From NCBI RefSeq assembly GCF_902459645.1, contig NZ_CABPSK010000001.1, forward strand, positions 806,001 to 870,000: a stretch of DNA of 64,000 nucleotides. The letters run 5' to 3'. Position numbers and translations under genes: made by a program. How positions within the stretch are numbered: the stretch's first letter is position 1; each line of letters begins with the position of its first letter. The stretch is from Pandoraea pneumonica (GTDB lineage: Bacteria; Pseudomonadota; Gammaproteobacteria; Burkholderiales; Burkholderiaceae). The notes under the pieces are model-generated. The model did no database searches, was not told the origin of the DNA, and saw only the letters and a program-made list of their open reading frames with translations. Below, one piece after another: positions 1 to 64,000 of this stretch.

Positions 1-2
1 AC

Positions 3-683
3 CTTGGTAGCGAGGAGCCTGAAGCCCTATCGACCCGCCCGGGCCGCGCGCCGCTGCCTGACGATCATGTGTTCGACGCCACCCACACGGCGTGGCTCGT
101 CGACACGCAGGAGGACCTGCTGCGCTGGAAAACCCGGTTGCAAGCGCGCGGCGTGGAGGTATCGGCCGAAACAGCGCATGAAGTGATCGAGTCGATCTAT
201 TTCCGCGACCCGAATGGCTACTTCATCGAGATTACGCGGAAGTTGCGAGCGCTGGATTCGACCGATGCCCGCGACGCGGCAGCGACGCTGGAGGCGGCCA
301 TGGCCATCGAGGATGCGGCGCGCGCTGGCGGTGAGCCTTTCAAGTGCATCGACCGCGTGTGGCAACGCAAAGCCGCCCAAGCCAATAAGGCTGCGGCGAC
401 ACTGACGGCAAACGCAGCAGCCGAGCCGACGAAGGCGCTACACATCTATGTGCTGAATGTGCCTGAGTTCTCGTCGTTGATCGATGCCGCGCGAGCGATG
501 CCCGCGTGCCAATTGGCCGTCACCGGCGACTACACGGTCATTTCCAGCGAAACACCGGTGGCTTTCGAGCGCCGGGCGCTGGGACTCAAACCGGCGGTTT
601 GGTATGGCTTGTTCACCGGCGGACTCGATGGCCGGATCGAAAGCTTCGAGCGCGATGTCGTGCGAATTGCCCCGCACGCCTAA
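3..683 (+). CDS. VOC-family (glyoxalase/dioxygenase fold) protein, 5' end outside window
   Basis: The frame is open from the window edge, so the start lies upstream; a GTG at 69 is internal. The visible part begins in a VOC half-domain: a His in DATHTAW, then ESIYFRDPNGYFIEI, whose closing Glu is the usual metal ligand of glyoxalase/extradiol-type folds. About 130 further residues follow: an Ala-rich linker and a second globular part with VTGDYTVISS that I do not recognise. The ligase gene starts 28 bp downstream, so it is probably part of the same aromatic acid operon. A dioxygenase or isomerase role is possible, but the substrate cannot be told from the fragment. Confidence 0.75.
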   Translation, partial: LGSEEPEALSTRPGRAPLPDDHVFDATHTAWLVDTQEDLLRWKTRLQARGVEVSAETAHEVIESIYFRDPNGYFIEITRKLRALDSTDARDAAATLEAAMAIEDAARAGGEPFKCIDRVWQRKAAQANKAAATLTANAAAEPTKALHIYVLNVPEFSSLIDAARAMPACQLAVTGDYTVISSETPVAFERRALGLKPAVWYGLFTGGLDGRIESFERDVVRIAPHA

Positions 684-711
684 GTCGCGCCGACAAAAAG
701 CAGGAGACACC

Positions 712-2436
712 ATGAGCGGTATTTTTCATCGAATCGACGGGGTGACGTACTGTCCGCCCGATCTGGCGCAGCGCTACTTTGCTTCGAACGCTTGGGTCGA
801 CACGACCTTGGGCGATGCCTTGCGCGCGACGGCTCGCCGGGTGCCCGATCGTCCGGCGTATCTGAGCGACGAGGCGTCGTTGACCTTCGCCCAGCTCGAC
901 GAGCGCAGCGAACGGTTGGGCGCAGCGTTGCTGACACTGGGCCTTCGGCCCGGCGACAGGGCAATCTTCCAGATGGGGACGACGGTCGACACCGTTGTCG
1001 CGCTGATGGGGGCGTACAAGGCTGGTGTCGTGCCGGTGTGTGCCGTGCCCCAATACCGGGAAGTCGAGATTGGCCAGCTCGCGGCGCAATCGGAGGCGCG
1101 CGGCTACTTTGTGCAAGCCGATTTCTCGTCGTTCGATCTGGTCGCCTTCGCGCGGCAGATGATGGCGCGCTATCCCTCGATCGAGCATCTGCTCGTGGCA
1201 CGAACTGGCGAGGCCGGTAACGCGCAGGGCGGCCATGACATCGACGCACTCATCGACGCCATGTCGCTGGAGCGTGCCCGCGAGTTGTTGGCAAGCATCC
1301 GCATCGGCAGCGAAGACGTGTTGAGCTTCCAACTCTCGGGCGGCACGACGGGGGTGCCGAAGATCATTCCGCGCTTTCATGCCGAATACGTCGGTCACTC
1401 GCTGGCTTGGATGCGACATATCGGCATGACGGAGCACAGCCGCATGATCTGGTCGCTGCCGTTGCTGCATAACGCCGGGCAGCTTTATGTGCTGGCCTCG
1501 ACCGTTGCGACTGGCATGACGACCGTCCTGATGCCGCGCGTCGACATTGCCCGGATGCTCACGCTCATCGAGATGCACGGCGTGACGCACGGCTTGTCGA
1601 TCGGCCCCGTGGCGCCGCAGATGATCGCGTACAAGGACGTGGCGCGTCACGACCTGTCGTCGCTGCAACTGTTCGGCACCATGAGCCGTGCCGACTCGTT
1701 GGAAGACCACCTCGGCGTGCCGTGCTTCAACCTTTACGGCACGACGGAAGGACTGCTGATGGGCGCCGGGGCGCATTTGCCGCCGACGGTGCGGCATCAC
1801 ACGCAGGGTCTGTCTGGCTGTGCGGACGACGAGATCGTCGTGCTGTTTCCCGGCACCGACATGCCGGTCGACGAGGGAACGCCCGGCGAGTTGTGTTTCC
1901 GGGGACCGTCGAGTCTGCGCGGATACTACAAGGCACCCGAGGCGACGGCCCAGACGCTCACCGCCGATGGCTTTGTTCGCACCGGCGACATGGTGACGCG
2001 CAAACGTATCGACGGCGTGGACTGCTTCGCGTTCGAAGGACGGCTGCGCGACAACATCAACCGTGGCGGCGAGAAGATTGGTTGCGAGGAAGTCGAGGCG
2101 TTCGTCAGTCATCACCCGGCCGTGGCCGACGCCAAACTCGTCGCCATGCCCGATCCGCTTTATGGCGAGAAGGGTTGCGTCTATCTCATCTTGCGGCCCG
2201 GTCATTCGGCGCCGTCCGTCGCTGAACTGGGTGGGTTCCTCGTCGGTCACGGGTTGGCCAAATTCAAATGTCCGGAACGCATCGAAGTCGTCGACGAGTT
2301 CCCGGTCACGCGCGTAGGCAAAGTCGATAAAGCGTCACTGCGCGCGGCCATTGCGAGCCGCCTCGCCGCCGAAACGGTCAGCGTCGCCCCTGATGCCCCC
2401 GATGTCCCTGAAGTGCGGGCCAAGGAGGGCGTATGA
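712..2436 (+). CDS. Aryl acid AMP/CoA ligase (2,3-dihydroxybenzoate/salicylate-AMP ligase-like)
   Basis: ANL-superfamily enzyme of 574 residues that activates a carboxylic acid with ATP to an acyl-AMP and probably on to the CoA thioester. The N-terminus (YCPPDLAQRY, then GDALRATA) resembles the EntE/DhbE aryl-acid group. The P-loop is LSGGTTGVPK, the A5 motif is NLYGTTEG, the A7 motif is RTGDM, and the C-terminal catalytic Lys is in TRVGKVDK. ATG 712 is chosen because CAGGAGACA lies just upstream (701-709); the open frame continues further upstream without a ribosome site. It overlaps the thioesterase gene by 4 bp. With the FAD monooxygenase downstream it suggests activation of salicylate, anthranilate or a hydroxybenzoate before ring hydroxylation. 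The exact acid is inferred. Confidence 0.88.
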   Translation: MSGIFHRIDGVTYCPPDLAQRYFASNAWVDTTLGDALRATARRVPDRPAYLSDEASLTFAQLDERSERLGAALLTLGLRPGDRAIFQMGTTVDTVVALMGAYKAGVVPVCAVPQYREVEIGQLAAQSEARGYFVQADFSSFDLVAFARQMMARYPSIEHLLVARTGEAGNAQGGHDIDALIDAMSLERARELLASIRIGSEDVLSFQLSGGTTGVPKIIPRFHAEYVGHSLAWMRHIGMTEHSRMIWSLPLLHNAGQLYVLASTVATGMTTVLMPRVDIARMLTLIEMHGVTHGLSIGPVAPQMIAYKDVARHDLSSLQLFGTMSRADSLEDHLGVPCFNLYGTTEGLLMGAGAHLPPTVRHHTQGLSGCADDEIVVLFPGTDMPVDEGTPGELCFRGPSSLRGYYKAPEATAQTLTADGFVRTGDMVTRKRIDGVDCFAFEGRLRDNINRGGEKIGCEEVEAFVSHHPAVADAKLVAMPDPLYGEKGCVYLILRPGHSAPSVAELGGFLVGHGLAKFKCPERIEVVDEFPVTRVGKVDKASLRAAIASRLAAETVSVAPDAPDVPEVRAKEGV

Positions 2437-2930
2437 CCAGCACGGAATACGTGGTGAGCGAGTCGCCCTTTACCGTGCGCCGCATGGTGCGCTGGGGCGA
2501 ATGCGATCCGGCGGGTGTCGTCTACACGGCGGCCTTTTCCGACTACGTCATCTCGGTCGCGGAGTTGTTCTACGGATCGCTGTTCGGCGGGACGCCGCAG
2601 GCGGTCAAGAACCATCATGGCTTCGGCACACCGACGCGAGCGCTCGATTTCGATTTTCGTCGCTCGCTCTGGCCTGACGACATCTTCGACGTGCGCGTCG
2701 ACGTGGCCGAGATCCGCACGCGGACCTTTACGTTGCTGATGACGGCGCGCTGTGCCGACGGCGAGATCGCCTTCATCGCACGACTCACGCCGATCTGCAT
2801 CCGCCGGGGCGAGCGTGCCTCGGTCGAGATGCCAGCGGTCTTGCGGTCCGCCCTTGAACAATACCGAACCCGTTGCGAACCCCACGAAAGCGTCGCAACG
2901 CGCACACCGGCAGGAGACATGCATTCATGA
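2433..2930 (+). CDS. Acyl-CoA thioesterase, 4HBT hotdog family
   Basis: A 165-residue hotdog-fold protein. The 4-hydroxybenzoyl-CoA thioesterase signature is clear at residues 19-29 (WGECDPAGVVY), with the catalytic Asp followed by PAG. It starts within the stop of the ligase gene (ATGA) and ends 4 bp inside the next gene, so the three are translationally coupled. In context it should release the free hydroxylated aromatic acid, for example gentisate, from its CoA thioester after the monooxygenase step. Substrate choice is inferred from neighbours only. Confidence 0.85.
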   Translation: MTSTEYVVSESPFTVRRMVRWGECDPAGVVYTAAFSDYVISVAELFYGSLFGGTPQAVKNHHGFGTPTRALDFDFRRSLWPDDIFDVRVDVAEIRTRTFTLLMTARCADGEIAFIARLTPICIRRGERASVEMPAVLRSALEQYRTRCEPHESVATRTPAGDMHS

Positions 2931-3724
2931 AAACAACGCCCACAACCCCCGCGCAACTCTTTCGCATCGGCCAGATCGTCCCTAGCTCGAACACGACGAT
3001 GGAGACGGAAATTCCCGCCATGTTCCGTGCACGCGAGCAGATGTTGCCGGAGCGGTTCACGTTCCATTCGAGCCGCATGCGCATGCATCGTGTCGTGAAG
3101 GAAGAGCTTGAAGCCATGAACCGGGAAGGCCTGCGCTGCGCGGCTGAACTGGCCGACGCGCGCGTGGACGTGATGAGCACGGCCTGCCTCGTTGCGATCA
3201 TGGCGATGGGGCCGGGCTATCACCGTCAGGTCGAAGCGGACTTGCGGCGCGTGGCGCGAGAGAACCATTGCGAGGCGGCGGTCATGACGTCTGCCGGTGC
3301 TTTGGTTGCCGGACTGAAAACACTCGGTGCCCGCAAGGTCGCCCTGATGGCCCCGTATATGAAGCCGCTCACGCAGGCGGTGGTTGAGTACATCGAACAT
3401 GAAGGCATCGAAGTGCTTGACGCACTGTCGTTCGAGATCCCGGACAACCTCGAAGTCGGCCGCCGCAACCCGATGCAACTGCTTGATGACGTGAAGCGGC
3501 TGAACACCGCCAATGCCGATGCCGTCGTGCTGTCGGCGTGCGTCCAAATGCCGTCGTTACCGGCGATTCAGCTTGCGCAAGACCGGCTGGGGCTGCCCGT
3601 CACGTCGACGGCGGTGAGCACTGTGCGTCAGATGCTCGATCACCTCGGCCTTGCTCCCGTCGTGCCCGATGCAGGGGCACTGCTGGCGCTCGACGCCGCC
3701 CAACCGCAGGCCCGCATCGCCTGA
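2927..3724 (+). CDS. nicE: Maleate cis-trans isomerase
   Basis: A 265-residue Asp/Glu-racemase-superfamily enzyme converting maleate to fumarate without cofactor. The N-terminal block RIGQIVPSSNTTMETEIP is characteristic of maleate isomerases (NicE/MaiA). Two catalytic Cys are visible, in STACLVA (about residue 81) and LSACVQMP (about 203). ATG 2927 has CAGGAGAC at 2911-2918; the in-frame ATG at 2873 lacks a ribosome site. It lies in the aromatic acid operon, where it would process maleate from gentisate or maleylpyruvate-type cleavage. It could equally act in nicotinate degradation, whose nicCAB-like genes are at the other end of this window. The symbol reflects the family, not proof of the nicotinate role. 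Confidence 0.87.
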   Translation: MKTTPTTPAQLFRIGQIVPSSNTTMETEIPAMFRAREQMLPERFTFHSSRMRMHRVVKEELEAMNREGLRCAAELADARVDVMSTACLVAIMAMGPGYHRQVEADLRRVARENHCEAAVMTSAGALVAGLKTLGARKVALMAPYMKPLTQAVVEYIEHEGIEVLDALSFEIPDNLEVGRRNPMQLLDDVKRLNTANADAVVLSACVQMPSLPAIQLAQDRLGLPVTSTAVSTVRQMLDHLGLAPVVPDAGALLALDAAQPQARIA

Positions 3725-3747
3725 AATTCCCGACACAGGAGACTCTC

Positions 3748-4899
3748 ATGAAAATTGCCGTCATCGGTGGCGGGCCCGCTGGCCTGTACTTTTCGCTGTT
3801 GATGAAACAGCGGCATCCGGAGGACGACATCGTTGTCCATGAGCGCAACGCTTTCGATGCCACGTATGGCTGGGGTGTCGTGTTTTCCGACATTGCGCTC
3901 GCGTTCCTCAAGGACGCAGATGAAGCCTTCTTCCGAAAATTCACGGCGCATCACACGCGCTGCGACTATATGGAAGTCGTGCATCAGGGCGTGCCGGTGC
4001 GCCTGAGCAATAACCATTTCTCTCGTACGTCGCGCATCGACATGCTGCGCGTGTTGCAGCAGGCCTGCGCTGACGCGGGTGTCGATGTGCGCTACAACAG
4101 CCACATCGTCGACCCGGCGCAGTTGCCCGATGCCGATGTGGTGATCGCCGCCGACGGTGTGAACAGTGAAGTGCGCACGCGTATGGCCGAGCATTTCCAG
4201 CCGACGTTTGACGAACGCCGCAACAAGTTCGCGTGGTACGGGACATCGCAGGTATTTCACCCGGTGTCGCTGATCTTCCGCGAAACACCGCATGGCGTAT
4301 TCATTGCGCATGCTTACCAATACAGCCCCGATCGCTCGACGTTTCTCGTCGAAGTCGACCCCGAGACGTGGCAGCGCTGTGGGCTGGATACGGCCACGGA
4401 AGACGAGAGCCGCCGCTGGTGCGAGCAGGTGTTTGCCGACGATCTGGCAGGACACGCGCTGTTGACCAACCGTTCGAACTGGTTTCAAGCGCGCGTAGTG
4501 AGCAACGCCCGCTGGTCGCACGGCAACGTGGTGTTGCTTGGCGATGCGCTGCGCAGCGTGCATTTCTCGCTGGGTTCGGGCACGCGTATGGCGATGCAAG
4601 ACGCCATCGCGCTCTTCGAAGCCTTGTGCGCGAATCGCAATGACGTTCCGGCGGCCTTCGCAGCGTTCGAGCAAAGCCGTCGCACGGCATCCGACCGGTT
4701 TCAGGACGCGGCCAGAAAGAGCCTCGACTGGTACGAGTCTGTCGACACCCGCATGCACCTCGACCCCGTGAGTTTCGCTTACGACTACATGCGCCGCACA
4801 GGGCGCGTCAGTCACGAAGATCTTCGCCAGCGCGACCCCGCGTTCATCGCGCAAGTGGAGCAAGCCGCAGCACCTTCGCTGCGGGGCCACGCGGCGTAA
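3748..4899 (+). CDS. FAD-dependent aryl-CoA monooxygenase (salicylyl-CoA 5-hydroxylase type)
   Basis: A 383-residue class A flavin monooxygenase. The N-terminal dinucleotide fold is IGGGPAGLYFS, the DG motif is VVIAADGVNSEVR, and the GD motif is VVLLGDALRSVHFSLGSG. The segments YGWGVVFSD and WFQARVVSNARW resemble the monooxygenase part of 2-aminobenzoyl-CoA and salicylyl-CoA hydroxylases. It lacks the C-terminal old-yellow-enzyme domain found in the fused versions of about 780 residues. ATG 3748 follows CACAGGAGACTCTC; upstream in-frame codons lie inside the maleate isomerase gene. It probably hydroxylates the CoA ester made by the upstream ligase. A 4-hydroxybenzoyl-CoA-type hydroxylase is the main alternative. 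Confidence 0.8.
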   Translation: MKIAVIGGGPAGLYFSLLMKQRHPEDDIVVHERNAFDATYGWGVVFSDIALAFLKDADEAFFRKFTAHHTRCDYMEVVHQGVPVRLSNNHFSRTSRIDMLRVLQQACADAGVDVRYNSHIVDPAQLPDADVVIAADGVNSEVRTRMAEHFQPTFDERRNKFAWYGTSQVFHPVSLIFRETPHGVFIAHAYQYSPDRSTFLVEVDPETWQRCGLDTATEDESRRWCEQVFADDLAGHALLTNRSNWFQARVVSNARWSHGNVVLLGDALRSVHFSLGSGTRMAMQDAIALFEALCANRNDVPAAFAAFEQSRRTASDRFQDAARKSLDWYESVDTRMHLDPVSFAYDYMRRTGRVSHEDLRQRDPAFIAQVEQAAAPSLRGHAA

Positions 4900-4955
4900 T
4901 TCGCGTTGCCATCGACACCTCAATAAAAACAAACATGCCCTATCAGGAGACAGCC

Positions 4956-6317
4956 ATGGACCAGCAAGGCACCCGGGAGACGTCAGTAGACGTACGGGAC
5001 TTCATCAATGCGGCCCCCGTGTCGCGCTTTCAGATCATGATCAGTGTGCTGTGCTTTCTGATCGTGGCATTGGACGGGTTCGACATTGCCATCATCGGGT
5101 TTATCGCCCCGCATATTCGCAGCGAGTGGCAATTGTCGATGGTGTCGCTCGGGCCGTTGTTCAGTGCCGGGCTGCTGGGGCTGATGGTCGGTGCATTTTG
5201 CAGCGGGCCGATGGCCGACCGTATTGGGCGGCGTCACGTGTTGATTCTGTCGGTGGCATGGTTCGGTGCCGCGAGCGTGGGGGCCGCGTTTGTACCGAAT
5301 GTCGAATGGTTGATTGCGTTGCGGTTTCTGACGGGGTTGGGGTTGGGCGGTGCCATGCCTAACGCCATCACGCTAACGTCTGAATTCAGTCCTGAGCGCC
5401 GTCGAGGCACATTGCTCACGCTGATGTTCTGCGGCTTTTCGCTGGGCTCGGCGCTTGGCGGCGTGGTGACCGCGTATCTCGTGGCAGGGTTTGGCTGGCG
5501 CGGCGTGTTGGCCATTGGCGGACTGTTGCCGCTGGCGCTGGTGCCTGTGCTGTGGCTCGCGCTGCCGGAGTCGGTGCGTTTTCTGGCGATTCGAAACGGG
5601 ACGCAGGCGCAGATCGCCGCCATTTTGCGACGCGTCGCACCGGGCCGTATTGCGGCAGGGCAGACGTATTCAGTGGCAGATGAGCGCTCGCCTGCGTCGC
5701 CCGTCGTGCAGTTGTTTCATCGCGACTACCGACGTGGCACGGTGCTGCTGTGGCTGGCGTTCTTCATGAGTCTGCTGTTGCTCTATCTGCTCATCAACTG
5801 GTTGCCGATTCTGGCGGAGCGTAGCGGGCTCACGCTCAAGCAGGCGTCGATGTTTGCGGGCTTGTTGCAGGGCGGCGGGGTGCTTGGCGCGATTGTGCTG
5901 GGCATGCTCATCGACCGGTTTCATCCGTACAAGGTCGTGGCGGCAGCGTACTTGTTGGGTGCGGTCGCCGTCGCATCGTTGGCGGTGGCCGATGGCGCGG
6001 CGTGGCTGGCGCTTGGCATCTTTGTGACGGGCTTTTGCGTGAGCGGTTCGCAGGTTTGCGCGAATGTGCTCGCCTCGGCGTATTACCCGACGTCCAATCG
6101 TGCGACGGGGGTGGCGTGGGCGCTGGGCATCGGCCGGGTGGGGGCTGTCGTCGGCTCGTTCGGCGGTGCGTTCCTGTTGAGTGCCGGGTGGAGCAACGCG
6201 GGGTTGTTCGCCATTCTCGCCATTCCGGCGATGCTTGCCGCCATGAGCATCTTGCTCGTGGGCGTGCGGCCGGGGCGGGCGATCATGGCGACGGGTCCGT
6301 CGGCTTCCCGCGTATGA
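4956..6317 (+). CDS. MFS aromatic acid:H+ symporter (AAHS family)
   Basis: A 453-residue inner-membrane transporter with 12 predicted hydrophobic helices. ALDGFDIAIIGF in helix 1 is the AAHS signature containing the essential Asp of PcaK/BenK carriers. GPMADRIGRRHV is the MFS loop 2-3 motif. ATG 4956 is preferred over 4935 because AGGAGA (4945-4950) sits six bases before it. It closes the operon begun by the ligase, so it most likely imports the aromatic acid substrate. Its 3' end overlaps the convergent pqiB-like gene by 35 bp. Confidence 0.9.
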   Translation: MDQQGTRETSVDVRDFINAAPVSRFQIMISVLCFLIVALDGFDIAIIGFIAPHIRSEWQLSMVSLGPLFSAGLLGLMVGAFCSGPMADRIGRRHVLILSVAWFGAASVGAAFVPNVEWLIALRFLTGLGLGGAMPNAITLTSEFSPERRRGTLLTLMFCGFSLGSALGGVVTAYLVAGFGWRGVLAIGGLLPLALVPVLWLALPESVRFLAIRNGTQAQIAAILRRVAPGRIAAGQTYSVADERSPASPVVQLFHRDYRRGTVLLWLAFFMSLLLLYLLINWLPILAERSGLTLKQASMFAGLLQGGGVLGAIVLGMLIDRFHPYKVVAAAYLLGAVAVASLAVADGAAWLALGIFVTGFCVSGSQVCANVLASAYYPTSNRATGVAWALGIGRVGAVVGSFGGAFLLSAGWSNAGLFAILAIPAMLAAMSILLVGVRPGRAIMATGPSASRV

Positions 6318-7866
6318 GCGCTTCGGGATGAAGCTGGAGGTATTCGGCAAGCGCCTTGAGGGAATTCAAAGTGGTGTTGAGTTCCCGCACGGCCCCGCGG
6401 ACGTCCTGCTGCATGGGGGCGTCCTCGGAGAGCGTCTTTTCCGCACTGCCGAATGTCTTCTTCGCCTCGCTCAACGCAGACTTCGCTTCGGGCGCGAGCT
6501 CAGCGTCGAGTTGTTTGAACAGTCCTTGCGCGCTATCCATGGTCTTATCGAGCTTGCGCAAGGAACTGTCGAGATTCTGTCCAATCTTGTCGAGCGGAAT
6601 CTTATTGAGTTTCGCCGCGATGTCGGCCACCTGAAGCTGCAACTGATCAAGCGTATTCGGCACGGTCGGAATCGTGGTTACACCGTCGATGCGCGATGCT
6701 TGAGCCGGCGCGGCATTCGGGAAGAAATCCAACGCGATATAGAGTTGCCCGGTCAGCAGATTGCCCGTTCTGAGTTGCGCGCGCAGACCGTGAGCGATGA
6801 GCGCGTCAAATACCTCTTGCCGCTCGTGCTGTTCCAGCGGCAATTTCCCCGTCGAGTCGCGCTTGCGCAGGCGATCCGGATAAATGACCGCCGTCACCGG
6901 CATGACCAGCCGCTTTTCCTTCGCGTCGAACTGGACACCGATCGACGTGACCTCGCCCAGCGTGATCCCCCGGAAATCGATCGGCGAGCCGACCGATAGC
7001 CCCCGTAACGACTGTTGGAACGTGAACACTGCGCGCGCCGGTTCGGCGTCGGGGACTTTCATCGCGCTCGCCTCGTCTTCGGCGAGGAAGAACGCTTGCC
7101 CCGGTTTCGCCATCACGCCCGCGCCACTATCAGGCGGCGCTTGAAAGGCAATGCCGCCGATAACGACGGAGGCAAGCGACTGCGTGTTGACCTGAAAGCC
7201 GTTCGAATCCAGACGCAGGTTGATACCGCTGGCGTGCCAGAACCGCGTATTGCTGCCGACATATTGATCGAACGGGGCGCGTACGAAAACGCGCAGAGTC
7301 ACGCCGTTGCCGTTGGGGTCGAGCGCGTACGTCTCCACCTGGCCTACCTGAATCCGGCGGTAGTAGATGGGAGAGCCACTGTCCAACGAGCCGATTTCTG
7401 CGCTATGCAGGACGAATGTCTTCCCGGCTTGCCCGCTGGAGATGACCGGCGGGACTTCCAGCCCGACAAAGTGTGTCGCCGCGTCGCGCGATTTTCCGGC
7501 GTCCGCGCCGATATAGGCACCGGAGAGCAGGGTAGATAAACCGGAGACGTTGCCGCCAGCGATGCGCGGACGGACTACCCACCAAGTGGTGCCCTTGGTC
7601 GCGAATCGCTTGGCGTTCTTGGTCAGATCGACCGTGACGTGAACCGAGGTGAGATCGGCCGATAGCTCGATATCTTTGACCACCCCGATATCGACTTCTT
7701 TGAACTTGACCTTCGTCTTACCGGCTTCGAGGCCGTCAGCACTCTTGAACTCGATGGTGACGGTCGGTCCGCGCTCCAGCATTGTTCTTCCGACAAGCGT
7801 TAGCCCGATTAGCGCCGCGATGAGCGGCACTAACCAGACGAGCGAAACCGACCAGGGCTTGCTCAC
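6283..7866 (-). CDS. pqiB: PqiB-like MCE-domain membrane protein
   Basis: A 527-residue protein with one N-terminal membrane helix (LVWLVPLIAALIGLTLVG) followed by three MCE repeats, beginning near TVTIEFKSADGLEAGKT, GKTFVLHSAEIGSLDSGSP and ARAVFTFQQSLRGLSVGSP, then an alpha-helical C-terminal stretch. PqiB-type proteins form periplasm-spanning tubes for phospholipid transport. I choose GTG 7866 as start: it overlaps the TGA of the upstream gene (GTGA), and VSKPW then leads straight into the helix. An ATG at 7896 would add ten unlikely residues. The usual pqiA partner is absent; a glycine-zipper protein takes its place. Confidence 0.87.
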   Translation of the reverse strand: MSKPWSVSLVWLVPLIAALIGLTLVGRTMLERGPTVTIEFKSADGLEAGKTKVKFKEVDIGVVKDIELSADLTSVHVTVDLTKNAKRFATKGTTWWVVRPRIAGGNVSGLSTLLSGAYIGADAGKSRDAATHFVGLEVPPVISSGQAGKTFVLHSAEIGSLDSGSPIYYRRIQVGQVETYALDPNGNGVTLRVFVRAPFDQYVGSNTRFWHASGINLRLDSNGFQVNTQSLASVVIGGIAFQAPPDSGAGVMAKPGQAFFLAEDEASAMKVPDAEPARAVFTFQQSLRGLSVGSPIDFRGITLGEVTSIGVQFDAKEKRLVMPVTAVIYPDRLRKRDSTGKLPLEQHERQEVFDALIAHGLRAQLRTGNLLTGQLYIALDFFPNAAPAQASRIDGVTTIPTVPNTLDQLQLQVADIAAKLNKIPLDKIGQNLDSSLRKLDKTMDSAQGLFKQLDAELAPEAKSALSEAKKTFGSAEKTLSEDAPMQQDVRGAVRELNTTLNSLKALAEYLQLHPEALIRGKPTDPSP

Positions 7867-8312
7867 TTGACCGTGTATCCACGGCCTTCCATACACGCGC
7901 CGTACGCGTGCCAGTAAGTCGTCATCTCCGAGCTTTGTGCGTTCTGGGCGGCCTGCGCTTGTGCCGCGTGTTGGCGCCGCGATCGCGCGCCGCCCGCGAC
8001 GGCACCGGCTGCGGCACCGACGGCGGCACCATGACCGGGATCGTCGTGCGCTACATCACCGATGACGGCACCTGCGGCTGCGCCACGTGCTGCACCGCCA
8101 ACGCGCGCACCCGTCGGGCCTTGCGGGGGCGGGGCTTGTTGCGCAACAACCGCCGGGTCGACGCCGGTATTTTGCTTGGCCCACGCGTAGCAAGCACCGT
8201 CATCGCTGCTCTGCTTATCGGCGCTCTGACCGTGCGCCGGGTAGACCGCTGGTTTTTGCGCGAATACCAGTCCGGCAAAGGCCAGACCGGCAACTAGGAC
8301 GATGGTTTTCAT
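7863..8312 (-). CDS. Glycine-zipper exported protein
   Basis: A 149-residue protein with a signal peptide (MKTIVLVAGLAFAGLVFA). Its Gly/Ala-rich centre (GGAARGAAAGAVIGDV, GAAVGAAAGAVAGGARS) is a typical glycine-zipper that packs in or on membranes. Two Cys flank this (DGACYAW and YGACMEGRGY) and may form a disulphide. ATG 8312 has GGGAGGT three bases upstream; the longer start at 8333 does not. It overlaps the pqiB-like gene by 4 bp, so the two are co-translated. Function is unknown; an envelope-stability or stress role is an inference. Confidence 0.8.
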   Translation of the reverse strand: MKTIVLVAGLAFAGLVFAQKPAVYPAHGQSADKQSSDDGACYAWAKQNTGVDPAVVAQQAPPPQGPTGARVGGAARGAAAGAVIGDVAHDDPGHGAAVGAAAGAVAGGARSRRQHAAQAQAAQNAQSSEMTTYWHAYGACMEGRGYTVK

Positions 8313-8349
8313 GCGACCTCCCATTGCGGGCAAAGGGATTGCTTTAGAT

Positions 8350-9309
8350 TCAGAAGATGAGCGTCGCCGTCGCCATAAACGTCGCCGTGCTGTTGAGGCG
8401 GTTCGTACTCGTCACCGTCGGCACCCATCGGGCGGAAAAGGACAGTGGATGTTTGCCGTCGAGCTTGGTGTCGTAGGTGACGATAGGGCCAAGGGCGATG
8501 TCGTGTCCGCGAAAACCATTGAGTTGATCGGCGGTGGGACCACTATCGTTCCCAAGCTGCTGTACCGTCCCGACGATCAGGCCCACGCCCAGTCCATTAG
8601 AAAAGCGCTTGAGCCCCATGACGTCCAAGGTGAAGAGCGGCGCATTTTGATAATTCGTGGCGGTATTACGCGTATAAAACTGAACGCCTGCCACCACATC
8701 GAATTCGAGATCGTAGGCGGGCAGAATCTTCGTATAAGCGACTTGCGGAATAAACGTCCAGTTGTTCAGGCTGGGGTTGGCGAGCGCATTCGGATCGTAA
8801 CGCCCGGTAGGCGCCCAAACATTGACCGAGAACGCAATATGCTCGGTCTTCGAGAAGTGATATCCGGCAATCAGCGGGGTAAAGCTGATATCGAAAAGGT
8901 TGGACGCGTTTTGCGAGGTCGTCGCACTTCGTCGATCAGTGCCCAGCGTTGCAGACACCTTTGTCCAGATGTACGGCAGCGTGAAGCTGGAAGCGAAATT
9001 CCAATTTCCCGTGCCCGTATCCCACGTCTTCAGAATGGTCGCCAGGGTGAAGGCAATTTCGCCATCTAGCCCCAGTGAAGTCTTGCCCGCGATAGGCACA
9101 GACTTGCTGCCTCCGATGCTGCCGTCGAAATAAATCTCAGCGAAATTGACCGCCACCATGGGCGAAGGAGACACGACGCCCGCATCGGGTTGCACGCCTG
9201 TCCCGCTGATCGGACGTCCCAGCCCACCCTCGACGGCGAGCGCCGGAGCACAACTTAAACCCTGCATCGCAACGCACAACAGAAGAGTCTTGAAGCGACG
9301 TTTTGCCAT
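8350..9309 (-). CDS. Outer-membrane transporter, SphA / phenol-degradation MetA family
   Basis: A 319-residue protein with a signal peptide (MAKRRFKTLLLCVAMQGL...APALA) and a C-terminus in Phe after alternating hydrophobic strands, as in outer-membrane beta-barrels. The VWAPTGRYDP segment and overall layout fit the family of putative phenol/meta-pathway transporters. The start at 9309 is chosen for the signal peptide; an ATG at 9330 is possible. It ends 37 bp before the glycine-zipper gene and may be co-transcribed with it. It is divergent from the Omp85-type gene across an AT-rich gap. Cargo unknown. Confidence 0.75.
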   Translation of the reverse strand: MAKRRFKTLLLCVAMQGLSCAPALAVEGGLGRPISGTGVQPDAGVVSPSPMVAVNFAEIYFDGSIGGSKSVPIAGKTSLGLDGEIAFTLATILKTWDTGTGNWNFASSFTLPYIWTKVSATLGTDRRSATTSQNASNLFDISFTPLIAGYHFSKTEHIAFSVNVWAPTGRYDPNALANPSLNNWTFIPQVAYTKILPAYDLEFDVVAGVQFYTRNTATNYQNAPLFTLDVMGLKRFSNGLGVGLIVGTVQQLGNDSGPTADQLNGFRGHDIALGPIVTYDTKLDGKHPLSFSARWVPTVTSTNRLNSTATFMATATLIF

Positions 9310-9633
9310 GGCGATTGTTTTCCAATGCATCGACAGATTTATTGATTTATTCGAAATTCAGTAGGCCAACGCTGAATTTATGCCGAGCCCTCCACTGCTG
9401 TCGAAAAGTCTATAGGGAACCCTTTGGCAACTCAATAGACATCCTGAATATATGTTCACGTTATTGTTTGACCAATTGGCAAAAACTAACTTATTGTCGC
9501 AAAAAGACGTCGAAACACATTTCATTAATTGTTGATTTGATAATTTAAATTATCGTTGGAAATATAAATATTCCTAACTTTCAAACCGATTCATTGTTTA
9601 TCCCCGAATACGTCGCTGGCTAGCGGAGAGAAC
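9310..9633. promoter_or_regulatory. AT-rich divergent promoter region with a perfect 16-bp palindrome
   Basis: This gap is far richer in A+T than its surroundings. It contains GATAATTTAAATTATC at 9539-9554, a perfect palindrome that could bind a regulator. A plausible + strand sigma-70 promoter is TTGACC (9468-9473) with TATTGT (9492-9497) at an 18-bp spacing. The region separates the MetA-like gene (-) from the three-gene barrel operon (+). No convincing coding frame was seen. Confidence 0.5.
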
Positions 9634-9635
9634 GT

Positions 9636-10886
9636 GTGGTCGATTCTCAAGCACCTCAAGCACCTCAAGCACATCAAGTACCAATATGCAGTGGATTGAA
9701 GGTTGTTTGGAACGGGGCTGCGGTGTTCGTATTAGCTCTCATGGCGTGGCCAGCGGCATCCGCTGCGCAGTCGGATGCCGATGCACAAGCCACCGAGTCG
9801 TCGAGTACGCAGGAAGCTAAGCCGAGCAAGCGCAGCGTGGTCTGGCGCGACCCTGAAGACGGAAAATTCGATGCGAGCGACTTTCTTCTCAATCACAAAG
9901 GCGCGCTACCCGTGCCGGTCGTTATCACGGAGCCCGCGATCGGATACGGCGGCGGGGTGATGTTGATGTTTTTCTCGGAGTCGATGGCGGAAGCTGCCGA
10001 ATCTGCGAAGACATCGGGCGAGATGGCACCCCCGAACATCACAGGCGTCGGTGGCGCCATGACCGAAAACGGAACGTGGGGCGCTGGCCTCGTCCATTTC
10101 CACACTTGGGGCGGCGACGCCATCCGGTATCTCGGCGGTCTCGCCAAGATCAATATGAAGACCGACTACTACGGTCTGAGCAACTATCCGCGCTCTTACC
10201 AGCTAAACGGATGGCTGACGATTCAGCAGTTGCTGTTCCGTATCGGCCATTCTCATTGGTATATCGGGCCGCGCTACACCTATTTCGACTCGAATACGCA
10301 CTTCACCGGACAGGCGGCACAGGAACTGGGCGTTCCGGACGTAGGACGGCGCGTCGGCAAAGTAGGGCTGGTCATCGACTACGACACGCGCGACAACATG
10401 TTCTTCCCGAACCGGGGCAGTTATGCGGAGCTGGAGTTGCAGGCGGCCAGGCCTTGGGCGGGGAGTTCGCAGTCGTTTGAGACGTACAACGGCCGGGGCT
10501 ATACGTGGCTGCCGATTTCGCACCAATGGGTGCTCGGCTTGCGGCTCGATGGCCGGTTCTCCAGCGGCGACGTGCCTTTCTATGAGCAGCCCTACGTCAA
10601 GCTGCGTGGCGTGCAGCAGGGGCGGTATCAGGATCGCAATGCAGCGATGGTCGAAGCCGAGCTGCGCTGGAATGCCACGCCACGATGGTCGATTCTTGGC
10701 TTTACCGGGGCCGGGCGGGCATGGGGGCGTTGGAAGTCGTTCTCCGAGGCGGATGCCGTCGTTAGTGTGGGCGCCGGTGTGCGTTACCTGATTGCGCGCA
10801 AATTGGGCTTGGCTGTCGGTATCGACGTGGCCCACAGCAAGGGGGAGAACGCGTTCTACATTCAGGTGGGCAGCGCATGGAATTGA
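9636..10886 (+). CDS. Omp85/BamA-TamA family outer-membrane barrel without POTRA domains
   Basis: A 416-residue protein starting at GTG 9636 after AGCGGAGAG. The first residues (QAPQAPQAHQ) come from a 9-bp tandem repeat. A signal peptide ending near PAASAAQ follows, then about 50 polar residues and a barrel. Omp85 marks are YDTRDNMFFPNRG (about residue 248) and KLRGVQQGRYQDRN (about 323), the latter matching the conserved barrel-lumen RGY/F loop region. There is no room for POTRA repeats. It overlaps the next gene by 10 bp, making an operon of three barrel proteins. It could export or insert a substrate, but the partner is unknown. Confidence 0.8.
   Translation: MVDSQAPQAPQAHQVPICSGLKVVWNGAAVFVLALMAWPAASAAQSDADAQATESSSTQEAKPSKRSVVWRDPEDGKFDASDFLLNHKGALPVPVVITEPAIGYGGGVMLMFFSESMAEAAESAKTSGEMAPPNITGVGGAMTENGTWGAGLVHFHTWGGDAIRYLGGLAKINMKTDYYGLSNYPRSYQLNGWLTIQQLLFRIGHSHWYIGPRYTYFDSNTHFTGQAAQELGVPDVGRRVGKVGLVIDYDTRDNMFFPNRGSYAELELQAARPWAGSSQSFETYNGRGYTWLPISHQWVLGLRLDGRFSSGDVPFYEQPYVKLRGVQQGRYQDRNAAMVEAELRWNATPRWSILGFTGAGRAWGRWKSFSEADAVVSVGAGVRYLIARKLGLAVGIDVAHSKGENAFYIQVGSAWN
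9648..9683 (+). repeat. Four 9-bp tandem units at the start of an Omp85-like gene
   Basis: Units are CAAGCACCT, CAAGCACCT, CAAGCACAT and CAAGTACCA. They encode Gln-Ala-Pro-like triplets ahead of the signal peptide. Unit changes would keep the frame. Confidence 0.8.
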
Positions 10887-11971
10887 CGCGACTGCTTGCC
10901 GCAATGGCGCTCTCGTCGGTATGTTCCTGTGCTTTGGCATGGACGGCGGGCGGTACCGGCGCGACGGTAGTCGCCCCCACGCCCGCCACGGCACCCGACG
11001 GCACCGAAACGCCTTTGACAGAGCGGCAGGGGTGGTATCGCGGCATTGTCGGGCCGACGGCGACACCCACGGACGCCAAGTCGGTCGATCTAAAGGTTCC
11101 CGACGATCAGGCCGATGCCAAACCGGCCAAACACTGGGACCGCGCTTTGCCGTTTTTTGCCCAGCGAGTGATTGACCGGGGGTACGACCTACCCAATCCG
11201 TATGACGTCGGGTACTCGTACTTCAACGGCACGCAACGCTACCAAATGTCGAACCTGATGGTCGGTGCCAACGGCAACGGCCTTCGCTCCGCGGACTTCG
11301 TCCAATTCGATCAGTCGCGCATTCGCAGCCAGTCGAATCAGTTTCAGTTGGGCGCGTGGCTGTTTCCGTTCATGAATGTCTACGGCATCGTGGGTAACGT
11401 ACGCGGGGGCGGCGATATCGGTATCAGCTTCTCGTCGCTCACGGCGCTCGAGCAGTTCTTCGGCATCAATATCGGATGCGGGGGCAGACGGCCCGGGCCG
11501 GACTGCGCGAAGCCGATCCGGTTGCCGACGCAGCAGGCGAGCTACAGCGGCACCACGTATGGCGCGGGTTTTACGCTCGTCGGAACCTACGGCAACGTGT
11601 TCTTTTCGCTGCCGGTGACCTACACCGTGTCGAATATCTCAATGTCCGACAGCAGTATCCAGTCGTGGAATATTGCGCCGCGCATCGGGTGGAATTTTCA
11701 CCTGAGCGGGTTTGGCATCCTCACGCCGTATATCGGTGCCACTTGGTTTCGCACGCACGCCACCATTACCGGGCACTTCGACATTCCGATCGACGCGGCG
11801 GGCGGGCAAACGCAGCGTCTCGATTACCGGATCGACGAGTCGGTGGTCGGCGCATGGAGCGGCATGGTAGGCGTGAGTTGGGCGGCAAGTAAGCGTTTCG
11901 GATTGTTGGCGGAAGTCGGCTTCGGCTACAACCGCAGCGACGTCATTCTCACGGCTTTTCTGAGGTTCTGA
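10877..11971 (+). CDS. Outer-membrane beta-barrel protein of unknown function
   Basis: A 364-residue exported protein. Its signal peptide is short (MELTRLLAAMALSSVCSCALA). After a Thr/Ala/Pro-rich linker come strands rich in Gly and aromatics (WLFPFMNVYGIVGNV, YGAGFTLVGTYGNVFF, LTPYIGATWFRTHATITG), and the protein ends in Phe (AFLRF), the outer-membrane assembly signal. It lies between two Omp85-like genes, overlapping the first by 10 bp and ending 7 bp before the second. I do not recognise the family. The context suggests the three work as an envelope unit. Confidence 0.72.
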   Translation: MELTRLLAAMALSSVCSCALAWTAGGTGATVVAPTPATAPDGTETPLTERQGWYRGIVGPTATPTDAKSVDLKVPDDQADAKPAKHWDRALPFFAQRVIDRGYDLPNPYDVGYSYFNGTQRYQMSNLMVGANGNGLRSADFVQFDQSRIRSQSNQFQLGAWLFPFMNVYGIVGNVRGGGDIGISFSSLTALEQFFGINIGCGGRRPGPDCAKPIRLPTQQASYSGTTYGAGFTLVGTYGNVFFSLPVTYTVSNISMSDSSIQSWNIAPRIGWNFHLSGFGILTPYIGATWFRTHATITGHFDIPIDAAGGQTQRLDYRIDESVVGAWSGMVGVSWAASKRFGLLAEVGFGYNRSDVILTAFLRF

Positions 11972-11978
11972 GGCGCCG

Positions 11979-13220
11979 ATGGCAAATTCGACGCGAACCT
12001 TTCGGGACGAACGCACGCGCACGACGCGCGCCACGGTAGGCCTGTGGCTCAAGGCGGGCGTGCTGGCGTTGGCCAGCGTTGCCGGGGCGGCGTACGGCGC
12101 GCCAGCAGCCGACCCGCCGTCGTCATCGGAACCATCGACACCCACGGCCGCCGCGCCTGCTGGATGGCTCGACCGCCTGCTGGCCAAGCTGGGCGCCGCC
12201 GATAAGGTGGACGTGAGTCACGGCATGGATTGGGGTGTGATGCCCGGTCCGTTCTACAACCCTGAGATGGGTTTCGGGATCGGTGCTGCCGCCGTCGGGT
12301 TGTACCGGACCAAGGATGCCCTAGAGACCACACAACTCTCCACACTGACGCTGCACGGCTTTTTCACGGTCACCGGCGCGACCGGCATCGGTGTGGAGAA
12401 CACCACATTCTTTGGCGACGACGGCCATCGGTTTGTCTTCGCCGGAGCACTCGTGAATATGCCAACGCAGTACTGGGGCGTGGGCTATGACCGGGCGAGC
12501 GACGACGCGAATCGGGAAAAGTACACCAAGCGCAGCATTTTCATTCAGCCGAAATTTCTGTGGCGGGTGGTGCCGCAAACGTATGTCGGCATCGGGCTCG
12601 ACGCGCACTACGACTCGGCGGTCAATCGGGACAAAGGCGACGCCAGTGCGTTTCTCACCGACCCTGGCGGTCCGTATGTTCGCAGCGTCGGTATCAGCGC
12701 CAATCTCTCGTACGACACGCGCGACTTCCTGCCCAATCCGTACCGGGGCCAGGCGTTCATCATGACCGGGACTGTCTATCGGCAGGCGTTCGGCAGCAGT
12801 ACGGCGTTCGAGTCGCTGGAATGGACTTACGACCACTACACACGCTTTCGTGAGCGCGACGTGCTGGCACTCGACGTCTACGGCAAGTTCAGTTGGGGCG
12901 ACGTGCCGTGGAGCATGATGCCGACCTTCGGCGATGGCAAGCGCATGCGGGGCTACTTTCTGGGGCAGTACCGCGATCGCAACATGCTGACCGTGCAGTT
13001 GGAGTACCGCGCCCATCTGGTCGGCCGTCACGGCATGGTGGTGTGGGCGGGCACGGGCGCGATTGCCAGCCAGCCCGGCGACCTGACCTCGGCGCACTGG
13101 CTGCCTAACGCAGGCGTGGGTTATCGATTCGAATTCAAACCGCGCGTGAATGTGCGCCTCGATGTCGGCTTCGGCAAGGGCACACGCGGGGCCTATTTCC
13201 AGATCAACGAAGCGTTTTAA
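11979..13220 (+). CDS. Omp85-type outer-membrane barrel protein without POTRA domains
   Basis: A 413-residue protein with a late signal sequence (LWLKAGVLALASVAGAAYG) and a C-terminal Phe. Omp85-like features are SYDTRDFLPNPYRGQAF (about residue 246) and RMRGYFLGQYRDRN (about 322), the same motif order as in the first gene of the operon, to which it is probably related by old duplication. No POTRA domain precedes the barrel. It ends 12 bp before a strong hairpin. Function unknown. Confidence 0.78.
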   Translation: MANSTRTFRDERTRTTRATVGLWLKAGVLALASVAGAAYGAPAADPPSSSEPSTPTAAAPAGWLDRLLAKLGAADKVDVSHGMDWGVMPGPFYNPEMGFGIGAAAVGLYRTKDALETTQLSTLTLHGFFTVTGATGIGVENTTFFGDDGHRFVFAGALVNMPTQYWGVGYDRASDDANREKYTKRSIFIQPKFLWRVVPQTYVGIGLDAHYDSAVNRDKGDASAFLTDPGGPYVRSVGISANLSYDTRDFLPNPYRGQAFIMTGTVYRQAFGSSTAFESLEWTYDHYTRFRERDVLALDVYGKFSWGDVPWSMMPTFGDGKRMRGYFLGQYRDRNMLTVQLEYRAHLVGRHGMVVWAGTGAIASQPGDLTSAHWLPNAGVGYRFEFKPRVNVRLDVGFGKGTRGAYFQINEAF

Positions 13221-13232
13221 GTCTTGACCCTC

Positions 13233-13264
13233 GGTGCGTCGTGGCCCCTCGATCACGACGCACC
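13233..13264. terminator. Bidirectional hairpin between convergent genes
   Basis: GGTGCGTCGTG (13233-13243) pairs perfectly with CACGACGCACC (13254-13264) across a 10-nt loop. It lies between the ends of the Omp85-like gene (+) and the TonB-dependent receptor (-). There is no long T run, so it may work in both directions with limited strength. Confidence 0.65.
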
Positions 13265-13273
13265 GGCAGCGAA

Positions 13274-15589
13274 TCAGATGGCAAACTTCCCTTCGATAAA
13301 GAAGGTTCGCCCCGCATACGGGTGATACACGAAGTAACGGGTATCGAACAAGTTATCGACGCCGATACCGATCTGCGTGCGTGCCGTCGGTTTGAACGTG
13401 AATTTGGCGTCCACGACGGTATAAGTGCTAGTTCCGCCAAACGTATTCGGATTGTTATCGGTGTTCGTGAGCGTGTTGTATTGGCGCCCCGAGTACCGAA
13501 TCGCACCCGTGATCGCCGTCTTGGCGTCGAAGCGGTACGTGGCGACCAGATTGGCTCGCCACAACGGAATGCGATAGAAATACTTGCCGACCGACGCGGG
13601 GTTGTTGGTATTCGCAAGAATCTTCGACTGGGTGTAGGTCACGCCAGCCGCGATATCGAGCCCTTGGATGAACACGTCCTGACCGTCGAAGCTTGTATCG
13701 AAACCGCGCGACCGAACCTTGTCGATGTTCTGGAAGTTCGTGACGTTGGGGAACACCGTGGTGTTGGTCTGGCTGAAGATGGTGTTCTTCACGTCGTCCT
13801 GAAACAGCGACACGCGCAGCTTGCCGACGTCCAGCATCCACTCGGCGCTAAGTTCCTTGGCAAGATCGTCCTCCGGGTGCAGTCCTGGGTTGTTATTGAC
13901 GATATTGGTGCCGGTGATCGACCCCTGAAACAGTTCAGAGACCGTCGGGAAGCGGTAGGCACGCCCGATCGACGCACGTAGCGTCAGATCCTGCGTGGCC
14001 GCGAAGGCGAGCGAGACCTTCGGTGAGAAGTGACTGGCCGACGCTCCCGCATACGGCACCGTGATCCCCCCGAGCGTGCGGGCGCCCGAGTACGCGCGCC
14101 AGTCCTCGTAACGCAAGCCCGTCGTGAGCTTCCAGCGTGGCAAGAACTGCCACGTATCTTGCGCGTAGAGGGCCTGGGTCAGCGTGTTGCCGCCAAAGGC
14201 ATTCGCGAGCGATGTTCCGTTCCCGTCGATCCACGCCGACGTATTGAATGTCCGGTTATCCAGAAAGTAGGTGTCGAAGTGGTAACCGAAGGCCAACCAG
14301 TGCGCGCCTGCGCCCACTTGCGCCGGGGTGTAGGTGCTTCGAAGGTCGAGCGACTTCCACCCCGTGCCATCCCCGTAGGTCAACGTGCCCGGGCCGTTGC
14401 CCGGCGCCCCTGAGCTTGCCGTTCGCGCTTCGCTTTGCGAGATGTCGAAGTACGACGCAATGGCTTCCCAGTTCCATCCCGTCTTGTTGCGTGTTTTGAG
14501 CGAGAGACCGTAGAGCAGGTTTTCGCTCACGCCCTGACTGGGGGCGAACGCCGCAGCGGGGATGTTGTACGTATAGCCGTTGATATTGACCGGCCCCGAG
14601 TACACGGGATTTCCATTCGCATCGCGCAAGAACGTGCTGGTCTGGCTGTTGTAGTTCTGATGCCAGTAGCCAAAAGTGAAGCCGCCTTGCAGCGTTGGCG
14701 TGAAATCGTACGTGGCCTTGAGCTTGAGCTGGTCTTGCGTGACGCGCTCGATCCCTTCGCCATTCACGCCCATGACTACACCTGGCGCGCCATTCTGGTC
14801 CCGATACTGGTAGGCACCGCTCACCACGGTATCGGTTGCCTTGGCGGGTGTCGTCGATTGCGACGCCGTGTAGAACTGAAGCGGTTGCCCGGTGTTTTCC
14901 ATGTGATCGACACCGATCAGCAAAGACAGCCCGCCGGACTTATCGCCCACGCTCGCGCTCACGTTGCTGCCGGTGAAGCTGCGATTCACTCCGAAGAGGT
15001 CGAAGTGCTGCGTAAACCCCTGCACCTTGGCGTCGGTCACGAATTTGTCGGGCATGCGCGTCGTCATGAGGACCGTCGCTCCGATCGAGTTGCCGGGATA
15101 CAAGGCGGAGAAGGGGCCGTAGATCACATCGACCTGGTCGATCTCCTCGGGAAACACCATCGACCAACGCGGTGCGAAGTTAAACGTGTTGCCCAGGAAG
15201 TTGCTCAGCAACAGCCCGTCGGCATAGACGAGGCCGCGCGCCGTTTGGGAATTGCTGGTGCCGCGCACGGCGATGGTGGAATTCAAATCGCCGATGAAGC
15301 GCCGGCGTACCGCCATACCGGGCATGTAGCGCAGCGCGTCTTCGGTCGTCTCGACGTTCTGGTATTGCAACTGGTCCGCTGTGACGGTGGCACTGGACGA
15401 TGGCAAGTTGGGGTCCAGTACTCGTTTGGGCACCTGAATGGCGGAGGCGGTAACCGAAGTCGTTGCGAGCGCTGCGGCGGCGGGTTGCGGGGTGTCGTCC
15501 GCAGCGTGCGCGAACATGGGCATAACTGCGGGCAACGCCGCAGCCAGCGCGAGCGCCAGCGGCGTCTTGCGCATGAAGAGGTAAGACAT
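13274..15589 (-). CDS. TonB-dependent outer-membrane receptor
   Basis: A 771-residue receptor. A signal peptide (KTPLALALAAALPAVMPMFAHA) is followed by the plug domain (QYQNVETTEDALRYMPGM; AVRGTSNSQTARGLVYADG; IDQVDVIYGPFSALYPGNS) and a 22-strand-type barrel ending GRTFFIEGKFAI. ATG 15589 has AGGA just upstream, while the open frame reaches 15658 without one. It lies 78 bp downstream of a DUF2946 gene on the same strand. That pairing is often seen with metal, especially copper, receptors, so a metal or metallophore ligand is likely but unproven. Confidence 0.88.
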   Translation of the reverse strand: MSYLFMRKTPLALALAAALPAVMPMFAHAADDTPQPAAAALATTSVTASAIQVPKRVLDPNLPSSSATVTADQLQYQNVETTEDALRYMPGMAVRRRFIGDLNSTIAVRGTSNSQTARGLVYADGLLLSNFLGNTFNFAPRWSMVFPEEIDQVDVIYGPFSALYPGNSIGATVLMTTRMPDKFVTDAKVQGFTQHFDLFGVNRSFTGSNVSASVGDKSGGLSLLIGVDHMENTGQPLQFYTASQSTTPAKATDTVVSGAYQYRDQNGAPGVVMGVNGEGIERVTQDQLKLKATYDFTPTLQGGFTFGYWHQNYNSQTSTFLRDANGNPVYSGPVNINGYTYNIPAAAFAPSQGVSENLLYGLSLKTRNKTGWNWEAIASYFDISQSEARTASSGAPGNGPGTLTYGDGTGWKSLDLRSTYTPAQVGAGAHWLAFGYHFDTYFLDNRTFNTSAWIDGNGTSLANAFGGNTLTQALYAQDTWQFLPRWKLTTGLRYEDWRAYSGARTLGGITVPYAGASASHFSPKVSLAFAATQDLTLRASIGRAYRFPTVSELFQGSITGTNIVNNNPGLHPEDDLAKELSAEWMLDVGKLRVSLFQDDVKNTIFSQTNTTVFPNVTNFQNIDKVRSRGFDTSFDGQDVFIQGLDIAAGVTYTQSKILANTNNPASVGKYFYRIPLWRANLVATYRFDAKTAITGAIRYSGRQYNTLTNTDNNPNTFGGTSTYTVVDAKFTFKPTARTQIGIGVDNLFDTRYFVYHPYAGRTFFIEGKFAI

Positions 15590-15667
15590 GATTTTCCTGA
15601 ATGCGATGAGCGAGTGACAGCCGGCACGCCTATCGCGTGGCGATGGCGCGCCTGACACGAGAGAGCA

Positions 15668-16084
15668 TCAGGAAAAGCGGGGCGGTGCCCGGGCGGGCGG
15701 GAGATAGGCGAGTTGGACGAACTGGGGAACGGCAAATGCCGTGGGCCCGGCGCGAGCGATCCAGACGAACGACACCGCGCCGGTGCCGTGCGGCATGACC
15801 AATGGCGGATGGTTCGCTAGCAACGAGCAGTAATCGCAAGCGTCGCCATGTGCGCCATGCTCGGACGCCTGCGCGTGGTGCATGCCGCCGTGTAAATCAC
15901 CCAACCCGGTGTCGCTAGCTACGGCCTGCGCCAAACCGGCGACGGTGCAAAACGCGGCATCGATCTGCGCGTCGGCGCTGCGCTGTGCAGCAAGCCATTG
16001 GCTCACGACGGGCACGCCTAAGGCAAGGCACATGGCCAGAAGGCCAAGCCATGCACCAAAGCGTTTGCGCGAGCGAATCAACAT
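15668..16084 (-). CDS. DUF2946 protein, probably metal-linked
   Basis: A 138-residue protein with an N-terminal hydrophobic helix (LGLLAMCLALGVPVVSQWLA). A His/Cys-rich centre follows (HGGMHHAQASEHGAHGDACDYCSLL), able to bind a soft metal. DUF2946 proteins usually sit beside copper-type TonB receptors, as here. ATG 16084 is chosen; a GTG at 16123 is an alternative, and neither has a strong ribosome site. It is likely the first gene of an operon with the receptor. Confidence 0.72.
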   Translation of the reverse strand: MLIRSRKRFGAWLGLLAMCLALGVPVVSQWLAAQRSADAQIDAAFCTVAGLAQAVASDTGLGDLHGGMHHAQASEHGAHGDACDYCSLLANHPPLVMPHGTGAVSFVWIARAGPTAFAVPQFVQLAYLPPARAPPRFS

Positions 16085-16351
16085 CGTGAAGGCGGGTTGA
16101 ATTGATTTGATTGAGCGGGTCACAGTGAGCCATTCAGGGCGAAAGCTCGCGTGACGGCGCACAGACCGTAAATCTAACGGCGGCGGCCCGTGTTTGACAC
16201 TGCCTTCGTTGCGGCATTTTGACGCAGGGCACGGCATCGCTTCGGCCCGCAGCTGGGTCATCCGGCTCGATGGCTTCCATCGAATGAAGGATGTCCCGGG
16301 CTGCCTGCCTCGCCTAGAATGCGCGGAAAAATACGCCTTCCGGTGGCCCAA
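16085..16351. other. Divergent intergenic region
   Basis: The region lies between the DUF2946/receptor operon (-) and the papain-like protease (+). TTGACA at about 16193 could be a -35 element, but I see no convincing -10 partner. No operator of the downstream regulon is present and no small coding gene is supported. Confidence 0.4.
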
Positions 16352-17536
16352 ATGAAGCGCACGCGCCTCGCATTCCTTCTCCTGCTGGCCGCACTCGCGA
16401 CGCCAGCTGCTGCGCAACCTGCCGCCGATGGACTTGGCGGCGTCTGGGGTTTCTCACCCGTCCCAAGTGACCGATCCACGCGTGGGCCAGTGCAGGAGGT
16501 GACTAATTTGCCGCCGGTGACCGGTCAGGGTGCCCTTGGCATTTGCTTCGCGCACGTCGCCTCTACGATGCTGACCGCTGAGAATTGCCGAAAGCTGAAG
16601 ACCGACTGCACGACGATCGCCGACGCCGAAGTTTTTTCGCCATTGGCATTGGCAAGCGCCTGGCGGCGCTCGGAGCGCAAGCCCGAGACGCCTGACGCGT
16701 CCGCCAGCCCGGCACCCACTGAAGGACTTTTGGTCGACGAAGGCGGCAACGCGGCCATGGTGCTGCAAGTTGTCGCCTACGACACCGGTTCATCGCCTTC
16801 GATCGAGTGTGCCTCCCGACGCATCATGACGCCGGACTACACAGACGAGACTGCGACCGACCGAGAGTTGGCGATGTGGAACCGGACCAAGGCGATATTC
16901 AAGCAATTGCACGACGAAGCCAAGGCGCTTGACGTGGATTGCACGGCTTGCGTTGCCTCATTCGAATCCTCACATGCGGCCGACGTGGCATTTCTGACGG
17001 AGACGTTTCCGGCAATCGGCCCCAAAAAGGGCAGGTCGGTGAGCGCGTTGGCCCAGCCCGATTACGGACAATTTCTGTATCGACTGGCGGTCCCGGCGCA
17101 GTGCGCCAGGCTAAGCCGACAGGTGCAGTTCGAAAGCATGCACAAGGTCCGCGTCAAGTTTTACCCGCAACCACCGGCGTCCACCGACACCGCAGCGAAC
17201 AAGGGCAAAGCCGCACCAGCGACGGGAAATTATCGGCAGGCGATCGAGTTCATCCGGACTTCGCTCGCCGATCAACGCCCGTTGGCCCTAGGCCAGATAT
17301 GTCTGGACAAAATTCCCTCGGCCAACAAGTGCAAAAACTCGCACGAAGTCGTTATCGCAGGTTTGAAAACCACGTGCGACGCGAAGGGACGGTGTGCGGA
17401 GGCGATCAAGGTCGTGAATAGCTGGGGGATGGGCTGGCAAAAAGCCAATAGCGACGGCTGGGTCGACGCCAAAACACTCATCGACCGAACGTTCTACCAA
17501 GCGCCGATATTGACGTGGTTTGTCGATGGGCAGTAG
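16352..17536 (+). CDS. Exported papain-like (C1-type) cysteine peptidase
   Basis: A 394-residue protein with a signal peptide (MKRTRLAFLLLLAALATPAAA). The papain arrangement is recognisable: the oxyanion Gln and nucleophilic Cys in TGQGALGICFAHV (about residue 58), the catalytic His in NSHEVVIAG (about 338) and the Asn in KVVNSWGMGW (about 362). Several extra Cys suggest disulphides. ATG 16352 gives a clean signal peptide; ATG 16319 would bury it. Papain-like enzymes of this form are uncommon in beta-proteobacteria. The substrate and whether it acts outside the cell are unknown. The catabolic cluster starts 96 bp downstream. Confidence 0.78.
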   Translation: MKRTRLAFLLLLAALATPAAAQPAADGLGGVWGFSPVPSDRSTRGPVQEVTNLPPVTGQGALGICFAHVASTMLTAENCRKLKTDCTTIADAEVFSPLALASAWRRSERKPETPDASASPAPTEGLLVDEGGNAAMVLQVVAYDTGSSPSIECASRRIMTPDYTDETATDRELAMWNRTKAIFKQLHDEAKALDVDCTACVASFESSHAADVAFLTETFPAIGPKKGRSVSALAQPDYGQFLYRLAVPAQCARLSRQVQFESMHKVRVKFYPQPPASTDTAANKGKAAPATGNYRQAIEFIRTSLADQRPLALGQICLDKIPSANKCKNSHEVVIAGLKTTCDAKGRCAEAIKVVNSWGMGWQKANSDGWVDAKTLIDRTFYQAPILTWFVDGQ

Positions 17537-17550
17537 CGCGGAGTCGCACC

Positions 17551-17595
17551 GTAGTCCACTCGGACGATGACATCCGCGTTTCCGGCAAGCACCTT
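17551..17595 (+). promoter_or_regulatory. Regulon operator 1 with -10 (SDR promoter)
   Basis: Operator 17551-17568: GTAGTCC-ACTC-GGACGAT. The -10-like hexamer CACCTT (17590-17595) starts 24 nt after GGAC. The SDR start codon is at 17632. Confidence 0.75.
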
Positions 17596-17631
17596 AGCGA
17601 CTTCGATTCAAGGGCGTTTGCGGAGCATACG

Positions 17632-18387
17632 ATGGGGCGACTGGCAGGCAAGGTGGCGCTGGTGACCGGCGCGAGTGGCGGCATTGGACGGGCGATATCG
17701 CATCGGCTCGCCAACGAAGGCGCCCAACTCGTACTCACCGATATTGCCCCGCATCCGCAAGACGAAAGGTGCGGAAGGGCCACCGAATCGGCGCTGTGTC
17801 TTCACCTTGACGTGTCCAGCGAGGCCAGTTGGAGCGATGTCGTCGACGCCTCGCTGAAGCACTTCGGCCACATCGACATTCTGGTGAACAATGCCGCCGT
17901 CATCGCCGCGGGCAACATCGAAGACACCTCGCTTTCCCAATGGCAGGCCGTGCAGCGCGTGAACGCCGACGGGGTTTTCCTTGGCTGCCACCATGCCGTG
18001 CGGGCAATGAAGAGGAATCTACGTGGCGGCGCTATCGTCAATCTCGCGTCGCTGGCGGCCGTCACCGGATTGGGCCGCTACTGCGCCTACAGCGCTTCCA
18101 AAGGGGCGGTGGCGGCATTGACCCGCTCCGTCGCCGCGCACTGCCGCGACGCCGGATACCCCATACGCTGCAACGCCATCGTTCCCGGCGCGGTACTCAC
18201 TCAAGCGATTGCCGCCACCACCGGCGGCATTTCTGCCGACATGGCCGACTACTGGCACGACCCCCGCACCCGTTATGCGATGCCCGAGGACATTGCCTCG
18301 TTAGTGGCGTTTCTCGCCTCGGACGATGCGCGATTCATCACCGGCTCGGAAGTGCGCATCGACAACGGCCAGTTGTTCGTTCAGTAA
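17632..18387 (+). CDS. SDR-family oxidoreductase
   Basis: A 251-residue NAD(P)-dependent alcohol/ketone oxidoreductase of the classical SDR type: cofactor motif TGASGGIG, structural NNAA at about residue 86, catalytic Ser in NLASLAAV and YSASK. Asp in VLTDIAP after beta-2 favours NAD(H). It follows operator 1 directly and is followed 26 bp later by an NTF2-like gene, a two-gene unit. It likely oxidises a ring hydroxyl in the clustered pathway; which one is unknown. The longer frame from 17515 has no ribosome site and would cross the operator. Confidence 0.85.
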   Translation: MGRLAGKVALVTGASGGIGRAISHRLANEGAQLVLTDIAPHPQDERCGRATESALCLHLDVSSEASWSDVVDASLKHFGHIDILVNNAAVIAAGNIEDTSLSQWQAVQRVNADGVFLGCHHAVRAMKRNLRGGAIVNLASLAAVTGLGRYCAYSASKGAVAALTRSVAAHCRDAGYPIRCNAIVPGAVLTQAIAATTGGISADMADYWHDPRTRYAMPEDIASLVAFLASDDARFITGSEVRIDNGQLFVQ

Positions 18388-18413
18388 GCCGTAGGCCACA
18401 GACACAAAGAAAA

Positions 18414-18923
18414 ATGGATGACATGGAATCGCAGCGCCGTTGGGCAGGGCTTGAGCAAACGGTCGCAACGCTCGCAGACGAACTGGCGATCTACCGGCTA
18501 ATCGCCTCGTACGGCCCGCTGGTGGACAGTGCGACAGATTCGGCCCGTTGCCGGGAGGCCGCCGAATTGTGGATGCAGGACGGCATATACGATCTCGGGC
18601 CGGGGGCCGTGGCGAAGGGCCATGCGGAGATCGCGGCGCTCTTCGAACATCCGATTCATCAGACGTTGATTCGCGAAGGCGGTGCGCACGTGATGGGGCT
18701 GCCCCAGATCCGGCTCGATGGCGATTGCGCCACCGCAGTCTCGTGCTCGCGCGTCTATCGGGCGGACGAGACTGGCTTTCACGTCTGGCGAGTAGCCGCC
18801 AATCGCTGGGAGCTTGTGCGCGCAACGGCAACGGGTGCCGCGACGCCGCAATGGCGTATTGCCCGCCGGATCAATCGGCTATTGCACAACAGCGCCGAGG
18901 CGCGTGAGTTGATGCGGCTATAA
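18414..18923 (+). CDS. NTF2/SnoaL-like protein
   Basis: A 169-residue protein with the SnoaL-like cone-fold pattern: an N-terminal helix ELAIYRLIASYGPLVDS, an acidic DGIYDLGPGAVAKGHAEI strand-turn segment, and later strands CATAVSCSRVYRAD and FHVWRVAANRWELVRA. Relatives isomerise or dehydrate small polycyclic ketones, which would suit a steroid- or terpene-like substrate, but no catalytic residue can be assigned. ATG 18414 is taken; ATG 18423 is possible. It is the second gene of the operator 1 unit. Confidence 0.7.
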   Translation: MDDMESQRRWAGLEQTVATLADELAIYRLIASYGPLVDSATDSARCREAAELWMQDGIYDLGPGAVAKGHAEIAALFEHPIHQTLIREGGAHVMGLPQIRLDGDCATAVSCSRVYRADETGFHVWRVAANRWELVRATATGAATPQWRIARRINRLLHNSAEARELMRL

Positions 18924-18966
18924 CGCGGAGGGGCAGGGAGCAAAGGTGGCGGGGCTGGTTGTCCTG

Positions 18967-19275
18967 TCAGGCTCCGCTGCCTCGATTGCTCAGCGGACTG
19001 CCATGCCGCACCGCGTCATCGAAGCAAGTTTGGTAGCCGAGTTTCCAGCCGTCCTGAGTTTCGGCACTCGCGTCCTTCGGCAGACGGCTCTCGACCATCG
19101 TCGGTTCCACTGCGCCGCGTCCGGCAGTGCAGCCGAGCGTGTAACCCGCGCGGAATGCCGCCGACGATCCAGCGGGCGGGCGGTCCGGCGAGGCCAGTGG
19201 GCTGCTGCAAGCGGCCAAGCACAGCGCCGTTGCCATTGCGGCGGTGTACAGCATGCTGCGGGTTGTGGACGCCAT
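18967..19275 (-). CDS. Small lipoprotein, divergent member of the proposed regulon
   Basis: A 102-residue protein with signal peptide II (MLYTAAMATALCLAAC, lipobox LAAC) and a Cys-containing tail (YTLGCTAG, YQTCFDD). ATG 19275 has AGGGAGA upstream, unlike 19293. It is the only - strand gene in the front part of the catabolic cluster. The palindromic operator 2 lies upstream with TAGACT at the right distance in this direction too, so it is probably co-regulated with the pathway. Family not recognised; a role in uptake across the periplasm is conceivable. Confidence 0.72.
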   Translation of the reverse strand: MASTTRSMLYTAAMATALCLAACSSPLASPDRPPAGSSAAFRAGYTLGCTAGRGAVEPTMVESRLPKDASAETQDGWKLGYQTCFDDAVRHGSPLSNRGSGA

Positions 19276-19317
19276 CTTGTGTCTCCCTGCCAATGAGCCC
19301 CCGATGGGCGTTGCGCC

Positions 19318-19389
19318 AGTCTACGGGCGGGCGAATGTGGGGTAATCGTCCAGTTGGACGATTACGCCCGATTTTCTTCCCGCTATGGT
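19318..19389. promoter_or_regulatory. Regulon operator 2, bidirectional, perfect palindrome
   Basis: TAATCGTCCA (19343-19352) and TGGACGATTA (19355-19364) are perfect inverted arms around GT. For the + strand SDR, TATGGT (19384-19389) starts 24 nt after GGAC. For the - strand lipoprotein, TAGACT (complement of 19318-19323) has the same spacing. This is the most symmetric copy in the window. Confidence 0.8.
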
Positions 19390-19437
19390 CGCCGGTGACT
19401 TACCGAATCTACCTTGACCGACGACAGGAGCAAGTTG

Positions 19438-20214
19438 ATGGAGACGCCCCCGAACTACCGCCCGCCGCTGGCGGACCAAATTGCCGTCGTAACCGGCGCG
19501 GCCAACGGCATCGGCCGTGCCACGGCGCTACGCTTTGCCCGCGATGGCGCCCATGTCGCGCTGCTCGACCGCGATGTCGCGGGGCTGGCCTCGCTGCGCG
19601 ATGAGATCGAAGCGCTTGACCGCCGCGCCTATGCGCTCGCGCTCGACTGCACGCACCAAGGCGACGTTCGCGACGCTTTCGCTGATATTGCGGCGACGCT
19701 CGGCCCAGTGGACGTGCTGCTCAACAACGTCGGTCAAGGGCCGCGCGAGCGGATGTCGAGCTTCGTCGACGCCAATATCGAGACGCTCGACTTCCTGCTC
19801 GACATCAATCTGAAAACGGTCATCGTGTGTTCGCATCAGGTGGTGGCGGGCATGTGCGAGCGGCGTCGCGGCAAGATCGTGAACATCACGACCGAGGCGG
19901 CGCTCAATGGTGCACTGCGGTGCTGGGACTACGCCGCCGCAAAGGCCGGGGTGATCGGTTTTACGCGCGCGTTGGCCCGGGAGGTTGCCCCTTATGGGGT
20001 GAACGTCAACGCGATCGGCCCCGGCGCGACCCGCACGCGAGCGCTGGAGCAAACGCCGAAAGACCAACTCGACAAGGTCATCGCAGGCATCCCGATGGCC
20101 CGCATCGGCGAACCGGACGACATCGCCAACGCCGTTGCCTTTTTCTCCAGCGCGCAAAGCAGCTACGTGACGGGCCAAACGTTGCTCGTCAATGGCGGAA
20201 ATTGGATGGTGTGA
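19438..20214 (+). CDS. SDR-family oxidoreductase
   Basis: A 258-residue SDR with cofactor motif TGAANGIG, NNVG (about residue 101), catalytic Ser/Thr region NITTEAALNG and YAAAK. An Asp after beta-2 (LLDRDV) favours NAD(H). ATG 19438 has CAGGAGCAAG just upstream; the TTG at 19414 is less likely. It stands alone between operators 2 and 3. It is likely a dehydrogenase for a hydroxy-acyl-CoA or cyclic alcohol intermediate. Confidence 0.85.
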   Translation: METPPNYRPPLADQIAVVTGAANGIGRATALRFARDGAHVALLDRDVAGLASLRDEIEALDRRAYALALDCTHQGDVRDAFADIAATLGPVDVLLNNVGQGPRERMSSFVDANIETLDFLLDINLKTVIVCSHQVVAGMCERRRGKIVNITTEAALNGALRCWDYAAAKAGVIGFTRALAREVAPYGVNVNAIGPGATRTRALEQTPKDQLDKVIAGIPMARIGEPDDIANAVAFFSSAQSSYVTGQTLLVNGGNWMV

Positions 20215-20239
20215 TCAATCGGCTCGCCAGCGCATTGCG

Positions 20240-20284
20240 CTAGTCCGATTGAACGATGTCCCGGCGTCAGCGCGCTGCCAGTAT
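20240..20284 (+). promoter_or_regulatory. Regulon operator 3 with -10 (ABC binding-protein promoter)
   Basis: Operator 20240-20257: CTAGTCC-GATT-GAACGAT, with one change (GAAC for GGAC). The hexamer CAGTAT (20279-20284) starts 24 nt after GAAC. The start codon of the binding protein is at 20343. Confidence 0.7.
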
Positions 20285-20342
20285 CAACTGCGGGCGCGTG
20301 ATGGCGCGCAGCAACCCAAAACAAACGATAAACGGAGACACC

Positions 20343-21563
20343 ATGAGCAGAATCACGAGGAGCGCGATCCGTCATGCCGCCACAGGCATGCTGGCGCTTG
20401 CCGCCGCCATTGCAGCGGGCGGCGTCTGGGCGCAAGGCACCGAGCCGGTCCGGCTAGGGGCGATCTATTCGATTACCGGGGCCGGTGCGGCGACGGGCTA
20501 CGCGAGCCTTACCGGCACCAAGATGGCCGTCAAGGAGATCAACGCGGCGGGTGGCATCTTGGGGCGGCAGATCGAACTGTTCGTCGGCGACGACGCGTTC
20601 GATCCGACGCAAGCCGTCGCTGAAGTGAAGCGGCTCGTCTCCAAAGAGAAAGTCCAATTGTTGATGGGCCCGACGATCAGTCAGGTCACGCTGGCAATCG
20701 CTCCGGTGCTGACGCAGGCTCGCGTGGCCAGCGTGGCGCTCTCCGGGTCCACGTCGCTCACGCCGCAGGTCGCGCCGTACACCTTCAGCATGTGGACGTC
20801 GATCGAAGCGCAGGGCGAAGCGATGATCGACTTCGCAGTGAAGCAACTCAAGGTGAAGACCGCCGCGATCATTGCCGATAACGGCGCACAGGGCAAAGCA
20901 GGCACGGCCATCTTCCAGCGCATGCTTGCCGCACGCGGCGTCAAAGTCACCGGTGTTCAAGAGCACGAATCGCGCACGTCCGACGTGACCGCACAAGTGC
21001 TCGCGCTCAAGCGAGGCAATCCGGATATCGTTTTCCAAATCAGCACCACTGGCGAAGATTCGGGCGTGGTGTTCCGCACCATGCAGGATCTGGGCTGGAA
21101 CACCAAAGTGATGAGCATGGTTGCCGGTGTCAGCGCGCCGCTGGTCATTCGTGCGAGTACCCCCGACGTGTTCAAGCAAGGCGATATCTACGCGACGATG
21201 CTCAAGGCGTACACGTATTGCCCGAAAGATCCGGTCGGTCAGACGGAGTTCGGCAAGTTCGTGACGCGTCTCAAAGCGTTTGATCCGAAGAATGTCGACA
21301 AGCTCAATGCGCAGGTCGTGAGCATGACCTACGACGGTGTCTATGTGCTCAAGGCTGCGGTTGAAGCGACCAAGTCGTTCGATGGTGCGACGTTGACGTC
21401 GTGGATCGAGAAGAATGCGTCGTCGATTCGTGGCCGCGTGAACGGTTCGCTCTCGGCGACCCAGCTTAGCCACTTCCTCGTCGGAGCCGATGCCATCACG
21501 ATGGTCAAGCGCCCGGACATCAAGCGCGAAGACGGTTTGGTCGAACGGCTCGACTGCCATTGA
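20343..21563 (+). CDS. ABC importer periplasmic binding protein (branched-chain amino acid type)
   Basis: A 406-residue type I periplasmic binding protein of the LivJ/HmgC class (Peripla_BP_6). A signal peptide ends at GGVWAQG; the mature start EPVRLGAIYSITGAGAATG is typical. ATG 20343 follows CGGAGACACC. There is no permease gene beside it; the matching LivH, LivM-LivG and LivF genes lie at 46680-50112. Such proteins in catabolic clusters often bind organic acids rather than amino acids, so it probably captures the pathway substrate in the periplasm. It heads a unit with the NTF2-like and OYE genes. Confidence 0.9.
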   Translation: MSRITRSAIRHAATGMLALAAAIAAGGVWAQGTEPVRLGAIYSITGAGAATGYASLTGTKMAVKEINAAGGILGRQIELFVGDDAFDPTQAVAEVKRLVSKEKVQLLMGPTISQVTLAIAPVLTQARVASVALSGSTSLTPQVAPYTFSMWTSIEAQGEAMIDFAVKQLKVKTAAIIADNGAQGKAGTAIFQRMLAARGVKVTGVQEHESRTSDVTAQVLALKRGNPDIVFQISTTGEDSGVVFRTMQDLGWNTKVMSMVAGVSAPLVIRASTPDVFKQGDIYATMLKAYTYCPKDPVGQTEFGKFVTRLKAFDPKNVDKLNAQVVSMTYDGVYVLKAAVEATKSFDGATLTSWIEKNASSIRGRVNGSLSATQLSHFLVGADAITMVKRPDIKREDGLVERLDCH

Positions 21564-21663
21564 TTCGACGCCCCGCTAGATTGTCCTAATCAGTCAGCCC
21601 CGTGGCCCGCGCGAGCGGGCCATGGCGCATCTGCATCAATCTCTTCTGCTCAGGAGCCCTCCG

Positions 21664-22311
21664 ATGGAGATGGATCAACTGGCCCGGCGTATCGACCGGC
21701 TCGAATCGATTGAGGAAATTCGCATGCTCGCCGCCAAGTACTCGCTGGCGCTCGACATGCGTGACCTCGACGCATGGGTGAATCTGTTTGCACACGACGT
21801 CGCAGTCGGCGAAGGCAAGACCGGGCGTGCCGCGCTCAAACGCTGGATCGATCGCACGCTGCGCGAGCAATTCACGGTCACATCGCATCACATCGGCGGT
21901 CACATCATCGAGTTTCAGGACGCCGATCACGCGTGTGGCGTCGTGTACTCGAAGAACGAACACGAGACCGGGCCCGAGTGGGTCATCATGCAAATGCTCT
22001 ATTGGGACGACTACGAGCGCATCGACGGGCGGTGGGTCTTTCGACGCCGCTTGCCGTGCTACCTGTACGCGACCGATCTGAACAAGCCACCGATCGGCGA
22101 TCAGAAGATACGTTGGCCGGACCGCCCGCGCGAAGACGGGCACTGGCACGACCTTTGGCCGTCGTGGCAAAGCTTCTGGGCCGAGAAACCCGAGGGGCTG
22201 CCTTCGGTTGCCGCCCCCGCGCCTTTGAACCAGTTTCTCGCCACGATGCGACGTGGCAGCGCGCCGCCTAAGCTTCGCGTGAGTTTTGTCGAGGGGGCGA
22301 GCCGTGAATAA
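21664..22311 (+). CDS. SnoaL-like (NTF2-fold) protein
   Basis: A 215-residue protein. The N-terminal SnoaL-like domain is visible (IDRLESIEEIRMLAAKYSLALDMRDLDAW, then HHIGGHIIEF and WVFRRRLPCYL); the last 70 residues are Pro/Trp-rich and not recognised. ATG 21664 has CAGGAG 10 bases upstream. It overlaps the OYE gene by 8 bp. Relatives act as isomerases, dehydratases or hydroxylase subunits; the role here is open. It differs in sequence from the other NTF2-like protein at 18414. Confidence 0.75.
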   Translation: MEMDQLARRIDRLESIEEIRMLAAKYSLALDMRDLDAWVNLFAHDVAVGEGKTGRAALKRWIDRTLREQFTVTSHHIGGHIIEFQDADHACGVVYSKNEHETGPEWVIMQMLYWDDYERIDGRWVFRRRLPCYLYATDLNKPPIGDQKIRWPDRPREDGHWHDLWPSWQSFWAEKPEGLPSVAAPAPLNQFLATMRRGSAPPKLRVSFVEGASRE

Positions 22312-23389
22312 CTTGGCCATGTCGCCCGAGCGCAGCGATTTGTTCTCGCCAGTAAGTCTGGGCGAGATTTCCCTTTCCAACCGCATCGTCATGGCCCCCA
22401 TGACGCGCAGCCGGGCCGACGAGAATGACGCGCCGACCGACTTGCATGTCGACTACTATCGCCAGCGCGCCACGGCAGGATTGATCGTCACGGAGGGCAC
22501 GTATCCGTGTCTCAACGGCAAAGGATATTGCCGCACGCCGGGCATCGTGACGCCGCAACAACTGGCGGGATGGCGGCGCGTGACCGACGCCGTGCACGCG
22601 CAAGACGGACGCATCGTGATGCAGCTGATGCATGTGGGGCGCGCCGCGTCGCATCACAACAAGTCGGGTGCGCGCACCCTCGCGCCATCGGCAATCCGTG
22701 CCCAAGCGCAAATCTATACGGACGCGGCCGGATTGGTCGACACGGATACGCCGGAAGCCATGACGGCAGCCGAGATCGTCTCGACCATTGACGCGTATCG
22801 TCAGGCGGCCCTCAACGCGCGCGCAGCGGGCTTCGACGGCGTTGAGCTTCATGCCAGCAGCGGCTACCTGCCTATGCAGTTCTTGCTGGAATGCAGCAAT
22901 CGCCGCGATGACGGCTACGGGGGTGGGCTGCACGCCCGCGTGCGCTTCACGGTGGAGGTGCTTGAACACATGAGTCAAGCCATTGGCGCCGCACGCGTGG
23001 GGCTGCGTCTGTGCCCCGGCAATCCGTACAACGACATGCATGACCCGGCGCCCGAGGCGACCTACAGCGCGCTGCTCTCGGCGATCCGGGGGCTGGGACT
23101 GGCGTATGTCCACGTGAGCCGTTCGCCGCAACCGGCGCTCGACGCCTTCGCGCTGGTGCGCCGTCATTTTGACGGCCCGGTGATCGTGAACGATGGCTTC
23201 GACGGCAATTCGGCCCGCACGGCCATCGCCGACGGCATTGGACAAGCCGTGTCGTTTGGTCGCCATTTCATTGCGAACCCGGATCTGGTGGCACGTTTGC
23301 AGCGCGGCACCGCACTCGCTCGCTTTGATCGCCACACCCTCTACACGGCCGGGCCGCAAGGCTACTCCGATTACCCGAGTGCCAACTGA
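22304..23389 (+). CDS. Old yellow enzyme family ene-reductase
   Basis: A 361-residue FMN-dependent NAD(P)H:flavin oxidoreductase of the NemA/xenobiotic reductase class: start DLFSPVSLGEISLSNRIVMAPMTRSRA, FMN-binding QLMHVGRAA, and the C-terminal GRHFIANPDL. The substrate-binding pair, normally His-x-x-His/Asn, reads HASS, so the second residue is Ser. GTG 22304 is chosen because GAGGGGG lies upstream and it overlaps the previous stop; ATG 22319 is the alternative. In context it probably reduces an activated C=C bond of a cyclic enone. Confidence 0.85.
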   Translation: MNNLAMSPERSDLFSPVSLGEISLSNRIVMAPMTRSRADENDAPTDLHVDYYRQRATAGLIVTEGTYPCLNGKGYCRTPGIVTPQQLAGWRRVTDAVHAQDGRIVMQLMHVGRAASHHNKSGARTLAPSAIRAQAQIYTDAAGLVDTDTPEAMTAAEIVSTIDAYRQAALNARAAGFDGVELHASSGYLPMQFLLECSNRRDDGYGGGLHARVRFTVEVLEHMSQAIGAARVGLRLCPGNPYNDMHDPAPEATYSALLSAIRGLGLAYVHVSRSPQPALDAFALVRRHFDGPVIVNDGFDGNSARTAIADGIGQAVSFGRHFIANPDLVARLQRGTALARFDRHTLYTAGPQGYSDYPSAN

Positions 23390-23411
23390 GCCAGTTGATC
23401 GAGGCGCTTCC

Positions 23412-23456
23412 ATAGTCCTGATGGACGATGCGGCGTGCGGGCGTGAAATCGAGAAT
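23412..23456 (+). promoter_or_regulatory. Regulon operator 4 with -10 (thiolase operon)
   Basis: Operator 23412-23429: ATAGTCC-TGAT-GGACGAT. The hexamer GAGAAT (23451-23456) starts 24 nt after GGAC. It drives the six-gene unit starting at 23523. Confidence 0.78.
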
Positions 23457-23522
23457 CGATTCTGAATTCACGAACAAGCGCTGTAAATCGCGCAGCACCT
23501 CAATCGAGGAGACAAGGACACC

Positions 23523-24677
23523 ATGGCAGACGCATACCTCATCGACGCGCTTCGCACGCCCACGGGCAAGCGCGCAGGCCGGCTGGCAGCCGTACACCCG
23601 GCCGATCTCGGCGCACACGTCCTGCGCTCGCTGGTCGAACGCAACGCCATCCCCGCAGACGACTACGACGACGTGATTTTCGGCGGCGTCGATGCGGTCG
23701 GGCCCAACGCTGGTGTCATCGGTCGCACGGCGTGGCTCGCGGCTGGACTGCCGATGCATGTGCCGGGCACGGTCATCGACCGCGCTTGCGGGTCGTCTCA
23801 GCAGGCACTTCACTTCGCGGCGCAAGCCGTGATGAGCGGCACACAGGACGTCGTGATCGCCGGTGGCGTGCAGAACATGAGCATGGTGCCCATTGCCTAC
23901 GCGATGACGGCCGGGCAGCCGCTGGGCTTTTCCGATCCCTTCTCGGGGAGCCACGGCTGGCGTGAGCGCTTTGGCGATCAGCCGGTGAATCAGTTCTACG
24001 CGGCGCAACGCATCGCCGACCACTGGCAGTTGTCGCGCGCCGACATGGAAGCGTTCGCTCTGGAAAGCCATCGCCGGGCGCGCCATGCGATTGCGCAAGG
24101 GCATTTCAACCGCGAGGTGGTCCCGCTGGCGGGCCTCGAAATGGATGAAACCACCCGCGAGACCACGCTGGCGAAGATGGCCGGGCTGGAACCCGTGATG
24201 CCGGAATACCCGTCCATTACGGCGGCTGTGTCGAGCCAGACGTGCGATGCCGCCGCCGCGCTGCTGATCGCGTCCGAGGCGGCGGTAAAACGCTACGGCC
24301 TCAAGCCGCGCGCCCGCATTCACCACATGAGCGTGCTCGCGGACGACCCGATCTGGCACTTGCGCGCACCGATCCCGGCGACCGAGGCGGCGTTGAAGAA
24401 AGCGGGCATGACGCTCGCAGACATCGATCTCGTCGAAATCAACGAAGCCTTCGCGTCGGTCGTGATGGCGTGGCTGAAAGAGACGGGCTATCCGCACGCG
24501 CAGACCAACGTGAATGGCGGCGCCATCGCGTTGGGGCATCCGCTGGGCGCCTCGGGCGCAAAGCTCATGACCACGTTGCTGCATGAACTGGAGCGCACCG
24601 GTGGCCGTTACGGGCTTCAGACGATGTGCGAGGGTGGCGGACAAGCCAACGTCACGATCATCGAACGCCTGAATTGA
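23523..24677 (+). CDS. fadA6: Acyl-CoA thiolase, FadA6-like
   Basis: A 384-residue thiolase. The nucleophilic Cys is in DRACGSSQQA (about residue 90), the His in NGGAIALGHPLGASG (about 341) and the second Cys in TMCEGGGQANVTIIE (about 371). The start DAYLIDALRTPTGKRAGRLAAVHPADLG and the SSQQA form after the Cys closely resemble mycobacterial FadA6, the last thiolase of steroid C/D-ring breakdown, by my recollection. It heads the operon under operator 4, followed by SDR, FadE pair, IpdF-like and MaoC-like genes. The reaction is likely cleavage of a short beta-keto-acyl-CoA to acetyl-CoA or propionyl-CoA. Confidence 0.88.
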   Translation: MADAYLIDALRTPTGKRAGRLAAVHPADLGAHVLRSLVERNAIPADDYDDVIFGGVDAVGPNAGVIGRTAWLAAGLPMHVPGTVIDRACGSSQQALHFAAQAVMSGTQDVVIAGGVQNMSMVPIAYAMTAGQPLGFSDPFSGSHGWRERFGDQPVNQFYAAQRIADHWQLSRADMEAFALESHRRARHAIAQGHFNREVVPLAGLEMDETTRETTLAKMAGLEPVMPEYPSITAAVSSQTCDAAAALLIASEAAVKRYGLKPRARIHHMSVLADDPIWHLRAPIPATEAALKKAGMTLADIDLVEINEAFASVVMAWLKETGYPHAQTNVNGGAIALGHPLGASGAKLMTTLLHELERTGGRYGLQTMCEGGGQANVTIIERLN

Positions 24678-24724
24678 TCGCGGCGAACAAGAACCTACCG
24701 ATAACGTGCAGGAGCAGGAGAACT

Positions 24725-25603
24725 ATGGGAATTTGTGATCAACGCACCGTCATCATCACCGGGGCGGGGGGCGGACTGGGCCGCGCGTATGCGATGGCGT
24801 TCGCGCAAGCGGGGGCGAACGTCGTCGTGAACGACGTGCGTGCCGAAGCAGCGGCGGACGTCGTGAGCGCGATTGTCGAGCAGGGCAGTCGAGCCATTGC
24901 CAGCGCGCATGACATTTCCCGACTCGAAACGGCGCAACGCATCGTCGACGACGCTGTGAGCGCGTTCGGGGAGGTGCATGCCCTCGTCAACAATGCGGGC
25001 AATCTGCGTGACCGCATGTTCGTGAGTCTTTCCGAAGACGATTGGGACGAAGTGATGCGCGTGCACCTTCGCGGCCATTTTTGTCTGTCGAACCTTCTCG
25101 CGCGCCACTGGCGAGATCGGGCCAAGGCGGGTCAGGCCATCGACGCCCGCATTATCAACACGACGTCGGGCGCTGGACTGCAAGGCTCGATCGGGCAGTC
25201 CAACTATGCAACGGCCAAGGCCGGTATCGCCGCGCTCACGTTGGTGCAGGCCGCTGAGTTGCAGCGCTATGGCATCACCGTCAACGCGCTGGCCCCGGCT
25301 GCGCGCACCCATATGACCGAGTCGGCCATGGCGGAACGTGTTCGCAAGCCGGAAGACGGCAGCTTCGATTACTGGGATCCCGCCAACGTGGCATCGCTGG
25401 TGGTGTGGCTGGGCAGTGCTGAATCGCGCGATGTCACTGGCCGCATCTTTGAAGCCGCAGGCGGGCAGATTTCGATTGCCGATGGCTGGCGTACCGGCCC
25501 GATGCAAGACAAGGGCAGTCGTTGGGAGCCCAGCGAAGTGGGTAACGTCGTGCGCGCATTGATCGAGCGCGGCGTGCCTGCGCAACCGGTGTACGGCGCA
25601 TGA
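24725..25603 (+). CDS. SDR-family dehydrogenase (multifunctional-enzyme type 2 N-domain-like)
   Basis: A 292-residue SDR: TGAGGGLGRAYAMAFAQAGANVVVND is the form seen in 17-beta-HSD4-type and KstR2-regulon SDRs, with NNAGNLRD (about residue 89), Ser in NTTSGAGLQG, YATAK (about 161) and a longer C-terminal tail than classical SDRs. GGAGCAGGAG stands just before ATG 24725. Its ATGA end overlaps the next acyl-CoA dehydrogenase gene. It probably oxidises a (3R/S)-hydroxyacyl-CoA in the cluster. Confidence 0.85.
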   Translation: MGICDQRTVIITGAGGGLGRAYAMAFAQAGANVVVNDVRAEAAADVVSAIVEQGSRAIASAHDISRLETAQRIVDDAVSAFGEVHALVNNAGNLRDRMFVSLSEDDWDEVMRVHLRGHFCLSNLLARHWRDRAKAGQAIDARIINTTSGAGLQGSIGQSNYATAKAGIAALTLVQAAELQRYGITVNALAPAARTHMTESAMAERVRKPEDGSFDYWDPANVASLVVWLGSAESRDVTGRIFEAAGGQISIADGWRTGPMQDKGSRWEPSEVGNVVRALIERGVPAQPVYGA

Positions 25604-26763
25604 ACGCCTCGCCCGAACTCATCGACTTCTCGCTAAGCGAGGAGCAGGCCATGATTCGCGACGTGGCGCAGGACTTCCTCGCCGAACACAGCGACTCGGC
25701 GGCGGTGCGCGCCGCCATGGAGAGCGACACCGGTTTCGATCCGGCGCTCTGGGCGCGTATCGCACAGGAACTCGGCTGGTGCGGCATTGCGATTGCCGAG
25801 TCCGACGGCGGGCTAGGCTTGTCGCGCGTCGCACTGGCGTTGCTGCTCGAACAAATGGGTCGCCGTCTGCTGTGCTCGCCATTCTTTGCGACCGTGTGCC
25901 TCGGCGCGACCTTGCTACAGGAAGCCGCAGCCGTCGACTCGGGCAGTGCGGCAAAGTCTGCGGCAACACGGTTCCTGCCGCGCATTGCGAGCGGCGAGCT
26001 TTCTGCCACGCTCGCGCTGGACGACGGCACCGATGCGACGCACGGCGTTTTGGCCGAGCCTGTGGAGGGCGGATTCCGGCTATCGGGTGAATGGCGTCAC
26101 GTGCCGGATGGCGCGCACGCTGAACTGCTGCTGTTGCCCGCACGCCTACCGGACGGCTCGCTTGGTTTGTTCGCCATTGAAGGCGACCCGACTGGCCTCA
26201 CCCGTACGCCACTGCGCAATCTCGATCTCACCCGCCGTGTCGCCGCGGTGCGGGCGAGCGGCTTGCGGATCGACGCGAGCGCCTGTCTGTCGCAAGGCGA
26301 CGCCGCCGTTCGCGCGCTATTGCGCACCCGTGCCCTCGCGGGTCTTGCGCTGGCCGCAGAGCAGGTCGGCGGTGCGCAGCAGTGTCTCGACCTCACGCTC
26401 GCCTACGTGGCCGAGCGCAAGCAATTCGGTCGGACCATCGCCAGCTTTCAAGCCGTCAAGCATCGTTGCGCGGAAATGATGGTGCGCATCGAAGCCGCGC
26501 GCTCAGCCGTATTCGGCGCGTTCCACGCCACGGCGGGTGGCCTCGACGACGAGGCGCTCACGCTCGATAGCGCCTGCGCAAGAACGTTCGCCTCGGACGC
26601 GTTCGTTTTCTGTGCCCGCGAGGCGATCCAGTTGCACGGCGGCGTGGGCTTTACGTGGGAATACGACCCGCACCTGTACTTCAAGCGTGCGCAGGCGGGC
26701 AGTCAATGGTTCGGCGACGCGTCGTTGCAGCGCGAGCATGTCGCGCGCGCGCTACTGGGTTAG
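25600..26763 (+). CDS. Acyl-CoA dehydrogenase, partner subunit of the FadE30-like enzyme
   Basis: A 387-residue ACAD-fold protein: N-terminal helices (LIDFSLSEEQAMIRDVAQDFLAEH), the C-domain RKQFGRTIASFQAVKHRCAEM and AIQLHGGVGFTWEYDPHLYFKRA. It starts in the stop of the SDR (ATGA) and is followed 12 bp later by the FadE30-like gene. Adjacent, dissimilar ACAD genes in steroid clusters often make alpha2beta2 enzymes, and this pair probably does the same, passing electrons to ETF. The middle domain is more divergent than in its partner, as is usual for the beta-type subunit. Confidence 0.85.
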   Translation: MNASPELIDFSLSEEQAMIRDVAQDFLAEHSDSAAVRAAMESDTGFDPALWARIAQELGWCGIAIAESDGGLGLSRVALALLLEQMGRRLLCSPFFATVCLGATLLQEAAAVDSGSAAKSAATRFLPRIASGELSATLALDDGTDATHGVLAEPVEGGFRLSGEWRHVPDGAHAELLLLPARLPDGSLGLFAIEGDPTGLTRTPLRNLDLTRRVAAVRASGLRIDASACLSQGDAAVRALLRTRALAGLALAAEQVGGAQQCLDLTLAYVAERKQFGRTIASFQAVKHRCAEMMVRIEAARSAVFGAFHATAGGLDDEALTLDSACARTFASDAFVFCAREAIQLHGGVGFTWEYDPHLYFKRAQAGSQWFGDASLQREHVARALLG

Positions 26764-26775
26764 CAGGAGAGCGAC

Positions 26776-27966
26776 ATGAAGCGAGAGAGCAATTTGCAGG
26801 ACGACGCGTTTCGCGCCGAGGTGGCGCAGTGGATGCAGGCCAACTTGCAGGGCGAGTTCGAGGTGCTGCGTCATCGCGGCGGTCCCGGCGATGAAGATGC
26901 GTTTCCGGCGTTGCGCAAAGCGTGGGAGCAGCGCATGGCCGAAGGCGGCTGGACATGTGTTGGCTGGCCCACGAGCTACGGCGGTCGCGACTTGTCGGTC
27001 GCGCAGCAAATCATCTTCCACGAGGAATACGCGCGCGCCGGTGGCCCGGGGCGCATGGGGCATCTGGGCGAGACGCTGCTCGGCCCGACGTTGATCGCGT
27101 TCGGCACGCCTGCGCAGCGCGAACGCTTCCTGCCCGGCATCGTCGCGGGCACCGACTACTGGTGTCAGGGGTATTCCGAACCGGGCGCGGGTTCCGATCT
27201 GGCGAATGTGCAGACGCGCGCCCGGCTCGATGAGGCCACAGGCAACTGGATTGTCGACGGCCAGAAAGTCTGGACATCGCTCGCCCACGAATCGCAATGG
27301 GTGTTTGCGCTTGCGCGTTGCGAGCCGGGTTCTGTGGGGCACAAGGGACTCATTTTCCTGTTGATGCCGCTTGACCAGCCGGGGATCGAGGTTCGCCCGA
27401 TTCGCCAGATGACGGGCACTAGCGAATTCAATGAAGTGTTTTTCGACGGCGCCATTGCGGCAGCCGATTGCGTGGTCGGCGTGCCGGGCGAGGGCTGGCA
27501 AGTCGCCATGGGGCTGCTCGGCTTCGAGCGCGGGTTGTCGTGGATTGGCCAACAGATGCACTTCGAGCATCAGTTGCAACTGATCTGCGACGCCGCACGC
27601 GCGAACGGCGCAGACCGCCGCCCGGCATTGCGCGAGCGTATTGCGCAGGCCTGGATGGGCTTGAAGGTCATGCACTACAACACGCTGCGCACGCTCTCGG
27701 CCGGCGGCGACGGCAGTCTGGCGCGAGAGGGCTACATCGCCAAGTACTACTGGTCGAACTGGCACCGCGATCTTGGCAAGCTCGCCATGGATGTGCTCGG
27801 ACTCGATGGCGATATCGTCAGCGACGATTTTTCGCGCACGCGCCTGCAACAAATTTTCCTGTTCAGCCCGTCGGACACGATCTTCGCCGGGACGAACGAA
27901 ATTCAACTCAACATCATCGCCGAACGCGCGCTGGGTATGCCCCGCGAACCGCGTGCGCGCGCTTAA
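26776..27966 (+). CDS. fadE30: Acyl-CoA dehydrogenase, FadE30-like
   Basis: A 396-residue ACAD. GYSEPGAGSDLANVQTRA is the FAD-contact loop, GQKVWTSLAHESQW follows, and the C-terminus has FAGTNEIQLNIIAERALGMPRE. FNEVFFD and the start (about residues 17-36) resemble mycobacterial FadE30, the dehydrogenase for 5-OH-HIP-CoA side-chain oxidation, by recollection. It has a ribosome site (CAGGAGAGCGAC) before ATG 26776. It is paired with the upstream ACAD and followed by the IpdF-like gene, the functional neighbour in that pathway. Confidence 0.87.
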   Translation: MKRESNLQDDAFRAEVAQWMQANLQGEFEVLRHRGGPGDEDAFPALRKAWEQRMAEGGWTCVGWPTSYGGRDLSVAQQIIFHEEYARAGGPGRMGHLGETLLGPTLIAFGTPAQRERFLPGIVAGTDYWCQGYSEPGAGSDLANVQTRARLDEATGNWIVDGQKVWTSLAHESQWVFALARCEPGSVGHKGLIFLLMPLDQPGIEVRPIRQMTGTSEFNEVFFDGAIAAADCVVGVPGEGWQVAMGLLGFERGLSWIGQQMHFEHQLQLICDAARANGADRRPALRERIAQAWMGLKVMHYNTLRTLSAGGDGSLAREGYIAKYYWSNWHRDLGKLAMDVLGLDGDIVSDDFSRTRLQQIFLFSPSDTIFAGTNEIQLNIIAERALGMPREPRARA

Positions 27967-27983
27967 CCGGGGAATCGCCTGCG

Positions 27984-28790
27984 ATGTCCGCCATGATCAA
28001 CACTGTTCCGCAAGTTCCACAATACCCGGCCGGTCACGGCCTGCTCAAAGACAAATCGGTTCTTGTCACCGCTGCGGCGGGCGGCGGTATCGGCTATGCC
28101 ACCGCGCGCCGTTGTGCCGAAGAAGGTTGTCGCGCGCTCATGATTTCCGATATTCACCCGCGTCGACTGGAGGAAGCCGTTGCACGCCTGCGCGAAGAGA
28201 CGGGGCTTGGCGCCATCTATGGCGTCGTATGCGATGTGACGCAAGAGGATCAAGTCACCGCGCTGGTGGCACAGGCTGAGACGGCGCTGGGCGGGACTGA
28301 CGTGCTGTTCAACAATGCCGGACTCGGTGGTCAGCGCGCCATTACGGACATGAGCGACGCCGAATGGCTGAAGGTCATCGATGTATCGCTCACGGGCACG
28401 TTCCGGATGACGCGCGCCATGTTGCGCGTGATGCAGCCGCGCGGGCGCGGTGCCATCGTGAATAATGCGTCGGTACTCGGCTGGCGTGCCCAAAAGGAAC
28501 AGGCGCACTACGCCGCGGCGAAGGCTGGCGTGATGGCACTTACGCGTTGCAGCGCCCTTGAGGCCGCCGCGTACGGCATTCGCATCAACGCCATTGCGCC
28601 AAGCATCGCGATGCACGACTTCCTCAAGAAAAGTGCGGACGAAGCGCTGCTCGATAAGCTCTCGTCGCAAGAGGCCTTCGGCCGTCCGGCAGAGGTGTGG
28701 GAGATGGCCAACATCGTCGTGTTTCTCGCAAGCGACTATGCGTCCTATCTGGTGGGCGAAGTCATTTCGGCGAGCAGCCAACGCGCCTGA
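27984..28790 (+). CDS. ipdF: SDR dehydrogenase, IpdF-like
   Basis: A 268-residue SDR with TAAAGGGIGYATARR, NNAGLGGQ (about residue 108), NNASVLGWRAQ, HYAAAKAGVMALTRCSALEAA and ASDYASYLVGEVIS. These blocks are strikingly close to mycobacterial IpdF, the NAD(P)-dependent 5-hydroxy-HIP-CoA dehydrogenase of steroid C/D-ring degradation, as I remember that sequence. It directly follows the FadE30-like gene by 17 bp. Expected reaction: oxidation of a ring alcohol in a bicyclic acyl-CoA. Confidence 0.85.
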   Translation: MSAMINTVPQVPQYPAGHGLLKDKSVLVTAAAGGGIGYATARRCAEEGCRALMISDIHPRRLEEAVARLREETGLGAIYGVVCDVTQEDQVTALVAQAETALGGTDVLFNNAGLGGQRAITDMSDAEWLKVIDVSLTGTFRMTRAMLRVMQPRGRGAIVNNASVLGWRAQKEQAHYAAAKAGVMALTRCSALEAAAYGIRINAIAPSIAMHDFLKKSADEALLDKLSSQEAFGRPAEVWEMANIVVFLASDYASYLVGEVISASSQRA

Positions 28791-28851
28791 TGCGTCAAAG
28801 GGGCGCTAAGGCAAACAAGTGAATAGCAAGATATCAGGAGATTTCGCGGGT

Positions 28852-29328
28852 ATGGCAACCGTTATCGGCAGTGCGGCGCAGATGCTGGCGTCCGTTGGCA
28901 TGATGCTTGGCGTGAGCGAGTGGGTGACGATCGATCAGCACCGGATCGACCTGTTTGCCGAGGCAACGGGCGATCACCAATGGATTCACGTCGATCCGGT
29001 GCGCGCTGCGCAGGGGCCATTTGGCACGACGGTCGCACACGGCTACTTGACCCTTTCGCTCACGAACTACTTTCTGCCGCAGATTCTCCTCACCGAAAAC
29101 CTGCGCATGGGCGTGAATTACGGTGCCGACCGTCTGCGCTTTCCCGCGCCGGTGCGCGTGGGCAGCCGGTTGCGGGCGCAATGCGAACTGGTCAAGGCCG
29201 AGGCATTAGGCGAGGGCGTTCGCGCTACGCTGCGCATGACCGTCGAGATCGAAGGGGAAGCGCGTCCGGCGTGCGTCGTCGACAACGTCAACGTGTATTA
29301 CTTCGACGCGGCGCCAGCGGCGCAATAG
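28852..29328 (+). CDS. MaoC-like (R)-enoyl-CoA hydratase
   Basis: A 158-residue hotdog hydratase. The signature is FAEATGDHQWIHVDPVRAAQGPFGTTVAHGYLTLSL, with the catalytic Asp and His of the R-hydratase motif. ATG 28852 is chosen over GTG 28819 because AGGAGA (28836-28841) precedes it. It ends the operator 4 operon. It likely hydrates a 2-enoyl-CoA intermediate made by one of the acyl-CoA dehydrogenases. Confidence 0.85.
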   Translation: MATVIGSAAQMLASVGMMLGVSEWVTIDQHRIDLFAEATGDHQWIHVDPVRAAQGPFGTTVAHGYLTLSLTNYFLPQILLTENLRMGVNYGADRLRFPAPVRVGSRLRAQCELVKAEALGEGVRATLRMTVEIEGEARPACVVDNVNVYYFDAAPAAQ

Positions 29329-29474
29329 CAGGCTGCGGCGCTGGCTGGTGAAAACCCTGAGCGCCAATGCAGGCGCGGGTTAGCGGGCTGCAAGGTATGA
29401 TCTGGTCTCGTTCCGACAACAGAAAAAACAAGAACGACGATGTTTTTGACGAAGGTGCGGTAGGAGACAAATTG

Positions 29475-30641
29475 ATGCTGGCAGCAGTGCAGGAAACGAT
29501 ACCCGGGCAGGTGCCGGGACTATCGCCGAACGATATGAGCGAATTGCTCCATTTGGTGTACCGGGGCGCGCTCGACGAAGTGCCGTGGCACGACGCCCTT
29601 CAACGTGTGGGCCAATTGCTCACGGCGAATTGGGTCACCTTGATGGTCCGCCCGCCAGTGGTCGACCGGGCTGGACTGATCTTAGTGGCGAAAACCGGCC
29701 GCCCGGTCCGCGCGGCAGTGGCGTATAGCCAGTACGGCTACGCGCTCGACCCGTTCGTCAAACTTCCGCTCGATCAGGTCATGTCGCTCGATGAGTTGAT
29801 GGAAGAGGCGGAGTACAAGCGCGGCGAATTCTACAAGCAGTTTCTCGCCCCGGCCGACGTGGAATATATGCTGGGAACGGACTTTCGCACGTTAGATGGC
29901 GTGGATTGCCATTTCCGCCTGTGCCGTTCTCGTGAGGCGGGACCGTTCACGAAGACCGATCGCGCGTTTTGCGAAATGCTGCTGCCGCACTTGAAGCTCG
30001 CGGTGCACATGCATTCGCTGCTCGACGTCAAGGAGTCGGAGCGCAAGCTCTATGCGGGCGCGGTCGACCGTATGGCGGTGGGCACGGTGATTCTCGATGA
30101 AACCGGCGCGATCGTCAGCACGAACACGGTGGCCGACGAGATTTTTGCGGAACGCGACGGCATTCGCCTGACGCAAGGCACTATCAAGATCGAGTACGCG
30201 CACGAAGAGCGCGAGTTCCAGAAGCTACTGCGCAAGACGCTCGCCGTACCGTCGGAAGCCGGACCGGTCATGGCGGAGGCGATTTCGATCACACGTCCGT
30301 CGGGCAAAGCGAAGCTGGGCATGGTGCTGCGCACGGTTGCGCTGAGCGAGTGGTCGGAAGGCAAGCGCCGGCCCGCGGTGGTGATCTTCCTTCGCGACCC
30401 TGAGCGCAAGACGCAGGCATCGCAAGATATCCTGCAACAACTCTTCGATCTCACGCCTGCGGAAGCCGCACTGTCGATTCTGCTGGCCAATGGCCTGAAT
30501 CTCGAAGAGGCCGCCGACGAGCTCGACGTGCGCAAGAACACCGCGCGTGCGCATCTGCGCTCCATCTTCTCCAAAACCGGGGTGACCCGGCAGACCACGT
30601 TGATCCGGCTGGTGCTGAGCAGCGTCGCTCAATTGGGGTAA
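29475..30641 (+). CDS. LuxR-type transcriptional regulator, TesR-like in size and layout
   Basis: A 388-residue regulator. The C-terminus is a LuxR/FixJ helix-turn-helix (FDLTPAEAALSILLANGLNLEEAADELDVRKNTARAHL, residues about 325-361). The N-terminal two thirds form a sensor region without a receiver domain; a PAS-like segment covers about residues 190-260. ATG 29475 has TAGGAGAC upstream; the frame is open from 29367 but lacks a site there. It is the only regulator in the catabolic cluster and resembles TesR/TeiR, the LuxR-type activator of steroid genes in Comamonas testosteroni, in length and form. It is my candidate for the protein that binds the repeated operator. Confidence 0.85.
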   Translation: MLAAVQETIPGQVPGLSPNDMSELLHLVYRGALDEVPWHDALQRVGQLLTANWVTLMVRPPVVDRAGLILVAKTGRPVRAAVAYSQYGYALDPFVKLPLDQVMSLDELMEEAEYKRGEFYKQFLAPADVEYMLGTDFRTLDGVDCHFRLCRSREAGPFTKTDRAFCEMLLPHLKLAVHMHSLLDVKESERKLYAGAVDRMAVGTVILDETGAIVSTNTVADEIFAERDGIRLTQGTIKIEYAHEEREFQKLLRKTLAVPSEAGPVMAEAISITRPSGKAKLGMVLRTVALSEWSEGKRRPAVVIFLRDPERKTQASQDILQQLFDLTPAEAALSILLANGLNLEEAADELDVRKNTARAHLRSIFSKTGVTRQTTLIRLVLSSVAQLG

Positions 30642-30654
30642 CCGCATTGCGAAA

Positions 30655-30690
30655 GCAAAAAAGCCCATCGAATTTCGATGGGCTTTTTGC
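30655..30690. terminator. Strong bidirectional terminator
   Basis: AAAAAGCCCATCG pairs with CGATGGGCTTTTT around a short AATTT loop (30658-30688). A tracts and T tracts on both sides make it a rho-independent terminator for the LuxR gene (+) and the SDR operon (-). Confidence 0.92.
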
Positions 30691-30716
30691 ATTGGCGGGT
30701 GCGCTCGCCCAGCCGG

Positions 30717-31499
30717 TCAATCCTTATTGACGTTGGCCGCATCGAGAAACGCGGGCCGCTCGCCGCCACCATGCACCAGCAGATCGGTCCCGCTGACGTA
30801 GGCCGCTTGCGGCGAGCTCACGAAGACGCACGCATTGCCGATATCGGCCGGTGTCGCCATTCGTTGCAAGGCGATGGTCTTGGCGACGGCGGCAATGCCC
30901 GCTTCGTCGCCGTAATGCTGGATCGACTGCTCCGTGTTCACGTAACCGGGGCTGACCGACACCACGCGCACGTGCGGCGCCCATTCGACCGCCAGCGACT
31001 GCGTAAGACTGAGAATGCCAGCCTTGGCGGCCCCATAGGCGGCCGTGCCCGGCTGCGGACGGCTTGCGCCAATGCTGCCGATAAAGACGATAACGCCCCC
31101 TTCGGCCTGCTTTTGCATGATGTCGTTGGCCTGCTGCGCCATCTGCAAGGGGGCCAGCAAGTTCAGACGAATAATCGATTCGTGGAACTTCGGCGACGCT
31201 TGCGCGGCTTTGACGAACGGCGTGCCACCGGCATTGTTGACGAGCACGTCGAGCCGCCCGTGGGCTTGCATGATTTGCGCGAAGAGGGCGATCACGGCCT
31301 CCGGGTCGCGGACATCGCACGCATGAAAGACCGCACTACGGCCCTCAGCTTCCGGCAGCGGCGTCTCGGGGAGATTGCGGCCGCAAACCAGCACGGTGGC
31401 ACCCGCAGCGAGGTAGCACTCGGCAATGCCGCGCCCGACGCCCTTGGCGCCGCCGGTCACAAGCACGACCTTACCGGCAAACGACTGATTCGAACTCAT
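30717..31499 (-). CDS. SDR-family oxidoreductase
   Basis: A 260-residue SDR: VTGGAKGVGRGIAE, NNAGG (about residue 90), SIGASRP and the catalytic YGAAK (about 152). ATG 31499 has TTGGAG nine bases upstream and is preferred over the TTG at 31514. It is the last gene of a - strand unit with the other SDR and the hydratase-dehydrogenase, though a 79-bp gap with a possible half-operator precedes it. Probable hydroxyacyl-CoA or cyclic alcohol dehydrogenase. Confidence 0.85.
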   Translation of the reverse strand: MSSNQSFAGKVVLVTGGAKGVGRGIAECYLAAGATVLVCGRNLPETPLPEAEGRSAVFHACDVRDPEAVIALFAQIMQAHGRLDVLVNNAGGTPFVKAAQASPKFHESIIRLNLLAPLQMAQQANDIMQKQAEGGVIVFIGSIGASRPQPGTAAYGAAKAGILSLTQSLAVEWAPHVRVVSVSPGYVNTEQSIQHYGDEAGIAAVAKTIALQRMATPADIGNACVFVSSPQAAYVSGTDLLVHGGGERPAFLDAANVNKD

Positions 31500-31531
31500 T
31501 CTGTGAAGCTCCAAACAAAAGTGAATGTTGA

Positions 31532-31565
31532 AGATTGTTGTCGCGGTATGTGCTGCCTATCGTCC
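31532..31565 (-). promoter_or_regulatory. Possible half-operator and -10 for the last SDR
   Basis: On the - strand GGACGAT (complement of 31559-31565) matches the promoter-proximal half of the regulon operator, and CAATCT (complement of 31532-31537) starts 24 nt after GGAC. The distal half does not match. It may be a weak internal promoter. Confidence 0.3.
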
Positions 31566-31578
31566 CGATAATTCCCGC

Positions 31579-32361
31579 CTACAGCCCATACCCGCCAGCG
31601 ACTGCGATCTGTTGCCCCGTCACGAACGCCGCCTTCGACGAGGCGAGAAACACGACCGAGTGGGCAATTTCTTCCGGACGGCCCAGTCGCTTGAGCGCCT
31701 GATTCCGGTAAGTTGCCTCGATCCATGCGTCGTCGAACACCCCCTGACGGCGCAATTCCAAAAACATGCCAGCCTCGATGACCCCGACCAGCACGCTGTT
31801 GGCCCGGATACCGTAGCGACCTTCTTCTCGAGCTACGCCGCGCACCATCGCTTCGATGGCCGCTTTGGGCACGATCGACAGCGCGTCGCGATTCGCCCAT
31901 CGCACGTCGCCCGCCGACCCGAGATGCACGTAGCTGCCGCCGCCTGCCGCTTTCATCAGCGGCAGCGAGGCCTGTAGCACGTTATAGAAGCCCGTGACTT
32001 CTTCGTCCAGCGCACGCTGCCATTGCGCACGATCGATCTGCGACAGGTAAACCTGCTCGGTCACGGCGGCGGCAGCAAAAACAATCGTGTGAATGCGGCC
32101 AGCCTGTGAGGCGACGGCGTCGATCACCGAGCGCACCTGCGCGTCGTCGTGTGTCGACATCGCGTGGATGCTCGCCGTGCGTCCCATGTCGCGAATGTCT
32201 TGCGCCACAACGGCGGCGCGCGATTCGTTTCGATGATAGGTCAATGCCACGTCGCTGCCTGCGCGCGCGAGTTCGCGGCAAATCGTACTCCCGATGCCGC
32301 CGCTACCGCCGATGACAAGGGCGGTGCCCGACGGGAAAAGCGGTTCGTGCGATTCGTTCAT
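31579..32361 (-). CDS. SDR-family protein with altered active site
   Basis: A 260-residue SDR-fold protein. The cofactor loop GGSGGIGSTICRELARAG is intact, and KRLGRPEEIAHSVVFLAS and the end VTGQQIAVAGGYGL are normal. The catalytic YxxxK reads SIVPK (about residue 161), so the Tyr is Ser, and NNAG is replaced by AAAAV. A classical dehydrogenase mechanism is therefore doubtful; it may be an ene-reductase-like or regulatory SDR. It begins 6 bp after the hydratase-dehydrogenase stop. Confidence 0.8.
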   Translation of the reverse strand: MNESHEPLFPSGTALVIGGSGGIGSTICRELARAGSDVALTYHRNESRAAVVAQDIRDMGRTASIHAMSTHDDAQVRSVIDAVASQAGRIHTIVFAAAAVTEQVYLSQIDRAQWQRALDEEVTGFYNVLQASLPLMKAAGGGSYVHLGSAGDVRWANRDALSIVPKAAIEAMVRGVAREEGRYGIRANSVLVGVIEAGMFLELRRQGVFDDAWIEATYRNQALKRLGRPEEIAHSVVFLASSKAAFVTGQQIAVAGGYGL

Positions 32362-32367
32362 AGCATC

Positions 32368-33990
32368 TCATCCTTGTTTAAGGGTATCGGCGTGATACAT
32401 GGGGCCACCGAGGTGCGCCGGAAACCCGAGGCCGTAGACCGCAGCGACATCGATGTCGGAGGCGCGCACGGCAGTACCTTCGTCGAGCAAGCGTTTCCCC
32501 TCGTTGACGATGGCCAGCAGGCAACGCGACTGGATGTCTTCGTCGCTCACCTCGCGATAGGGGCTACTTGCTCGCGCTGAAATTTCCGCGTTCGTGGCTG
32601 CCGCCAGCATTCGAGTCGCGATGGAGCCATCGCCCGCGCGACTGACGATGGGCGCTTTGCCTAGTCGTTTAGCAAACTGCATGAGAGTGGCGACGACGGC
32701 CTTGTCAGTCGCCGAAGTGCGAATCACTTCAACGAGTCGTCTCCCCTTTGCGGGAGTGACGACGTGCAGGCCCGCAACGTTGGCCGGGCGCGCCGTGGCG
32801 TCCGCCAGTCGTTCAATATTCAACGATGACGTGCCGCTCACCAGCATGGCACCGGGTTTGCATATCGCGTCAAAGCGTCGGAACAGCGCCTGAGTCTGCT
32901 CAAGCTCGTCCTCGATCGATTCGATCACCAGGTCGCAATCGTGCAAGGCCGTGATGGCGTCGTTCCGTCCCAGCAGGATGACCGGCACACCGGCCTTGAT
33001 GATGGCGGCGGCAGTGGCGTTGGCAGTCGTTCCCTCGCCGACAATGCCCACGCTAGCGATCTGACGGACTGGCCAACTGGCGGGGTCGCTGGGCAGACCG
33101 TCGATTTTCATCGCCTGCCGCTCGGCAGCAAAGATATGTCGCAAGGCGCGCGACTGCGCCGAGTTCATCAGCGTCATGCACAGCGCGTACTCCGCGCGCA
33201 GCCCGTCGGCGAGCGGCATCTCGCAGGCAAAGCGCACCGCGCGGATGCAAGCGAGCGGGGCTTCGACGCCGGGCCGTTCACGTCGAACATCGGCCTCAGC
33301 CTTTTCAAAGACCTCGGGGTCGGTGCATGCCACAGGCGCGTCGTTTTGCAACTTCGGTGGCGTACCCCGCGCGACCACTTGCTCGGCAAATCGCACCGCG
33401 TCGTCGATTAAATGCCCCTCCACGACGGCGTCCACCGCGCCAAGTTCGAACGCGCGATTCGCGTCGATGGGTTCCCCGGTGACGATCATGCGAAGCGCAG
33501 CAGGCACGCCAATCAGGCGAGGCAAGCGTTGCGTGCCCCCCGAGCCGGGGAGGATGCCGAGCTTGACTTCGGGAAGGCCGATGCGCGTTGTCACGGCAGC
33601 CACACGAAACTGGCAGGCCATCGCTAATTCGAAGCCGCCCCCGAGCGCCGTGCCGTGAAGCGCCGCGACCACGGGCTTGGGGCTGGCGGCGATGGACTCG
33701 ATCACATCGCCCGCCAGTGGCGGAAGCATCGGCCGACCGAACTCGCGGATATCGGCACCGGCGATGAACGTGCGGCCACCGCAGGCAATCACCATCACAT
33801 CGACGTGGCTGTCGGCAAGCGCCGCTTGTAACGCCGCCATCAATCCCGCGCGCACACCGTGCGAGAACGCGTTCACGGGGGGATGCGCCACGTGAAAAAC
33901 GGCAACACGTCCTCGCTTCTCCGTAGTGACTGGTGCCAGTGCCGTTGCCGGGGCAAGCGTGCGTCCTTGTCTCTGATTGCCGTCGCTCAT
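32368..33990 (-). CDS. Enoyl-CoA hydratase fused to a shortened 3-hydroxyacyl-CoA dehydrogenase
   Basis: A 540-residue FadB/FadJ-like protein; typical members have about 700. The hydratase half is complete: GGGFELAMACQF and IGLPEVKLGILPGSGGTQRL hold both catalytic Glu. The dehydrogenase half (from about residue 315, IVGEGTTANATAAAI) is cut down: the Rossmann part lacks the helical insert, and of the two C-terminal 3HCDH repeats only the last (VRASDIDVAAVYGLGFPAHLGGPM) remains. The His of HVVTPA is kept. ATG 33990 has AGGAAGG upstream. The hydratase is likely active; dehydrogenase activity is uncertain. Confidence 0.85.
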   Translation of the reverse strand: MSDGNQRQGRTLAPATALAPVTTEKRGRVAVFHVAHPPVNAFSHGVRAGLMAALQAALADSHVDVMVIACGGRTFIAGADIREFGRPMLPPLAGDVIESIAASPKPVVAALHGTALGGGFELAMACQFRVAAVTTRIGLPEVKLGILPGSGGTQRLPRLIGVPAALRMIVTGEPIDANRAFELGAVDAVVEGHLIDDAVRFAEQVVARGTPPKLQNDAPVACTDPEVFEKAEADVRRERPGVEAPLACIRAVRFACEMPLADGLRAEYALCMTLMNSAQSRALRHIFAAERQAMKIDGLPSDPASWPVRQIASVGIVGEGTTANATAAAIIKAGVPVILLGRNDAITALHDCDLVIESIEDELEQTQALFRRFDAICKPGAMLVSGTSSLNIERLADATARPANVAGLHVVTPAKGRRLVEVIRTSATDKAVVATLMQFAKRLGKAPIVSRAGDGSIATRMLAAATNAEISARASSPYREVSDEDIQSRCLLAIVNEGKRLLDEGTAVRASDIDVAAVYGLGFPAHLGGPMYHADTLKQG

Positions 33991-34069
33991 AGCCCTTCCT
34001 AGCCCTTCGATTCGGTGGATGCCTGCCGGGAAGGGCGAGGCGTTGTCGTGCGGGTCGATGCCGCAGCCA

Positions 34070-34114
34070 AGGTAGCGCGTACCTGCGGGCCGGGCATCCT
34101 ACGTTTGGACTATC
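34070..34114 (-). promoter_or_regulatory. Regulon operator 5b, degenerate, - strand, for the hydratase-SDR operon
   Basis: On the - strand: TAGTCC-AAAC-GTAGGAT (complement of 34097-34113), with two changes in the right half. The -10-like TACCTT (complement of 34070-34075) starts 24 nt after the GTAG core, as at the + strand sites. The gene start is at 33990. Confidence 0.55.
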
Positions 34115-34150
34115 CGTCGAACGAACCGGCCGCTGCGGGGTATCGCTTCA

Positions 34151-34195
34151 CTAGTCCCAATGGACGATGCTTCGGCAATTCGTCGCCACCAGAAT
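34151..34195 (+). promoter_or_regulatory. Regulon operator 5 with -10 (ipdAB operon)
   Basis: Operator 34151-34168: CTAGTCC-CAAT-GGACGAT. The hexamer CAGAAT (34190-34195) starts 24 nt after GGAC. It drives the four-gene unit starting at 34268. Confidence 0.78.
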
Positions 34196-34267
34196 GACCC
34201 GACCGATCGACGAGCCCGGTTGCACAGCATTGGCCCCGGGTATCGCGACATTCTGTGGAGTGAGGAC

Positions 34268-35155
34268 ATGGACAAATTGATGACGGCGGCGCAAGCGGTA
34301 GCGCATATTCAAAGCGGCATGACGGTGGGCGTGGGCGGCTGGGGGCCGCGTCGCAAGCCGATGGCGCTGGTGCGCGAGCTGCTGCGCTCGGACGTGCGCG
34401 ACCTGACCGTCGTGACGTATGGCGGCCCGGAAGTCGGCATGCTGTGCGCGGCGGGCAAGGTCAAGCGGCTGGTGTACGGCTTCGTGTCGCTCGACGCGAT
34501 TCCGCTGGAGCCGTACTTCCGCAAGGCGCGCGAAGCGGGTGCCGTGGAAGTCTCCGAGCTTGACGAAGGCATGTTGCAGTGGGGGCTGCGGGCAGCCGGG
34601 ATGCGTCTGCCGTTTCTGCCGACGCGCGTCGGCCTGGGGACCGACATCGTCACCCATAACCCGCACATCAAGACGATTCGCTCGCCGTACCCCGACAACG
34701 AACTGTTGCTCGCCATGCCGGCCATTGCGCTCGACGTCGCCATGCTCCACGTGAATGTGGCCGACAGGCTCGGCAACACGCAAATCCATTCTCCCGATCC
34801 GTTCTTCGACGACTGCTTTGCCCGCGCGGCCGAACGTTGCTTCGTGAGTTGCGAGGAACTCGAGGCGCGCATCGATCTGGCCGACCCGGCACGTACGGGC
34901 GATCCGCGCGCCAATGGCTTCGAGCGATTCTGGGTGACGGGTGTCGTGCATGCCCCGGGCGGCGCGCATCCGACGTCGTGCGCCCCCCAATACGGTTGGG
35001 ACATGGGGCATTTGAAGGCCTACTGTGCCAGCGCGACCGAGACCGGTGGTTGGGACGCCTACACCGCGAACTTCCTGCAAGGCAGCGAAGCGGATTACCA
35101 ACAACGCGTCGGCGGGCTGGAAGCTATCCAAGCCTTGCCGCAGGCAGCGATTTGA
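34268..35155 (+). CDS. ipdA: CoA-transferase-family ring hydrolase, alpha subunit, IpdA-like
   Basis: A 295-residue class I CoA-transferase-fold subunit. MTVGVGGWGPRRKPMALVR near the start, VVTYGGPEVGMLCAAGKVKRLVYGFVSLD and LRAAGMRLPFLPTRVGLG closely resemble mycobacterial IpdA. IpdAB is not a transferase but opens the last steroid ring (COCHEA-CoA hydrolase), with a Glu as the key residue; the candidate here is in LDEGML. ATG 34268 follows GGAGTGAGGAC; the open frame reaches 34160 with no site. The IpdB-like gene follows after 19 bp. Confidence 0.88.
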   Translation: MDKLMTAAQAVAHIQSGMTVGVGGWGPRRKPMALVRELLRSDVRDLTVVTYGGPEVGMLCAAGKVKRLVYGFVSLDAIPLEPYFRKAREAGAVEVSELDEGMLQWGLRAAGMRLPFLPTRVGLGTDIVTHNPHIKTIRSPYPDNELLLAMPAIALDVAMLHVNVADRLGNTQIHSPDPFFDDCFARAAERCFVSCEELEARIDLADPARTGDPRANGFERFWVTGVVHAPGGAHPTSCAPQYGWDMGHLKAYCASATETGGWDAYTANFLQGSEADYQQRVGGLEAIQALPQAAI

Positions 35156-35174
35156 CGGCAGGAGCGCATCGAAG

Positions 35175-35987
35175 ATGACCAACGACAACCAAACGACGAC
35201 CCCGGAATTTACGCTGGCCGAATTGCTGATCGTGGCCGCCGCCGAAGCTTGGCGGGGCGATGGCGAGATTCTCGCCTCCGGCATTGGCACGATTCCGCGA
35301 CTGGCGGCGGGACTCGCGAAACTGACTCACGCCCCGGATGTGCTGCTCACCGACGGTGAGGCGTGTCTGGTGGAAACGCCGGTGCCGCTTGGCCCGCGTG
35401 GCGAAAACACGCCGCGCCCCTCGGGTTGGATGCCTTACTCGCGCGTGTTCGATTGCGTATGGAGCGGTAAGCGTCATGCGATGGTCGGCCCGACGCAAAT
35501 CGACCGTTGGGGGCAGGGCAATATCTCCTGCCTCGGTGACTTCGCGCGCCCCAAAGTGCAGATGCTCGGGGCACGCGGTTTCCCCGGCAACAGCCTGAAT
35601 CATGCCAACTCGATGTTCGTGCCCGCGCACAGCAAGCGCGTATTCGTGGCGGGCGAAGTGGACATGGTGGCGAGCGTGGGCTTCAATCCGGCGCGTTGGC
35701 CCGATGGCGTGCGTCGTGACCTGATGTCGCTGCGCTTGATCGTGACGGATTTGTGCGTGATGGATTTCAACGGTCCCGATCACGCTATCCGGGTGGTGTC
35801 GTTGCATCCGGGGGTGTCGTTCGACATGGTGCAGGAGGCGACCGGATTCCCGCTGGTACGCGCCGATCATCTGGGCGTGACGGCTGCGCCGACGGCTGTC
35901 CAGCTCGAGATCATTCGCCGCCTCGATCCGCACAACATGCGCGCCAAGGTCCTCAAGGACAACCCGCCGGGCGTTCGGGTAAGCTGA
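35175..35987 (+). CDS. ipdB: CoA-transferase-family ring hydrolase, beta subunit, IpdB-like
   Basis: A 270-residue partner of IpdA. DVLLTDGEACLVETP, GWMPYSRVFDCVWSGKRHAMVG, QIDRWGQGNISCLG, SLNHANSMFVPAHSKRVFV and MDFNGPDHAIRVVSLHPGV align by eye with remembered mycobacterial IpdB. Together the pair should hydrolyse a cyclic beta-keto acyl-CoA in the last carbon ring. ATG 35175 has GCAGGAGCG some bases upstream. The gene is in the operator 5 operon with ipdA, the hexapeptide protein and the FadD3-like ligase. Confidence 0.88.
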   Translation: MTNDNQTTTPEFTLAELLIVAAAEAWRGDGEILASGIGTIPRLAAGLAKLTHAPDVLLTDGEACLVETPVPLGPRGENTPRPSGWMPYSRVFDCVWSGKRHAMVGPTQIDRWGQGNISCLGDFARPKVQMLGARGFPGNSLNHANSMFVPAHSKRVFVAGEVDMVASVGFNPARWPDGVRRDLMSLRLIVTDLCVMDFNGPDHAIRVVSLHPGVSFDMVQEATGFPLVRADHLGVTAAPTAVQLEIIRRLDPHNMRAKVLKDNPPGVRVS

Positions 35988-36023
35988 TCCGACATTATCA
36001 AAAGAACAGGAGACACCCGGACC

Positions 36024-36623
36024 ATGGTGAGAGTCTTTGAGATCGATGGCGTAGTCCCCGTGGTGGATCCTGCCGCTTTTGTGCACCCGCACGCGACGCT
36101 GATCGGCGGCGTGGTCGTCGGCCCCCGTTGCTACGTTGGCCCAGGTGCGAGCTTGCGAGGCGACTTCGGCCGAATCCGGATCTGCGCGGGGGCCAACATT
36201 CAAGACGGTTGCATCCTGCACGGTTACCCGGGTAAGGAAACCGTCGTCGAGGAGGACGGCCATGTGGGCCACGGTGCGATCCTGCACGGCTGCCACATCG
36301 GCCGAAACGCGATGATCGGGATGGGCGCCATCATCATGGACAACGCTGAGGTCGGCGAATCGGCCGTGGTCGGCGCGGGGTCTTTCGTGAAGACCGGCAT
36401 GGTGGTCGCACCGCGCACGCTCGTCATCGGTTCGCCCGCGCGATTCGTGCGTCGGCTCTCCGACGACGAGGTGGCGTGGAAATCCGATGGCACACGCGTC
36501 TACCAGCAACTCTCCGTGCGCAGCCTGCAAACCATGCGCGAAGTCGAGGCATTGACCGACCCGTCCGCTCAGACGGGCAGGCTACAAGTCGAAGACCGCT
36601 CGCCTGACGACCGCAAACGTTAA
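36024..36623 (+). CDS. Left-handed beta-helix (gamma-carbonic anhydrase/PaaY-like) protein
   Basis: A 199-residue hexapeptide-repeat protein: GPRCYVGPGASLRGDFG, then IQDGCILHGYPGKETVVEEDGHVGHGAILHGCHIGRNAMIGMG, with the three metal-binding His positions of PaaY/CaiE-type proteins. PaaY is a thioesterase that clears dead-end CoA esters in phenylacetate degradation, and the same housekeeping role would fit here between ipdB and the ligase. It has CAGGAGAC 14 bases before ATG 36024. Carbonic anhydrase activity is an alternative. Confidence 0.82.
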   Translation: MVRVFEIDGVVPVVDPAAFVHPHATLIGGVVVGPRCYVGPGASLRGDFGRIRICAGANIQDGCILHGYPGKETVVEEDGHVGHGAILHGCHIGRNAMIGMGAIIMDNAEVGESAVVGAGSFVKTGMVVAPRTLVIGSPARFVRRLSDDEVAWKSDGTRVYQQLSVRSLQTMREVEALTDPSAQTGRLQVEDRSPDDRKR

Positions 36624-36657
36624 GACAAACGTTAATACCTATCACCCGATAACGACC

Positions 36658-38304
36658 ATGCTGCCTGTTAATCCCACCATTCCGAGCGTTCTGGCCCAGA
36701 CAGTCGCACGTTGTCCCGAGAACATCGCCATCGTCGAAGACGGGATGTCGCTCAATTATGCCGAACTCGAACGCCGGGCGTTGCGCGTCACACGTGCTCT
36801 CATGGCACAGGGCATCGAGGCCGGCGATCGCGTGGCGCTCTGGGCGCCCAACAGCGCTGCGTGGATCATCGCCGCACTCGGCATTCATTTGGCCGGGGCC
36901 GCACTCGTACCCGCCAACACCCGCATGAAAGGCGCCGAGATCGGCTATATGCTCGGCAAGAGCCGCGCGTCGCTGATCTTCGTCGCGGGCGATTTTCTCG
37001 GTACGTACTATCCCGATCTGCTCGACGGCCATACCCCGGCAACGCTGCGCAAGATCGTGGTACTCGACGGCTTTGCCGCGCGGGACGCCGCATCGGCGTG
37101 GGAGGCGTTTCTGGCCAGCGGCGACACGGTCTCCGAAGCCGCGGCCCGCCAACGCAGCGAAGCCGTCACGCCCACGATGCTCTCGGACATCATGTTCACG
37201 TCGGGCACGACCGGCAACCCGAAGGGCGTGATGACCACGCATGGTCAGAACCTGCGCTCGATTCACGACTGGGCCGTCGAGATGGGGCTGCACGAGGGCG
37301 ACCGCTATCTGATGGTCAACCCGTTCTTCCATGCGTTCGGCTACAAGGTCGGCTGGCTGGTGTCGGTCTATATCGGCCTGACGATGTTTCCGCAGCAGAT
37401 CTTCGAGGCCGATTGTGTCCTGGAGCGTATCGAGCGCGAGCGCATCAGCGTGCTTCCGGGGCCGCCGACGGTGTTCTACAGCTTGTTGGCATCGCCGCAA
37501 CTGGCGAAAACGGATCTGTCCAGCCTGCGGGCCACGATCACCGGCGCGTCGACCATCGCCCCCTCGCTAATCGCCCGCATGCGCGAGGCGCTAGGCTTCG
37601 ACATCGTGTTGACCGGCTACGGGCTGACCGAGTGCTGCGGCACGGCAACGCTCAGTTCGCCGGGCGACGATGCGCAGACGGTGGCGACCACGTCCGGGCG
37701 GGCCGTCAAAGATGTGGAAATCCGTGTCGTCGATGCGGCGGGTCAAGCCCTGCCGGCGGGCGAACCGGGTGAAGTGCTGATCCGGGGTTACAACGTGATG
37801 CAGGGTTATTACGACGATGACGCTGCGACGCGCGAGGCGATCGACGGCGATGGTTGGCTGCATACGGGCGACGTCGGTTATCTGGATGAACGCGGGTATC
37901 TGAAGCTGACCGACCGGCTCAAGGATCTCTTCATCGTCGGGGGTTTCAACTGCTACCCGGCCGAAATCGAGAAGTACATCTGTGAGCACCCGGCGGTCGC
38001 GCAGGCGGCGGTCGTCGGCGTGCCCGACGAGCGCATGGGCGAAGTGGGGCGGGCGTACATCATCCTGCGCCACGGTGTGACGCTGGACGGCGAGACATTG
38101 CAGGCCTGGTGCCGAGCCAATATGGCGAACTACAAAGTGCCGCGTTATATCGACTTCGTGACGAGCTATCCGACCAACGCGTCGGGCAAAGTGCTCAAGC
38201 GCGATCTGCGAAAACTGGCACTGGCAGCGGTGGACCCGGCCTGCGTCGCTTTGCCGGATAACGCAACGACGCGGCCCGTGGAGTCACGGCGCGTCGCTTC
38301 CTAA
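36658..38304 (+). CDS. fadD3: Acyl-CoA ligase, FadD3-like
   Basis: A 548-residue ANL-superfamily ligase. The P-loop is MFTSGTTGNPKGV (about residue 179), A5 is LTGYGLTECCG, A7 is WLHTGDVGYLD, and the C-terminal Lys is in NASGKVLKRDLRKL. It resembles mycobacterial FadD3, which activates the propionate side chain of HIP, the bicyclic remnant of steroids, particularly in NPFFHAFGYKVG and LPGPPTVFYSLL. It ends the operator 5 operon. No clear ribosome site is seen before ATG 36658, 34 bp after the PaaY-like gene. It is the likely entry point of the pathway. Confidence 0.87.
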   Translation: MLPVNPTIPSVLAQTVARCPENIAIVEDGMSLNYAELERRALRVTRALMAQGIEAGDRVALWAPNSAAWIIAALGIHLAGAALVPANTRMKGAEIGYMLGKSRASLIFVAGDFLGTYYPDLLDGHTPATLRKIVVLDGFAARDAASAWEAFLASGDTVSEAAARQRSEAVTPTMLSDIMFTSGTTGNPKGVMTTHGQNLRSIHDWAVEMGLHEGDRYLMVNPFFHAFGYKVGWLVSVYIGLTMFPQQIFEADCVLERIERERISVLPGPPTVFYSLLASPQLAKTDLSSLRATITGASTIAPSLIARMREALGFDIVLTGYGLTECCGTATLSSPGDDAQTVATTSGRAVKDVEIRVVDAAGQALPAGEPGEVLIRGYNVMQGYYDDDAATREAIDGDGWLHTGDVGYLDERGYLKLTDRLKDLFIVGGFNCYPAEIEKYICEHPAVAQAAVVGVPDERMGEVGRAYIILRHGVTLDGETLQAWCRANMANYKVPRYIDFVTSYPTNASGKVLKRDLRKLALAAVDPACVALPDNATTRPVESRRVAS

Positions 38305-38420
38305 GCGCGTAACACCCTCCCGGGGCGGCTGCGGTCTGCGCAGCTGTCCCGGCACCCCTCGCAATCCTCCCGTCGCGCGCAACACCATCCCCTCGAAAAA
38401 TCGCAAAACGCTGTGTTCGT

Positions 38421-38465
38421 TTAGTCCCATTGGACGATGTGCGGGCTTGTGCCGGTCATGAAAAT
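38421..38465 (+). promoter_or_regulatory. Regulon operator 6 with -10 (hydratase-ipdC operon)
   Basis: Operator 38421-38438: TTAGTCC-CATT-GGACGAT. The hexamer GAAAAT (38460-38465) starts 24 nt after GGAC. It drives the six-gene unit from 38525 to 44849. The rest of the 38305-38524 gap shows no gene. Confidence 0.8.
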
Positions 38466-38524
38466 GGCATCACGGGTTGGACACGTCCAGCCGATCTTCT
38501 ACGCAACCGGACACAAGAAACGAC

Positions 38525-39478
38525 ATGGAAACGCAAGACCAGGAGGTGGTGTTGTACGAGGCCGCGCATGGGGTGGCCACCGTGACGATGAACCGGCCCG
38601 AGTATCACAACGCGCAGAACTCGCAGATGACGTATGCGCTGGACGCCGCGTTTCGTCGTGCGGCCGATGACGATTCGGTGCAAGTCATCGTCCTGCGCGG
38701 GGCGGGCAAGCATTTCTCGGCTGGGCACGATATCGGCACGCCGGGGCGCGATGTCGACAAAAGTTTCGCCCGCGCGTCGCTGTGGTACGACCACGTCAAC
38801 AAGCCGGGTGGTGAATTCTTGTATGCCCGCGAGCAAGAGGTCTACCTGGGCATGTGCCGCCGCTGGCGCGAAATTCCCAAGCCGACCATCGCGATGGTGC
38901 ACGGGGCATGCATCGCGGGCGGCCTGATGCTCGCTTGGGTGTGCGATCTGATTGTCGCCTCTGACGATGCCTTCTTCGCCGACCCGGTCGTGCGCATGGG
39001 CATCCCCGGCGTCGAATACTTCGCGCACGCCTACGAATTGAACCCGCGCATCGCGAAGGAGTTTTTGTTCCTTGGCGAGCGGATGAATGCGCAACGGGCC
39101 TACGAGATGGGCATGCTCAACCGCGTGGTGCCGCGCGCCGATCTCGAAGACGCGACCTATGAGATGGCCAAGCGCATCGCCAAGATGCCGCGCATGGGCC
39201 TCGTGCTCACGAAGCAGGCCATCAATCATGTGGAAGATCTGCAAGGCAAACGCAGCGCAATGGACGCCGCCTTCGCATGGCATCACTTTGCTCACGCCCA
39301 CAACGAACTCATCACGGGCAACCGGCTTGGCGGCTTTGATGCCCGTTCGATGGCGGCGTCGCAACGTGCGGGCGAGGGCGCTGCCGACGGGGTTGGCGAC
39401 CGGGTTGCCGACGGGGCTGTCGACCGGGTTGCCGACGTCTCGCAGGCAAAGGCCGCTGAAGCCGAGGGGCGCGCATGA
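38525..39478 (+). CDS. Enoyl-CoA hydratase/isomerase family protein
   Basis: A 317-residue crotonase: TMNRPEYHNAQNSQMTYALD, the oxyanion segments GKHFSAGHDIGTPG and HGACIAGGLMLAWVCDLIVASDD, and ADPVVRMGIPGVEYFAHA. An insert between the two oxyanion loops and a C-terminal HHFAHAHN region match the longer mycobacterial-type enoyl-CoA hydratases rather than EchA20. ATG 38525 is the start that follows the operator. The last 30 residues come from a 12-bp DNA repeat and are probably disordered. It overlaps ipdC by 4 bp. Confidence 0.83.
   Translation: METQDQEVVLYEAAHGVATVTMNRPEYHNAQNSQMTYALDAAFRRAADDDSVQVIVLRGAGKHFSAGHDIGTPGRDVDKSFARASLWYDHVNKPGGEFLYAREQEVYLGMCRRWREIPKPTIAMVHGACIAGGLMLAWVCDLIVASDDAFFADPVVRMGIPGVEYFAHAYELNPRIAKEFLFLGERMNAQRAYEMGMLNRVVPRADLEDATYEMAKRIAKMPRMGLVLTKQAINHVEDLQGKRSAMDAAFAWHHFAHAHNELITGNRLGGFDARSMAASQRAGEGAADGVGDRVADGAVDRVADVSQAKAAEAEGRA
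39386..39433 (+). repeat. Four 12-bp tandem units in a hydratase C-terminus
   Basis: Units alternate GACGGGGTTGGC / GACCGGGTTGCC / GACGGGGCTGTC / GACCGGGTTGCC. They are in frame and encode a DGVG-DRVA-DGAV-DRVA tail. Repeat number could vary among strains without changing the frame. Confidence 0.8.
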
Positions 39479-40563
39479 GCCAGCCCAGCGCACTTCATAC
39501 GCCGCTTTGCGATCTGCTGGGCTGCCGCTATCCGATCGTGCAAACCGCGATGGGCTGGGTGGCCGACGCGAGGCTGGTTGCCGCCACGTGCAACGCCGGG
39601 GGCTTTGCCTTCCTCGCGGGCGCGACCATCGAGCCGTCGCAGTTGGAGGACGAGATTCTTAAGGTGAAGTCGATGACCACGCGTCCGTTCGGCATCAACT
39701 TTCACATGTTTCAGCCCAACGCGGCACAGGTCATCGATTTGGCGATTGCACATGGCTTGCGCGCCGTGAGCTATGGCCGAGGGCCGGACAAAGCCGTCAT
39801 TCGCCGCTTCAAGGACGCAGGCGTGCTCTGCATGCCGACGGTCGGTGCCGTCAAGCACGCGGTAAAGGCCGTGGAACTTGGCGCAGACATCGTCACGATT
39901 CAGGGCAGTGAAGGCGGCGGACATACGGGCAGCGTGCCGACCAGCATTCTGTTGCCGCAGGTGCTCGACGCGGTGAAGGTGCCTGTCGTTGCGGCCGGTG
40001 GCTTCTTCGATGGCCGGGGGTTGGCAATGGCGCTCGCGGCTGGGGCCGTCGGCATCGCGATGGGCACGCGGTTTCTCATGTCGAAGGAATCGCCCGTGCC
40101 GCCGCAGACATTGGACCGTTACGTCGCTGTGCGCGATCCGGCACATATCCGCGTCTCCAGCGTGATGGACGGACTGCCGCAACGCATGATCGACAACGAC
40201 TTTCTCTCGCGGCTGGAGCAAGCCAGCCCGCTGCGCCGTGTGTGGCTCTCATTGCAGAGTGCGCGCCGTTGGCAACAGCACACAGGCATGAGCACCGGCC
40301 AGATGTTGAGCGTCGCGTCGCGTGCACTGCGCGAAGACGGCGCCGCCGTGGCGCAGACCCTCATGGCGGCGAACGCGCCCATGCTGATTCAACGCTCCAT
40401 GGTCGAGGGCCACCCCGACGAGGGTGTTTTACCGAGTGGTCAGGCGGCTGCCGCCATCGCGCAGCTCGATAGCTGCGAAACCATCATCCAGCACATCGTC
40501 ACCGCAGCCGTCGAGCGTCTGAACGGGGTGCGTCAATTTACCGAAACGGGAGTCCCCGCATGA
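39475..40563 (+). CDS. ipdC: Nitronate monooxygenase-family flavoenzyme, IpdC-like
   Basis: A 362-residue FMN TIM-barrel protein: PIVQTAMGWVADARLVAATCNAGGFAFLA at the start, VTIQGSEGGGHTGSVPT, VPVVAAGGFFDGRGLAMALAAGAVGIAMGTRFL. It matches remembered mycobacterial IpdC, which despite the nitronate monooxygenase fold acts as an NADH-dependent reductase on ring-opened HIP intermediates. It overlaps the genes on both sides by 4 bp (ATGA), so it is tightly coupled to the hydratases, including EchA20-like. Confidence 0.87.
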   Translation: MSQPSALHTPLCDLLGCRYPIVQTAMGWVADARLVAATCNAGGFAFLAGATIEPSQLEDEILKVKSMTTRPFGINFHMFQPNAAQVIDLAIAHGLRAVSYGRGPDKAVIRRFKDAGVLCMPTVGAVKHAVKAVELGADIVTIQGSEGGGHTGSVPTSILLPQVLDAVKVPVVAAGGFFDGRGLAMALAAGAVGIAMGTRFLMSKESPVPPQTLDRYVAVRDPAHIRVSSVMDGLPQRMIDNDFLSRLEQASPLRRVWLSLQSARRWQQHTGMSTGQMLSVASRALREDGAAVAQTLMAANAPMLIQRSMVEGHPDEGVLPSGQAAAAIAQLDSCETIIQHIVTAAVERLNGVRQFTETGVPA

Positions 40564-41336
40564 ATCAGGCAAGCAACGCCGGACACTCTCCGGCTTTCAA
40601 CGTGGCGATTGAACAAGGCATTGCCGAAGTCGTGATCCAGCAGCCGCCGGTCAACGCGCTCGACAGCGACGCGTGGCTGGCGCTCGCCAGCGCCATTGAC
40701 TCGCTCGGCACTCGCGACGACGTTCGCGTGATCGTGATTCGCTCGGAAGGCCGTGGGTTCTGCGCAGGCGTGGACATCAAGGAACTGGCGGCACACCCCG
40801 AGCGCATCGTCAAAGTCAACGCAGGCAACTATGCGACGTTCCGCGCGATCCATCGCAATCCGGTGCCGGTAATCGCCGCCGTTCATGGCTTCGTACTGGG
40901 CGGCGGAATCGGCATGGCGGGGGCGGCCGACATCGTGGTCGCGTCGACCTGTGCGACGTTCGGCGTGCCGGAAGTCGACCGCGGCGCGATGGGCGGTGGT
41001 GCTCATTTGCAGCGACTGTTCCCGGTGCAGAAGGTGCGTCATATGTACTTCACCGGGCTGCCGATCGACGCGCAAGAAGCTTGGCGGCTCGGTGCGGTCG
41101 AGCGTGTTGTGCCGCGTGAGGCATTGCGCGAGACAGCCATGGAGATGGCGCGCGTCATTGCAGAGAAGAGCCCCGCGATGATTCGTCTGGCCAAGGAGTC
41201 GCTCAACGGCATCGAAGACGGCAACCTTGAGGACAAGTACCGCTGGGAGCAGGGCTTCACGCTGGAGGCCTACATGAGCCCCGACTCGTCGGAAACGCGT
41301 CAGGCGTTCGTCGAGAAGCGAAGCGCGGCGTTTTGA
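40560..41336 (+). CDS. echA20: Crotonase-family ring hydrolase, EchA20-like
   Basis: A 258-residue crotonase. IQQPPVNALDSDAWLALASAI, RSEGRGFCAGVDIKEL, IAAVHGFVLGGGIGMAGAADIVVAS and FGVPEVDRGAMGGGAHLQRL resemble mycobacterial EchA20, which hydrolyses a ring C-C bond in HIP degradation just before IpdAB. The start overlaps the ipdC stop by 4 bp. It lies with IpdC as expected for consecutive steps. Confidence 0.86.
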   Translation: MNQASNAGHSPAFNVAIEQGIAEVVIQQPPVNALDSDAWLALASAIDSLGTRDDVRVIVIRSEGRGFCAGVDIKELAAHPERIVKVNAGNYATFRAIHRNPVPVIAAVHGFVLGGGIGMAGAADIVVASTCATFGVPEVDRGAMGGGAHLQRLFPVQKVRHMYFTGLPIDAQEAWRLGAVERVVPREALRETAMEMARVIAEKSPAMIRLAKESLNGIEDGNLEDKYRWEQGFTLEAYMSPDSSETRQAFVEKRSAAF

Positions 41337-41376
41337 GCTTGCCCGCCACACACGACACGACTCATACGACATCACC

Positions 41377-42543
41377 ATGAAGCTTGGATATACGGATAAA
41401 CAACGGGCCTTCCGGGCCGAAATTCGCGAGTGGCTCGCCACGCACGTACCGAAAACGCCGCTGGCCAGCTACGACACCCCCGAGGGCTTTGCCCAGCATC
41501 GTGCGTGGGAGCACACCCTATTCTCGGGGCGCTGGAGCATGGTCACGTGGCCTGTCGCACTGGGCGGGCGCGGCTGCGACCTGATCGAATGGCTGATCTT
41601 CGAGGAAGAGTACTGGCGCGCCGGTGCGCCGCTGCGCGTGAATCAGAACGGCGTTTTCCTGCTGGGCCCGACGCTCATGGACTTCGGCACAGAGGAGCAA
41701 AAGCAGCGCTTTCTGCCGCGTATTGCCTCCGGCGAAGCGGTTTGGGCGCAAGGCTGGTCGGAGCCGAATGCAGGGTCCGATATGGCGGCTATTCGCTGCA
41801 AGGCGACGCGTGTGGGCGACGAGTACGTCATCAATGGCCAGAAGATCTGGTCGACGCGCGCGGTGTGGGCTGATGGTTTGTTCGGCCTGTTTCGCAGCGA
41901 CCCCGACTCGCAGCGTCACCACGGTCTCACGTTCCTGCTGGTGCCGTTGCAGACACCCGGCGTCACGATTCGGCCGATCCGCCAGTTGAACGGACAAGCG
42001 GGCTTCGCAGAAGTGTTCTTCGACGACGTTCGGGTGCCCGTGGCGAACCGTATCAGCGAGGAGGGTGCCGGTTGGCATGTGGCGATGGCGACCGCGGGCT
42101 TCGAACGCGGTCTGATGCTGCGCTCCCCCGGCCGCTTCCAAGCCACCGCACACGCACTGGTGAACCTCTATCGCAAAAACCGTGTGAAAGCCGATCGCGA
42201 CCCGGCTGTGCGCGACGCGGTCGTGCGGGCATGGATGGATGCCGAAGCGTACGCGCTTGCCACTTACGCCACCGCGAGCCGGATTCAACGCGGCGGGTCG
42301 ATCGGCGCGGAGGCCAGCACGAACAAGATATTCTGGTCCGAACTCGATCAGCAAATGCACGAAACGGCAATGCACATTCTGGGCGCTGCTGCGGAATTGC
42401 TGCCCGAAGCGCCCGACGCGGGAGACGTCGGGCACTGGCTCGACGGCTTTCTGTTCGCGCAGGCCGGACCGATTTACGCGGGCACCAACGAGATTCAACG
42501 CAACATCATCGCCGAACGCATGCTCGGCATGCCGCGGGGTTAA
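41377..42543 (+). CDS. Acyl-CoA dehydrogenase (FadE31/32-like), alpha-type
   Basis: A 388-residue ACAD: QGWSEPNAGSDMAAIRCKA, GQKIWSTRAVWADGLFGLFR, FAEVFFDDVRVP and IYAGTNEIQRNIIAERMLGMPRG. It is the better conserved member of the second ACAD pair and ends 5 bp before the second member, a layout typical of heterotetrameric ACADs in steroid clusters (FadE31-FadE33 group). Likely role: desaturation of a ring-opened acyl-CoA after IpdAB. No clear ribosome site precedes ATG 41377. Confidence 0.86.
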   Translation: MKLGYTDKQRAFRAEIREWLATHVPKTPLASYDTPEGFAQHRAWEHTLFSGRWSMVTWPVALGGRGCDLIEWLIFEEEYWRAGAPLRVNQNGVFLLGPTLMDFGTEEQKQRFLPRIASGEAVWAQGWSEPNAGSDMAAIRCKATRVGDEYVINGQKIWSTRAVWADGLFGLFRSDPDSQRHHGLTFLLVPLQTPGVTIRPIRQLNGQAGFAEVFFDDVRVPVANRISEEGAGWHVAMATAGFERGLMLRSPGRFQATAHALVNLYRKNRVKADRDPAVRDAVVRAWMDAEAYALATYATASRIQRGGSIGAEASTNKIFWSELDQQMHETAMHILGAAAELLPEAPDAGDVGHWLDGFLFAQAGPIYAGTNEIQRNIIAERMLGMPRG

Positions 42544-42548
42544 GCACG

Positions 42549-43622
42549 ATGGATTTCAATTTCACGGAAGACCAAAGCCTGCTGCGCGACACGATGCGCA
42601 GCTTCTTCATGATCGAAGCCACGCCGGAACTCACGCGTGAGTTGTGGGAGACCGAAACCGGCAGAAGCGAAGCCCTCTGGCAGAAATTCGCGCAACAGGG
42701 GCTGACGGGACTCTCGGTGCCAGAGGCGCATGGCGGCATGGGCTGCGGCGACCTCGAGTGGGTATTGATGGCCCATGAGGCGGGCTACTACGCGTTGCAA
42801 GACTCATTGCTCGATACCGCTTATCTCGCCGTGAGCGTGCTGCGTGAGCTGCCAGCGGAGCATCCGCTGGCGTTGGAATGGCTGCCCCGCATCGCGCAGG
42901 GCGAGGCCCGCGTTGCCATCGGGGCGCCTGAGCAGACGCTGGTGCCCGATGCCCATATTGCCCAGTTGCTGTTGCTCCACCACGAGGGCCAGTTGCACGC
43001 CGTGCCCAGCGAGCGGGTGGCGTTGAGTTTCAATGCCAGCGTCGATCCGTCGCGCCGGTTGTTTCGCGTCGACTGGATGCCCGGCGCGTCGACCCTCGTC
43101 CTCGACGCCAAGGCCGCTGCGGCTGTCTGGCGCAAAGTCGCGCTGCGGGGCGCGCTGGCCAGTGCCGCCCAGTTACTCGGGCTCACGCAACGCATGCTCG
43201 ATTTGTCGATCGACTACACCGCGCAGCGCAAGCAGTTTGGCAAGGCGATCGGCAGCTTTCAGGCCGTCAAACATCATCTGGCAGACGTGGCCGTCAAGCA
43301 GGAATTCGCCCGCCCAGTGATATCGCGCGCGGCGTACGCCGTGGCGAACGACGATCCGTTGGCGTCCCTGCACGTTTCCCACGCCCGATTAGCGGCAGGC
43401 GAGGCGGCATGGCTGGCGGCGAAGCGGGGTATTCAAGTGCACGGCGCGATGGGCTACACGTGGGAGATGGACCTGCAAATCTTCATGAAACGCGCGTGGG
43501 TGCTCGATGCGGCATGGGGCGATCGCGCTCACCACAAGCAATGTGTGGCGCAAGCCATTCTCGCGGACGACGCTCGGCTTGGCCCCGGCGAAACCTTTGC
43601 CGGTGCTGCTGCGCCGGTCTGA
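42549..43622 (+). CDS. Acyl-CoA dehydrogenase, partner subunit (beta-type)
   Basis: A 357-residue ACAD-fold protein, slightly short for the family: MDFNFTEDQSLLRDTMRSF, GLTGLSVPEAHGGMGCGD, RKQFGKAIGSFQAVKHHLADVAV and IQVHGAMGYTWEMDLQIFMKRAW. The middle beta-domain is reduced. It starts 5 bp after the previous ACAD gene, so the two probably form one complex that reduces ETF. The long frame upstream of ATG 42549 belongs to a shadow of the first ACAD gene. Confidence 0.85.
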   Translation: MDFNFTEDQSLLRDTMRSFFMIEATPELTRELWETETGRSEALWQKFAQQGLTGLSVPEAHGGMGCGDLEWVLMAHEAGYYALQDSLLDTAYLAVSVLRELPAEHPLALEWLPRIAQGEARVAIGAPEQTLVPDAHIAQLLLLHHEGQLHAVPSERVALSFNASVDPSRRLFRVDWMPGASTLVLDAKAAAAVWRKVALRGALASAAQLLGLTQRMLDLSIDYTAQRKQFGKAIGSFQAVKHHLADVAVKQEFARPVISRAAYAVANDDPLASLHVSHARLAAGEAAWLAAKRGIQVHGAMGYTWEMDLQIFMKRAWVLDAAWGDRAHHKQCVAQAILADDARLGPGETFAGAAAPV

Positions 43623-43646
43623 ACATAGAACAGGAGACACCACAAC

Positions 43647-44849
43647 ATGGAAGAAGCCGTCATTGTTTCTACGGCGCGCACGGCGATTGGCCGCGCGTAT
43701 CGGGGCGCATTCAACGACACCGAAGCGCCGGTGCTCGGCGGACACGTGATTCGCGCCGCTCTTGAGCGCGCCGACGTCGCACCGGGCGATGTCGACGACG
43801 TCGTTCTTGGTATCGCCGCGCAACAGGGCACGCAGGGGTACAACCTCGGCCGACTTTGCGGGTACACGGCGGGTCTGCCGATCAGCGTCCCCGGCATGGT
43901 CATCGATCGCATGTGCGGCTCGGGGCTGATGGCCATCGCCTCCGCTGCCAAAAGCATTTCGTGCGGTGAGTACGACATTGCCGTCGCCGGCGGACTCGAA
44001 TCCATCTCGCTCACGCAGAACTCGCACAAGAATACTTACCGTGCGCAGTCGCAAGCGGTGATCGCCGCCATGCCCACGGCGTATATCCCGATGATCGAAA
44101 CGGCGGAAATCGTCTCCGAGCGCTACGGCATCTCGCGCCGGGCCCAAGACGAGTATTCGCTACGCAGTCAGATGCGCACGGCCGATGCGCAGCGCGACGG
44201 CCGGTTCGATGCCGAGATCGTCCCGATCACCGTGCAGAAGGCATTGCTCGACAAGACCGGACGCATCACCGGGCACGAGACCGTGACACTCACGCGCGAC
44301 GAAGGGAATCGCCCGGACACCAAGCTCGAAGGACTGCAAGCGTTGGAACCCGTCTGGCGCAGCGGGGAATGGGTCAAAGAAGGGCGCTTCATCACGGCGG
44401 GCAACGCCTCGCAGCTCTCCGACGGCGCGAGTGCCACGGTGATGATGAGCCGCCGCGAAGCGCAGCGCCGAGGTCTCAAGCCGTTGGGCACTTATCGAGG
44501 CATGGCCGTCGCGGGCTGCCAGCCTGACGAGATGGGTATCGCCCCCGTCTACGCGATTCCCAAGCTGCTCGCCCGCCACGGTCTCTCGGTGTCGGACATC
44601 GGTCTGTGGGAGATCAACGAGGCGTTCGCCTGTCAGGTGATTTACTGCCGCGACAAGCTGGGCATTCCCGACAACCTGCTCAACGTCGATGGGGGCGCCA
44701 TTGCGATCGGACATCCGTTCGGTATGTCCGGCGCGCGCATGGCGGGCCATGTGCTGCTCGAAGGGCGGGCGCGTGGCGTGAAATACGCAGTCGTCTCGAT
44801 GTGTATCGCGGGCGGCATGGGCGCTGCGGCGCTCTTCGAACTGGCCTAA
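43647..44849 (+). CDS. Acetyl-CoA acetyltransferase-family thiolase
   Basis: A 400-residue thiolase: DRMCGSGLMAIASAAKSISCGEYD holds the nucleophilic Cys (about residue 91), INEAFACQVIY and GGAIAIGHPFGMSGARM the His, and SMCIAGGMGAAALFE the second Cys. It is of the common AtoB/PaaJ-like group and clearly different from the FadA6-like thiolase at 23523. CAGGAGACACCACAAC precedes ATG 43647. It is the last gene before a strong hairpin. Two thiolases would allow two rounds of beta-oxidation. Confidence 0.88.
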   Translation: MEEAVIVSTARTAIGRAYRGAFNDTEAPVLGGHVIRAALERADVAPGDVDDVVLGIAAQQGTQGYNLGRLCGYTAGLPISVPGMVIDRMCGSGLMAIASAAKSISCGEYDIAVAGGLESISLTQNSHKNTYRAQSQAVIAAMPTAYIPMIETAEIVSERYGISRRAQDEYSLRSQMRTADAQRDGRFDAEIVPITVQKALLDKTGRITGHETVTLTRDEGNRPDTKLEGLQALEPVWRSGEWVKEGRFITAGNASQLSDGASATVMMSRREAQRRGLKPLGTYRGMAVAGCQPDEMGIAPVYAIPKLLARHGLSVSDIGLWEINEAFACQVIYCRDKLGIPDNLLNVDGGAIAIGHPFGMSGARMAGHVLLEGRARGVKYAVVSMCIAGGMGAAALFELA

Positions 44850-44910
44850 CCGGCGTTCTGAGCAGTCGCGTTGTACCTCACCGCGCCAGCCAAAGCGCGG
44901 TGACTTCCCC

Positions 44911-44949
44911 ACGGGTGACGGTCAGTTTGACGTCACCCGTTCTTCGTTT
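44911..44949 (+). terminator. Hairpin terminator after the thiolase
   Basis: ACGGGTGACG (44911-44920) pairs with CGTCACCCGT (44931-44940), followed by TCTTCGTTT. A second weaker stem (CACCGCG/CGCGGTG) lies just before it, at about 44879-44902. The rest of the 44850-45160 gap holds the next operator and promoter only. Confidence 0.75.
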
Positions 44950-44993
44950 GTAGCGCCCTGATTTCCCGTCGATTTCACTGCCCGTGTTGTTGC

Positions 44994-45038
44994 TTAGTCT
45001 CATTGGACGATGTGGCTCGAATACCGGCTCCATAGACT
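44994..45038 (+). promoter_or_regulatory. Regulon operator 7 with -10 (porin promoter)
   Basis: Operator 44994-45011: TTAGTCT-CATT-GGACGAT. The hexamer TAGACT (45033-45038) starts 24 nt after GGAC. It is followed by an unusually long leader, about 115 nt, to the porin start at 45161. Confidence 0.75.
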
Positions 45039-45160
45039 GCGTCGCAATGGACGAGATTGTGTCGTGTGCGCAAGTCGTCCGAGAGATCGGGCGAAAGACT
45101 CGATCCGTGTAGTCGTGACGTTTTGACAAAAAAGACGAGACGAGTCAGGAGACGAAAGGT

Positions 45161-46573
45161 ATGAAGGCTCAGGCAAAAGTGTTGGGCGTGGTGCTCGGAA
45201 TGGCGGCAGTGGCTTCGCCGGTCGCGCACGCAGATCAGTTGTCCGACTTGCAAGCGCAAGTGCAGGAACTGATGCGAAAGATCGACACGCTCCAGAACAA
45301 TCAAAAGCAAATCGAAGCCAAACAAGCCGCCGTGGACGCTGCGGCACAAGCCGCTCCTAAAGCGGCACCGGCGGGCGCCGCCGGGCAGGGCGGTGCCGCA
45401 CCCACGGTGGTGGCGAGCACCAACCCGATGGCCTCGCAGCCGGGCTGGTTCATGATTCCCAACACCGATACCGCGATCAAGTTCGGCGGCTACGCGCAGT
45501 TGCAGATCATGGACGACCTCAAGGGCAATCTCGGCAACAGCCAGACGGTGATTCTGCCGTACACCGCAGGGTTTGGTGGTGTGCCGTACGACAATACGCC
45601 GCAAGCCAAACGCGGTGGACAGGTGCAGTTCGAAGCGCGTGAGTCGCGCCTCAATATTCAGACGAGCACACCGACGATGTACGGCCCGCTCACGACGTTG
45701 ATCGAAGGTGACTTCTACGGCGCGGGCGGTTCGAAATTCACCACCAACTCGGTGTCGCTGCGCCTGCGTCATGCGATGGGAACGATCGGCCCGTGGATGT
45801 TCGGGCAGTACTGGTCGAACTTCGGCGACCTCGGCCAAGGACCTGAAGTATTCGACTTCGGAGGCCCGGTGGGTCTGCCTGCCGTCAATCGTCAGCCGCA
45901 GATTCGCTATACGAAGTTGATCACGGACAATCTGCAAGCCTCCGTCTCGATCGAAGAGCCGGTACAGGACTTCACGGGTGCCGATTCCGTTGCGTTCATT
46001 GCTGGCGGCAACAACATCAGCACCAACTCCATCGACCAAACGCCTGAACTCACTGCACGCGTCACGTACTTCGATACGTGGGGACGCCAATCAGTCGGGG
46101 TGGTCGGGCGCAAGCTGATGGCGAACGACGGCGTGGCGCTGAGTTCAGCGGCGTACGGCTACGCGGTGAACTATCAAGGCACGTTCAACCTTCCGGGCCG
46201 CGACAAGATTTACTACGACGTGGTGTGGGAGAACGGCGGCGGACGCTATCTGACGCAAACGCCGACGTCGGCATTCCTCATCAACAACAACCTGTACAAA
46301 GTCTCGGGACTGGGCCTGAACCTGACCTATCAGCACTGGTGGGCACAGAACTGGCGCTCCAACATCAGCATTGGCCGCGACAAGATTTATAACCCTGCCG
46401 GTGTGCCCGCCACGTCGCTCGCAGAGACGCAATCGATGCACGCCAACCTGATCTGGTCGCCGATCAAGAGCACGTTGTTCGGTCTGGAATTTATCTACGC
46501 CCGAATCAAGAGTGAATCGGGCATCAAGGGCAGCGGCAGCCGCATCATGTTCGTCTCGCAGATGGGTTTCTAA
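45161..46573 (+). CDS. DcaP-like trimeric outer-membrane porin
   Basis: A 470-residue protein: signal peptide (VLGVVLGMAAVASPVAHA), a coiled coil DLQAQVQELMRKIDTLQNN (about residues 28-60), an Ala-rich linker, then a barrel beginning TAIKFGGYAQLQIMDD and ending MFVSQMGF with the terminal Phe. This layout is that of DcaP-family porins, which pass negatively charged organic acids. CAGGAGACG stands before ATG 45161. It is the single gene between operator 7 and a terminator, so uptake of the pathway substrate across the outer membrane is its likely job. Confidence 0.87.
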   Translation: MKAQAKVLGVVLGMAAVASPVAHADQLSDLQAQVQELMRKIDTLQNNQKQIEAKQAAVDAAAQAAPKAAPAGAAGQGGAAPTVVASTNPMASQPGWFMIPNTDTAIKFGGYAQLQIMDDLKGNLGNSQTVILPYTAGFGGVPYDNTPQAKRGGQVQFEARESRLNIQTSTPTMYGPLTTLIEGDFYGAGGSKFTTNSVSLRLRHAMGTIGPWMFGQYWSNFGDLGQGPEVFDFGGPVGLPAVNRQPQIRYTKLITDNLQASVSIEEPVQDFTGADSVAFIAGGNNISTNSIDQTPELTARVTYFDTWGRQSVGVVGRKLMANDGVALSSAAYGYAVNYQGTFNLPGRDKIYYDVVWENGGGRYLTQTPTSAFLINNNLYKVSGLGLNLTYQHWWAQNWRSNISIGRDKIYNPAGVPATSLAETQSMHANLIWSPIKSTLFGLEFIYARIKSESGIKGSGSRIMFVSQMGF

Positions 46574-46583
46574 GCGAGACCGG

Positions 46584-46630
46584 CAGGTCCGGCGCGTGAC
46601 GATACGCTGCCAAACGCCGGACCTGTCTTT
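46584..46630 (+). terminator. Terminator after the porin
   Basis: CAGGTCCGGCG (46584-46594) pairs perfectly with CGCCGGACCTG (46615-46625) over a 20-nt loop, followed by TCTTT. Confidence 0.8.
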
Positions 46631-46679
46631 GTACCGCAGTGGATTAGTTGAACGACTGGATGACTGAAGGAGACGACAA

Positions 46680-47561
46680 ATGCTCAACGAGCTGGCGATC
46701 ATCATCGTGCGCGGTGTAGGTCTAGGAGCGATTTTTTCGCTGATCGCGATGAGCATGAACATCGTGTACGGCGCGACCCATATCCTCAACTTCGCGCAGG
46801 GGAATATGTTCGTACTGGGCGGCTTTCTGGCCGTGCTGCTCGCGAACTGGGTCACCGGCGTGCCGGTTTGGCTCGTACTGATCGTGGTCGCGGCGATCAT
46901 CATCGCGTTCATGCTCGCGGCACAAGGGTGGATCACGCTCTTGCCGCTGCGTCACTCCGTCGAACAGAACTCGTGGCTCATCACGACCATGGCGGCGTCG
47001 ATCATCATCAGCTCGGTGATGCTGCTCTCGCAAGGCCCGTGGGCGTCGTCGGCGCGCAGCCCGATTCCGCCCGTAGCGCTATTCGGCGCACGCACGCCTG
47101 CCCCTTATCTCGGGGCCATTGCACTGGCCGTGTTCTGGTATTTCGCGTTGCGCTGGTTTCTCACGCGCACGCTCACTGGGCTGGCCATTAACGCGCTGTC
47201 TCAGGATATCGACGCCGCTCGCGCCGCCGGTTTGCGAGTTCGCCGCCTGCAACTCATCGCCTTCGGTATCAGCGGTCTGATGGTTGGCTCCGCTGGTTTT
47301 GTCGCTGCGCCGATTGTCTCCATCGCGGCCGACACAGGCGTGCGTTACGTGCTCAATGGCTTTATCGCCGCCATTCTCGGCGGGATGGGCAGCAACCTTG
47401 GTGCGCTCATCGGCGGGCCGCTCGTCGGCATTGTCGCGATGGTCGCCACGTATCAGGTCGGCGGCGAATTCCAATCGCTGGTCTCGCTGGCGTTGCTCGT
47501 TGGCGTGCTGCTGATTCGCCCCGAAGGCATCTTCGGACGCGCGGCCGGGCGCCGCGTTTGA
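46680..47561 (+). CDS. livH: ABC importer permease, LivH-type
   Basis: A 293-residue inner-membrane protein with about eight hydrophobic helices. AISMNIVYGATHILNFAQGNMFVLGG is the LivH hallmark, and the cytoplasmic coupling segment LTGLAINALSQDIDAARAAGL is present. Ribosome site GAAGGAGACGACAA precedes ATG 46680. No regulon operator is seen between it and the porin terminator; expression may come from read-through or an unseen promoter. The matching binding protein is at 20343. Confidence 0.88.
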   Translation: MLNELAIIIVRGVGLGAIFSLIAMSMNIVYGATHILNFAQGNMFVLGGFLAVLLANWVTGVPVWLVLIVVAAIIIAFMLAAQGWITLLPLRHSVEQNSWLITTMAASIIISSVMLLSQGPWASSARSPIPPVALFGARTPAPYLGAIALAVFWYFALRWFLTRTLTGLAINALSQDIDAARAAGLRVRRLQLIAFGISGLMVGSAGFVAAPIVSIAADTGVRYVLNGFIAAILGGMGSNLGALIGGPLVGIVAMVATYQVGGEFQSLVSLALLVGVLLIRPEGIFGRAAGRRV

Positions 47562-47621
47562 GGCGGCCGCTTCCCTGCAACACGCTGGGCACATACACGA
47601 CACAGGATCGCTAACTCTGTC

Positions 47622-49415
47622 ATGACGATGCAAACTCTTTCTTCCGATGCCCGCCTCCGGGTGCGCCGTACGCGCTGGGCTCCCGACAACGTGCAGCTAT
47701 TGCTCGGCTGCGTGCTGGTGAGCGTGACGGTGCTCGTACCCGACTGGCTCGGCAATGCGTACTGGACCCATAGTTTCCGCATGGTCAATCTGCTGATTGC
47801 CGTGGCGGTATCGCAAAACCTATTGCTGCACGACGCCGGGCAGACGTCGTTCGGTCAAGGCGCCATCTTCGCGGTAGCGGCTTACACGGCCGCGATTGCC
47901 ACGGGAGTGCACGGGCAGCCTTACGCGCTCGCCGCCGTGCTCGGTGTCGCCGGGGCGTTGGTCGCCGGGTTGCTCTATGCGCTCCCTGCGTTGCGCGTGC
48001 AGGGCTACTACCTTGGCTTCGTCACGATGAGCGCGGCCACGGTATTGCCCGAGATGCTGGTGGCGTTCGACAGCTATACGAACGGGGTCAACGGCATCAC
48101 GATGGACTTCTCGTCGTGGCAGACGCGCACGTCGTTCGGCGTCTCGCCGCTGTCGATCGCGCTGGCGTTGCTGGCCTGTTTTGCGCTGGCGGCGCATGTG
48201 CTCATTCGCCGTACGGCGTTCGGCCGCCGCTTGCGTGTGGCCGCCGCCAGCCCCGAAGCCGCACAGTCGCTCGGCACATCGCCGGGCTGGATTCGCTGCG
48301 TCGTGTTCCTGATCGTCTCGCTTATCACCGGCGTGGCGGGTGTGCTGTATCCGCCCGTGGTCGGCTTCGTGAGCCCGGCGGCCTTCAGTCTCGACTTGTC
48401 GATTCTGTTCTTCTTCGCTGTCGTGGTCGGCGGGCGCGGGCAGATTCTCGGCCCGGTCGTCGGGGTATGGCTGTTATATCTGCTGCCGAACATTTTGCTC
48501 GCCGATCTCGTGCAGTACCGGCTGCTGGCCTACGGTCTGGTCGCGTTGCTGGTGATGCTGGCGTTTCCGGATGGCGTGGTCGGCACGTTGTTGAAGTGGC
48601 GCCGTGCACGTATGGAAAACGGCGACCGGTTGGTGCTGCACTTCCGATCGTTGCTCAGCGCCATCGAGCCGTGTGCGCGAGTAGCAAGCCGTACCGGCGA
48701 GGTTTCGCCCGTAGCCATCAGTGTCGAGGGCGCCCGCAAATGCTTCGGCTCGGTGGTGGCGGTCGATGGGGCCGATCTCGTTGTGAAGCGCGGTGAGATT
48801 CATGGCCTTGTCGGCGCAAACGGTTCGGGGAAAACCTCGCTGCTCAATGTGCTGTCGGGTTTCAGCCGACTCGATGAGGGTAGCGTTCGACTCAATGGCG
48901 TGGAAGTCTCCCGCCTGCCGGCCACGCGTGTGGCCCGGCTGGGGCTGGGGCGGACCTTCCAGAAGCCGCGCATGTTCGAGACGCTGAGCCTTTGGGAGAA
49001 CGTCTGCATCGGACTCGATGCCAACCGTGACCTTGACCCCGGTCAGGCGCGAACGATGACGGCGTTACGCGATACGTTGGAAGGGCACGGCGTTTCGCTG
49101 GTGCCGCACGGGCAGCGGCGTCTCGTCGAGGTGATGCGCGTTGTGCTCAAGGGCGCGGATGTGTTGCTGCTCGACGAACCGGCAGCAGGCTTATCGCCAG
49201 CCGAGCGCGAGGATCTGAAGTTGCTGCTGCAACGCTTGCGCGACGACCTCGGCAAGACCGTTGTCATTGTCGAGCACGACCTCGATCTGGTCTGGAGTGT
49301 GGCCGATCGTATTTCGATGCTCGAAGCGGGCAAGGTGATTGCCAGCGGCAGTCCTTCGGAATTGGCGGGCAACGCCATCGTGCAGAAACTCTTTATCGGA
49401 TCGACCCATGCTTGA
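47622..49415 (+). CDS. LivM-LivG fusion: ABC permease plus ATPase
   Basis: A 597-residue fusion. Residues about 20-330 form the LivM-type permease (LLLHDAGQTSFGQGAIFAVAAY; GRRLRVAAASPEAAQSLG). From about 365 a LivG-type ATPase follows: Walker A VGANGSGKTS, Q-loop FQKPRMFE, Walker B VLLLDEPAAGLSP and the switch His in VIVEHDLDL. The ABC signature is weak, SLVPHGQRRLVEV instead of LSGGQ. The ATG at 47628 is an alternative start. It overlaps livF by 8 bp. Fusion of the two subunits is known in some catabolic clusters. Confidence 0.88.
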   Translation: MTMQTLSSDARLRVRRTRWAPDNVQLLLGCVLVSVTVLVPDWLGNAYWTHSFRMVNLLIAVAVSQNLLLHDAGQTSFGQGAIFAVAAYTAAIATGVHGQPYALAAVLGVAGALVAGLLYALPALRVQGYYLGFVTMSAATVLPEMLVAFDSYTNGVNGITMDFSSWQTRTSFGVSPLSIALALLACFALAAHVLIRRTAFGRRLRVAAASPEAAQSLGTSPGWIRCVVFLIVSLITGVAGVLYPPVVGFVSPAAFSLDLSILFFFAVVVGGRGQILGPVVGVWLLYLLPNILLADLVQYRLLAYGLVALLVMLAFPDGVVGTLLKWRRARMENGDRLVLHFRSLLSAIEPCARVASRTGEVSPVAISVEGARKCFGSVVAVDGADLVVKRGEIHGLVGANGSGKTSLLNVLSGFSRLDEGSVRLNGVEVSRLPATRVARLGLGRTFQKPRMFETLSLWENVCIGLDANRDLDPGQARTMTALRDTLEGHGVSLVPHGQRRLVEVMRVVLKGADVLLLDEPAAGLSPAEREDLKLLLQRLRDDLGKTVVIVEHDLDLVWSVADRISMLEAGKVIASGSPSELAGNAIVQKLFIGSTHA

Positions 49416-50112
49416 GATTCAGGGCTTGCACGCCGGTTACGGCAACGTGCCGGTATTGCGTGACATTCAGTTGTCGGTGGCGCCGGGCGAGATTCTTCTC
49501 GTGGCGGGCGAGAACGGTGCCGGGAAATCGACGTTGCTGCGCACCATTGGCGGCTTCATCAAGCCGGAGCGCGGGCAAATTCGCCTGAACGGGCGGGAGA
49601 TTGGGGGATGCAGCCCGGAGGACAACGCCCGGGCTGGGTTACGCCTCGTGCTCGACGGGCATCGCGTGTTTCCGGAGATTTCAGTTTGGGACAACCTGCG
49701 GCTCGGCGGCGTGATCCAGCGCGACAAGCGGGCCTTCTCGCAAGCCGTGGAGGAAGTCTTCTCGGTGTTTCCCGCGCTGCACCAACGGCTGGATCAGCCT
49801 GCCCGTAATTTGAGTGGCGGGCAGCAGCAGATGCTGGCGTTAGGGCAGGCGTTCGTCGCACAGCCCAAGGTGCTGCTCAGCGACGAACCCTCGCTGGGGC
49901 TTGCGCAAGCGCTATTGCCGCCGATTCTCGATTTTCTGAAACGCTGGGCGGCGCGCGGCACGGCGATCGTCATCGTGGAACAGCACATCGACATCGCACT
50001 GCCGGTGGCGGATCGGGCGCTGGTGTTGGAGCGGGGGCAGGTCAAGCTCACTTGTCCGGCCAACGAACTCAGGGCGCGGCTACAGGCCCGGCAGCCTGTG
50101 AGCGTGGAGTGA
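49408..50112 (+). CDS. livF: ABC importer ATPase, LivF-type
   Basis: A 234-residue ATPase: Walker A GENGAGKST (about residue 36), signature NLSGGQQQML, Walker B KVLLSDEPSLGLA and the switch His in IVEQHID. The normal signature contrasts with the degenerate one of its partner domain. ATG 49408 lies in the end of the fusion gene (8-bp overlap); longer frames have no ribosome site. With LivH and LivM-LivG it completes a type of importer that uses the binding protein encoded at 20343. Confidence 0.9.
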   Translation: MLEIQGLHAGYGNVPVLRDIQLSVAPGEILLVAGENGAGKSTLLRTIGGFIKPERGQIRLNGREIGGCSPEDNARAGLRLVLDGHRVFPEISVWDNLRLGGVIQRDKRAFSQAVEEVFSVFPALHQRLDQPARNLSGGQQQMLALGQAFVAQPKVLLSDEPSLGLAQALLPPILDFLKRWAARGTAIVIVEQHIDIALPVADRALVLERGQVKLTCPANELRARLQARQPVSVE

Positions 50113-50118
50113 ACGTCC

Positions 50119-50192
50119 TATAATGGCCTTCGCGAGGGTGCGCGGCCGGTGCCATCCGGCCCAGCCGTCCCGACCTCGCAGGAGGTCAAAAA
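50119..50192 (+). promoter_or_regulatory. Promoter and leader of a small lipoprotein gene
   Basis: TATAAT at 50119-50124 is a consensus -10 element; the -35 is weak. A small hairpin GGCCGG/CCGGCC (50144-50161) lies in the leader, and a near-ideal ribosome site AGGAGGT precedes the start at 50193. Confidence 0.55.
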
Positions 50193-50414
50193 ATGTTTGG
50201 AAAATCACTTCCCCAAGTACGCCGCTTGCCTTTGTGCGCGGCGTTTCTCGTCGTATCGCTGACCGGTTGTGCCGGTCTTCAGACTAGCGATACCGCATCG
50301 TCTGCCAATGCGAGCGTTACCGCCGTCGCGCAAGCCCCCTCGGCGCGTACGCTTCAGGTGGCTGCCATTCTCGGGCAGCAACGCGATCTGGAACTCAAAC
50401 GACTATCGCCCTGA
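50193..50414 (+). CDS. Small lipoprotein
   Basis: A 73-residue protein with a lipoprotein signal peptide (LCAAFLVVSLTGC, lipobox LTGC) and a short polar tail (about 48 residues, Ala/Ser/Thr-rich). It has its own TATAAT promoter and a strong ribosome site, unlike the regulon genes, so it may be an unrelated housekeeping gene. No family recognised. Confidence 0.7.
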   Translation: MFGKSLPQVRRLPLCAAFLVVSLTGCAGLQTSDTASSANASVTAVAQAPSARTLQVAAILGQQRDLELKRLSP

Positions 50415-50421
50415 GCAGGGC
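50408..50421. terminator. Short hairpin between convergent genes
   Basis: GCCCT-GAGC-AGGGC overlaps the stop codon of the small lipoprotein gene and lies before the end of the convergent hydrolase gene. The stem is short and has no T run, so function is uncertain. Confidence 0.3.
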
Positions 50422-50444
50422 TAGTTAGCGGGGCGTGGATAGCG

Positions 50445-51521
50445 CTATATCGCGGCCGAGCACGTCTGTGCGACGGCTGCCGATGCGCCATCCGCCTTCC
50501 GAACGTACTGCACGACACCTTGAGCGCTGCACTGGCGTTCGACCCATCCCCGGTAGAACAGATATTGGAGATGTGACGCCGCTTCGCCCAGTGCCAGCAC
50601 CAAATCGTCTCCTTCGAGCTTGCGCGCGAAGAGGATTGGCATGGCGTCGACGGCGGTCAGTGGCGTGTCGCAGGCGCTGAGCAGCCGCAAATTCCGTTCG
50701 TCCAGCTTTTCGCGCAGCACCTGACGCCGCTCCGGCAGCCCACGGAACGCTTCGCCGTGCGCGGGCAGCACAAGTGTGTCTGCGGGCAGATCGGCGAGCA
50801 TGTCGAGCGCGTCGAGGTAGTCCTGAATCGGATTGGCGTCGGGTGCGTGCATCGTGACGCTGAGATTCGGCGAGATGGCGGGCAGCACCATGTCGCCCGA
50901 GATCAGCACGTCTAACGCAGCGCAATACAGCAGCGCGTGGTCAGGCGAGTGGCCGCGTCCGACCAGCACGTTCCACTGGTGCGCACCGATCTGAAGCGTT
51001 TGCCCGTGATGCAGCGCCCGCGTGCGTTCGGGCAGCGCGCAGCGATGCGCACGAAACGACGCGCACCGCTCGACTAAGTGGGCAAGCAACTGGCCGGTGG
51101 CGCCATTGGCGCGGTAGAACGTCTGCGCAAGACGATCCGCATCGGCCTCGTGCATCACGTGGGGGCGTTGAGCGTCTTCAAGCTCGCCCGGTGTGATGTC
51201 GACCGGGATGTCGAAGCGCTGGGCAAGCCACGCCGCTTGTCCCAAATGATCGGGATGGCAATGGGTCACGACGATGCGTGTGATCGGGCGTCCCAAAGAT
51301 CCATCCGCAAGCAAGCGCTGCCAAACCTCACGCGTCTCCGGCGTGCCCATGCCCGTATCGACCAGCGCCCAACCTGCACCGTCCTCGATGAGCCACACGT
51401 TGACATGATCGAGTGCGAACGGCAGCGGCAGGCGCAGCCAGCAAATGCCGGGCACGACGGTGACGGGCTGCGAGACGGGTGGCGCGGGCAGGCAGCGCAG
51501 TCGGGGATCGGGTAACGGCAT
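50445..51521 (-). CDS. Metallo-beta-lactamase-fold hydrolase
   Basis: A 358-residue MBL-fold enzyme. The metal motif THCHPDHLG (about residue 87), a further His in GRGHSPDHALLY (about 191), GDMVLP and VLPAHGEAF give the two-metal site. Its length and C-terminal helical part (AASHLQYLFYRGWVERQ) resemble LACTB2/hydrolase groups that cleave thioesters or lactones. It is divergent from the SDR at 51669 and shares the palindromic operator 8, with a -10-like TACGTT in its direction. A thioesterase or lactonase step in the pathway is likely. Confidence 0.83.
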   Translation of the reverse strand: MPLPDPRLRCLPAPPVSQPVTVVPGICWLRLPLPFALDHVNVWLIEDGAGWALVDTGMGTPETREVWQRLLADGSLGRPITRIVVTHCHPDHLGQAAWLAQRFDIPVDITPGELEDAQRPHVMHEADADRLAQTFYRANGATGQLLAHLVERCASFRAHRCALPERTRALHHGQTLQIGAHQWNVLVGRGHSPDHALLYCAALDVLISGDMVLPAISPNLSVTMHAPDANPIQDYLDALDMLADLPADTLVLPAHGEAFRGLPERRQVLREKLDERNLRLLSACDTPLTAVDAMPILFARKLEGDDLVLALGEAASHLQYLFYRGWVERQCSAQGVVQYVRKADGASAAVAQTCSAAI

Positions 51522-51566
51522 TGAGCTTGGCGGCCTTTGGCGACGGAACGGGAATAGTCAGGTGCC

Positions 51567-51638
51567 AACGTACCGTGCCGGGCCTGCCGGGGCATCGTCC
51601 GCTTGGACGATGCTTTGCATCGCGGTGCCTCGCATTCT
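51567..51638. promoter_or_regulatory. Regulon operator 8, bidirectional, perfect palindrome
   Basis: GCATCGTCC (51592-51600) and GGACGATGC (51605-51613) are perfect arms around GCTT. For the + strand SDR, CATTCT (51633-51638) starts 24 nt after GGAC. For the - strand MBL hydrolase, TACGTT (complement of 51567-51572) has the same spacing. Confidence 0.78.
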
Positions 51639-51668
51639 CGACAAACATTCATCGAGGAGGCGCGTGAC

Positions 51669-52538
51669 ATGCAGGGAACCCAGGACTTGCAGGGGAAAGC
51701 CATTGTCGTGACCGGCGCGGGCGGTGGCATTGGCGAGGCTTATGCGAAACACATCGCGGCGGCAGGCGGGCGCGTCATCGTCAATGACATCGACGTGGCG
51801 ATGGCCGACCGAGTGGCGTCGGCCATTCGATCGACGGGGGCTCAGGCGGAAGCGGTGGCTGCCGACATCTCCGATTGGCACGAGGCAGGACGTCTCATCG
51901 ACGCTTGCGAGCAGACCTTCGGCCGCATCGACGGTCTCGTGAACAATGCGGGCGTCTTCCATATGGCGTTGCCCGAAGAGCAAGAGGAAGCGGCGCTGCG
52001 GCGCTTGGTGGAAGTCAACGTATTGGGCACGGCCTTCTGCGGAACGCATGCGATCCGGCGGATGTTGGCACACGGCAGTGGCGCGATCGTCAATGTGACG
52101 TCGGGGGCGCAGACGGGAATTACGCGGCTGTCGGCTTACGGCGCAAGCAAGGGCGCTGTGGCTTCGTTGACGTACGGCTGGGCTGTCGATCTTGCCGACA
52201 AGGGTATCCGCGTCAACGCCATTTCACCGATGGGGAAATCTGGAATGTCGGCGCGCGTGCAAGCCTACTTCGCGACGCGAGATGAACCGGCTTGGCCTGA
52301 ATTGGCGATTCCCGCCGAGAACAATGCCCCCGTCGTCGTGTACCTGCTTTCTGATGCCGCCGCGCAGGTCAACGGGCAAGTCGTGCGTATCGATGGCGCG
52401 CAGCTCTCGCTGATGTCGCATCCGGCCGTTATGGCACCGGTGCACGAGTGCGAAGCGTGGTCCGTCGAAGGGGTGAGGGCGGCGTTCGATACCAGCCTTG
52501 CAAAGCAACAGGCCCCGTTGGGTGTTGTCGTGGCTTGA
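51669..52538 (+). CDS. SDR-family oxidoreductase
   Basis: A 289-residue SDR: VTGAGGGIGEAYAKHIAAAGGRVIVNDID, NNAGVFHM (about residue 92), VTSGAQTG and YGASKGAV (about 157). An Asp after beta-2 favours NAD(H). The C-terminal 40 residues extend past the normal fold, as in the SDR at 24725. GAGGAGG (51654-51660) precedes ATG 51669; the frame is open from 51603 only because it crosses the operator. It closes the proposed regulon at the right end. Confidence 0.85.
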   Translation: MQGTQDLQGKAIVVTGAGGGIGEAYAKHIAAAGGRVIVNDIDVAMADRVASAIRSTGAQAEAVAADISDWHEAGRLIDACEQTFGRIDGLVNNAGVFHMALPEEQEEAALRRLVEVNVLGTAFCGTHAIRRMLAHGSGAIVNVTSGAQTGITRLSAYGASKGAVASLTYGWAVDLADKGIRVNAISPMGKSGMSARVQAYFATRDEPAWPELAIPAENNAPVVVYLLSDAAAQVNGQVVRIDGAQLSLMSHPAVMAPVHECEAWSVEGVRAAFDTSLAKQQAPLGVVVA

Positions 52539-52557
52539 TTGCCTGGGCGCTTGAGCG

Positions 52558-52579
52558 GAGGCGGGCGAAAGCCCGCCTC
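52558..52579. terminator. Bidirectional hairpin with GAAA tetraloop
   Basis: GAGGCGGGC (52558-52566) and GCCCGCCTC (52571-52579) form a perfect 9-bp stem on a GAAA loop between the convergent SDR and etfA genes. Confidence 0.7.
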
Positions 52580-52590
52580 GCGTAGCCCCG

Positions 52591-53547
52591 TTACAACTGG
52601 CGCGTCAGTTCGGGGACTTCCGTGAACAAGTCACCAACCAGGCCGTAGTCGGCAACAGAGAAGATGGGGGCATCGGGGTCTTTGTTGATCGCGACAATGA
52701 CCTTGGCGTCTTTCATCCCGGCCAAGTGCTGAATTGCCCCGGAGATCCCCACCGCGACGTACACCTCCGGCGCCACGATCTTGCCTGTCTGGCCGACCTG
52801 ATAGTCGTTGGGCACATAACCGGCGTCGACCGCTGCACGCGAGGCGCCGAGTGCCGCGCCGAGTTGGTCGGCCAGCGGCTCCAGCACACGCTTGTAGTTC
52901 TCTCCCGAACCCAAGCCCCGGCCGCCGGACACGATGATCTTGGCGGAGGTCAACTCCGGGCGGTCCAGCTTCGTCACTTCGCGACCCACGAAACACGCGA
53001 GCGAGGAATCCGGAACCGCCGGAATTGATTCGATAGACGCACTGCCTCCCGTTGGTGAGGCGGCGTCGAATGCGGTGGCCCGTGTCGTGAGGACCTTGAT
53101 AGGGTCGGCGCTGCGCACTGTGGCAATGACATTGCCCGCGTAGATCGGCCGCTCGAACACGTCACGGTCTGTAGCGGTCGTGTCGACCTTCGTGATTTCC
53201 GAGATTTGCGCGACGTCGAGCAGTGCGGCCACGCGCGGGGCGATGTTTTTGCCGTATGCGGTGGCTGGCGCCAGGATGTGCGAATAGTTGCCAGCGATCG
53301 ACACCACTTCGTCAGCGATGTTTTCCGCCAGACCATCGGCGAAGTACGGCGCGTCAGCAAGCAGCACCTTCTTCACGCCAGCGATTTGTGCAGCGGCGTC
53401 AGCGGCGGCCTTGGCATTGCTGCCAGCCACCAGCACGTGCACGTCGTCACCACATTGCAGTGCTGCCGTGACCGTGTTCAGCGTTGCCGCTTTGATCGAT
53501 TGATTGTCGTGTTCGGCCACGACCAAAATCTTTGCCAGAATGCTCAT
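52591..53547 (-). CDS. etfA: Electron transfer flavoprotein alpha subunit
   Basis: A 318-residue ETF alpha: the FAD-binding C-domain shows VSGGRGLGSGENYKRVLEPLADQLGAALGASRAAVDAGYVPNDYQVGQTGKIVAPEVYVAVGISGAIQHLAGMKD in full, with the conserved GRG, Ser/Thr and ISGA-HLAG positions, and ends with DLFTEVPEL. It starts 12 bp after etfB. ETF accepts electrons from acyl-CoA dehydrogenases and passes them to ETF-quinone oxidoreductase, so it serves the four FadE subunits next door, but it is also the likely general ETF of the cell. Confidence 0.95.
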   Translation of the reverse strand: MSILAKILVVAEHDNQSIKAATLNTVTAALQCGDDVHVLVAGSNAKAAADAAAQIAGVKKVLLADAPYFADGLAENIADEVVSIAGNYSHILAPATAYGKNIAPRVAALLDVAQISEITKVDTTATDRDVFERPIYAGNVIATVRSADPIKVLTTRATAFDAASPTGGSASIESIPAVPDSSLACFVGREVTKLDRPELTSAKIIVSGGRGLGSGENYKRVLEPLADQLGAALGASRAAVDAGYVPNDYQVGQTGKIVAPEVYVAVGISGAIQHLAGMKDAKVIVAINKDPDAPIFSVADYGLVGDLFTEVPELTRQL

Positions 53548-53559
53548 CTCGTCGTCTCC

Positions 53560-54312
53560 TTACAGGACCTTGGCCTCAAGCTTCAGTTTGTCGACGAGCG
53601 TTGCCACGTCCGCCACCTTCACCCCTGCGCTGCGCTTGGGCGGCTCGGCCACCTTCAGCGTCTTCAGACGCGGCGTCACATCCACACCCAGATCGGCAGG
53701 CTTCACCGTCTCCAGAGGCTTCTTCTTCGCCTTCATGATGTTGGGCAGCGTCACGTAACGCGGCTCATTCAGGCGCAAGTCCGTCGTGATGACGGCAGGC
53801 AGCGACAGCGAGATCGTTTCCAGACCGCCGTCGACTTCACGCGTGACTTGAGCGCGGTTATCCGCGACAGTCACCTTCGAGGCGAACGTCGCTTGCGGCA
53901 GCTTGGCGAGCGCGGCGAGCATCTGACCGGTTTGATTCGAGTCGTCGTCGATGGCCTGCTTGCCCAGGATCACCAGTTGCGGTTGTTCCTTGTCGACGAT
54001 GGCCTTGAGCAACTTGGCCACGGCCAGCGGTTGCAGGTCTTCGTCCGATTCGATCAGGATCGCGCGATCCGCACCGATCGCCAGCGCCGTGCGCAGCGTT
54101 TCTTGCGATTGCGCCACACCTGCCGAGACCGCAATCACTTCCGTCGCCACGCCCGCTTCCTTCAGACGCACCGCCTCTTCCACCGCGATTTCGTCGAACG
54201 GATTCATCGACATCTTCACGTTCGCGATATCGACGCCACTGCCGTCGCTCTTCACGCCGACTTTGATATTCGCGTCCACGACGCGTTTGACTGCCACAAG
54301 AATTGCGCTCAT
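53560..54312 (-). CDS. etfB: Electron transfer flavoprotein beta subunit
   Basis: A 250-residue ETF beta: [61 protein letters not shown] (AMP site) and the C-terminal recognition loop [21 protein letters not shown], which docks on acyl-CoA dehydrogenases. It is the first gene of the etfBA operon. The leader holds an inverted repeat CCGTGGCCG/CGGCCACGG (54340-54368). No regulon operator lies upstream, so it is probably expressed independently of the catabolic cluster. Confidence 0.95.
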
Positions 54313-54431
54313 CTCCGGTTCCTCGAGTGATCGGGCTCACCGTGGCCGAGAGTGTTTGGCGGCCACGGACATCACGACAATGGGGAGATTTTTAGGGAGC
54401 GCAGGCGCGAACGCATCCTGCATTCAGACTA

Positions 54432-54452
54432 GGCTTCGTGTTGCACGAAGCC
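54432..54452 (-). terminator. Hairpin after the phosphokinase-phosphorylase fusion gene
   Basis: GGCTTCGTG (54432-54440) and CACGAAGCC (54444-54452) form a tight 9-bp stem with a 3-nt loop just past the stop codon. Confidence 0.6.
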
Positions 54453-54460
54453 GGAAACGC

Positions 54461-56248
54461 TTACTGAAGTTCGATGCCGCTAACGGCTTCTGCGCGGGCG
54501 GCAGCGGCGGCGAGCCGCTGGGTGTCTTCGCCATGAATGCGCAGCAGTACATCGCCCGAGCGAACCGATTGGCCGATGGCACAACGAAGATCGACGCCTG
54601 CGGTCATGTCGAGCGGCGCACCGGCATCCCGCGCGATGCCCGAGATTTCCCAGCCGTCGATCGCCGTCACCAGGCCGTCCGCTTTCGCAACGATGTCGAT
54701 AAAGGCGGAGGAGGGCGCCGCAAAACGTTTCCGTCCCTGTGCGTCCACAATCCGCTCGAATGCACGTCGCGCCTCGCCGCTAGCGAGTGTCTGTTCAGCG
54801 ACCGCGCGCGCCTTGACGAGATCGCCGCCCAGCGCCGGGTCCCACGACAGGATGCGTGCGGCAAACGTCAGCGCTTTATTCCGCAGATCGGCAGGGGCAG
54901 CCGCGTCGTTATCGAGTACCTGGAGCACATCGCGCAATTCCAGTGCTGGGCCAATGCCGCGTCCAATCGGTGCCCGGCCGTCGGTGGCAAAAGCTTGCAC
55001 CGTCATACCCAACGCAGCACCAACGCGCTCGAACAATGCGCCGAGTTTGCGTGCCTCAGGCTCATTGGCCATTTTGGCCTGCGGTCCCCAAGGCAGATCC
55101 ACCACGACGTGCGTGGCACCTGCACAGAATTTCTTCGAGAGAATGGAGGCGACCGACCAGCGGCGCGTGTCGAGCCGTAACGGCCGCACCATTGCGTTGG
55201 TGACGTCGTCGACGCGCGAGTGATTGAGCCGCCCGTTCCAGACGATGCAGCCACCGGCTTGCTCGACAGCGGCCCGCACTTCCGTCGCATCGAGGTCGAC
55301 GCGGGCAGCGGCTTCCATCGCATCGGCAGTGCCTGCGGCCGACGTGATGGCGCGCGACGAGGTCTTCGGCATGCACAACCCGTAAGCGACCACGAGCGGC
55401 ACGACGATCAACGTAATACGGCTGCCGGGCACGCCCCCCATCGAATGCTTGTCGACGACCATCGGCCGTCCCCAATCGATGCGCGGCATCAAGCGGCTGC
55501 GGGCCCGCGTGAGGGCGACGATCTCATCGTCGTCGATGTGTTCGATCAGCGATTTGAGCAGCGCTTCGCCCTCGTCCGGTGCGAAGCGATCGTGCATCAG
55601 GTCGTCGAGCAGTTGTGCCCACGAGGCTTCGTCGAGCGAGACACCTGAACGCTTGGCCTCGATCAACTCGCCACTCTTGGGGGGCGCAACACACGCTTGC
55701 AGGGTCGCGATGAAGCGTGCAATGCCAACCTCGCTAGTGCTGTCGTTCGACACCCGCAGCAACGGTATCCCTGGGGGATACGCCGTGACCGTGCGTGCGA
55801 GGCGTGCGGCGATCTGTTCGGGCGTTTCGCGCCCGCGTCCGGCGATGCGTGCCGCGAGCACTTCCACCGGCGCAGTGACTTCTACGATCACCAACCGCGG
55901 CACCCGCCCGATGAGTTTGGGCAGGATCGCGCGGGATCCGTTGGCGATGACGTGGCGCCCTTGCGCGAGCACATCGCGCAGGCTGGCGTCGAGCCCGTAA
56001 TGCAGCCCGTGCGCCTGCCACGTCACCAGAAACGCACCTGCCGCGTCGCGCTCGGCGAATTCGGCTTCGGTCACGCCGATGTGCGCTTCGCCCGGCGCAC
56101 CATTCGGGCGCGTGATCGTGCGTGTTGCAAAAACGTAATGATCGCGACGATCGCTCTCGGCCAGGTGCGCACGCGCCCCGTCGATCAGCGTGTCTTTGCC
56201 GGCCCCGCTGGGGCCGACCACGAAGAAGAAAATGCCGGAGCGCGTCAT
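54461..56248 (-). CDS. Fusion of ribose 1,5-bisphosphate phosphokinase (PhnN) and AMP-phosphorylase-type enzyme
   Basis: A 595-residue fusion. Residues 1-185 are PhnN-like: P-loop VVGPSGAGKDTLI, ATRTITRP and VTAPVEVLAARIAGRGRE. From about 190 a thymidine-phosphorylase-superfamily domain follows, of the archaeal AMP phosphorylase group: VDKHSMGGVPGSRITLI, PKTSSRAITSAAGTADAME, WNGRLNHSRVDD and VGRGIGPALELRDVL-like GRGIGPALE. The usual N-terminal domain of AMP phosphorylases is replaced by PhnN. The two activities would be consecutive: nucleotide + Pi -> base + ribose 1,5-bisphosphate, then + ATP -> PRPP. ATG 56248 begins the PhnN part; the frame upstream is a shadow of nadC, 17 bp away. Confidence 0.87.
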   Translation of the reverse strand: MTRSGIFFFVVGPSGAGKDTLIDGARAHLAESDRRDHYVFATRTITRPNGAPGEAHIGVTEAEFAERDAAGAFLVTWQAHGLHYGLDASLRDVLAQGRHVIANGSRAILPKLIGRVPRLVIVEVTAPVEVLAARIAGRGRETPEQIAARLARTVTAYPPGIPLLRVSNDSTSEVGIARFIATLQACVAPPKSGELIEAKRSGVSLDEASWAQLLDDLMHDRFAPDEGEALLKSLIEHIDDDEIVALTRARSRLMPRIDWGRPMVVDKHSMGGVPGSRITLIVVPLVVAYGLCMPKTSSRAITSAAGTADAMEAAARVDLDATEVRAAVEQAGGCIVWNGRLNHSRVDDVTNAMVRPLRLDTRRWSVASILSKKFCAGATHVVVDLPWGPQAKMANEPEARKLGALFERVGAALGMTVQAFATDGRAPIGRGIGPALELRDVLQVLDNDAAAPADLRNKALTFAARILSWDPALGGDLVKARAVAEQTLASGEARRAFERIVDAQGRKRFAAPSSAFIDIVAKADGLVTAIDGWEISGIARDAGAPLDMTAGVDLRCAIGQSVRSGDVLLRIHGEDTQRLAAAAARAEAVSGIELQ

Positions 56249-56265
56249 CGTCGATTTACCGGGGA

Positions 56266-57099
56266 TCAGGCTTCGTCCAAACCAATGTCGACGGCAGGGG
56301 CCGACTGCATGATCTTGCTCGTCGAAATGTAGTCGACGCCGGTCTCGGCAATGGGGCGAATCGTTTCCAGACGAATGCCGCCCGACGCTTCGACTTTGCA
56401 CTTGCCGCCGATCATCGAAACCGCTCTCTTCATGTCTTCGACCGACATGTTGTCGAGCATGATGACGTCGACATCCGTCTCGAGCGCCTCGGCCACCTGA
56501 TCGAGACGGTCGCACTCGACTTCCACCTTGGTGAGCACCGGCACGAGCTTGCGCGCACGCGACACGGCGGCCTTGATGCTGCCGGCGACCGCGATGTGGT
56601 TGTCTTTGATCATCACCCCGTTGTCGAGGCCGAGTCGATGGTTCAAGCCGCCACCGCAGCTCACTGCGTGCTTTTCCAGCATGCGCAGGCCCGGCGTGGT
56701 CTTGCGGCTGTCGAGCAGACGCGCGCGGGTGCCTTCGATCGCCGCAACGTAGCGCGCCGTCTCGTTGGCGATGCCGCTCATGCGCTGCACAATGTTGAGC
56801 GCAGTGCGCTCCGCCGTCAGAATGCTGCGAGCATTGCCCGAGACGTGCAACAGAATGGCACCTTTCGAGGCGTGTTCTCCGTCGCGCACTTTCACGTCGA
56901 CTTTGAGGGTTGGGTCGTAACGCTGGAAAATGCGCGCGGCAACCTCGATACCGGCAACGATCACCGGTTCGCGAGCATTCATCACAAAGGCACCGATAGC
57001 AGATTCGTCGATCATCGTCTGCGCCGTGAGGTCGCAGTAGCCGATGTCTTCGGTGAGCCAAAGGTCGATCAAGCGGTCAACAGCAAAGCGGTCGTACAT
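56266..57099 (-). CDS. nadC: Quinolinate phosphoribosyltransferase (NadC family)
   Basis: A 277-residue type II phosphoribosyltransferase: WLTEDIGYCDLT, ERTALNIVQRMSGIANETARY, SRKTTPGLRMLEKHAVSCGGGLNHR, MIKDNHIAVAG, VEVECDRLDQVAEAL, MLDNMS and VEASGGI. All the PRPP- and quinolinate-binding Arg/Lys/His blocks are present. The reaction is quinolinate + PRPP -> nicotinate mononucleotide + CO2. It is paired with the PRPP-forming fusion gene, and no nadA or nadB is near. A paralogue dedicated to another substrate (ModD-like) is possible but less likely from these motifs. Confidence 0.85.
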   Translation of the reverse strand: MYDRFAVDRLIDLWLTEDIGYCDLTAQTMIDESAIGAFVMNAREPVIVAGIEVAARIFQRYDPTLKVDVKVRDGEHASKGAILLHVSGNARSILTAERTALNIVQRMSGIANETARYVAAIEGTRARLLDSRKTTPGLRMLEKHAVSCGGGLNHRLGLDNGVMIKDNHIAVAGSIKAAVSRARKLVPVLTKVEVECDRLDQVAEALETDVDVIMLDNMSVEDMKRAVSMIGGKCKVEASGGIRLETIRPIAETGVDYISTSKIMQSAPAVDIGLDEA

Positions 57100-57406
57100 G
57101 GCGGTTCCTCAGTGGTGACTCGGAAGGGTTGATTCGTAGCGTACACACTTAATATTTGCGCTTCAAGGAAAACAATTCCTTTGATCGATAGAGGAAAACC
57201 CTAGGGCTATTGTTTGTGGTTCGTTCCCCGCCTTGATGGCACTAGATAATGGCAATCGCATCGCGTTTTTCGGTCTGTTTTGTCACTTATTTTTCTAGCG
57301 CATACGCTTTTTATTCGTGCTATACATCCGTCAGTGCCGAGCGCACACGCCCGAATTTTCGCCGGGCGGACGATCGACCCAGACACTCATGCCACCGGGA
57401 ATCGCC
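57100..57406. promoter_or_regulatory. Divergent promoter region, nadC / MFS carrier
   Basis: A relatively AT-rich 307-bp gap. AAGGAA (57165-57170) and TTCCTT (57176-57181) form an inverted repeat around AACAA and could be an operator. GGACGAT at 57367 lacks the left half of the regulon operator. No small gene is supported. Confidence 0.4.
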
Positions 57407-58723
57407 ATGTCCTACATCTCTACGCCAGACCTGGCCACGCAAGCGGCCGCGTCGACCACCGAGACCGATGCGCTCTACCGCAAGGTCACGGTTCGCCTGA
57501 TCACGTTTTTCTGTTTGTGTTATTTCGCGGCTTATCTCGACCGGATCAACGTCGGGTTAGCCAAGTTGCAGATGCTCAACGCGCTGCAATTCAGCGATAC
57601 CGTCTACGGGCTCGGTGCTGGCCTGTTTTTTGCCGGTTACATCCTCTTCGAAGTCCCCAGCAACCTCATCTTGCAGAAGGTGGGCGCGAAGCTGTGGATT
57701 GCCCGCATCATGATTACGTGGGGGCTGATTTCAGGCGCAACCGCGTTTGTGACGACGCCGACGCAGTTCTACGTGCTGCGCTTTCTGCTCGGCGTAGCCG
57801 AAGCCGGGTTTCTGCCGGGCGTGCTGTTGTATCTGACGCGCTGGTATCCCGACGAGCGCCGTGCGCGCATCATCGCGCTGTTCATGGTGGGGTTGCCGCT
57901 TTCGAGCATGATCGGCAGTCCGTTGTCGGGCTGGATCATGCAGATGTTCGACGGTGCGCACGGCTTCGGCGGCTGGCAATGGTTGTTCGTGATCGAGGCC
58001 ATTCCGTCGGTCGTGCTCGGCGTCGCGATTTTTATGTATTTGCCGAACGACATCGCATCGACGCGCTGGCTCACGGCGCAGGAGAAGGCGATATTGCTCG
58101 CCAATCTCGACAAGGATTCGGGCGTTCATAAGCGCCACAACCTCGGGGCTGCATTCACCGATTTGAAGGTGTGGGTGCTGGGCCTGGTCGATTTGTGTGT
58201 GTTGCTGGGTCTGTATGGCGTGAGCTTCTGGCTGCCGACGATCTTGAAAGACACGGGCGTGCGCGATCCGTACACGATTGGCTGGCTGATGGCGATTCCG
58301 AACGCGCTGGCGGTCGTTGGCGTGCTCGTGTGGGGTACGCGCTCAGACCGTCTGCGCGAGCGCCGTTGGCACATCGTGCTGCCGTTCCTGCTCTCGGCCG
58401 TGGCGATGTTCATCTTCGCGGGTGGCACGCATGGCACGGCAATGACCGTGGTGTTGTTCTCTCTGATCAACTTGGGCGCTGCTGCCGCGATGCCGGTCGT
58501 GTGGGCGTTGCCGTCGACGTTCCTTAAGGGCTCGGCGGCTGCGGCGGGTATTGCGTTCGCCTGCTCGCTGGCGAATCTCGGTGGCTTCTTCAGCACGTAC
58601 TTTATCGGCTGGTTGCGCGACACTTTTCATACGCAATCGGCAGGTATCTACGGCTTTGGCGTGTGCATGGTGATCGGCTGTGCGCTCGCGCTGTCGTATC
58701 CGAAACATGTGGTGAATCGCTAA
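57407..58723 (+). CDS. MFS transporter, anion:cation symporter type
   Basis: A 438-residue carrier with 12 predicted helices of the ACS family (phthalate/tartrate/nicotinate permease group): FFCLCYFAAYLDRINVGLAKLQM in helix 1, GYILFEVPSNLILQKVGAK and GVAEAGFLPGVLLYLTRWYP. ATG 57407 gives the usual short N-terminus; ATG 57389 lies close upstream. It converges on xdhC through a terminator, next to the nicotinate genes, so nicotinate (NicT-like) is a good candidate substrate. Confidence 0.87.
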   Translation: MSYISTPDLATQAAASTTETDALYRKVTVRLITFFCLCYFAAYLDRINVGLAKLQMLNALQFSDTVYGLGAGLFFAGYILFEVPSNLILQKVGAKLWIARIMITWGLISGATAFVTTPTQFYVLRFLLGVAEAGFLPGVLLYLTRWYPDERRARIIALFMVGLPLSSMIGSPLSGWIMQMFDGAHGFGGWQWLFVIEAIPSVVLGVAIFMYLPNDIASTRWLTAQEKAILLANLDKDSGVHKRHNLGAAFTDLKVWVLGLVDLCVLLGLYGVSFWLPTILKDTGVRDPYTIGWLMAIPNALAVVGVLVWGTRSDRLRERRWHIVLPFLLSAVAMFIFAGGTHGTAMTVVLFSLINLGAAAAMPVVWALPSTFLKGSAAAAGIAFACSLANLGGFFSTYFIGWLRDTFHTQSAGIYGFGVCMVIGCALALSYPKHVVNR

Positions 58724-58767
58724 GCGCAGCGCGGGCGCCGGACGGTGCCCGTATTGCGCAGACGATA

Positions 58768-58793
58768 AAAAAGCCGGCGGAAGCCGGCTTTTT
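58768..58793. terminator. Strong bidirectional terminator
   Basis: AAAAAGCCGGC (58768-58778) and GCCGGCTTTTT (58783-58793) pair perfectly on a GGAA loop between the MFS gene (+) and xdhC (-). Confidence 0.93.
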
Positions 58794-58825
58794 CTATGGT
58801 GCTGCGATGTTTGAACGAAAACAGC

Positions 58826-59824
58826 TTAGCCCGCAAGCGCCTTACCAGCTTGCACGTCCATCAACGACATTACAGGCAGTCGATGGCGGCGTGCTGTCAG
58901 CTCGGCGACAATCGACACGGCAATTTCAGGGGGCGTGCGCCCGCCGAGGTGCAAACCAACCGGGCCACGTAGACGCGAGAGCGCAGCTTCCGTGACGCCA
59001 AAAAGCCGTAACCGCTCGCGGCGCTTGTCGTTGTTCACGCGCGAGCCAATCGCGCCGACGTAAAACGCCGGAGACATCAGTGCTTCCATCAACGCGAGAT
59101 CGTCCAGCTTCGGATCGTGCGTGAGCGCAACCACCGCCATGCGAGCATCGGGGCGCATGCCGATGACGGTGTCGTCAGGCATCGTACGCACCAACGTCAC
59201 GCCGGGCATCTGCCAACCCTCGCGGTATTCCTCTCGCGGATCGCACACGGTGACGGCGTAATCGAGCGTCAGCGCAATGTTCGCGACGTATTGGGTGAGT
59301 TGGCCCGCGCCGATCAATAGCAACCGCCATGTCGGCCCATGCGACGTCACGAGACGTTCGCCATCGAACATGCAAGCGTCGCCGTCGAGATGTTCGGCTA
59401 ATGGCGTCAACGTGACACTGCCTGTCGCCATATCGAGCACGCGCCGCATTGCGCGGCCGTTGCACATCGCTTCGATGAGGCCGGGGAGCGCACTGGCGCT
59501 GGAGAGCGTCTCGCGCACTAGTCGCATCGTGCCGCCACACGGGAGCCCGAAACGATGGGCCTCGTCGGCGCTCACGCCATATTCCACAAGTTCAGGGTGC
59601 GGATTGGGCGGACCATCTCGCCGCAGGCGGTCGATCAGGTCGTCTTCGATGCAGCCGCCGGACACCGAGCCGACCAGCCGCCCGTCGTCGCGAATCGCGA
59701 GCATCGCGCCCGGCGGGCGCGGTGACGACCCCCATGTCGTGACCACGGTGTAAAGCTGTACGCCCCGGCCTTGAGATAGCCAGCGTGAGGCGGTTTCGAG
59801 AACTTCACGATCGACGCTGTGCAT
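58826..59824 (-). CDS. xdhC: XdhC-family molybdenum-enzyme maturation protein
   Basis: A 332-residue XdhC/CoxI protein: TTWGSSPRPPGAMLAI and SVSGGCIEDDLIDRL in the N-domain, FGLPCGGTMRL, and a C-terminal Rossmann fold LLLIGAGQLTQYVANIAL with AIGSRVNNDKRRERL. Such proteins load sulphurated molybdenum cofactor into xanthine-oxidase-family hydroxylases. It lies 21 bp after the nicB-like gene, in the same - strand operon. Its presence implies that a molybdenum hydroxylase is made, although the adjacent NicB-like protein lacks most of the molybdenum domain. Confidence 0.88.
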   Translation of the reverse strand: MHSVDREVLETASRWLSQGRGVQLYTVVTTWGSSPRPPGAMLAIRDDGRLVGSVSGGCIEDDLIDRLRRDGPPNPHPELVEYGVSADEAHRFGLPCGGTMRLVRETLSSASALPGLIEAMCNGRAMRRVLDMATGSVTLTPLAEHLDGDACMFDGERLVTSHGPTWRLLLIGAGQLTQYVANIALTLDYAVTVCDPREEYREGWQMPGVTLVRTMPDDTVIGMRPDARMAVVALTHDPKLDDLALMEALMSPAFYVGAIGSRVNNDKRRERLRLFGVTEAALSRLRGPVGLHLGGRTPPEIAVSIVAELTARRHRLPVMSLMDVQAGKALAG

Positions 59825-59845
59825 GGGCGGGGGCTCCGTGCCGAA

Positions 59846-62200
59846 TTAGTGCGGGTGGGCGACGCGGGCCCGCGCAGCGGCGGCGTCTAGGTCTTGCCAA
59901 GCGGGTTGGTCCGGTGCATAACGCGCCCGGATGTATGAAGCCAGCTCTGCGATCTGGCGATCGTCGAACGCCTCGCGAAACCCCGGCATGTAGCCCAGCG
60001 CCTCAGTAGCGGGCTGATTGATGCCATTCATCAGCACATGCATGAGGTTGTCCGGGGTGGGCTGACTCACGCTCGTATTCAAGCCCATCAACGGGCGCAC
60101 GCCGAAGTGTCCGACACCGCCGGATTCCGTATGGCAGACGGCGCATGCGGCCTCGAAGGTGCGTCGGCCGTTTTCAAGGCCAAGCGTCGTGGCGATGTCG
60201 ACACCCGCGGCGCGATGACGTGCGAGCTCGGCCACTTGCGCGGCATCTTGTTGTGGCGAGAGCGACGCAACGTAATGCGCGATGGCGCGCACATCGGTTT
60301 CGGGCAGCGCGGCTAGGCCAGCCACCACGGGCGCCATGGGGCCTGCGGCAACGCCGTGTTCCGGCGAAAAGCCTGTGCGCAAGTAATCGAACAGCGCGGC
60401 CTCGGTCCATGGAACGGGCGCGTCAGCAGACGCGACAAGCGGCGGCGCGCGCCAGCCTTCCGCTTCGCCGCCGCGCAGATAAAGTTGGGTGCGCTCGGCA
60501 CCGAGCATATTCCGCGGCGTGTGACACGCACCGCAGTGACCCGCGCCGTCGACGAGATAGCGTCCGCGATTCCAAAGCGTCGATTGCGCTGGGTCGGGAC
60601 GATATTCGGCCGTGTCGTGATAAAGCCAGTTCCAACCGGCTACCAAGCGCCGCTGATTGAGCGGGAAGGGCAGTTCGGTCTTGGGAGGTGTGTTGGCGAC
60701 GGCCGGTTGCGACATCAGATAGGCGTACAGCGCGAGCATGTCAGGCTCGCTCATCTTCGCAAACGAGTTGTACGGAAACGCCGGGTAGAGGTGCGAGCCG
60801 TCACGTGAAATGCCCTCGCGCATGGCGCGCGCAAAGGCCGCGTACGACCATCGGCCGATGCCGGTTTCGGCATCCGGCGTGAGATTGGTCGAATAGACGG
60901 TGCCGAACGGCGTCTCCAGAGCGAGGCCGCCAGCATTGGTCGCGCCGCCTGCGGCCGTGTGACAAACGGCACAGTCACCGGCTAGCGCGATTTGACGGCC
61001 GCGCTCGAGCGTCGCCATGGACCAAAGTGAGTTGTCCGGTGCCGTGATGGGGGCAATTTCCGCCGCACCGGGCAGCATGGCGCAGGCGAGTCCAATCAAC
61101 CCGCCCACCACGCCGCCGATACCACCACCGGCTAACCAACGGTGCCACCGTGGCGGACGCCGCCGTTCGGCGGGGGCATCGGCCGCCGAGACGGAGCGAG
61201 GGTTGCGAAGGGCATCGCGCAAACTTGCCGGATCGAACGGCGGCTGGCGCAGACGCACACCGGTCGCATCGAAGAGTGCATTGGCGATCGCCGCAGCGGC
61301 GGGCGCTGCGGATCGCGCCAAACGCTCGGCATCGGCGCGGGATAACTCGTTGGGTGAATCGGCGCCGTCGGGGGCTGTCGCGGCCTGCGTCAAGGCGCGT
61401 CGCAATGCGAGCGCCGTTGCCGCCTGGTCGCTGACTTCTGCGCCAGTCTCGTCGTGCGTCGGCTCAGCGTCCCATGCCATACCCAGCGCACGTTGCATCG
61501 CATCGGTGATTTGCCACGCCGGTAGACCGGCAACGTGCGGCGCATCGCCGGGCTCGCCTGTGGCCTGACCGGCCACCACGCGCCGAATGGCGATCTCACC
61601 GGTTTGCGGATTGACGTCGAGATCGACAACCCATGCCGACCATGTGTCGGCGGCATCGCCCGCGTTGGCGTTCGAGGCTTCGCCATCGAAGGCGAAACCT
61701 CGTCCACGCTGCCAGCCGTCCGGTGCGCTAACGGTCTCGGCGCGCTCAGGCAATCCCCACGCGGCCCGCTGCGCCACCATGCGAATGACTTCGCGTGCGC
61801 CTGCGTCGCGTTCTGGGTCGAGATGATAGAGGCGATAGCCGACCGGATCCTGCGCCGCTTCGGTCGCGACTTCGTCCATGAACGATTCGCGCGCGAACGT
61901 ATGCGCTTGCGGCGGAATACGGTGCCCGGCATCGCTGACTTGCACGGCGCTTTCATCCAGCCGATACAGCGACGGCGGCAGGTCCGCGCCGTCTAGCGGG
62001 GTTGCTGCGGGCGGCGACGCTTCGCCGGGCGTGGCATCGCTGCGAACGTCTGCGCGGTAATGCCAAGTGCGTAATGTGCCGTCGGGATAGGTCTGCGCTG
62101 CAATTTCGAGGTGGGCTCGCGCATCGCCGTCACGGGTGGGCCAGCCATAGTTGGCATGCGGACCGTCTGCCGCCACAGGCACGTCAACGAGTCGCGTCAT
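59846..62200 (-). CDS. nicB: NicB-like tri-haem cytochrome c with remnant molybdopterin domain
   Basis: A 784-residue protein, far shorter than the about 1,190 of P. putida NicB. Residues 1-330 match only the end of the molybdopterin domain (ESFMDEVATEAAQDPVGYRLYHL; PAAAAIANALFDATGVRLRQPPF); the cofactor-binding N-terminal two thirds and the catalytic GxGE motif (here DAERLARSA) are missing. One membrane helix (about 345-370) leads to three haem-c sites: CAVCH (GDCAVCHTA), CGACH and CAVCH (AACAVCHTE). ATG 62200 overlaps nicA by 17 bp and has no ribosome site, so translation is probably coupled. Electron transfer may be kept while hydroxylation needs another subunit. Confidence 0.8.
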   Translation of the reverse strand: MTRLVDVPVAADGPHANYGWPTRDGDARAHLEIAAQTYPDGTLRTWHYRADVRSDATPGEASPPAATPLDGADLPPSLYRLDESAVQVSDAGHRIPPQAHTFARESFMDEVATEAAQDPVGYRLYHLDPERDAGAREVIRMVAQRAAWGLPERAETVSAPDGWQRGRGFAFDGEASNANAGDAADTWSAWVVDLDVNPQTGEIAIRRVVAGQATGEPGDAPHVAGLPAWQITDAMQRALGMAWDAEPTHDETGAEVSDQAATALALRRALTQAATAPDGADSPNELSRADAERLARSAAPAAAAIANALFDATGVRLRQPPFDPASLRDALRNPRSVSAADAPAERRRPPRWHRWLAGGGIGGVVGGLIGLACAMLPGAAEIAPITAPDNSLWSMATLERGRQIALAGDCAVCHTAAGGATNAGGLALETPFGTVYSTNLTPDAETGIGRWSYAAFARAMREGISRDGSHLYPAFPYNSFAKMSEPDMLALYAYLMSQPAVANTPPKTELPFPLNQRRLVAGWNWLYHDTAEYRPDPAQSTLWNRGRYLVDGAGHCGACHTPRNMLGAERTQLYLRGGEAEGWRAPPLVASADAPVPWTEAALFDYLRTGFSPEHGVAAGPMAPVVAGLAALPETDVRAIAHYVASLSPQQDAAQVAELARHRAAGVDIATTLGLENGRRTFEAACAVCHTESGGVGHFGVRPLMGLNTSVSQPTPDNLMHVLMNGINQPATEALGYMPGFREAFDDRQIAELASYIRARYAPDQPAWQDLDAAAARARVAHPH

Positions 62201-62687
62201 GTTGCAAATATTGCGCCGCACGATGCACGGCTTTGACGATTTCGTAGTGCGTGCCGCAACGGCACAAGTTGAAGCGCAGCGCGTCGTGAATGGCAGCGTC
62301 GTCGGGAGTGGGATCGCGTTCGAGTAAGGCCTTGGTGCTCATGATCATGCCGTTCAGGCAGTAACCGCATTGGGCCGCCTGTTCATCGATGAAGGCGCGC
62401 TGAATGGGGTGCAGATCGTCGAGACTGCCGAGCCCCTCCAACGTGGTGACCTCGCGCTCGCGCGCCACGCTCGCCGGCACCACGCACGAGCGCGTCGGCT
62501 GACCGTCTACCAATACCGTGCAAGCACCACACTGGCCCAGCCCGCAGCCGTACTTCGGGCCATTGAGGGCCAGATCGTTACGCAACACATAGAGCAGTGG
62601 CGTGTCGGGGGTGGCGTCGGTCACGGTGTGCCGTGTGCCGTTCACGCACAGCGTGAGGGGCCCCGCAACGGTATTCGATACAACCAT
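62184..62687 (-). CDS. nicA: Nicotinate dehydrogenase 2Fe-2S subunit (NicA)
   Basis: A 167-residue iron-sulphur subunit of molybdenum hydroxylases. First cluster: YGCGLGQCGACTVLVDGQPTRSC; second: CGYCLNGM with CRCGTH (residues about 105-150). It fits NicA, partner of NicB in nicotinate 6-hydroxylation. ATG 62687 gives the usual short N-terminus; the frame continues to 62759 without a better site. It lies between nicC and nicB in the order of the P. putida type pathway. Confidence 0.88.
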   Translation of the reverse strand: MVVSNTVAGPLTLCVNGTRHTVTDATPDTPLLYVLRNDLALNGPKYGCGLGQCGACTVLVDGQPTRSCVVPASVAREREVTTLEGLGSLDDLHPIQRAFIDEQAAQCGYCLNGMIMSTKALLERDPTPDDAAIHDALRFNLCRCGTHYEIVKAVHRAAQYLQHDATR

Positions 62688-62775
62688 GGGTAGGCTCGCA
62701 GATGAAGAATCGGGGTGGCGGCATCCGCGCCGGACGCACCACCCCGCAGGTTCATGCAAGTCCCGTGCCCGCGAC

Positions 62776-63999
<1,224 letters not shown>

Positions 64000-64000
64000 T

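Follow-up and report, generated by a model that had tools for sequence, protein, structure and literature searches.

A candidate class II operator of a TesR/TeiR-type LuxR regulator in a steroid degradation cluster of Pandoraea

Introduction

The 64-kb stretch of Pandoraea DNA analysed here, referred to as the window, carries eight copies of an 18-bp inverted repeat along a catabolic gene cluster, raising the question of whether these represent the operator of a regulon and, if so, which protein reads them. The lux box of quorum-sensing LuxR is an inverted repeat near -42.5, from which the window repeat presumably differs in sequence. A sequence-only reading had taken the repeats for a new operator whose promoter geometry is fixed, read by the LuxR-type protein encoded at 29475-30641. 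Building on the computed sites, geometry, conservation, regulator co-occurrence and Comamonas steA-tesR synteny, we assign a probability of roughly 0.8 to a TesR/TeiR-type LuxR regulator of steroid (bile-acid) degradation using these repeats as its operator, with class II activation at -42.5. As judged from the DNA, a short switch appears to turn on the genes that allow soil bacteria to degrade the rings of steroids and bile acids.

Results

All eight repeats were recovered on the plus strand at the positions given earlier, each followed by a plus-strand gene, and six conform exactly to the proposed pattern, while those at 20240 (GAACGAT in place of GGACGAT) and 44994 (TTAGTCT in place of TTAGTCC) deviate by one base. 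A -10-like hexamer of the form xAxxxT is located 39 nt from the operator start in every case, with the A and T reported earlier present throughout. Operator 1 (GTAGTCC ACTC GGACGAT, 17551-17568, plus strand; -10 CACCTT at 17590-17595) precedes an SDR gene (17632-18387). Operator 2 (19345-19362), a perfect palindrome assigned to neither strand, is flanked rightward by TATGGT (19384-19389) ahead of an SDR gene (19414 or 19438 to 20214), and leftward by TAGACT (19318-19323) ahead of a minus-strand ORF (18967-19275); the small ORFs to its left gave no Pfam match. Operator 3 (20240-20257, plus; CAGTAT at 20279-20284) is followed by genes for a periplasmic binding protein (20343-21563), a SnoaL protein (21622-22311) and an OYE protein (22286-23389). 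Operator 4 (23412-23429, plus; GAGAAT at 23451-23456) lies before genes for a thiolase (23523-24677), an SDR, two acyl-CoA dehydrogenases and a MaoC protein (to 29328), a unit of inferred extent that possibly includes the LuxR gene.

Further downstream, operator 5 (34151-34168, plus; CAGAAT at 34190-34195) leads into an IpdA/IpdB-like pair (34268-35155, and on to 35987), a gamma-carbonic-anhydrase-like gene and a FadD3-family ligase gene (36658-38304), and operator 6 (38421-38438, plus; GAAAAT at 38460-38465) into genes for an enoyl-CoA hydratase (38525-39478), a FabK/IpdC-like protein, a hydratase, two acyl-CoA dehydrogenases and a thiolase (to 44849). Operator 7 (44994-45011, plus; TAGACT at 45033-45038) precedes a DcaP-like porin gene (45161-46573) and branched-chain-type ABC transporter genes extending to 50112. 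Operator 8 (51594-51611), the second unstranded perfect palindrome, has CATTCT (51633-51638) on its right before an SDR gene (51669-52538) and TACGTT (51567-51572) on its left before a minus-strand metallo-beta-lactamase-fold gene (50445-51521). Two weaker minus-strand sites, missed by the earlier reading, share the geometry, at 34113 and 54432: ATAGTCCAAACGTAGGATG (34095-34113; TACCTT at 34069-34074) before minus-strand genes from 33990 to 30717, and CTAGTCTGAATGCAGGATG (54414-54432; AAAAAT at 54388-54393) before electron-transfer flavoprotein genes from 54312 to 52591. At 17551, 20240, 34151 and 51594 the longest ORF touches the site with its 5' end; in our reading these four are intergenic only if a downstream, protein-fitting ATG is the start. 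A coding-like score was obtained for one site of the eight, 23412, yet the preceding gene has its stop codon ahead of this site.

Between -60 and +119, the eight sites agree without exception at just two columns beyond the operator, +40 (A) and +44 (T); of 20,000 random sets of eight window segments, 12 reached two or more such columns among 162. Positions +16 to +18 read ATG in seven of the eight, giving a putative weak -35 overlapped by the operator, and the G at +18 (7/8), likewise missed earlier, recurs in 42 of 43 sites of relatives, where +19 to +21 are unconserved. The 39-nt spacing supports the proposed operator centre at -42.5 relative to the predicted start. The arrangement has the hallmarks of class II operator-promoters, namely a centre near -41.5/-42.5 at a fixed distance from the predicted -10 and a weak, overlapped -35.

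At the level of the Pandoraea genome, GTCCN4GGACGAT occurs at six places, all within the window, and the reversed control pattern at none. The exact core is thereby restricted to the catabolic cluster, as expected for a dedicated regulon and at odds with a motif frequent at random sites. Allowing up to one mismatch to TAGTCCN4GGACGAT returned the eight window sites and five others (control, two rows); three of the five are in long ORFs, and xAxxxT is found at offset 39 in two of these three and in none of the rest of the five. A scan with up to three mismatches was uninformative (at least 1,542 rows versus at least 1,414 in the control), and a matrix built without the window sites placed all eight of them at the top ranks.

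Turning to other genomes, a set of 72 non-redundant sites includes 43 in which xAxxxT falls precisely at offset 39, compared with a mean of 2.2 and a maximum of 7 for other offsets; the remaining 29 do not have the hexamer at exactly this distance, some being shifted by one base. None of the 43 appears coding-like, as opposed to 78% of 2,000 random window positions. The operator was detected near LuxR homologues in Cupriavidus, Paraburkholderia, Burkholderia, Comamonas, Pandoraea and Pseudomonas. Its assignment as the operator of a regulon in this cluster is supported, but it is not private to it. Both window palindromes have -10-like hexamers on either side, a further feature missed earlier, but none of four perfect palindromes in relatives do (eight rows, each site being read from both strands), and a rule that perfect palindromes are bidirectional was therefore dropped.

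By its gene content the window carries the C/D-ring part of steroid degradation, refining the earlier label of a catabolic cluster and tying the regulator to the TesR/TeiR group. The LuxR gene shares the cluster with the IpdA/IpdB-like pair and the FadD3-family ligase gene, and the gene order is conserved with clusters in which KstD-like and TesB-like genes are found. A KstD-like protein (L081:12223) reaches 566 bits with the NCBIfam 3-ketosteroid dehydrogenase models, short of their curated cut-offs (789 bits). No orthologue of KstD or TesB was detectable in the Pandoraea genome.

The regulator itself (29475-30641, plus strand, 388 aa) ends in a LuxR-type HTH, for which the GerE score of 21.3 bits is just under the Pfam cut-off of 23.5; the HTH positions are largely invariant in an alignment of 22 homologues, and the fold is also present in a structure model of middling confidence (pLDDT 77.4, pTM 0.49). 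The sensor part may be GAF/PAS-like according to this model. Two other identities were rejected, an AHL-type LuxR and a NarL-type response regulator, with neither an autoinducer-binding nor a receiver domain matched in Pfam at E<=0.001. The regulator gene lies between the MaoC gene and divergent SDR genes, in a window lacking TesB, and is not the last gene of a tesB-to-tesR cluster.

That position is instead occupied in Comamonas. In seven genomes a LuxR homologue, 37-39% identical, is the last gene of a steA-tesR-type cluster with three near-identical operators, which precede the first SDR gene (steA side), the TesB gene and a segment ending in the LuxR gene, an arrangement that matches the published steA-tesR cluster of C. 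testosteroni. The hexamer is at offset 39 in 21/21 of these sites, all of them one mismatch from the core and from related genomes; an operator-only scan of Comamonas gave 12 non-redundant sites, of which 10 have the hexamer at this offset. In an eighth genome (G807), the 40 kb examined held neither enzyme cluster nor site.

Across genomes, the TAGTCC motif and the LuxR homologue occur together in 50, the motif alone in 28, the homologue alone in 32 and neither in 288 (p=3.5e-22). Within the genus both are found in the same 4 of 32 genomes. A wider pattern is present in 145 genomes, 79 of 82 with the LuxR gene versus 66 of 316 others, including one member of the genus (G572) that lacks the regulator. 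A recount confirmed the 145 and the 79. Around 80 LuxR genes (1.59 Mb) we counted 94 sites and none for the reversed control; 30 of these 80 loci contain no exact site. No good site is near the homologues at L198/G784, L210, L211 and L263, and the genome of the first of these is devoid of the exact motif.

Discussion

Co-occurrence, conserved geometry and Comamonas synteny all point to the LuxR-type protein as the likely operator reader, as previously suspected. It is improbable that the operator, although real, is read by another regulator travelling with the clusters while the LuxR protein controls something else. Such a scenario would accommodate the 28 of 78 motif genomes without the LuxR gene and the LuxR genes without an exact site nearby, but not so readily the exact within-genus concordance of TAGTCC sites, an association spanning Burkholderiaceae, Comamonas and Pseudomonas, an inverted repeat at -42.5 that fits a LuxR-type dimer, or the Comamonas LuxR gene ending an operator-bearing cluster.

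With the LuxR protein as reader, a dimer would sense a steroid-derived ligand (predicted) and bind TMGTCC-N4-GGACGATG, an inverted repeat with its centre at -42.5, thereby activating sigma-70 RNA polymerase in class II fashion. The promoter-side arm GGACGATG would overlap the -35 position (ATGnnn), which lies 17 nt ahead of the -10. This would account for the constancy of that arm, and perfect palindromes could drive two promoters, as both in the window are predicted to. The regulon would cover uptake (binding protein, porin, ABC transporter) and enzymes of C/D-ring and 12-hydroxyl-removal type, probably also the electron-transfer flavoprotein and, by predicted autoregulation, the regulator.

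Activation rather than repression is predicted here. That the LuxR protein covers the -35 as a repressor until released by ligand seems very unlikely: the overlap with the -35 position would suit such a role, and a LuxR-type protein is reported to repress a steroid dehydrogenase gene in C. testosteroni (PMC6678751, PMC8700777), but the -10-to-operator spacing is base-exact in most sites, beyond the needs of a repressor, only the ATG of the -35 is present, so that the promoters look weak without an activator, and TeiR/TesR is presented as a positive regulator. That the pattern reflects chance or base composition, or is a dispersed repeat lacking a regulatory role, deserves practically no weight, the spacing test having already refuted it. 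Palindromic GTCC...GGAC words are indeed seen in GC-rich coding DNA, and isolated matches turn up in genomes that lack the regulator, but chance is countered by the confinement of the exact core to one cluster, the invariant columns and the offset-39 spacing, kept despite unrelated flanks in several genera, and a dispersed repeat by the fixed geometry and non-coding position.

More tentatively, and as a possibility we would not bet on, class II activation by the LuxR protein may extend to an ancient "steroid box", read directly by TesR/TeiR-type activators with no kinase cascade and controlling the breakdown of steroids and bile acids in Beta- and Gammaproteobacteria alike. The unequal arms (GGACGATG doubling as -35, GGACTA as the silent side) would let arm sequence alone set promoter direction, a double GGACGAT arm would allow two promoters, and the window strain, keeping the regulon without A/B-ring genes, may specialise in scavenging bile acids that other bacteria have degraded halfway and released. 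Reviews portray TeiR as a polar membrane-located kinase acting via a cascade, which counts against direct DNA binding. A conserved, direction-giving operator with base-exact geometry makes this poorly understood mechanism, DNA-binding activator versus kinase cascade, directly testable; it also allows regulons to be read straight from a genome and supplies components for steroid biosensors.

Comparison with known systems places TesR/TeiR of Comamonas testosteroni closest, likewise a LuxR-type protein in a steroid cluster and with Comamonas homologues sharing the operator geometry; unlike there, the window gene does not follow the last thiolase, and the likeness rests on homologue synteny rather than on the published TeiR sequence. 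The literature passages on these regulators describe no operator, and none matching was found in freely licensed papers, in agreement with the proposed novelty. One source relays tesR-like genes as present only in C. testosteroni strains (PMC6895838), a claim on which the recurrence of the operator beside LuxR homologues bears. Quorum-sensing LuxR proteins share the LuxR-type HTH, but the window protein lacks a match to their autoinducer-binding domain. The actinobacterial KstR2 regulon governs the same block, HIP or C/D-ring degradation, but through a TetR-type repressor, homologues of which are stated to be absent from bile-acid-degrading Proteobacteria (PMC8399759). Finally, the ACTU motif of CrbR (acetate use in Pseudomonas fluorescens) is also an inverted repeat upstream of LuxR-family-activated genes and kept in many species, but differs in sequence, e.g. 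TACTACCATCGTCGAAT, and CrbR is a LuxR-family response regulator of a two-component system (PMC5715377). GGACGAT does appear in that paper, there as part of a primer.

Operator sites and promoter geometry

All eight copies of the 18-bp inverted repeat announced in the sequence-only reading (a TAGTCC or TCGTCC left arm, four bases and a GGACGAT right arm) were recovered on the plus strand, at 17551, 19345, 20240, 23412, 34151, 38421, 44994 and 51594, although the single pattern ascribed to them is exact in six only, with one mismatch each in 20240 and 44994. The -10-like hexamers proposed 24 nt after GGAC, at offset 39 from the operator start, have the sequences originally listed, with A at position 2 and T at position 6 in 8/8, and each site indeed faces the next plus-strand gene, for 17551, 20240, 34151 and 51594 only with a downstream ATG as start. 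From -60 to +119, the only invariant columns outside the operator across the eight sites are +40 (A) and +44 (T); at least two such columns arose in 12 of 20,000 draws of eight random window segments. Frequent occurrence at random genomic sites, named as a refutation, was not observed: in the home genome (5,845,078 bases, 12 contigs, with the window at C1:806001-870000), GTCCN4GGACGAT is present at six places, all inside the window, and the reversed control at none. Allowing one mismatch to TAGTCCN4GGACGAT returned the eight window sites and five others genome-wide (control, two rows); three of the five are inside long ORFs, two of these with the hexamer.

The geometry was assessed in relatives using TAGTCCN4GGACGA sites gathered without regard to the hexamer, with window-like sites removed and identity kept below 60% across the 62 nt downstream. 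The pattern xAxxxT lies at exactly offset 39 in 43 of 72 sites (29/44 in a smaller, earlier set), compared to an average of 2.2 (maximum 7) for 125 other offsets; 16 of the 72 have it at offset 40. The 29 misses include one-base shifts and sites from genomes without the regulator. None of the 43 sites with the hexamer is coding-like, versus 78% of 2,000 random window positions. Position +18 is G in 42 of the 43 sites with the hexamer while its mirror position (-1) is unconserved, and thus the promoter-side arm is GGACGATG. If 17 nt separate it from the -10 at +39, the -35 hexamer would occupy +16 to +21 (ATGnnn), a position that the GGACGATG arm overlaps. Where TAGTCC-type sites carry GGACGATG (54 after removal of redundancy), the hexamer is on the GGACGATG side in 36 and on the GGACTA side in five.

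A matrix built from relatives alone (49 operators, 43 hexamers) ranked the eight window sites top, followed by the reverse sides of two perfect palindromes and two weaker sites, all on the minus strand. The reverse side of 19345 (TAGACT) precedes a small ORF (18967-19275), and that of 51594 (TACGTT) a metallo-beta-lactamase-fold gene (50445-51521); the weaker sites are 34113 (TACCTT), before the genes at 33990..30717, and 54432 (AAAAAT), before an electron-transfer flavoprotein pair, scoring 20.3 and 20.1, whereas the highest score in 25 Markov control windows was 14.9. Hexamers on both sides were found in none of four perfect palindromes of relatives. The ORF at 18967-19275 (minus strand, 102 aa) is absent from the gene calls, has a lipoprotein-like signal and gave no Pfam match.

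Co-occurrence with the LuxR gene

Among 398 family genomes, 78 carry the TAGTCC motif and 82 encode a protein homologous to the window LuxR (29475-30641; E<=1e-40): both in 50, motif only in 28, LuxR only in 32 and neither in 288 (Fisher p=3.5e-22). In the window's genus, the two occur together in the same 4 of 32 genomes. The TCGTCC-left-arm form is present in 29 of the 32 LuxR-only genomes, and TMGTCCN4GGACGATG in 79/82 genomes with LuxR versus 66/316 others (one of these 66 in the window's genus), so isolated matches carry little meaning. Of 550 LuxR-centred loci found, 80 were kept (1.59 Mb; named records from Cupriavidus, Paraburkholderia, Burkholderia, Pseudomonas, Pandoraea and others), yielding 94 TMGTCCN4GGACGATG sites and none for the reversed control; 50 loci hold at least one and 30 none. 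The Pseudomonas loci have CATAGT, CACAGT, TAACCT and AATAAT at offset 39.

No good operator was detected near the homologues at loci L198, L210, L211 and L263, and genome G784 encodes a homologue yet lacks an exact motif match genome-wide. Some homologues have no such operator in their vicinity, so that paralogues might recognise different boxes. Many genomes (G285, G631, G784, G837 and others) have three to five regulator homologues each. Back-to-back operator pairs ending GGACGAA or GGACGAG, often with the hexamer at offset 40, were noted in Cupriavidus and Burkholderiaceae loci (L103, L106, L114, L115, L123-L127, L129, L132), where the LuxR paralogues share about 40-43% identity with the window protein; the pairs may represent a box variant specific to a paralogue. 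Separately, locus L130 (JASHPB010000098.1), in a bin titled 'Candidatus Binataceae', encodes a homologue that shares 53% identity with the window protein and ranks among Cupriavidus loci, which may reflect mis-binning or transfer; its TAGTCC site has no hexamer at 39.

Comamonas clusters and TesR

LuxR homologues are encoded in 18 of 53 genomes of the genus to which the L198 genome ('Comamonas sp.') belongs; G834, among these 18, and G093 carry one identical-sequence locus. In seven Comamonas genomes the order is SDR-SDR-SnoaL-OYE-TesB-IpdA-IpdB-...-thiolase-LuxR, with three operators each: one ahead of the leading SDR gene, one ahead of TesB and one ahead of the segment whose last gene encodes LuxR. 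The pattern xAxxxT lies at offset 39 in all 21, which were picked by a score that rewards the hexamer; each departs from the core at one base, with TAGTCT on the left or GTGAC within the right arm. When these stretches were scanned for the operator alone, 10 of 12 non-redundant sites had the pattern at offset 39 (other offsets, mean 0.49, maximum 3). This layout is shared with the steA-tesR cluster of C. testosteroni TA441, as described in PMC13101464, and by synteny the LuxR homologue would thus be TesR. The window SDR, SDR, SnoaL and OYE genes resemble the four opening the Comamonas cluster, where PMC13101464 places steABCD, for 12-hydroxyl removal. Counting against the proposed reading, TeiR is described in reviews as a membrane kinase.

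Cluster content and substrate

The gene pair at 34268-35987 matches PDB 6con (E 2.8e-84) and 6co6 (E 5.8e-58), which we take to be IpdAB, and 36658-38304 is a FadD3-family ligase scoring over the NCBIfam cut-off. Operator-bearing relatives have the same genes in similar order together with a KstD-like gene, and a TesB-like extradiol dioxygenase behind an operator (L082:715). KstD matches were obtained in 6/6 relatives chosen for regulator and motif (G487, G519, G631, G563, G676, G765), versus none at E<=1e-20 in the window genome, whose best TesB match, on a different contig, is 37% identical, versus 55-100% in the six. As the window genome has the full C/D-ring steroid set, without a KstD match and with this TesB-like match only, it may degrade second-half steroid intermediates alone. 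The substrate is likely to be a bile acid or steroid that has already undergone partial degradation.

Proposed mechanism

The site, its spacing, direction and conservation, its co-occurrence with the regulator and the synteny are directly visible in the genomes; in the mechanism we infer, a LuxR-type dimer would bind the operator at -42.5 and act, together with sigma-70, as a class II activator. The ligand would be sensed by the N-terminal GAF/PAS-like part: the structure model (pLDDT 77.4) has Foldseek matches to GAF/PAS proteins, VqmA, CviR, SdiA and RhlR. Autoregulation is suggested by the position of the LuxR gene: in the window it lies downstream of operator 23412, at locus L088 it follows an operator with SDR and binding-protein genes, and in Comamonas it comes after the internal operator. 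Points against this mechanism are the GerE match of the 388-aa protein, which scores below threshold, the background matches to the motif, the sites lacking the hexamer and the homologues with no good site close by. Such an arrangement is of a known kind, the LuxR-type class II operator; the ACTU motif of CrbR is an example with a different sequence, according to PMC5715377. The present operator and its link to a steroid regulator were not found in the freely licensed literature searched, outside which the 2004 TeiR paper falls.
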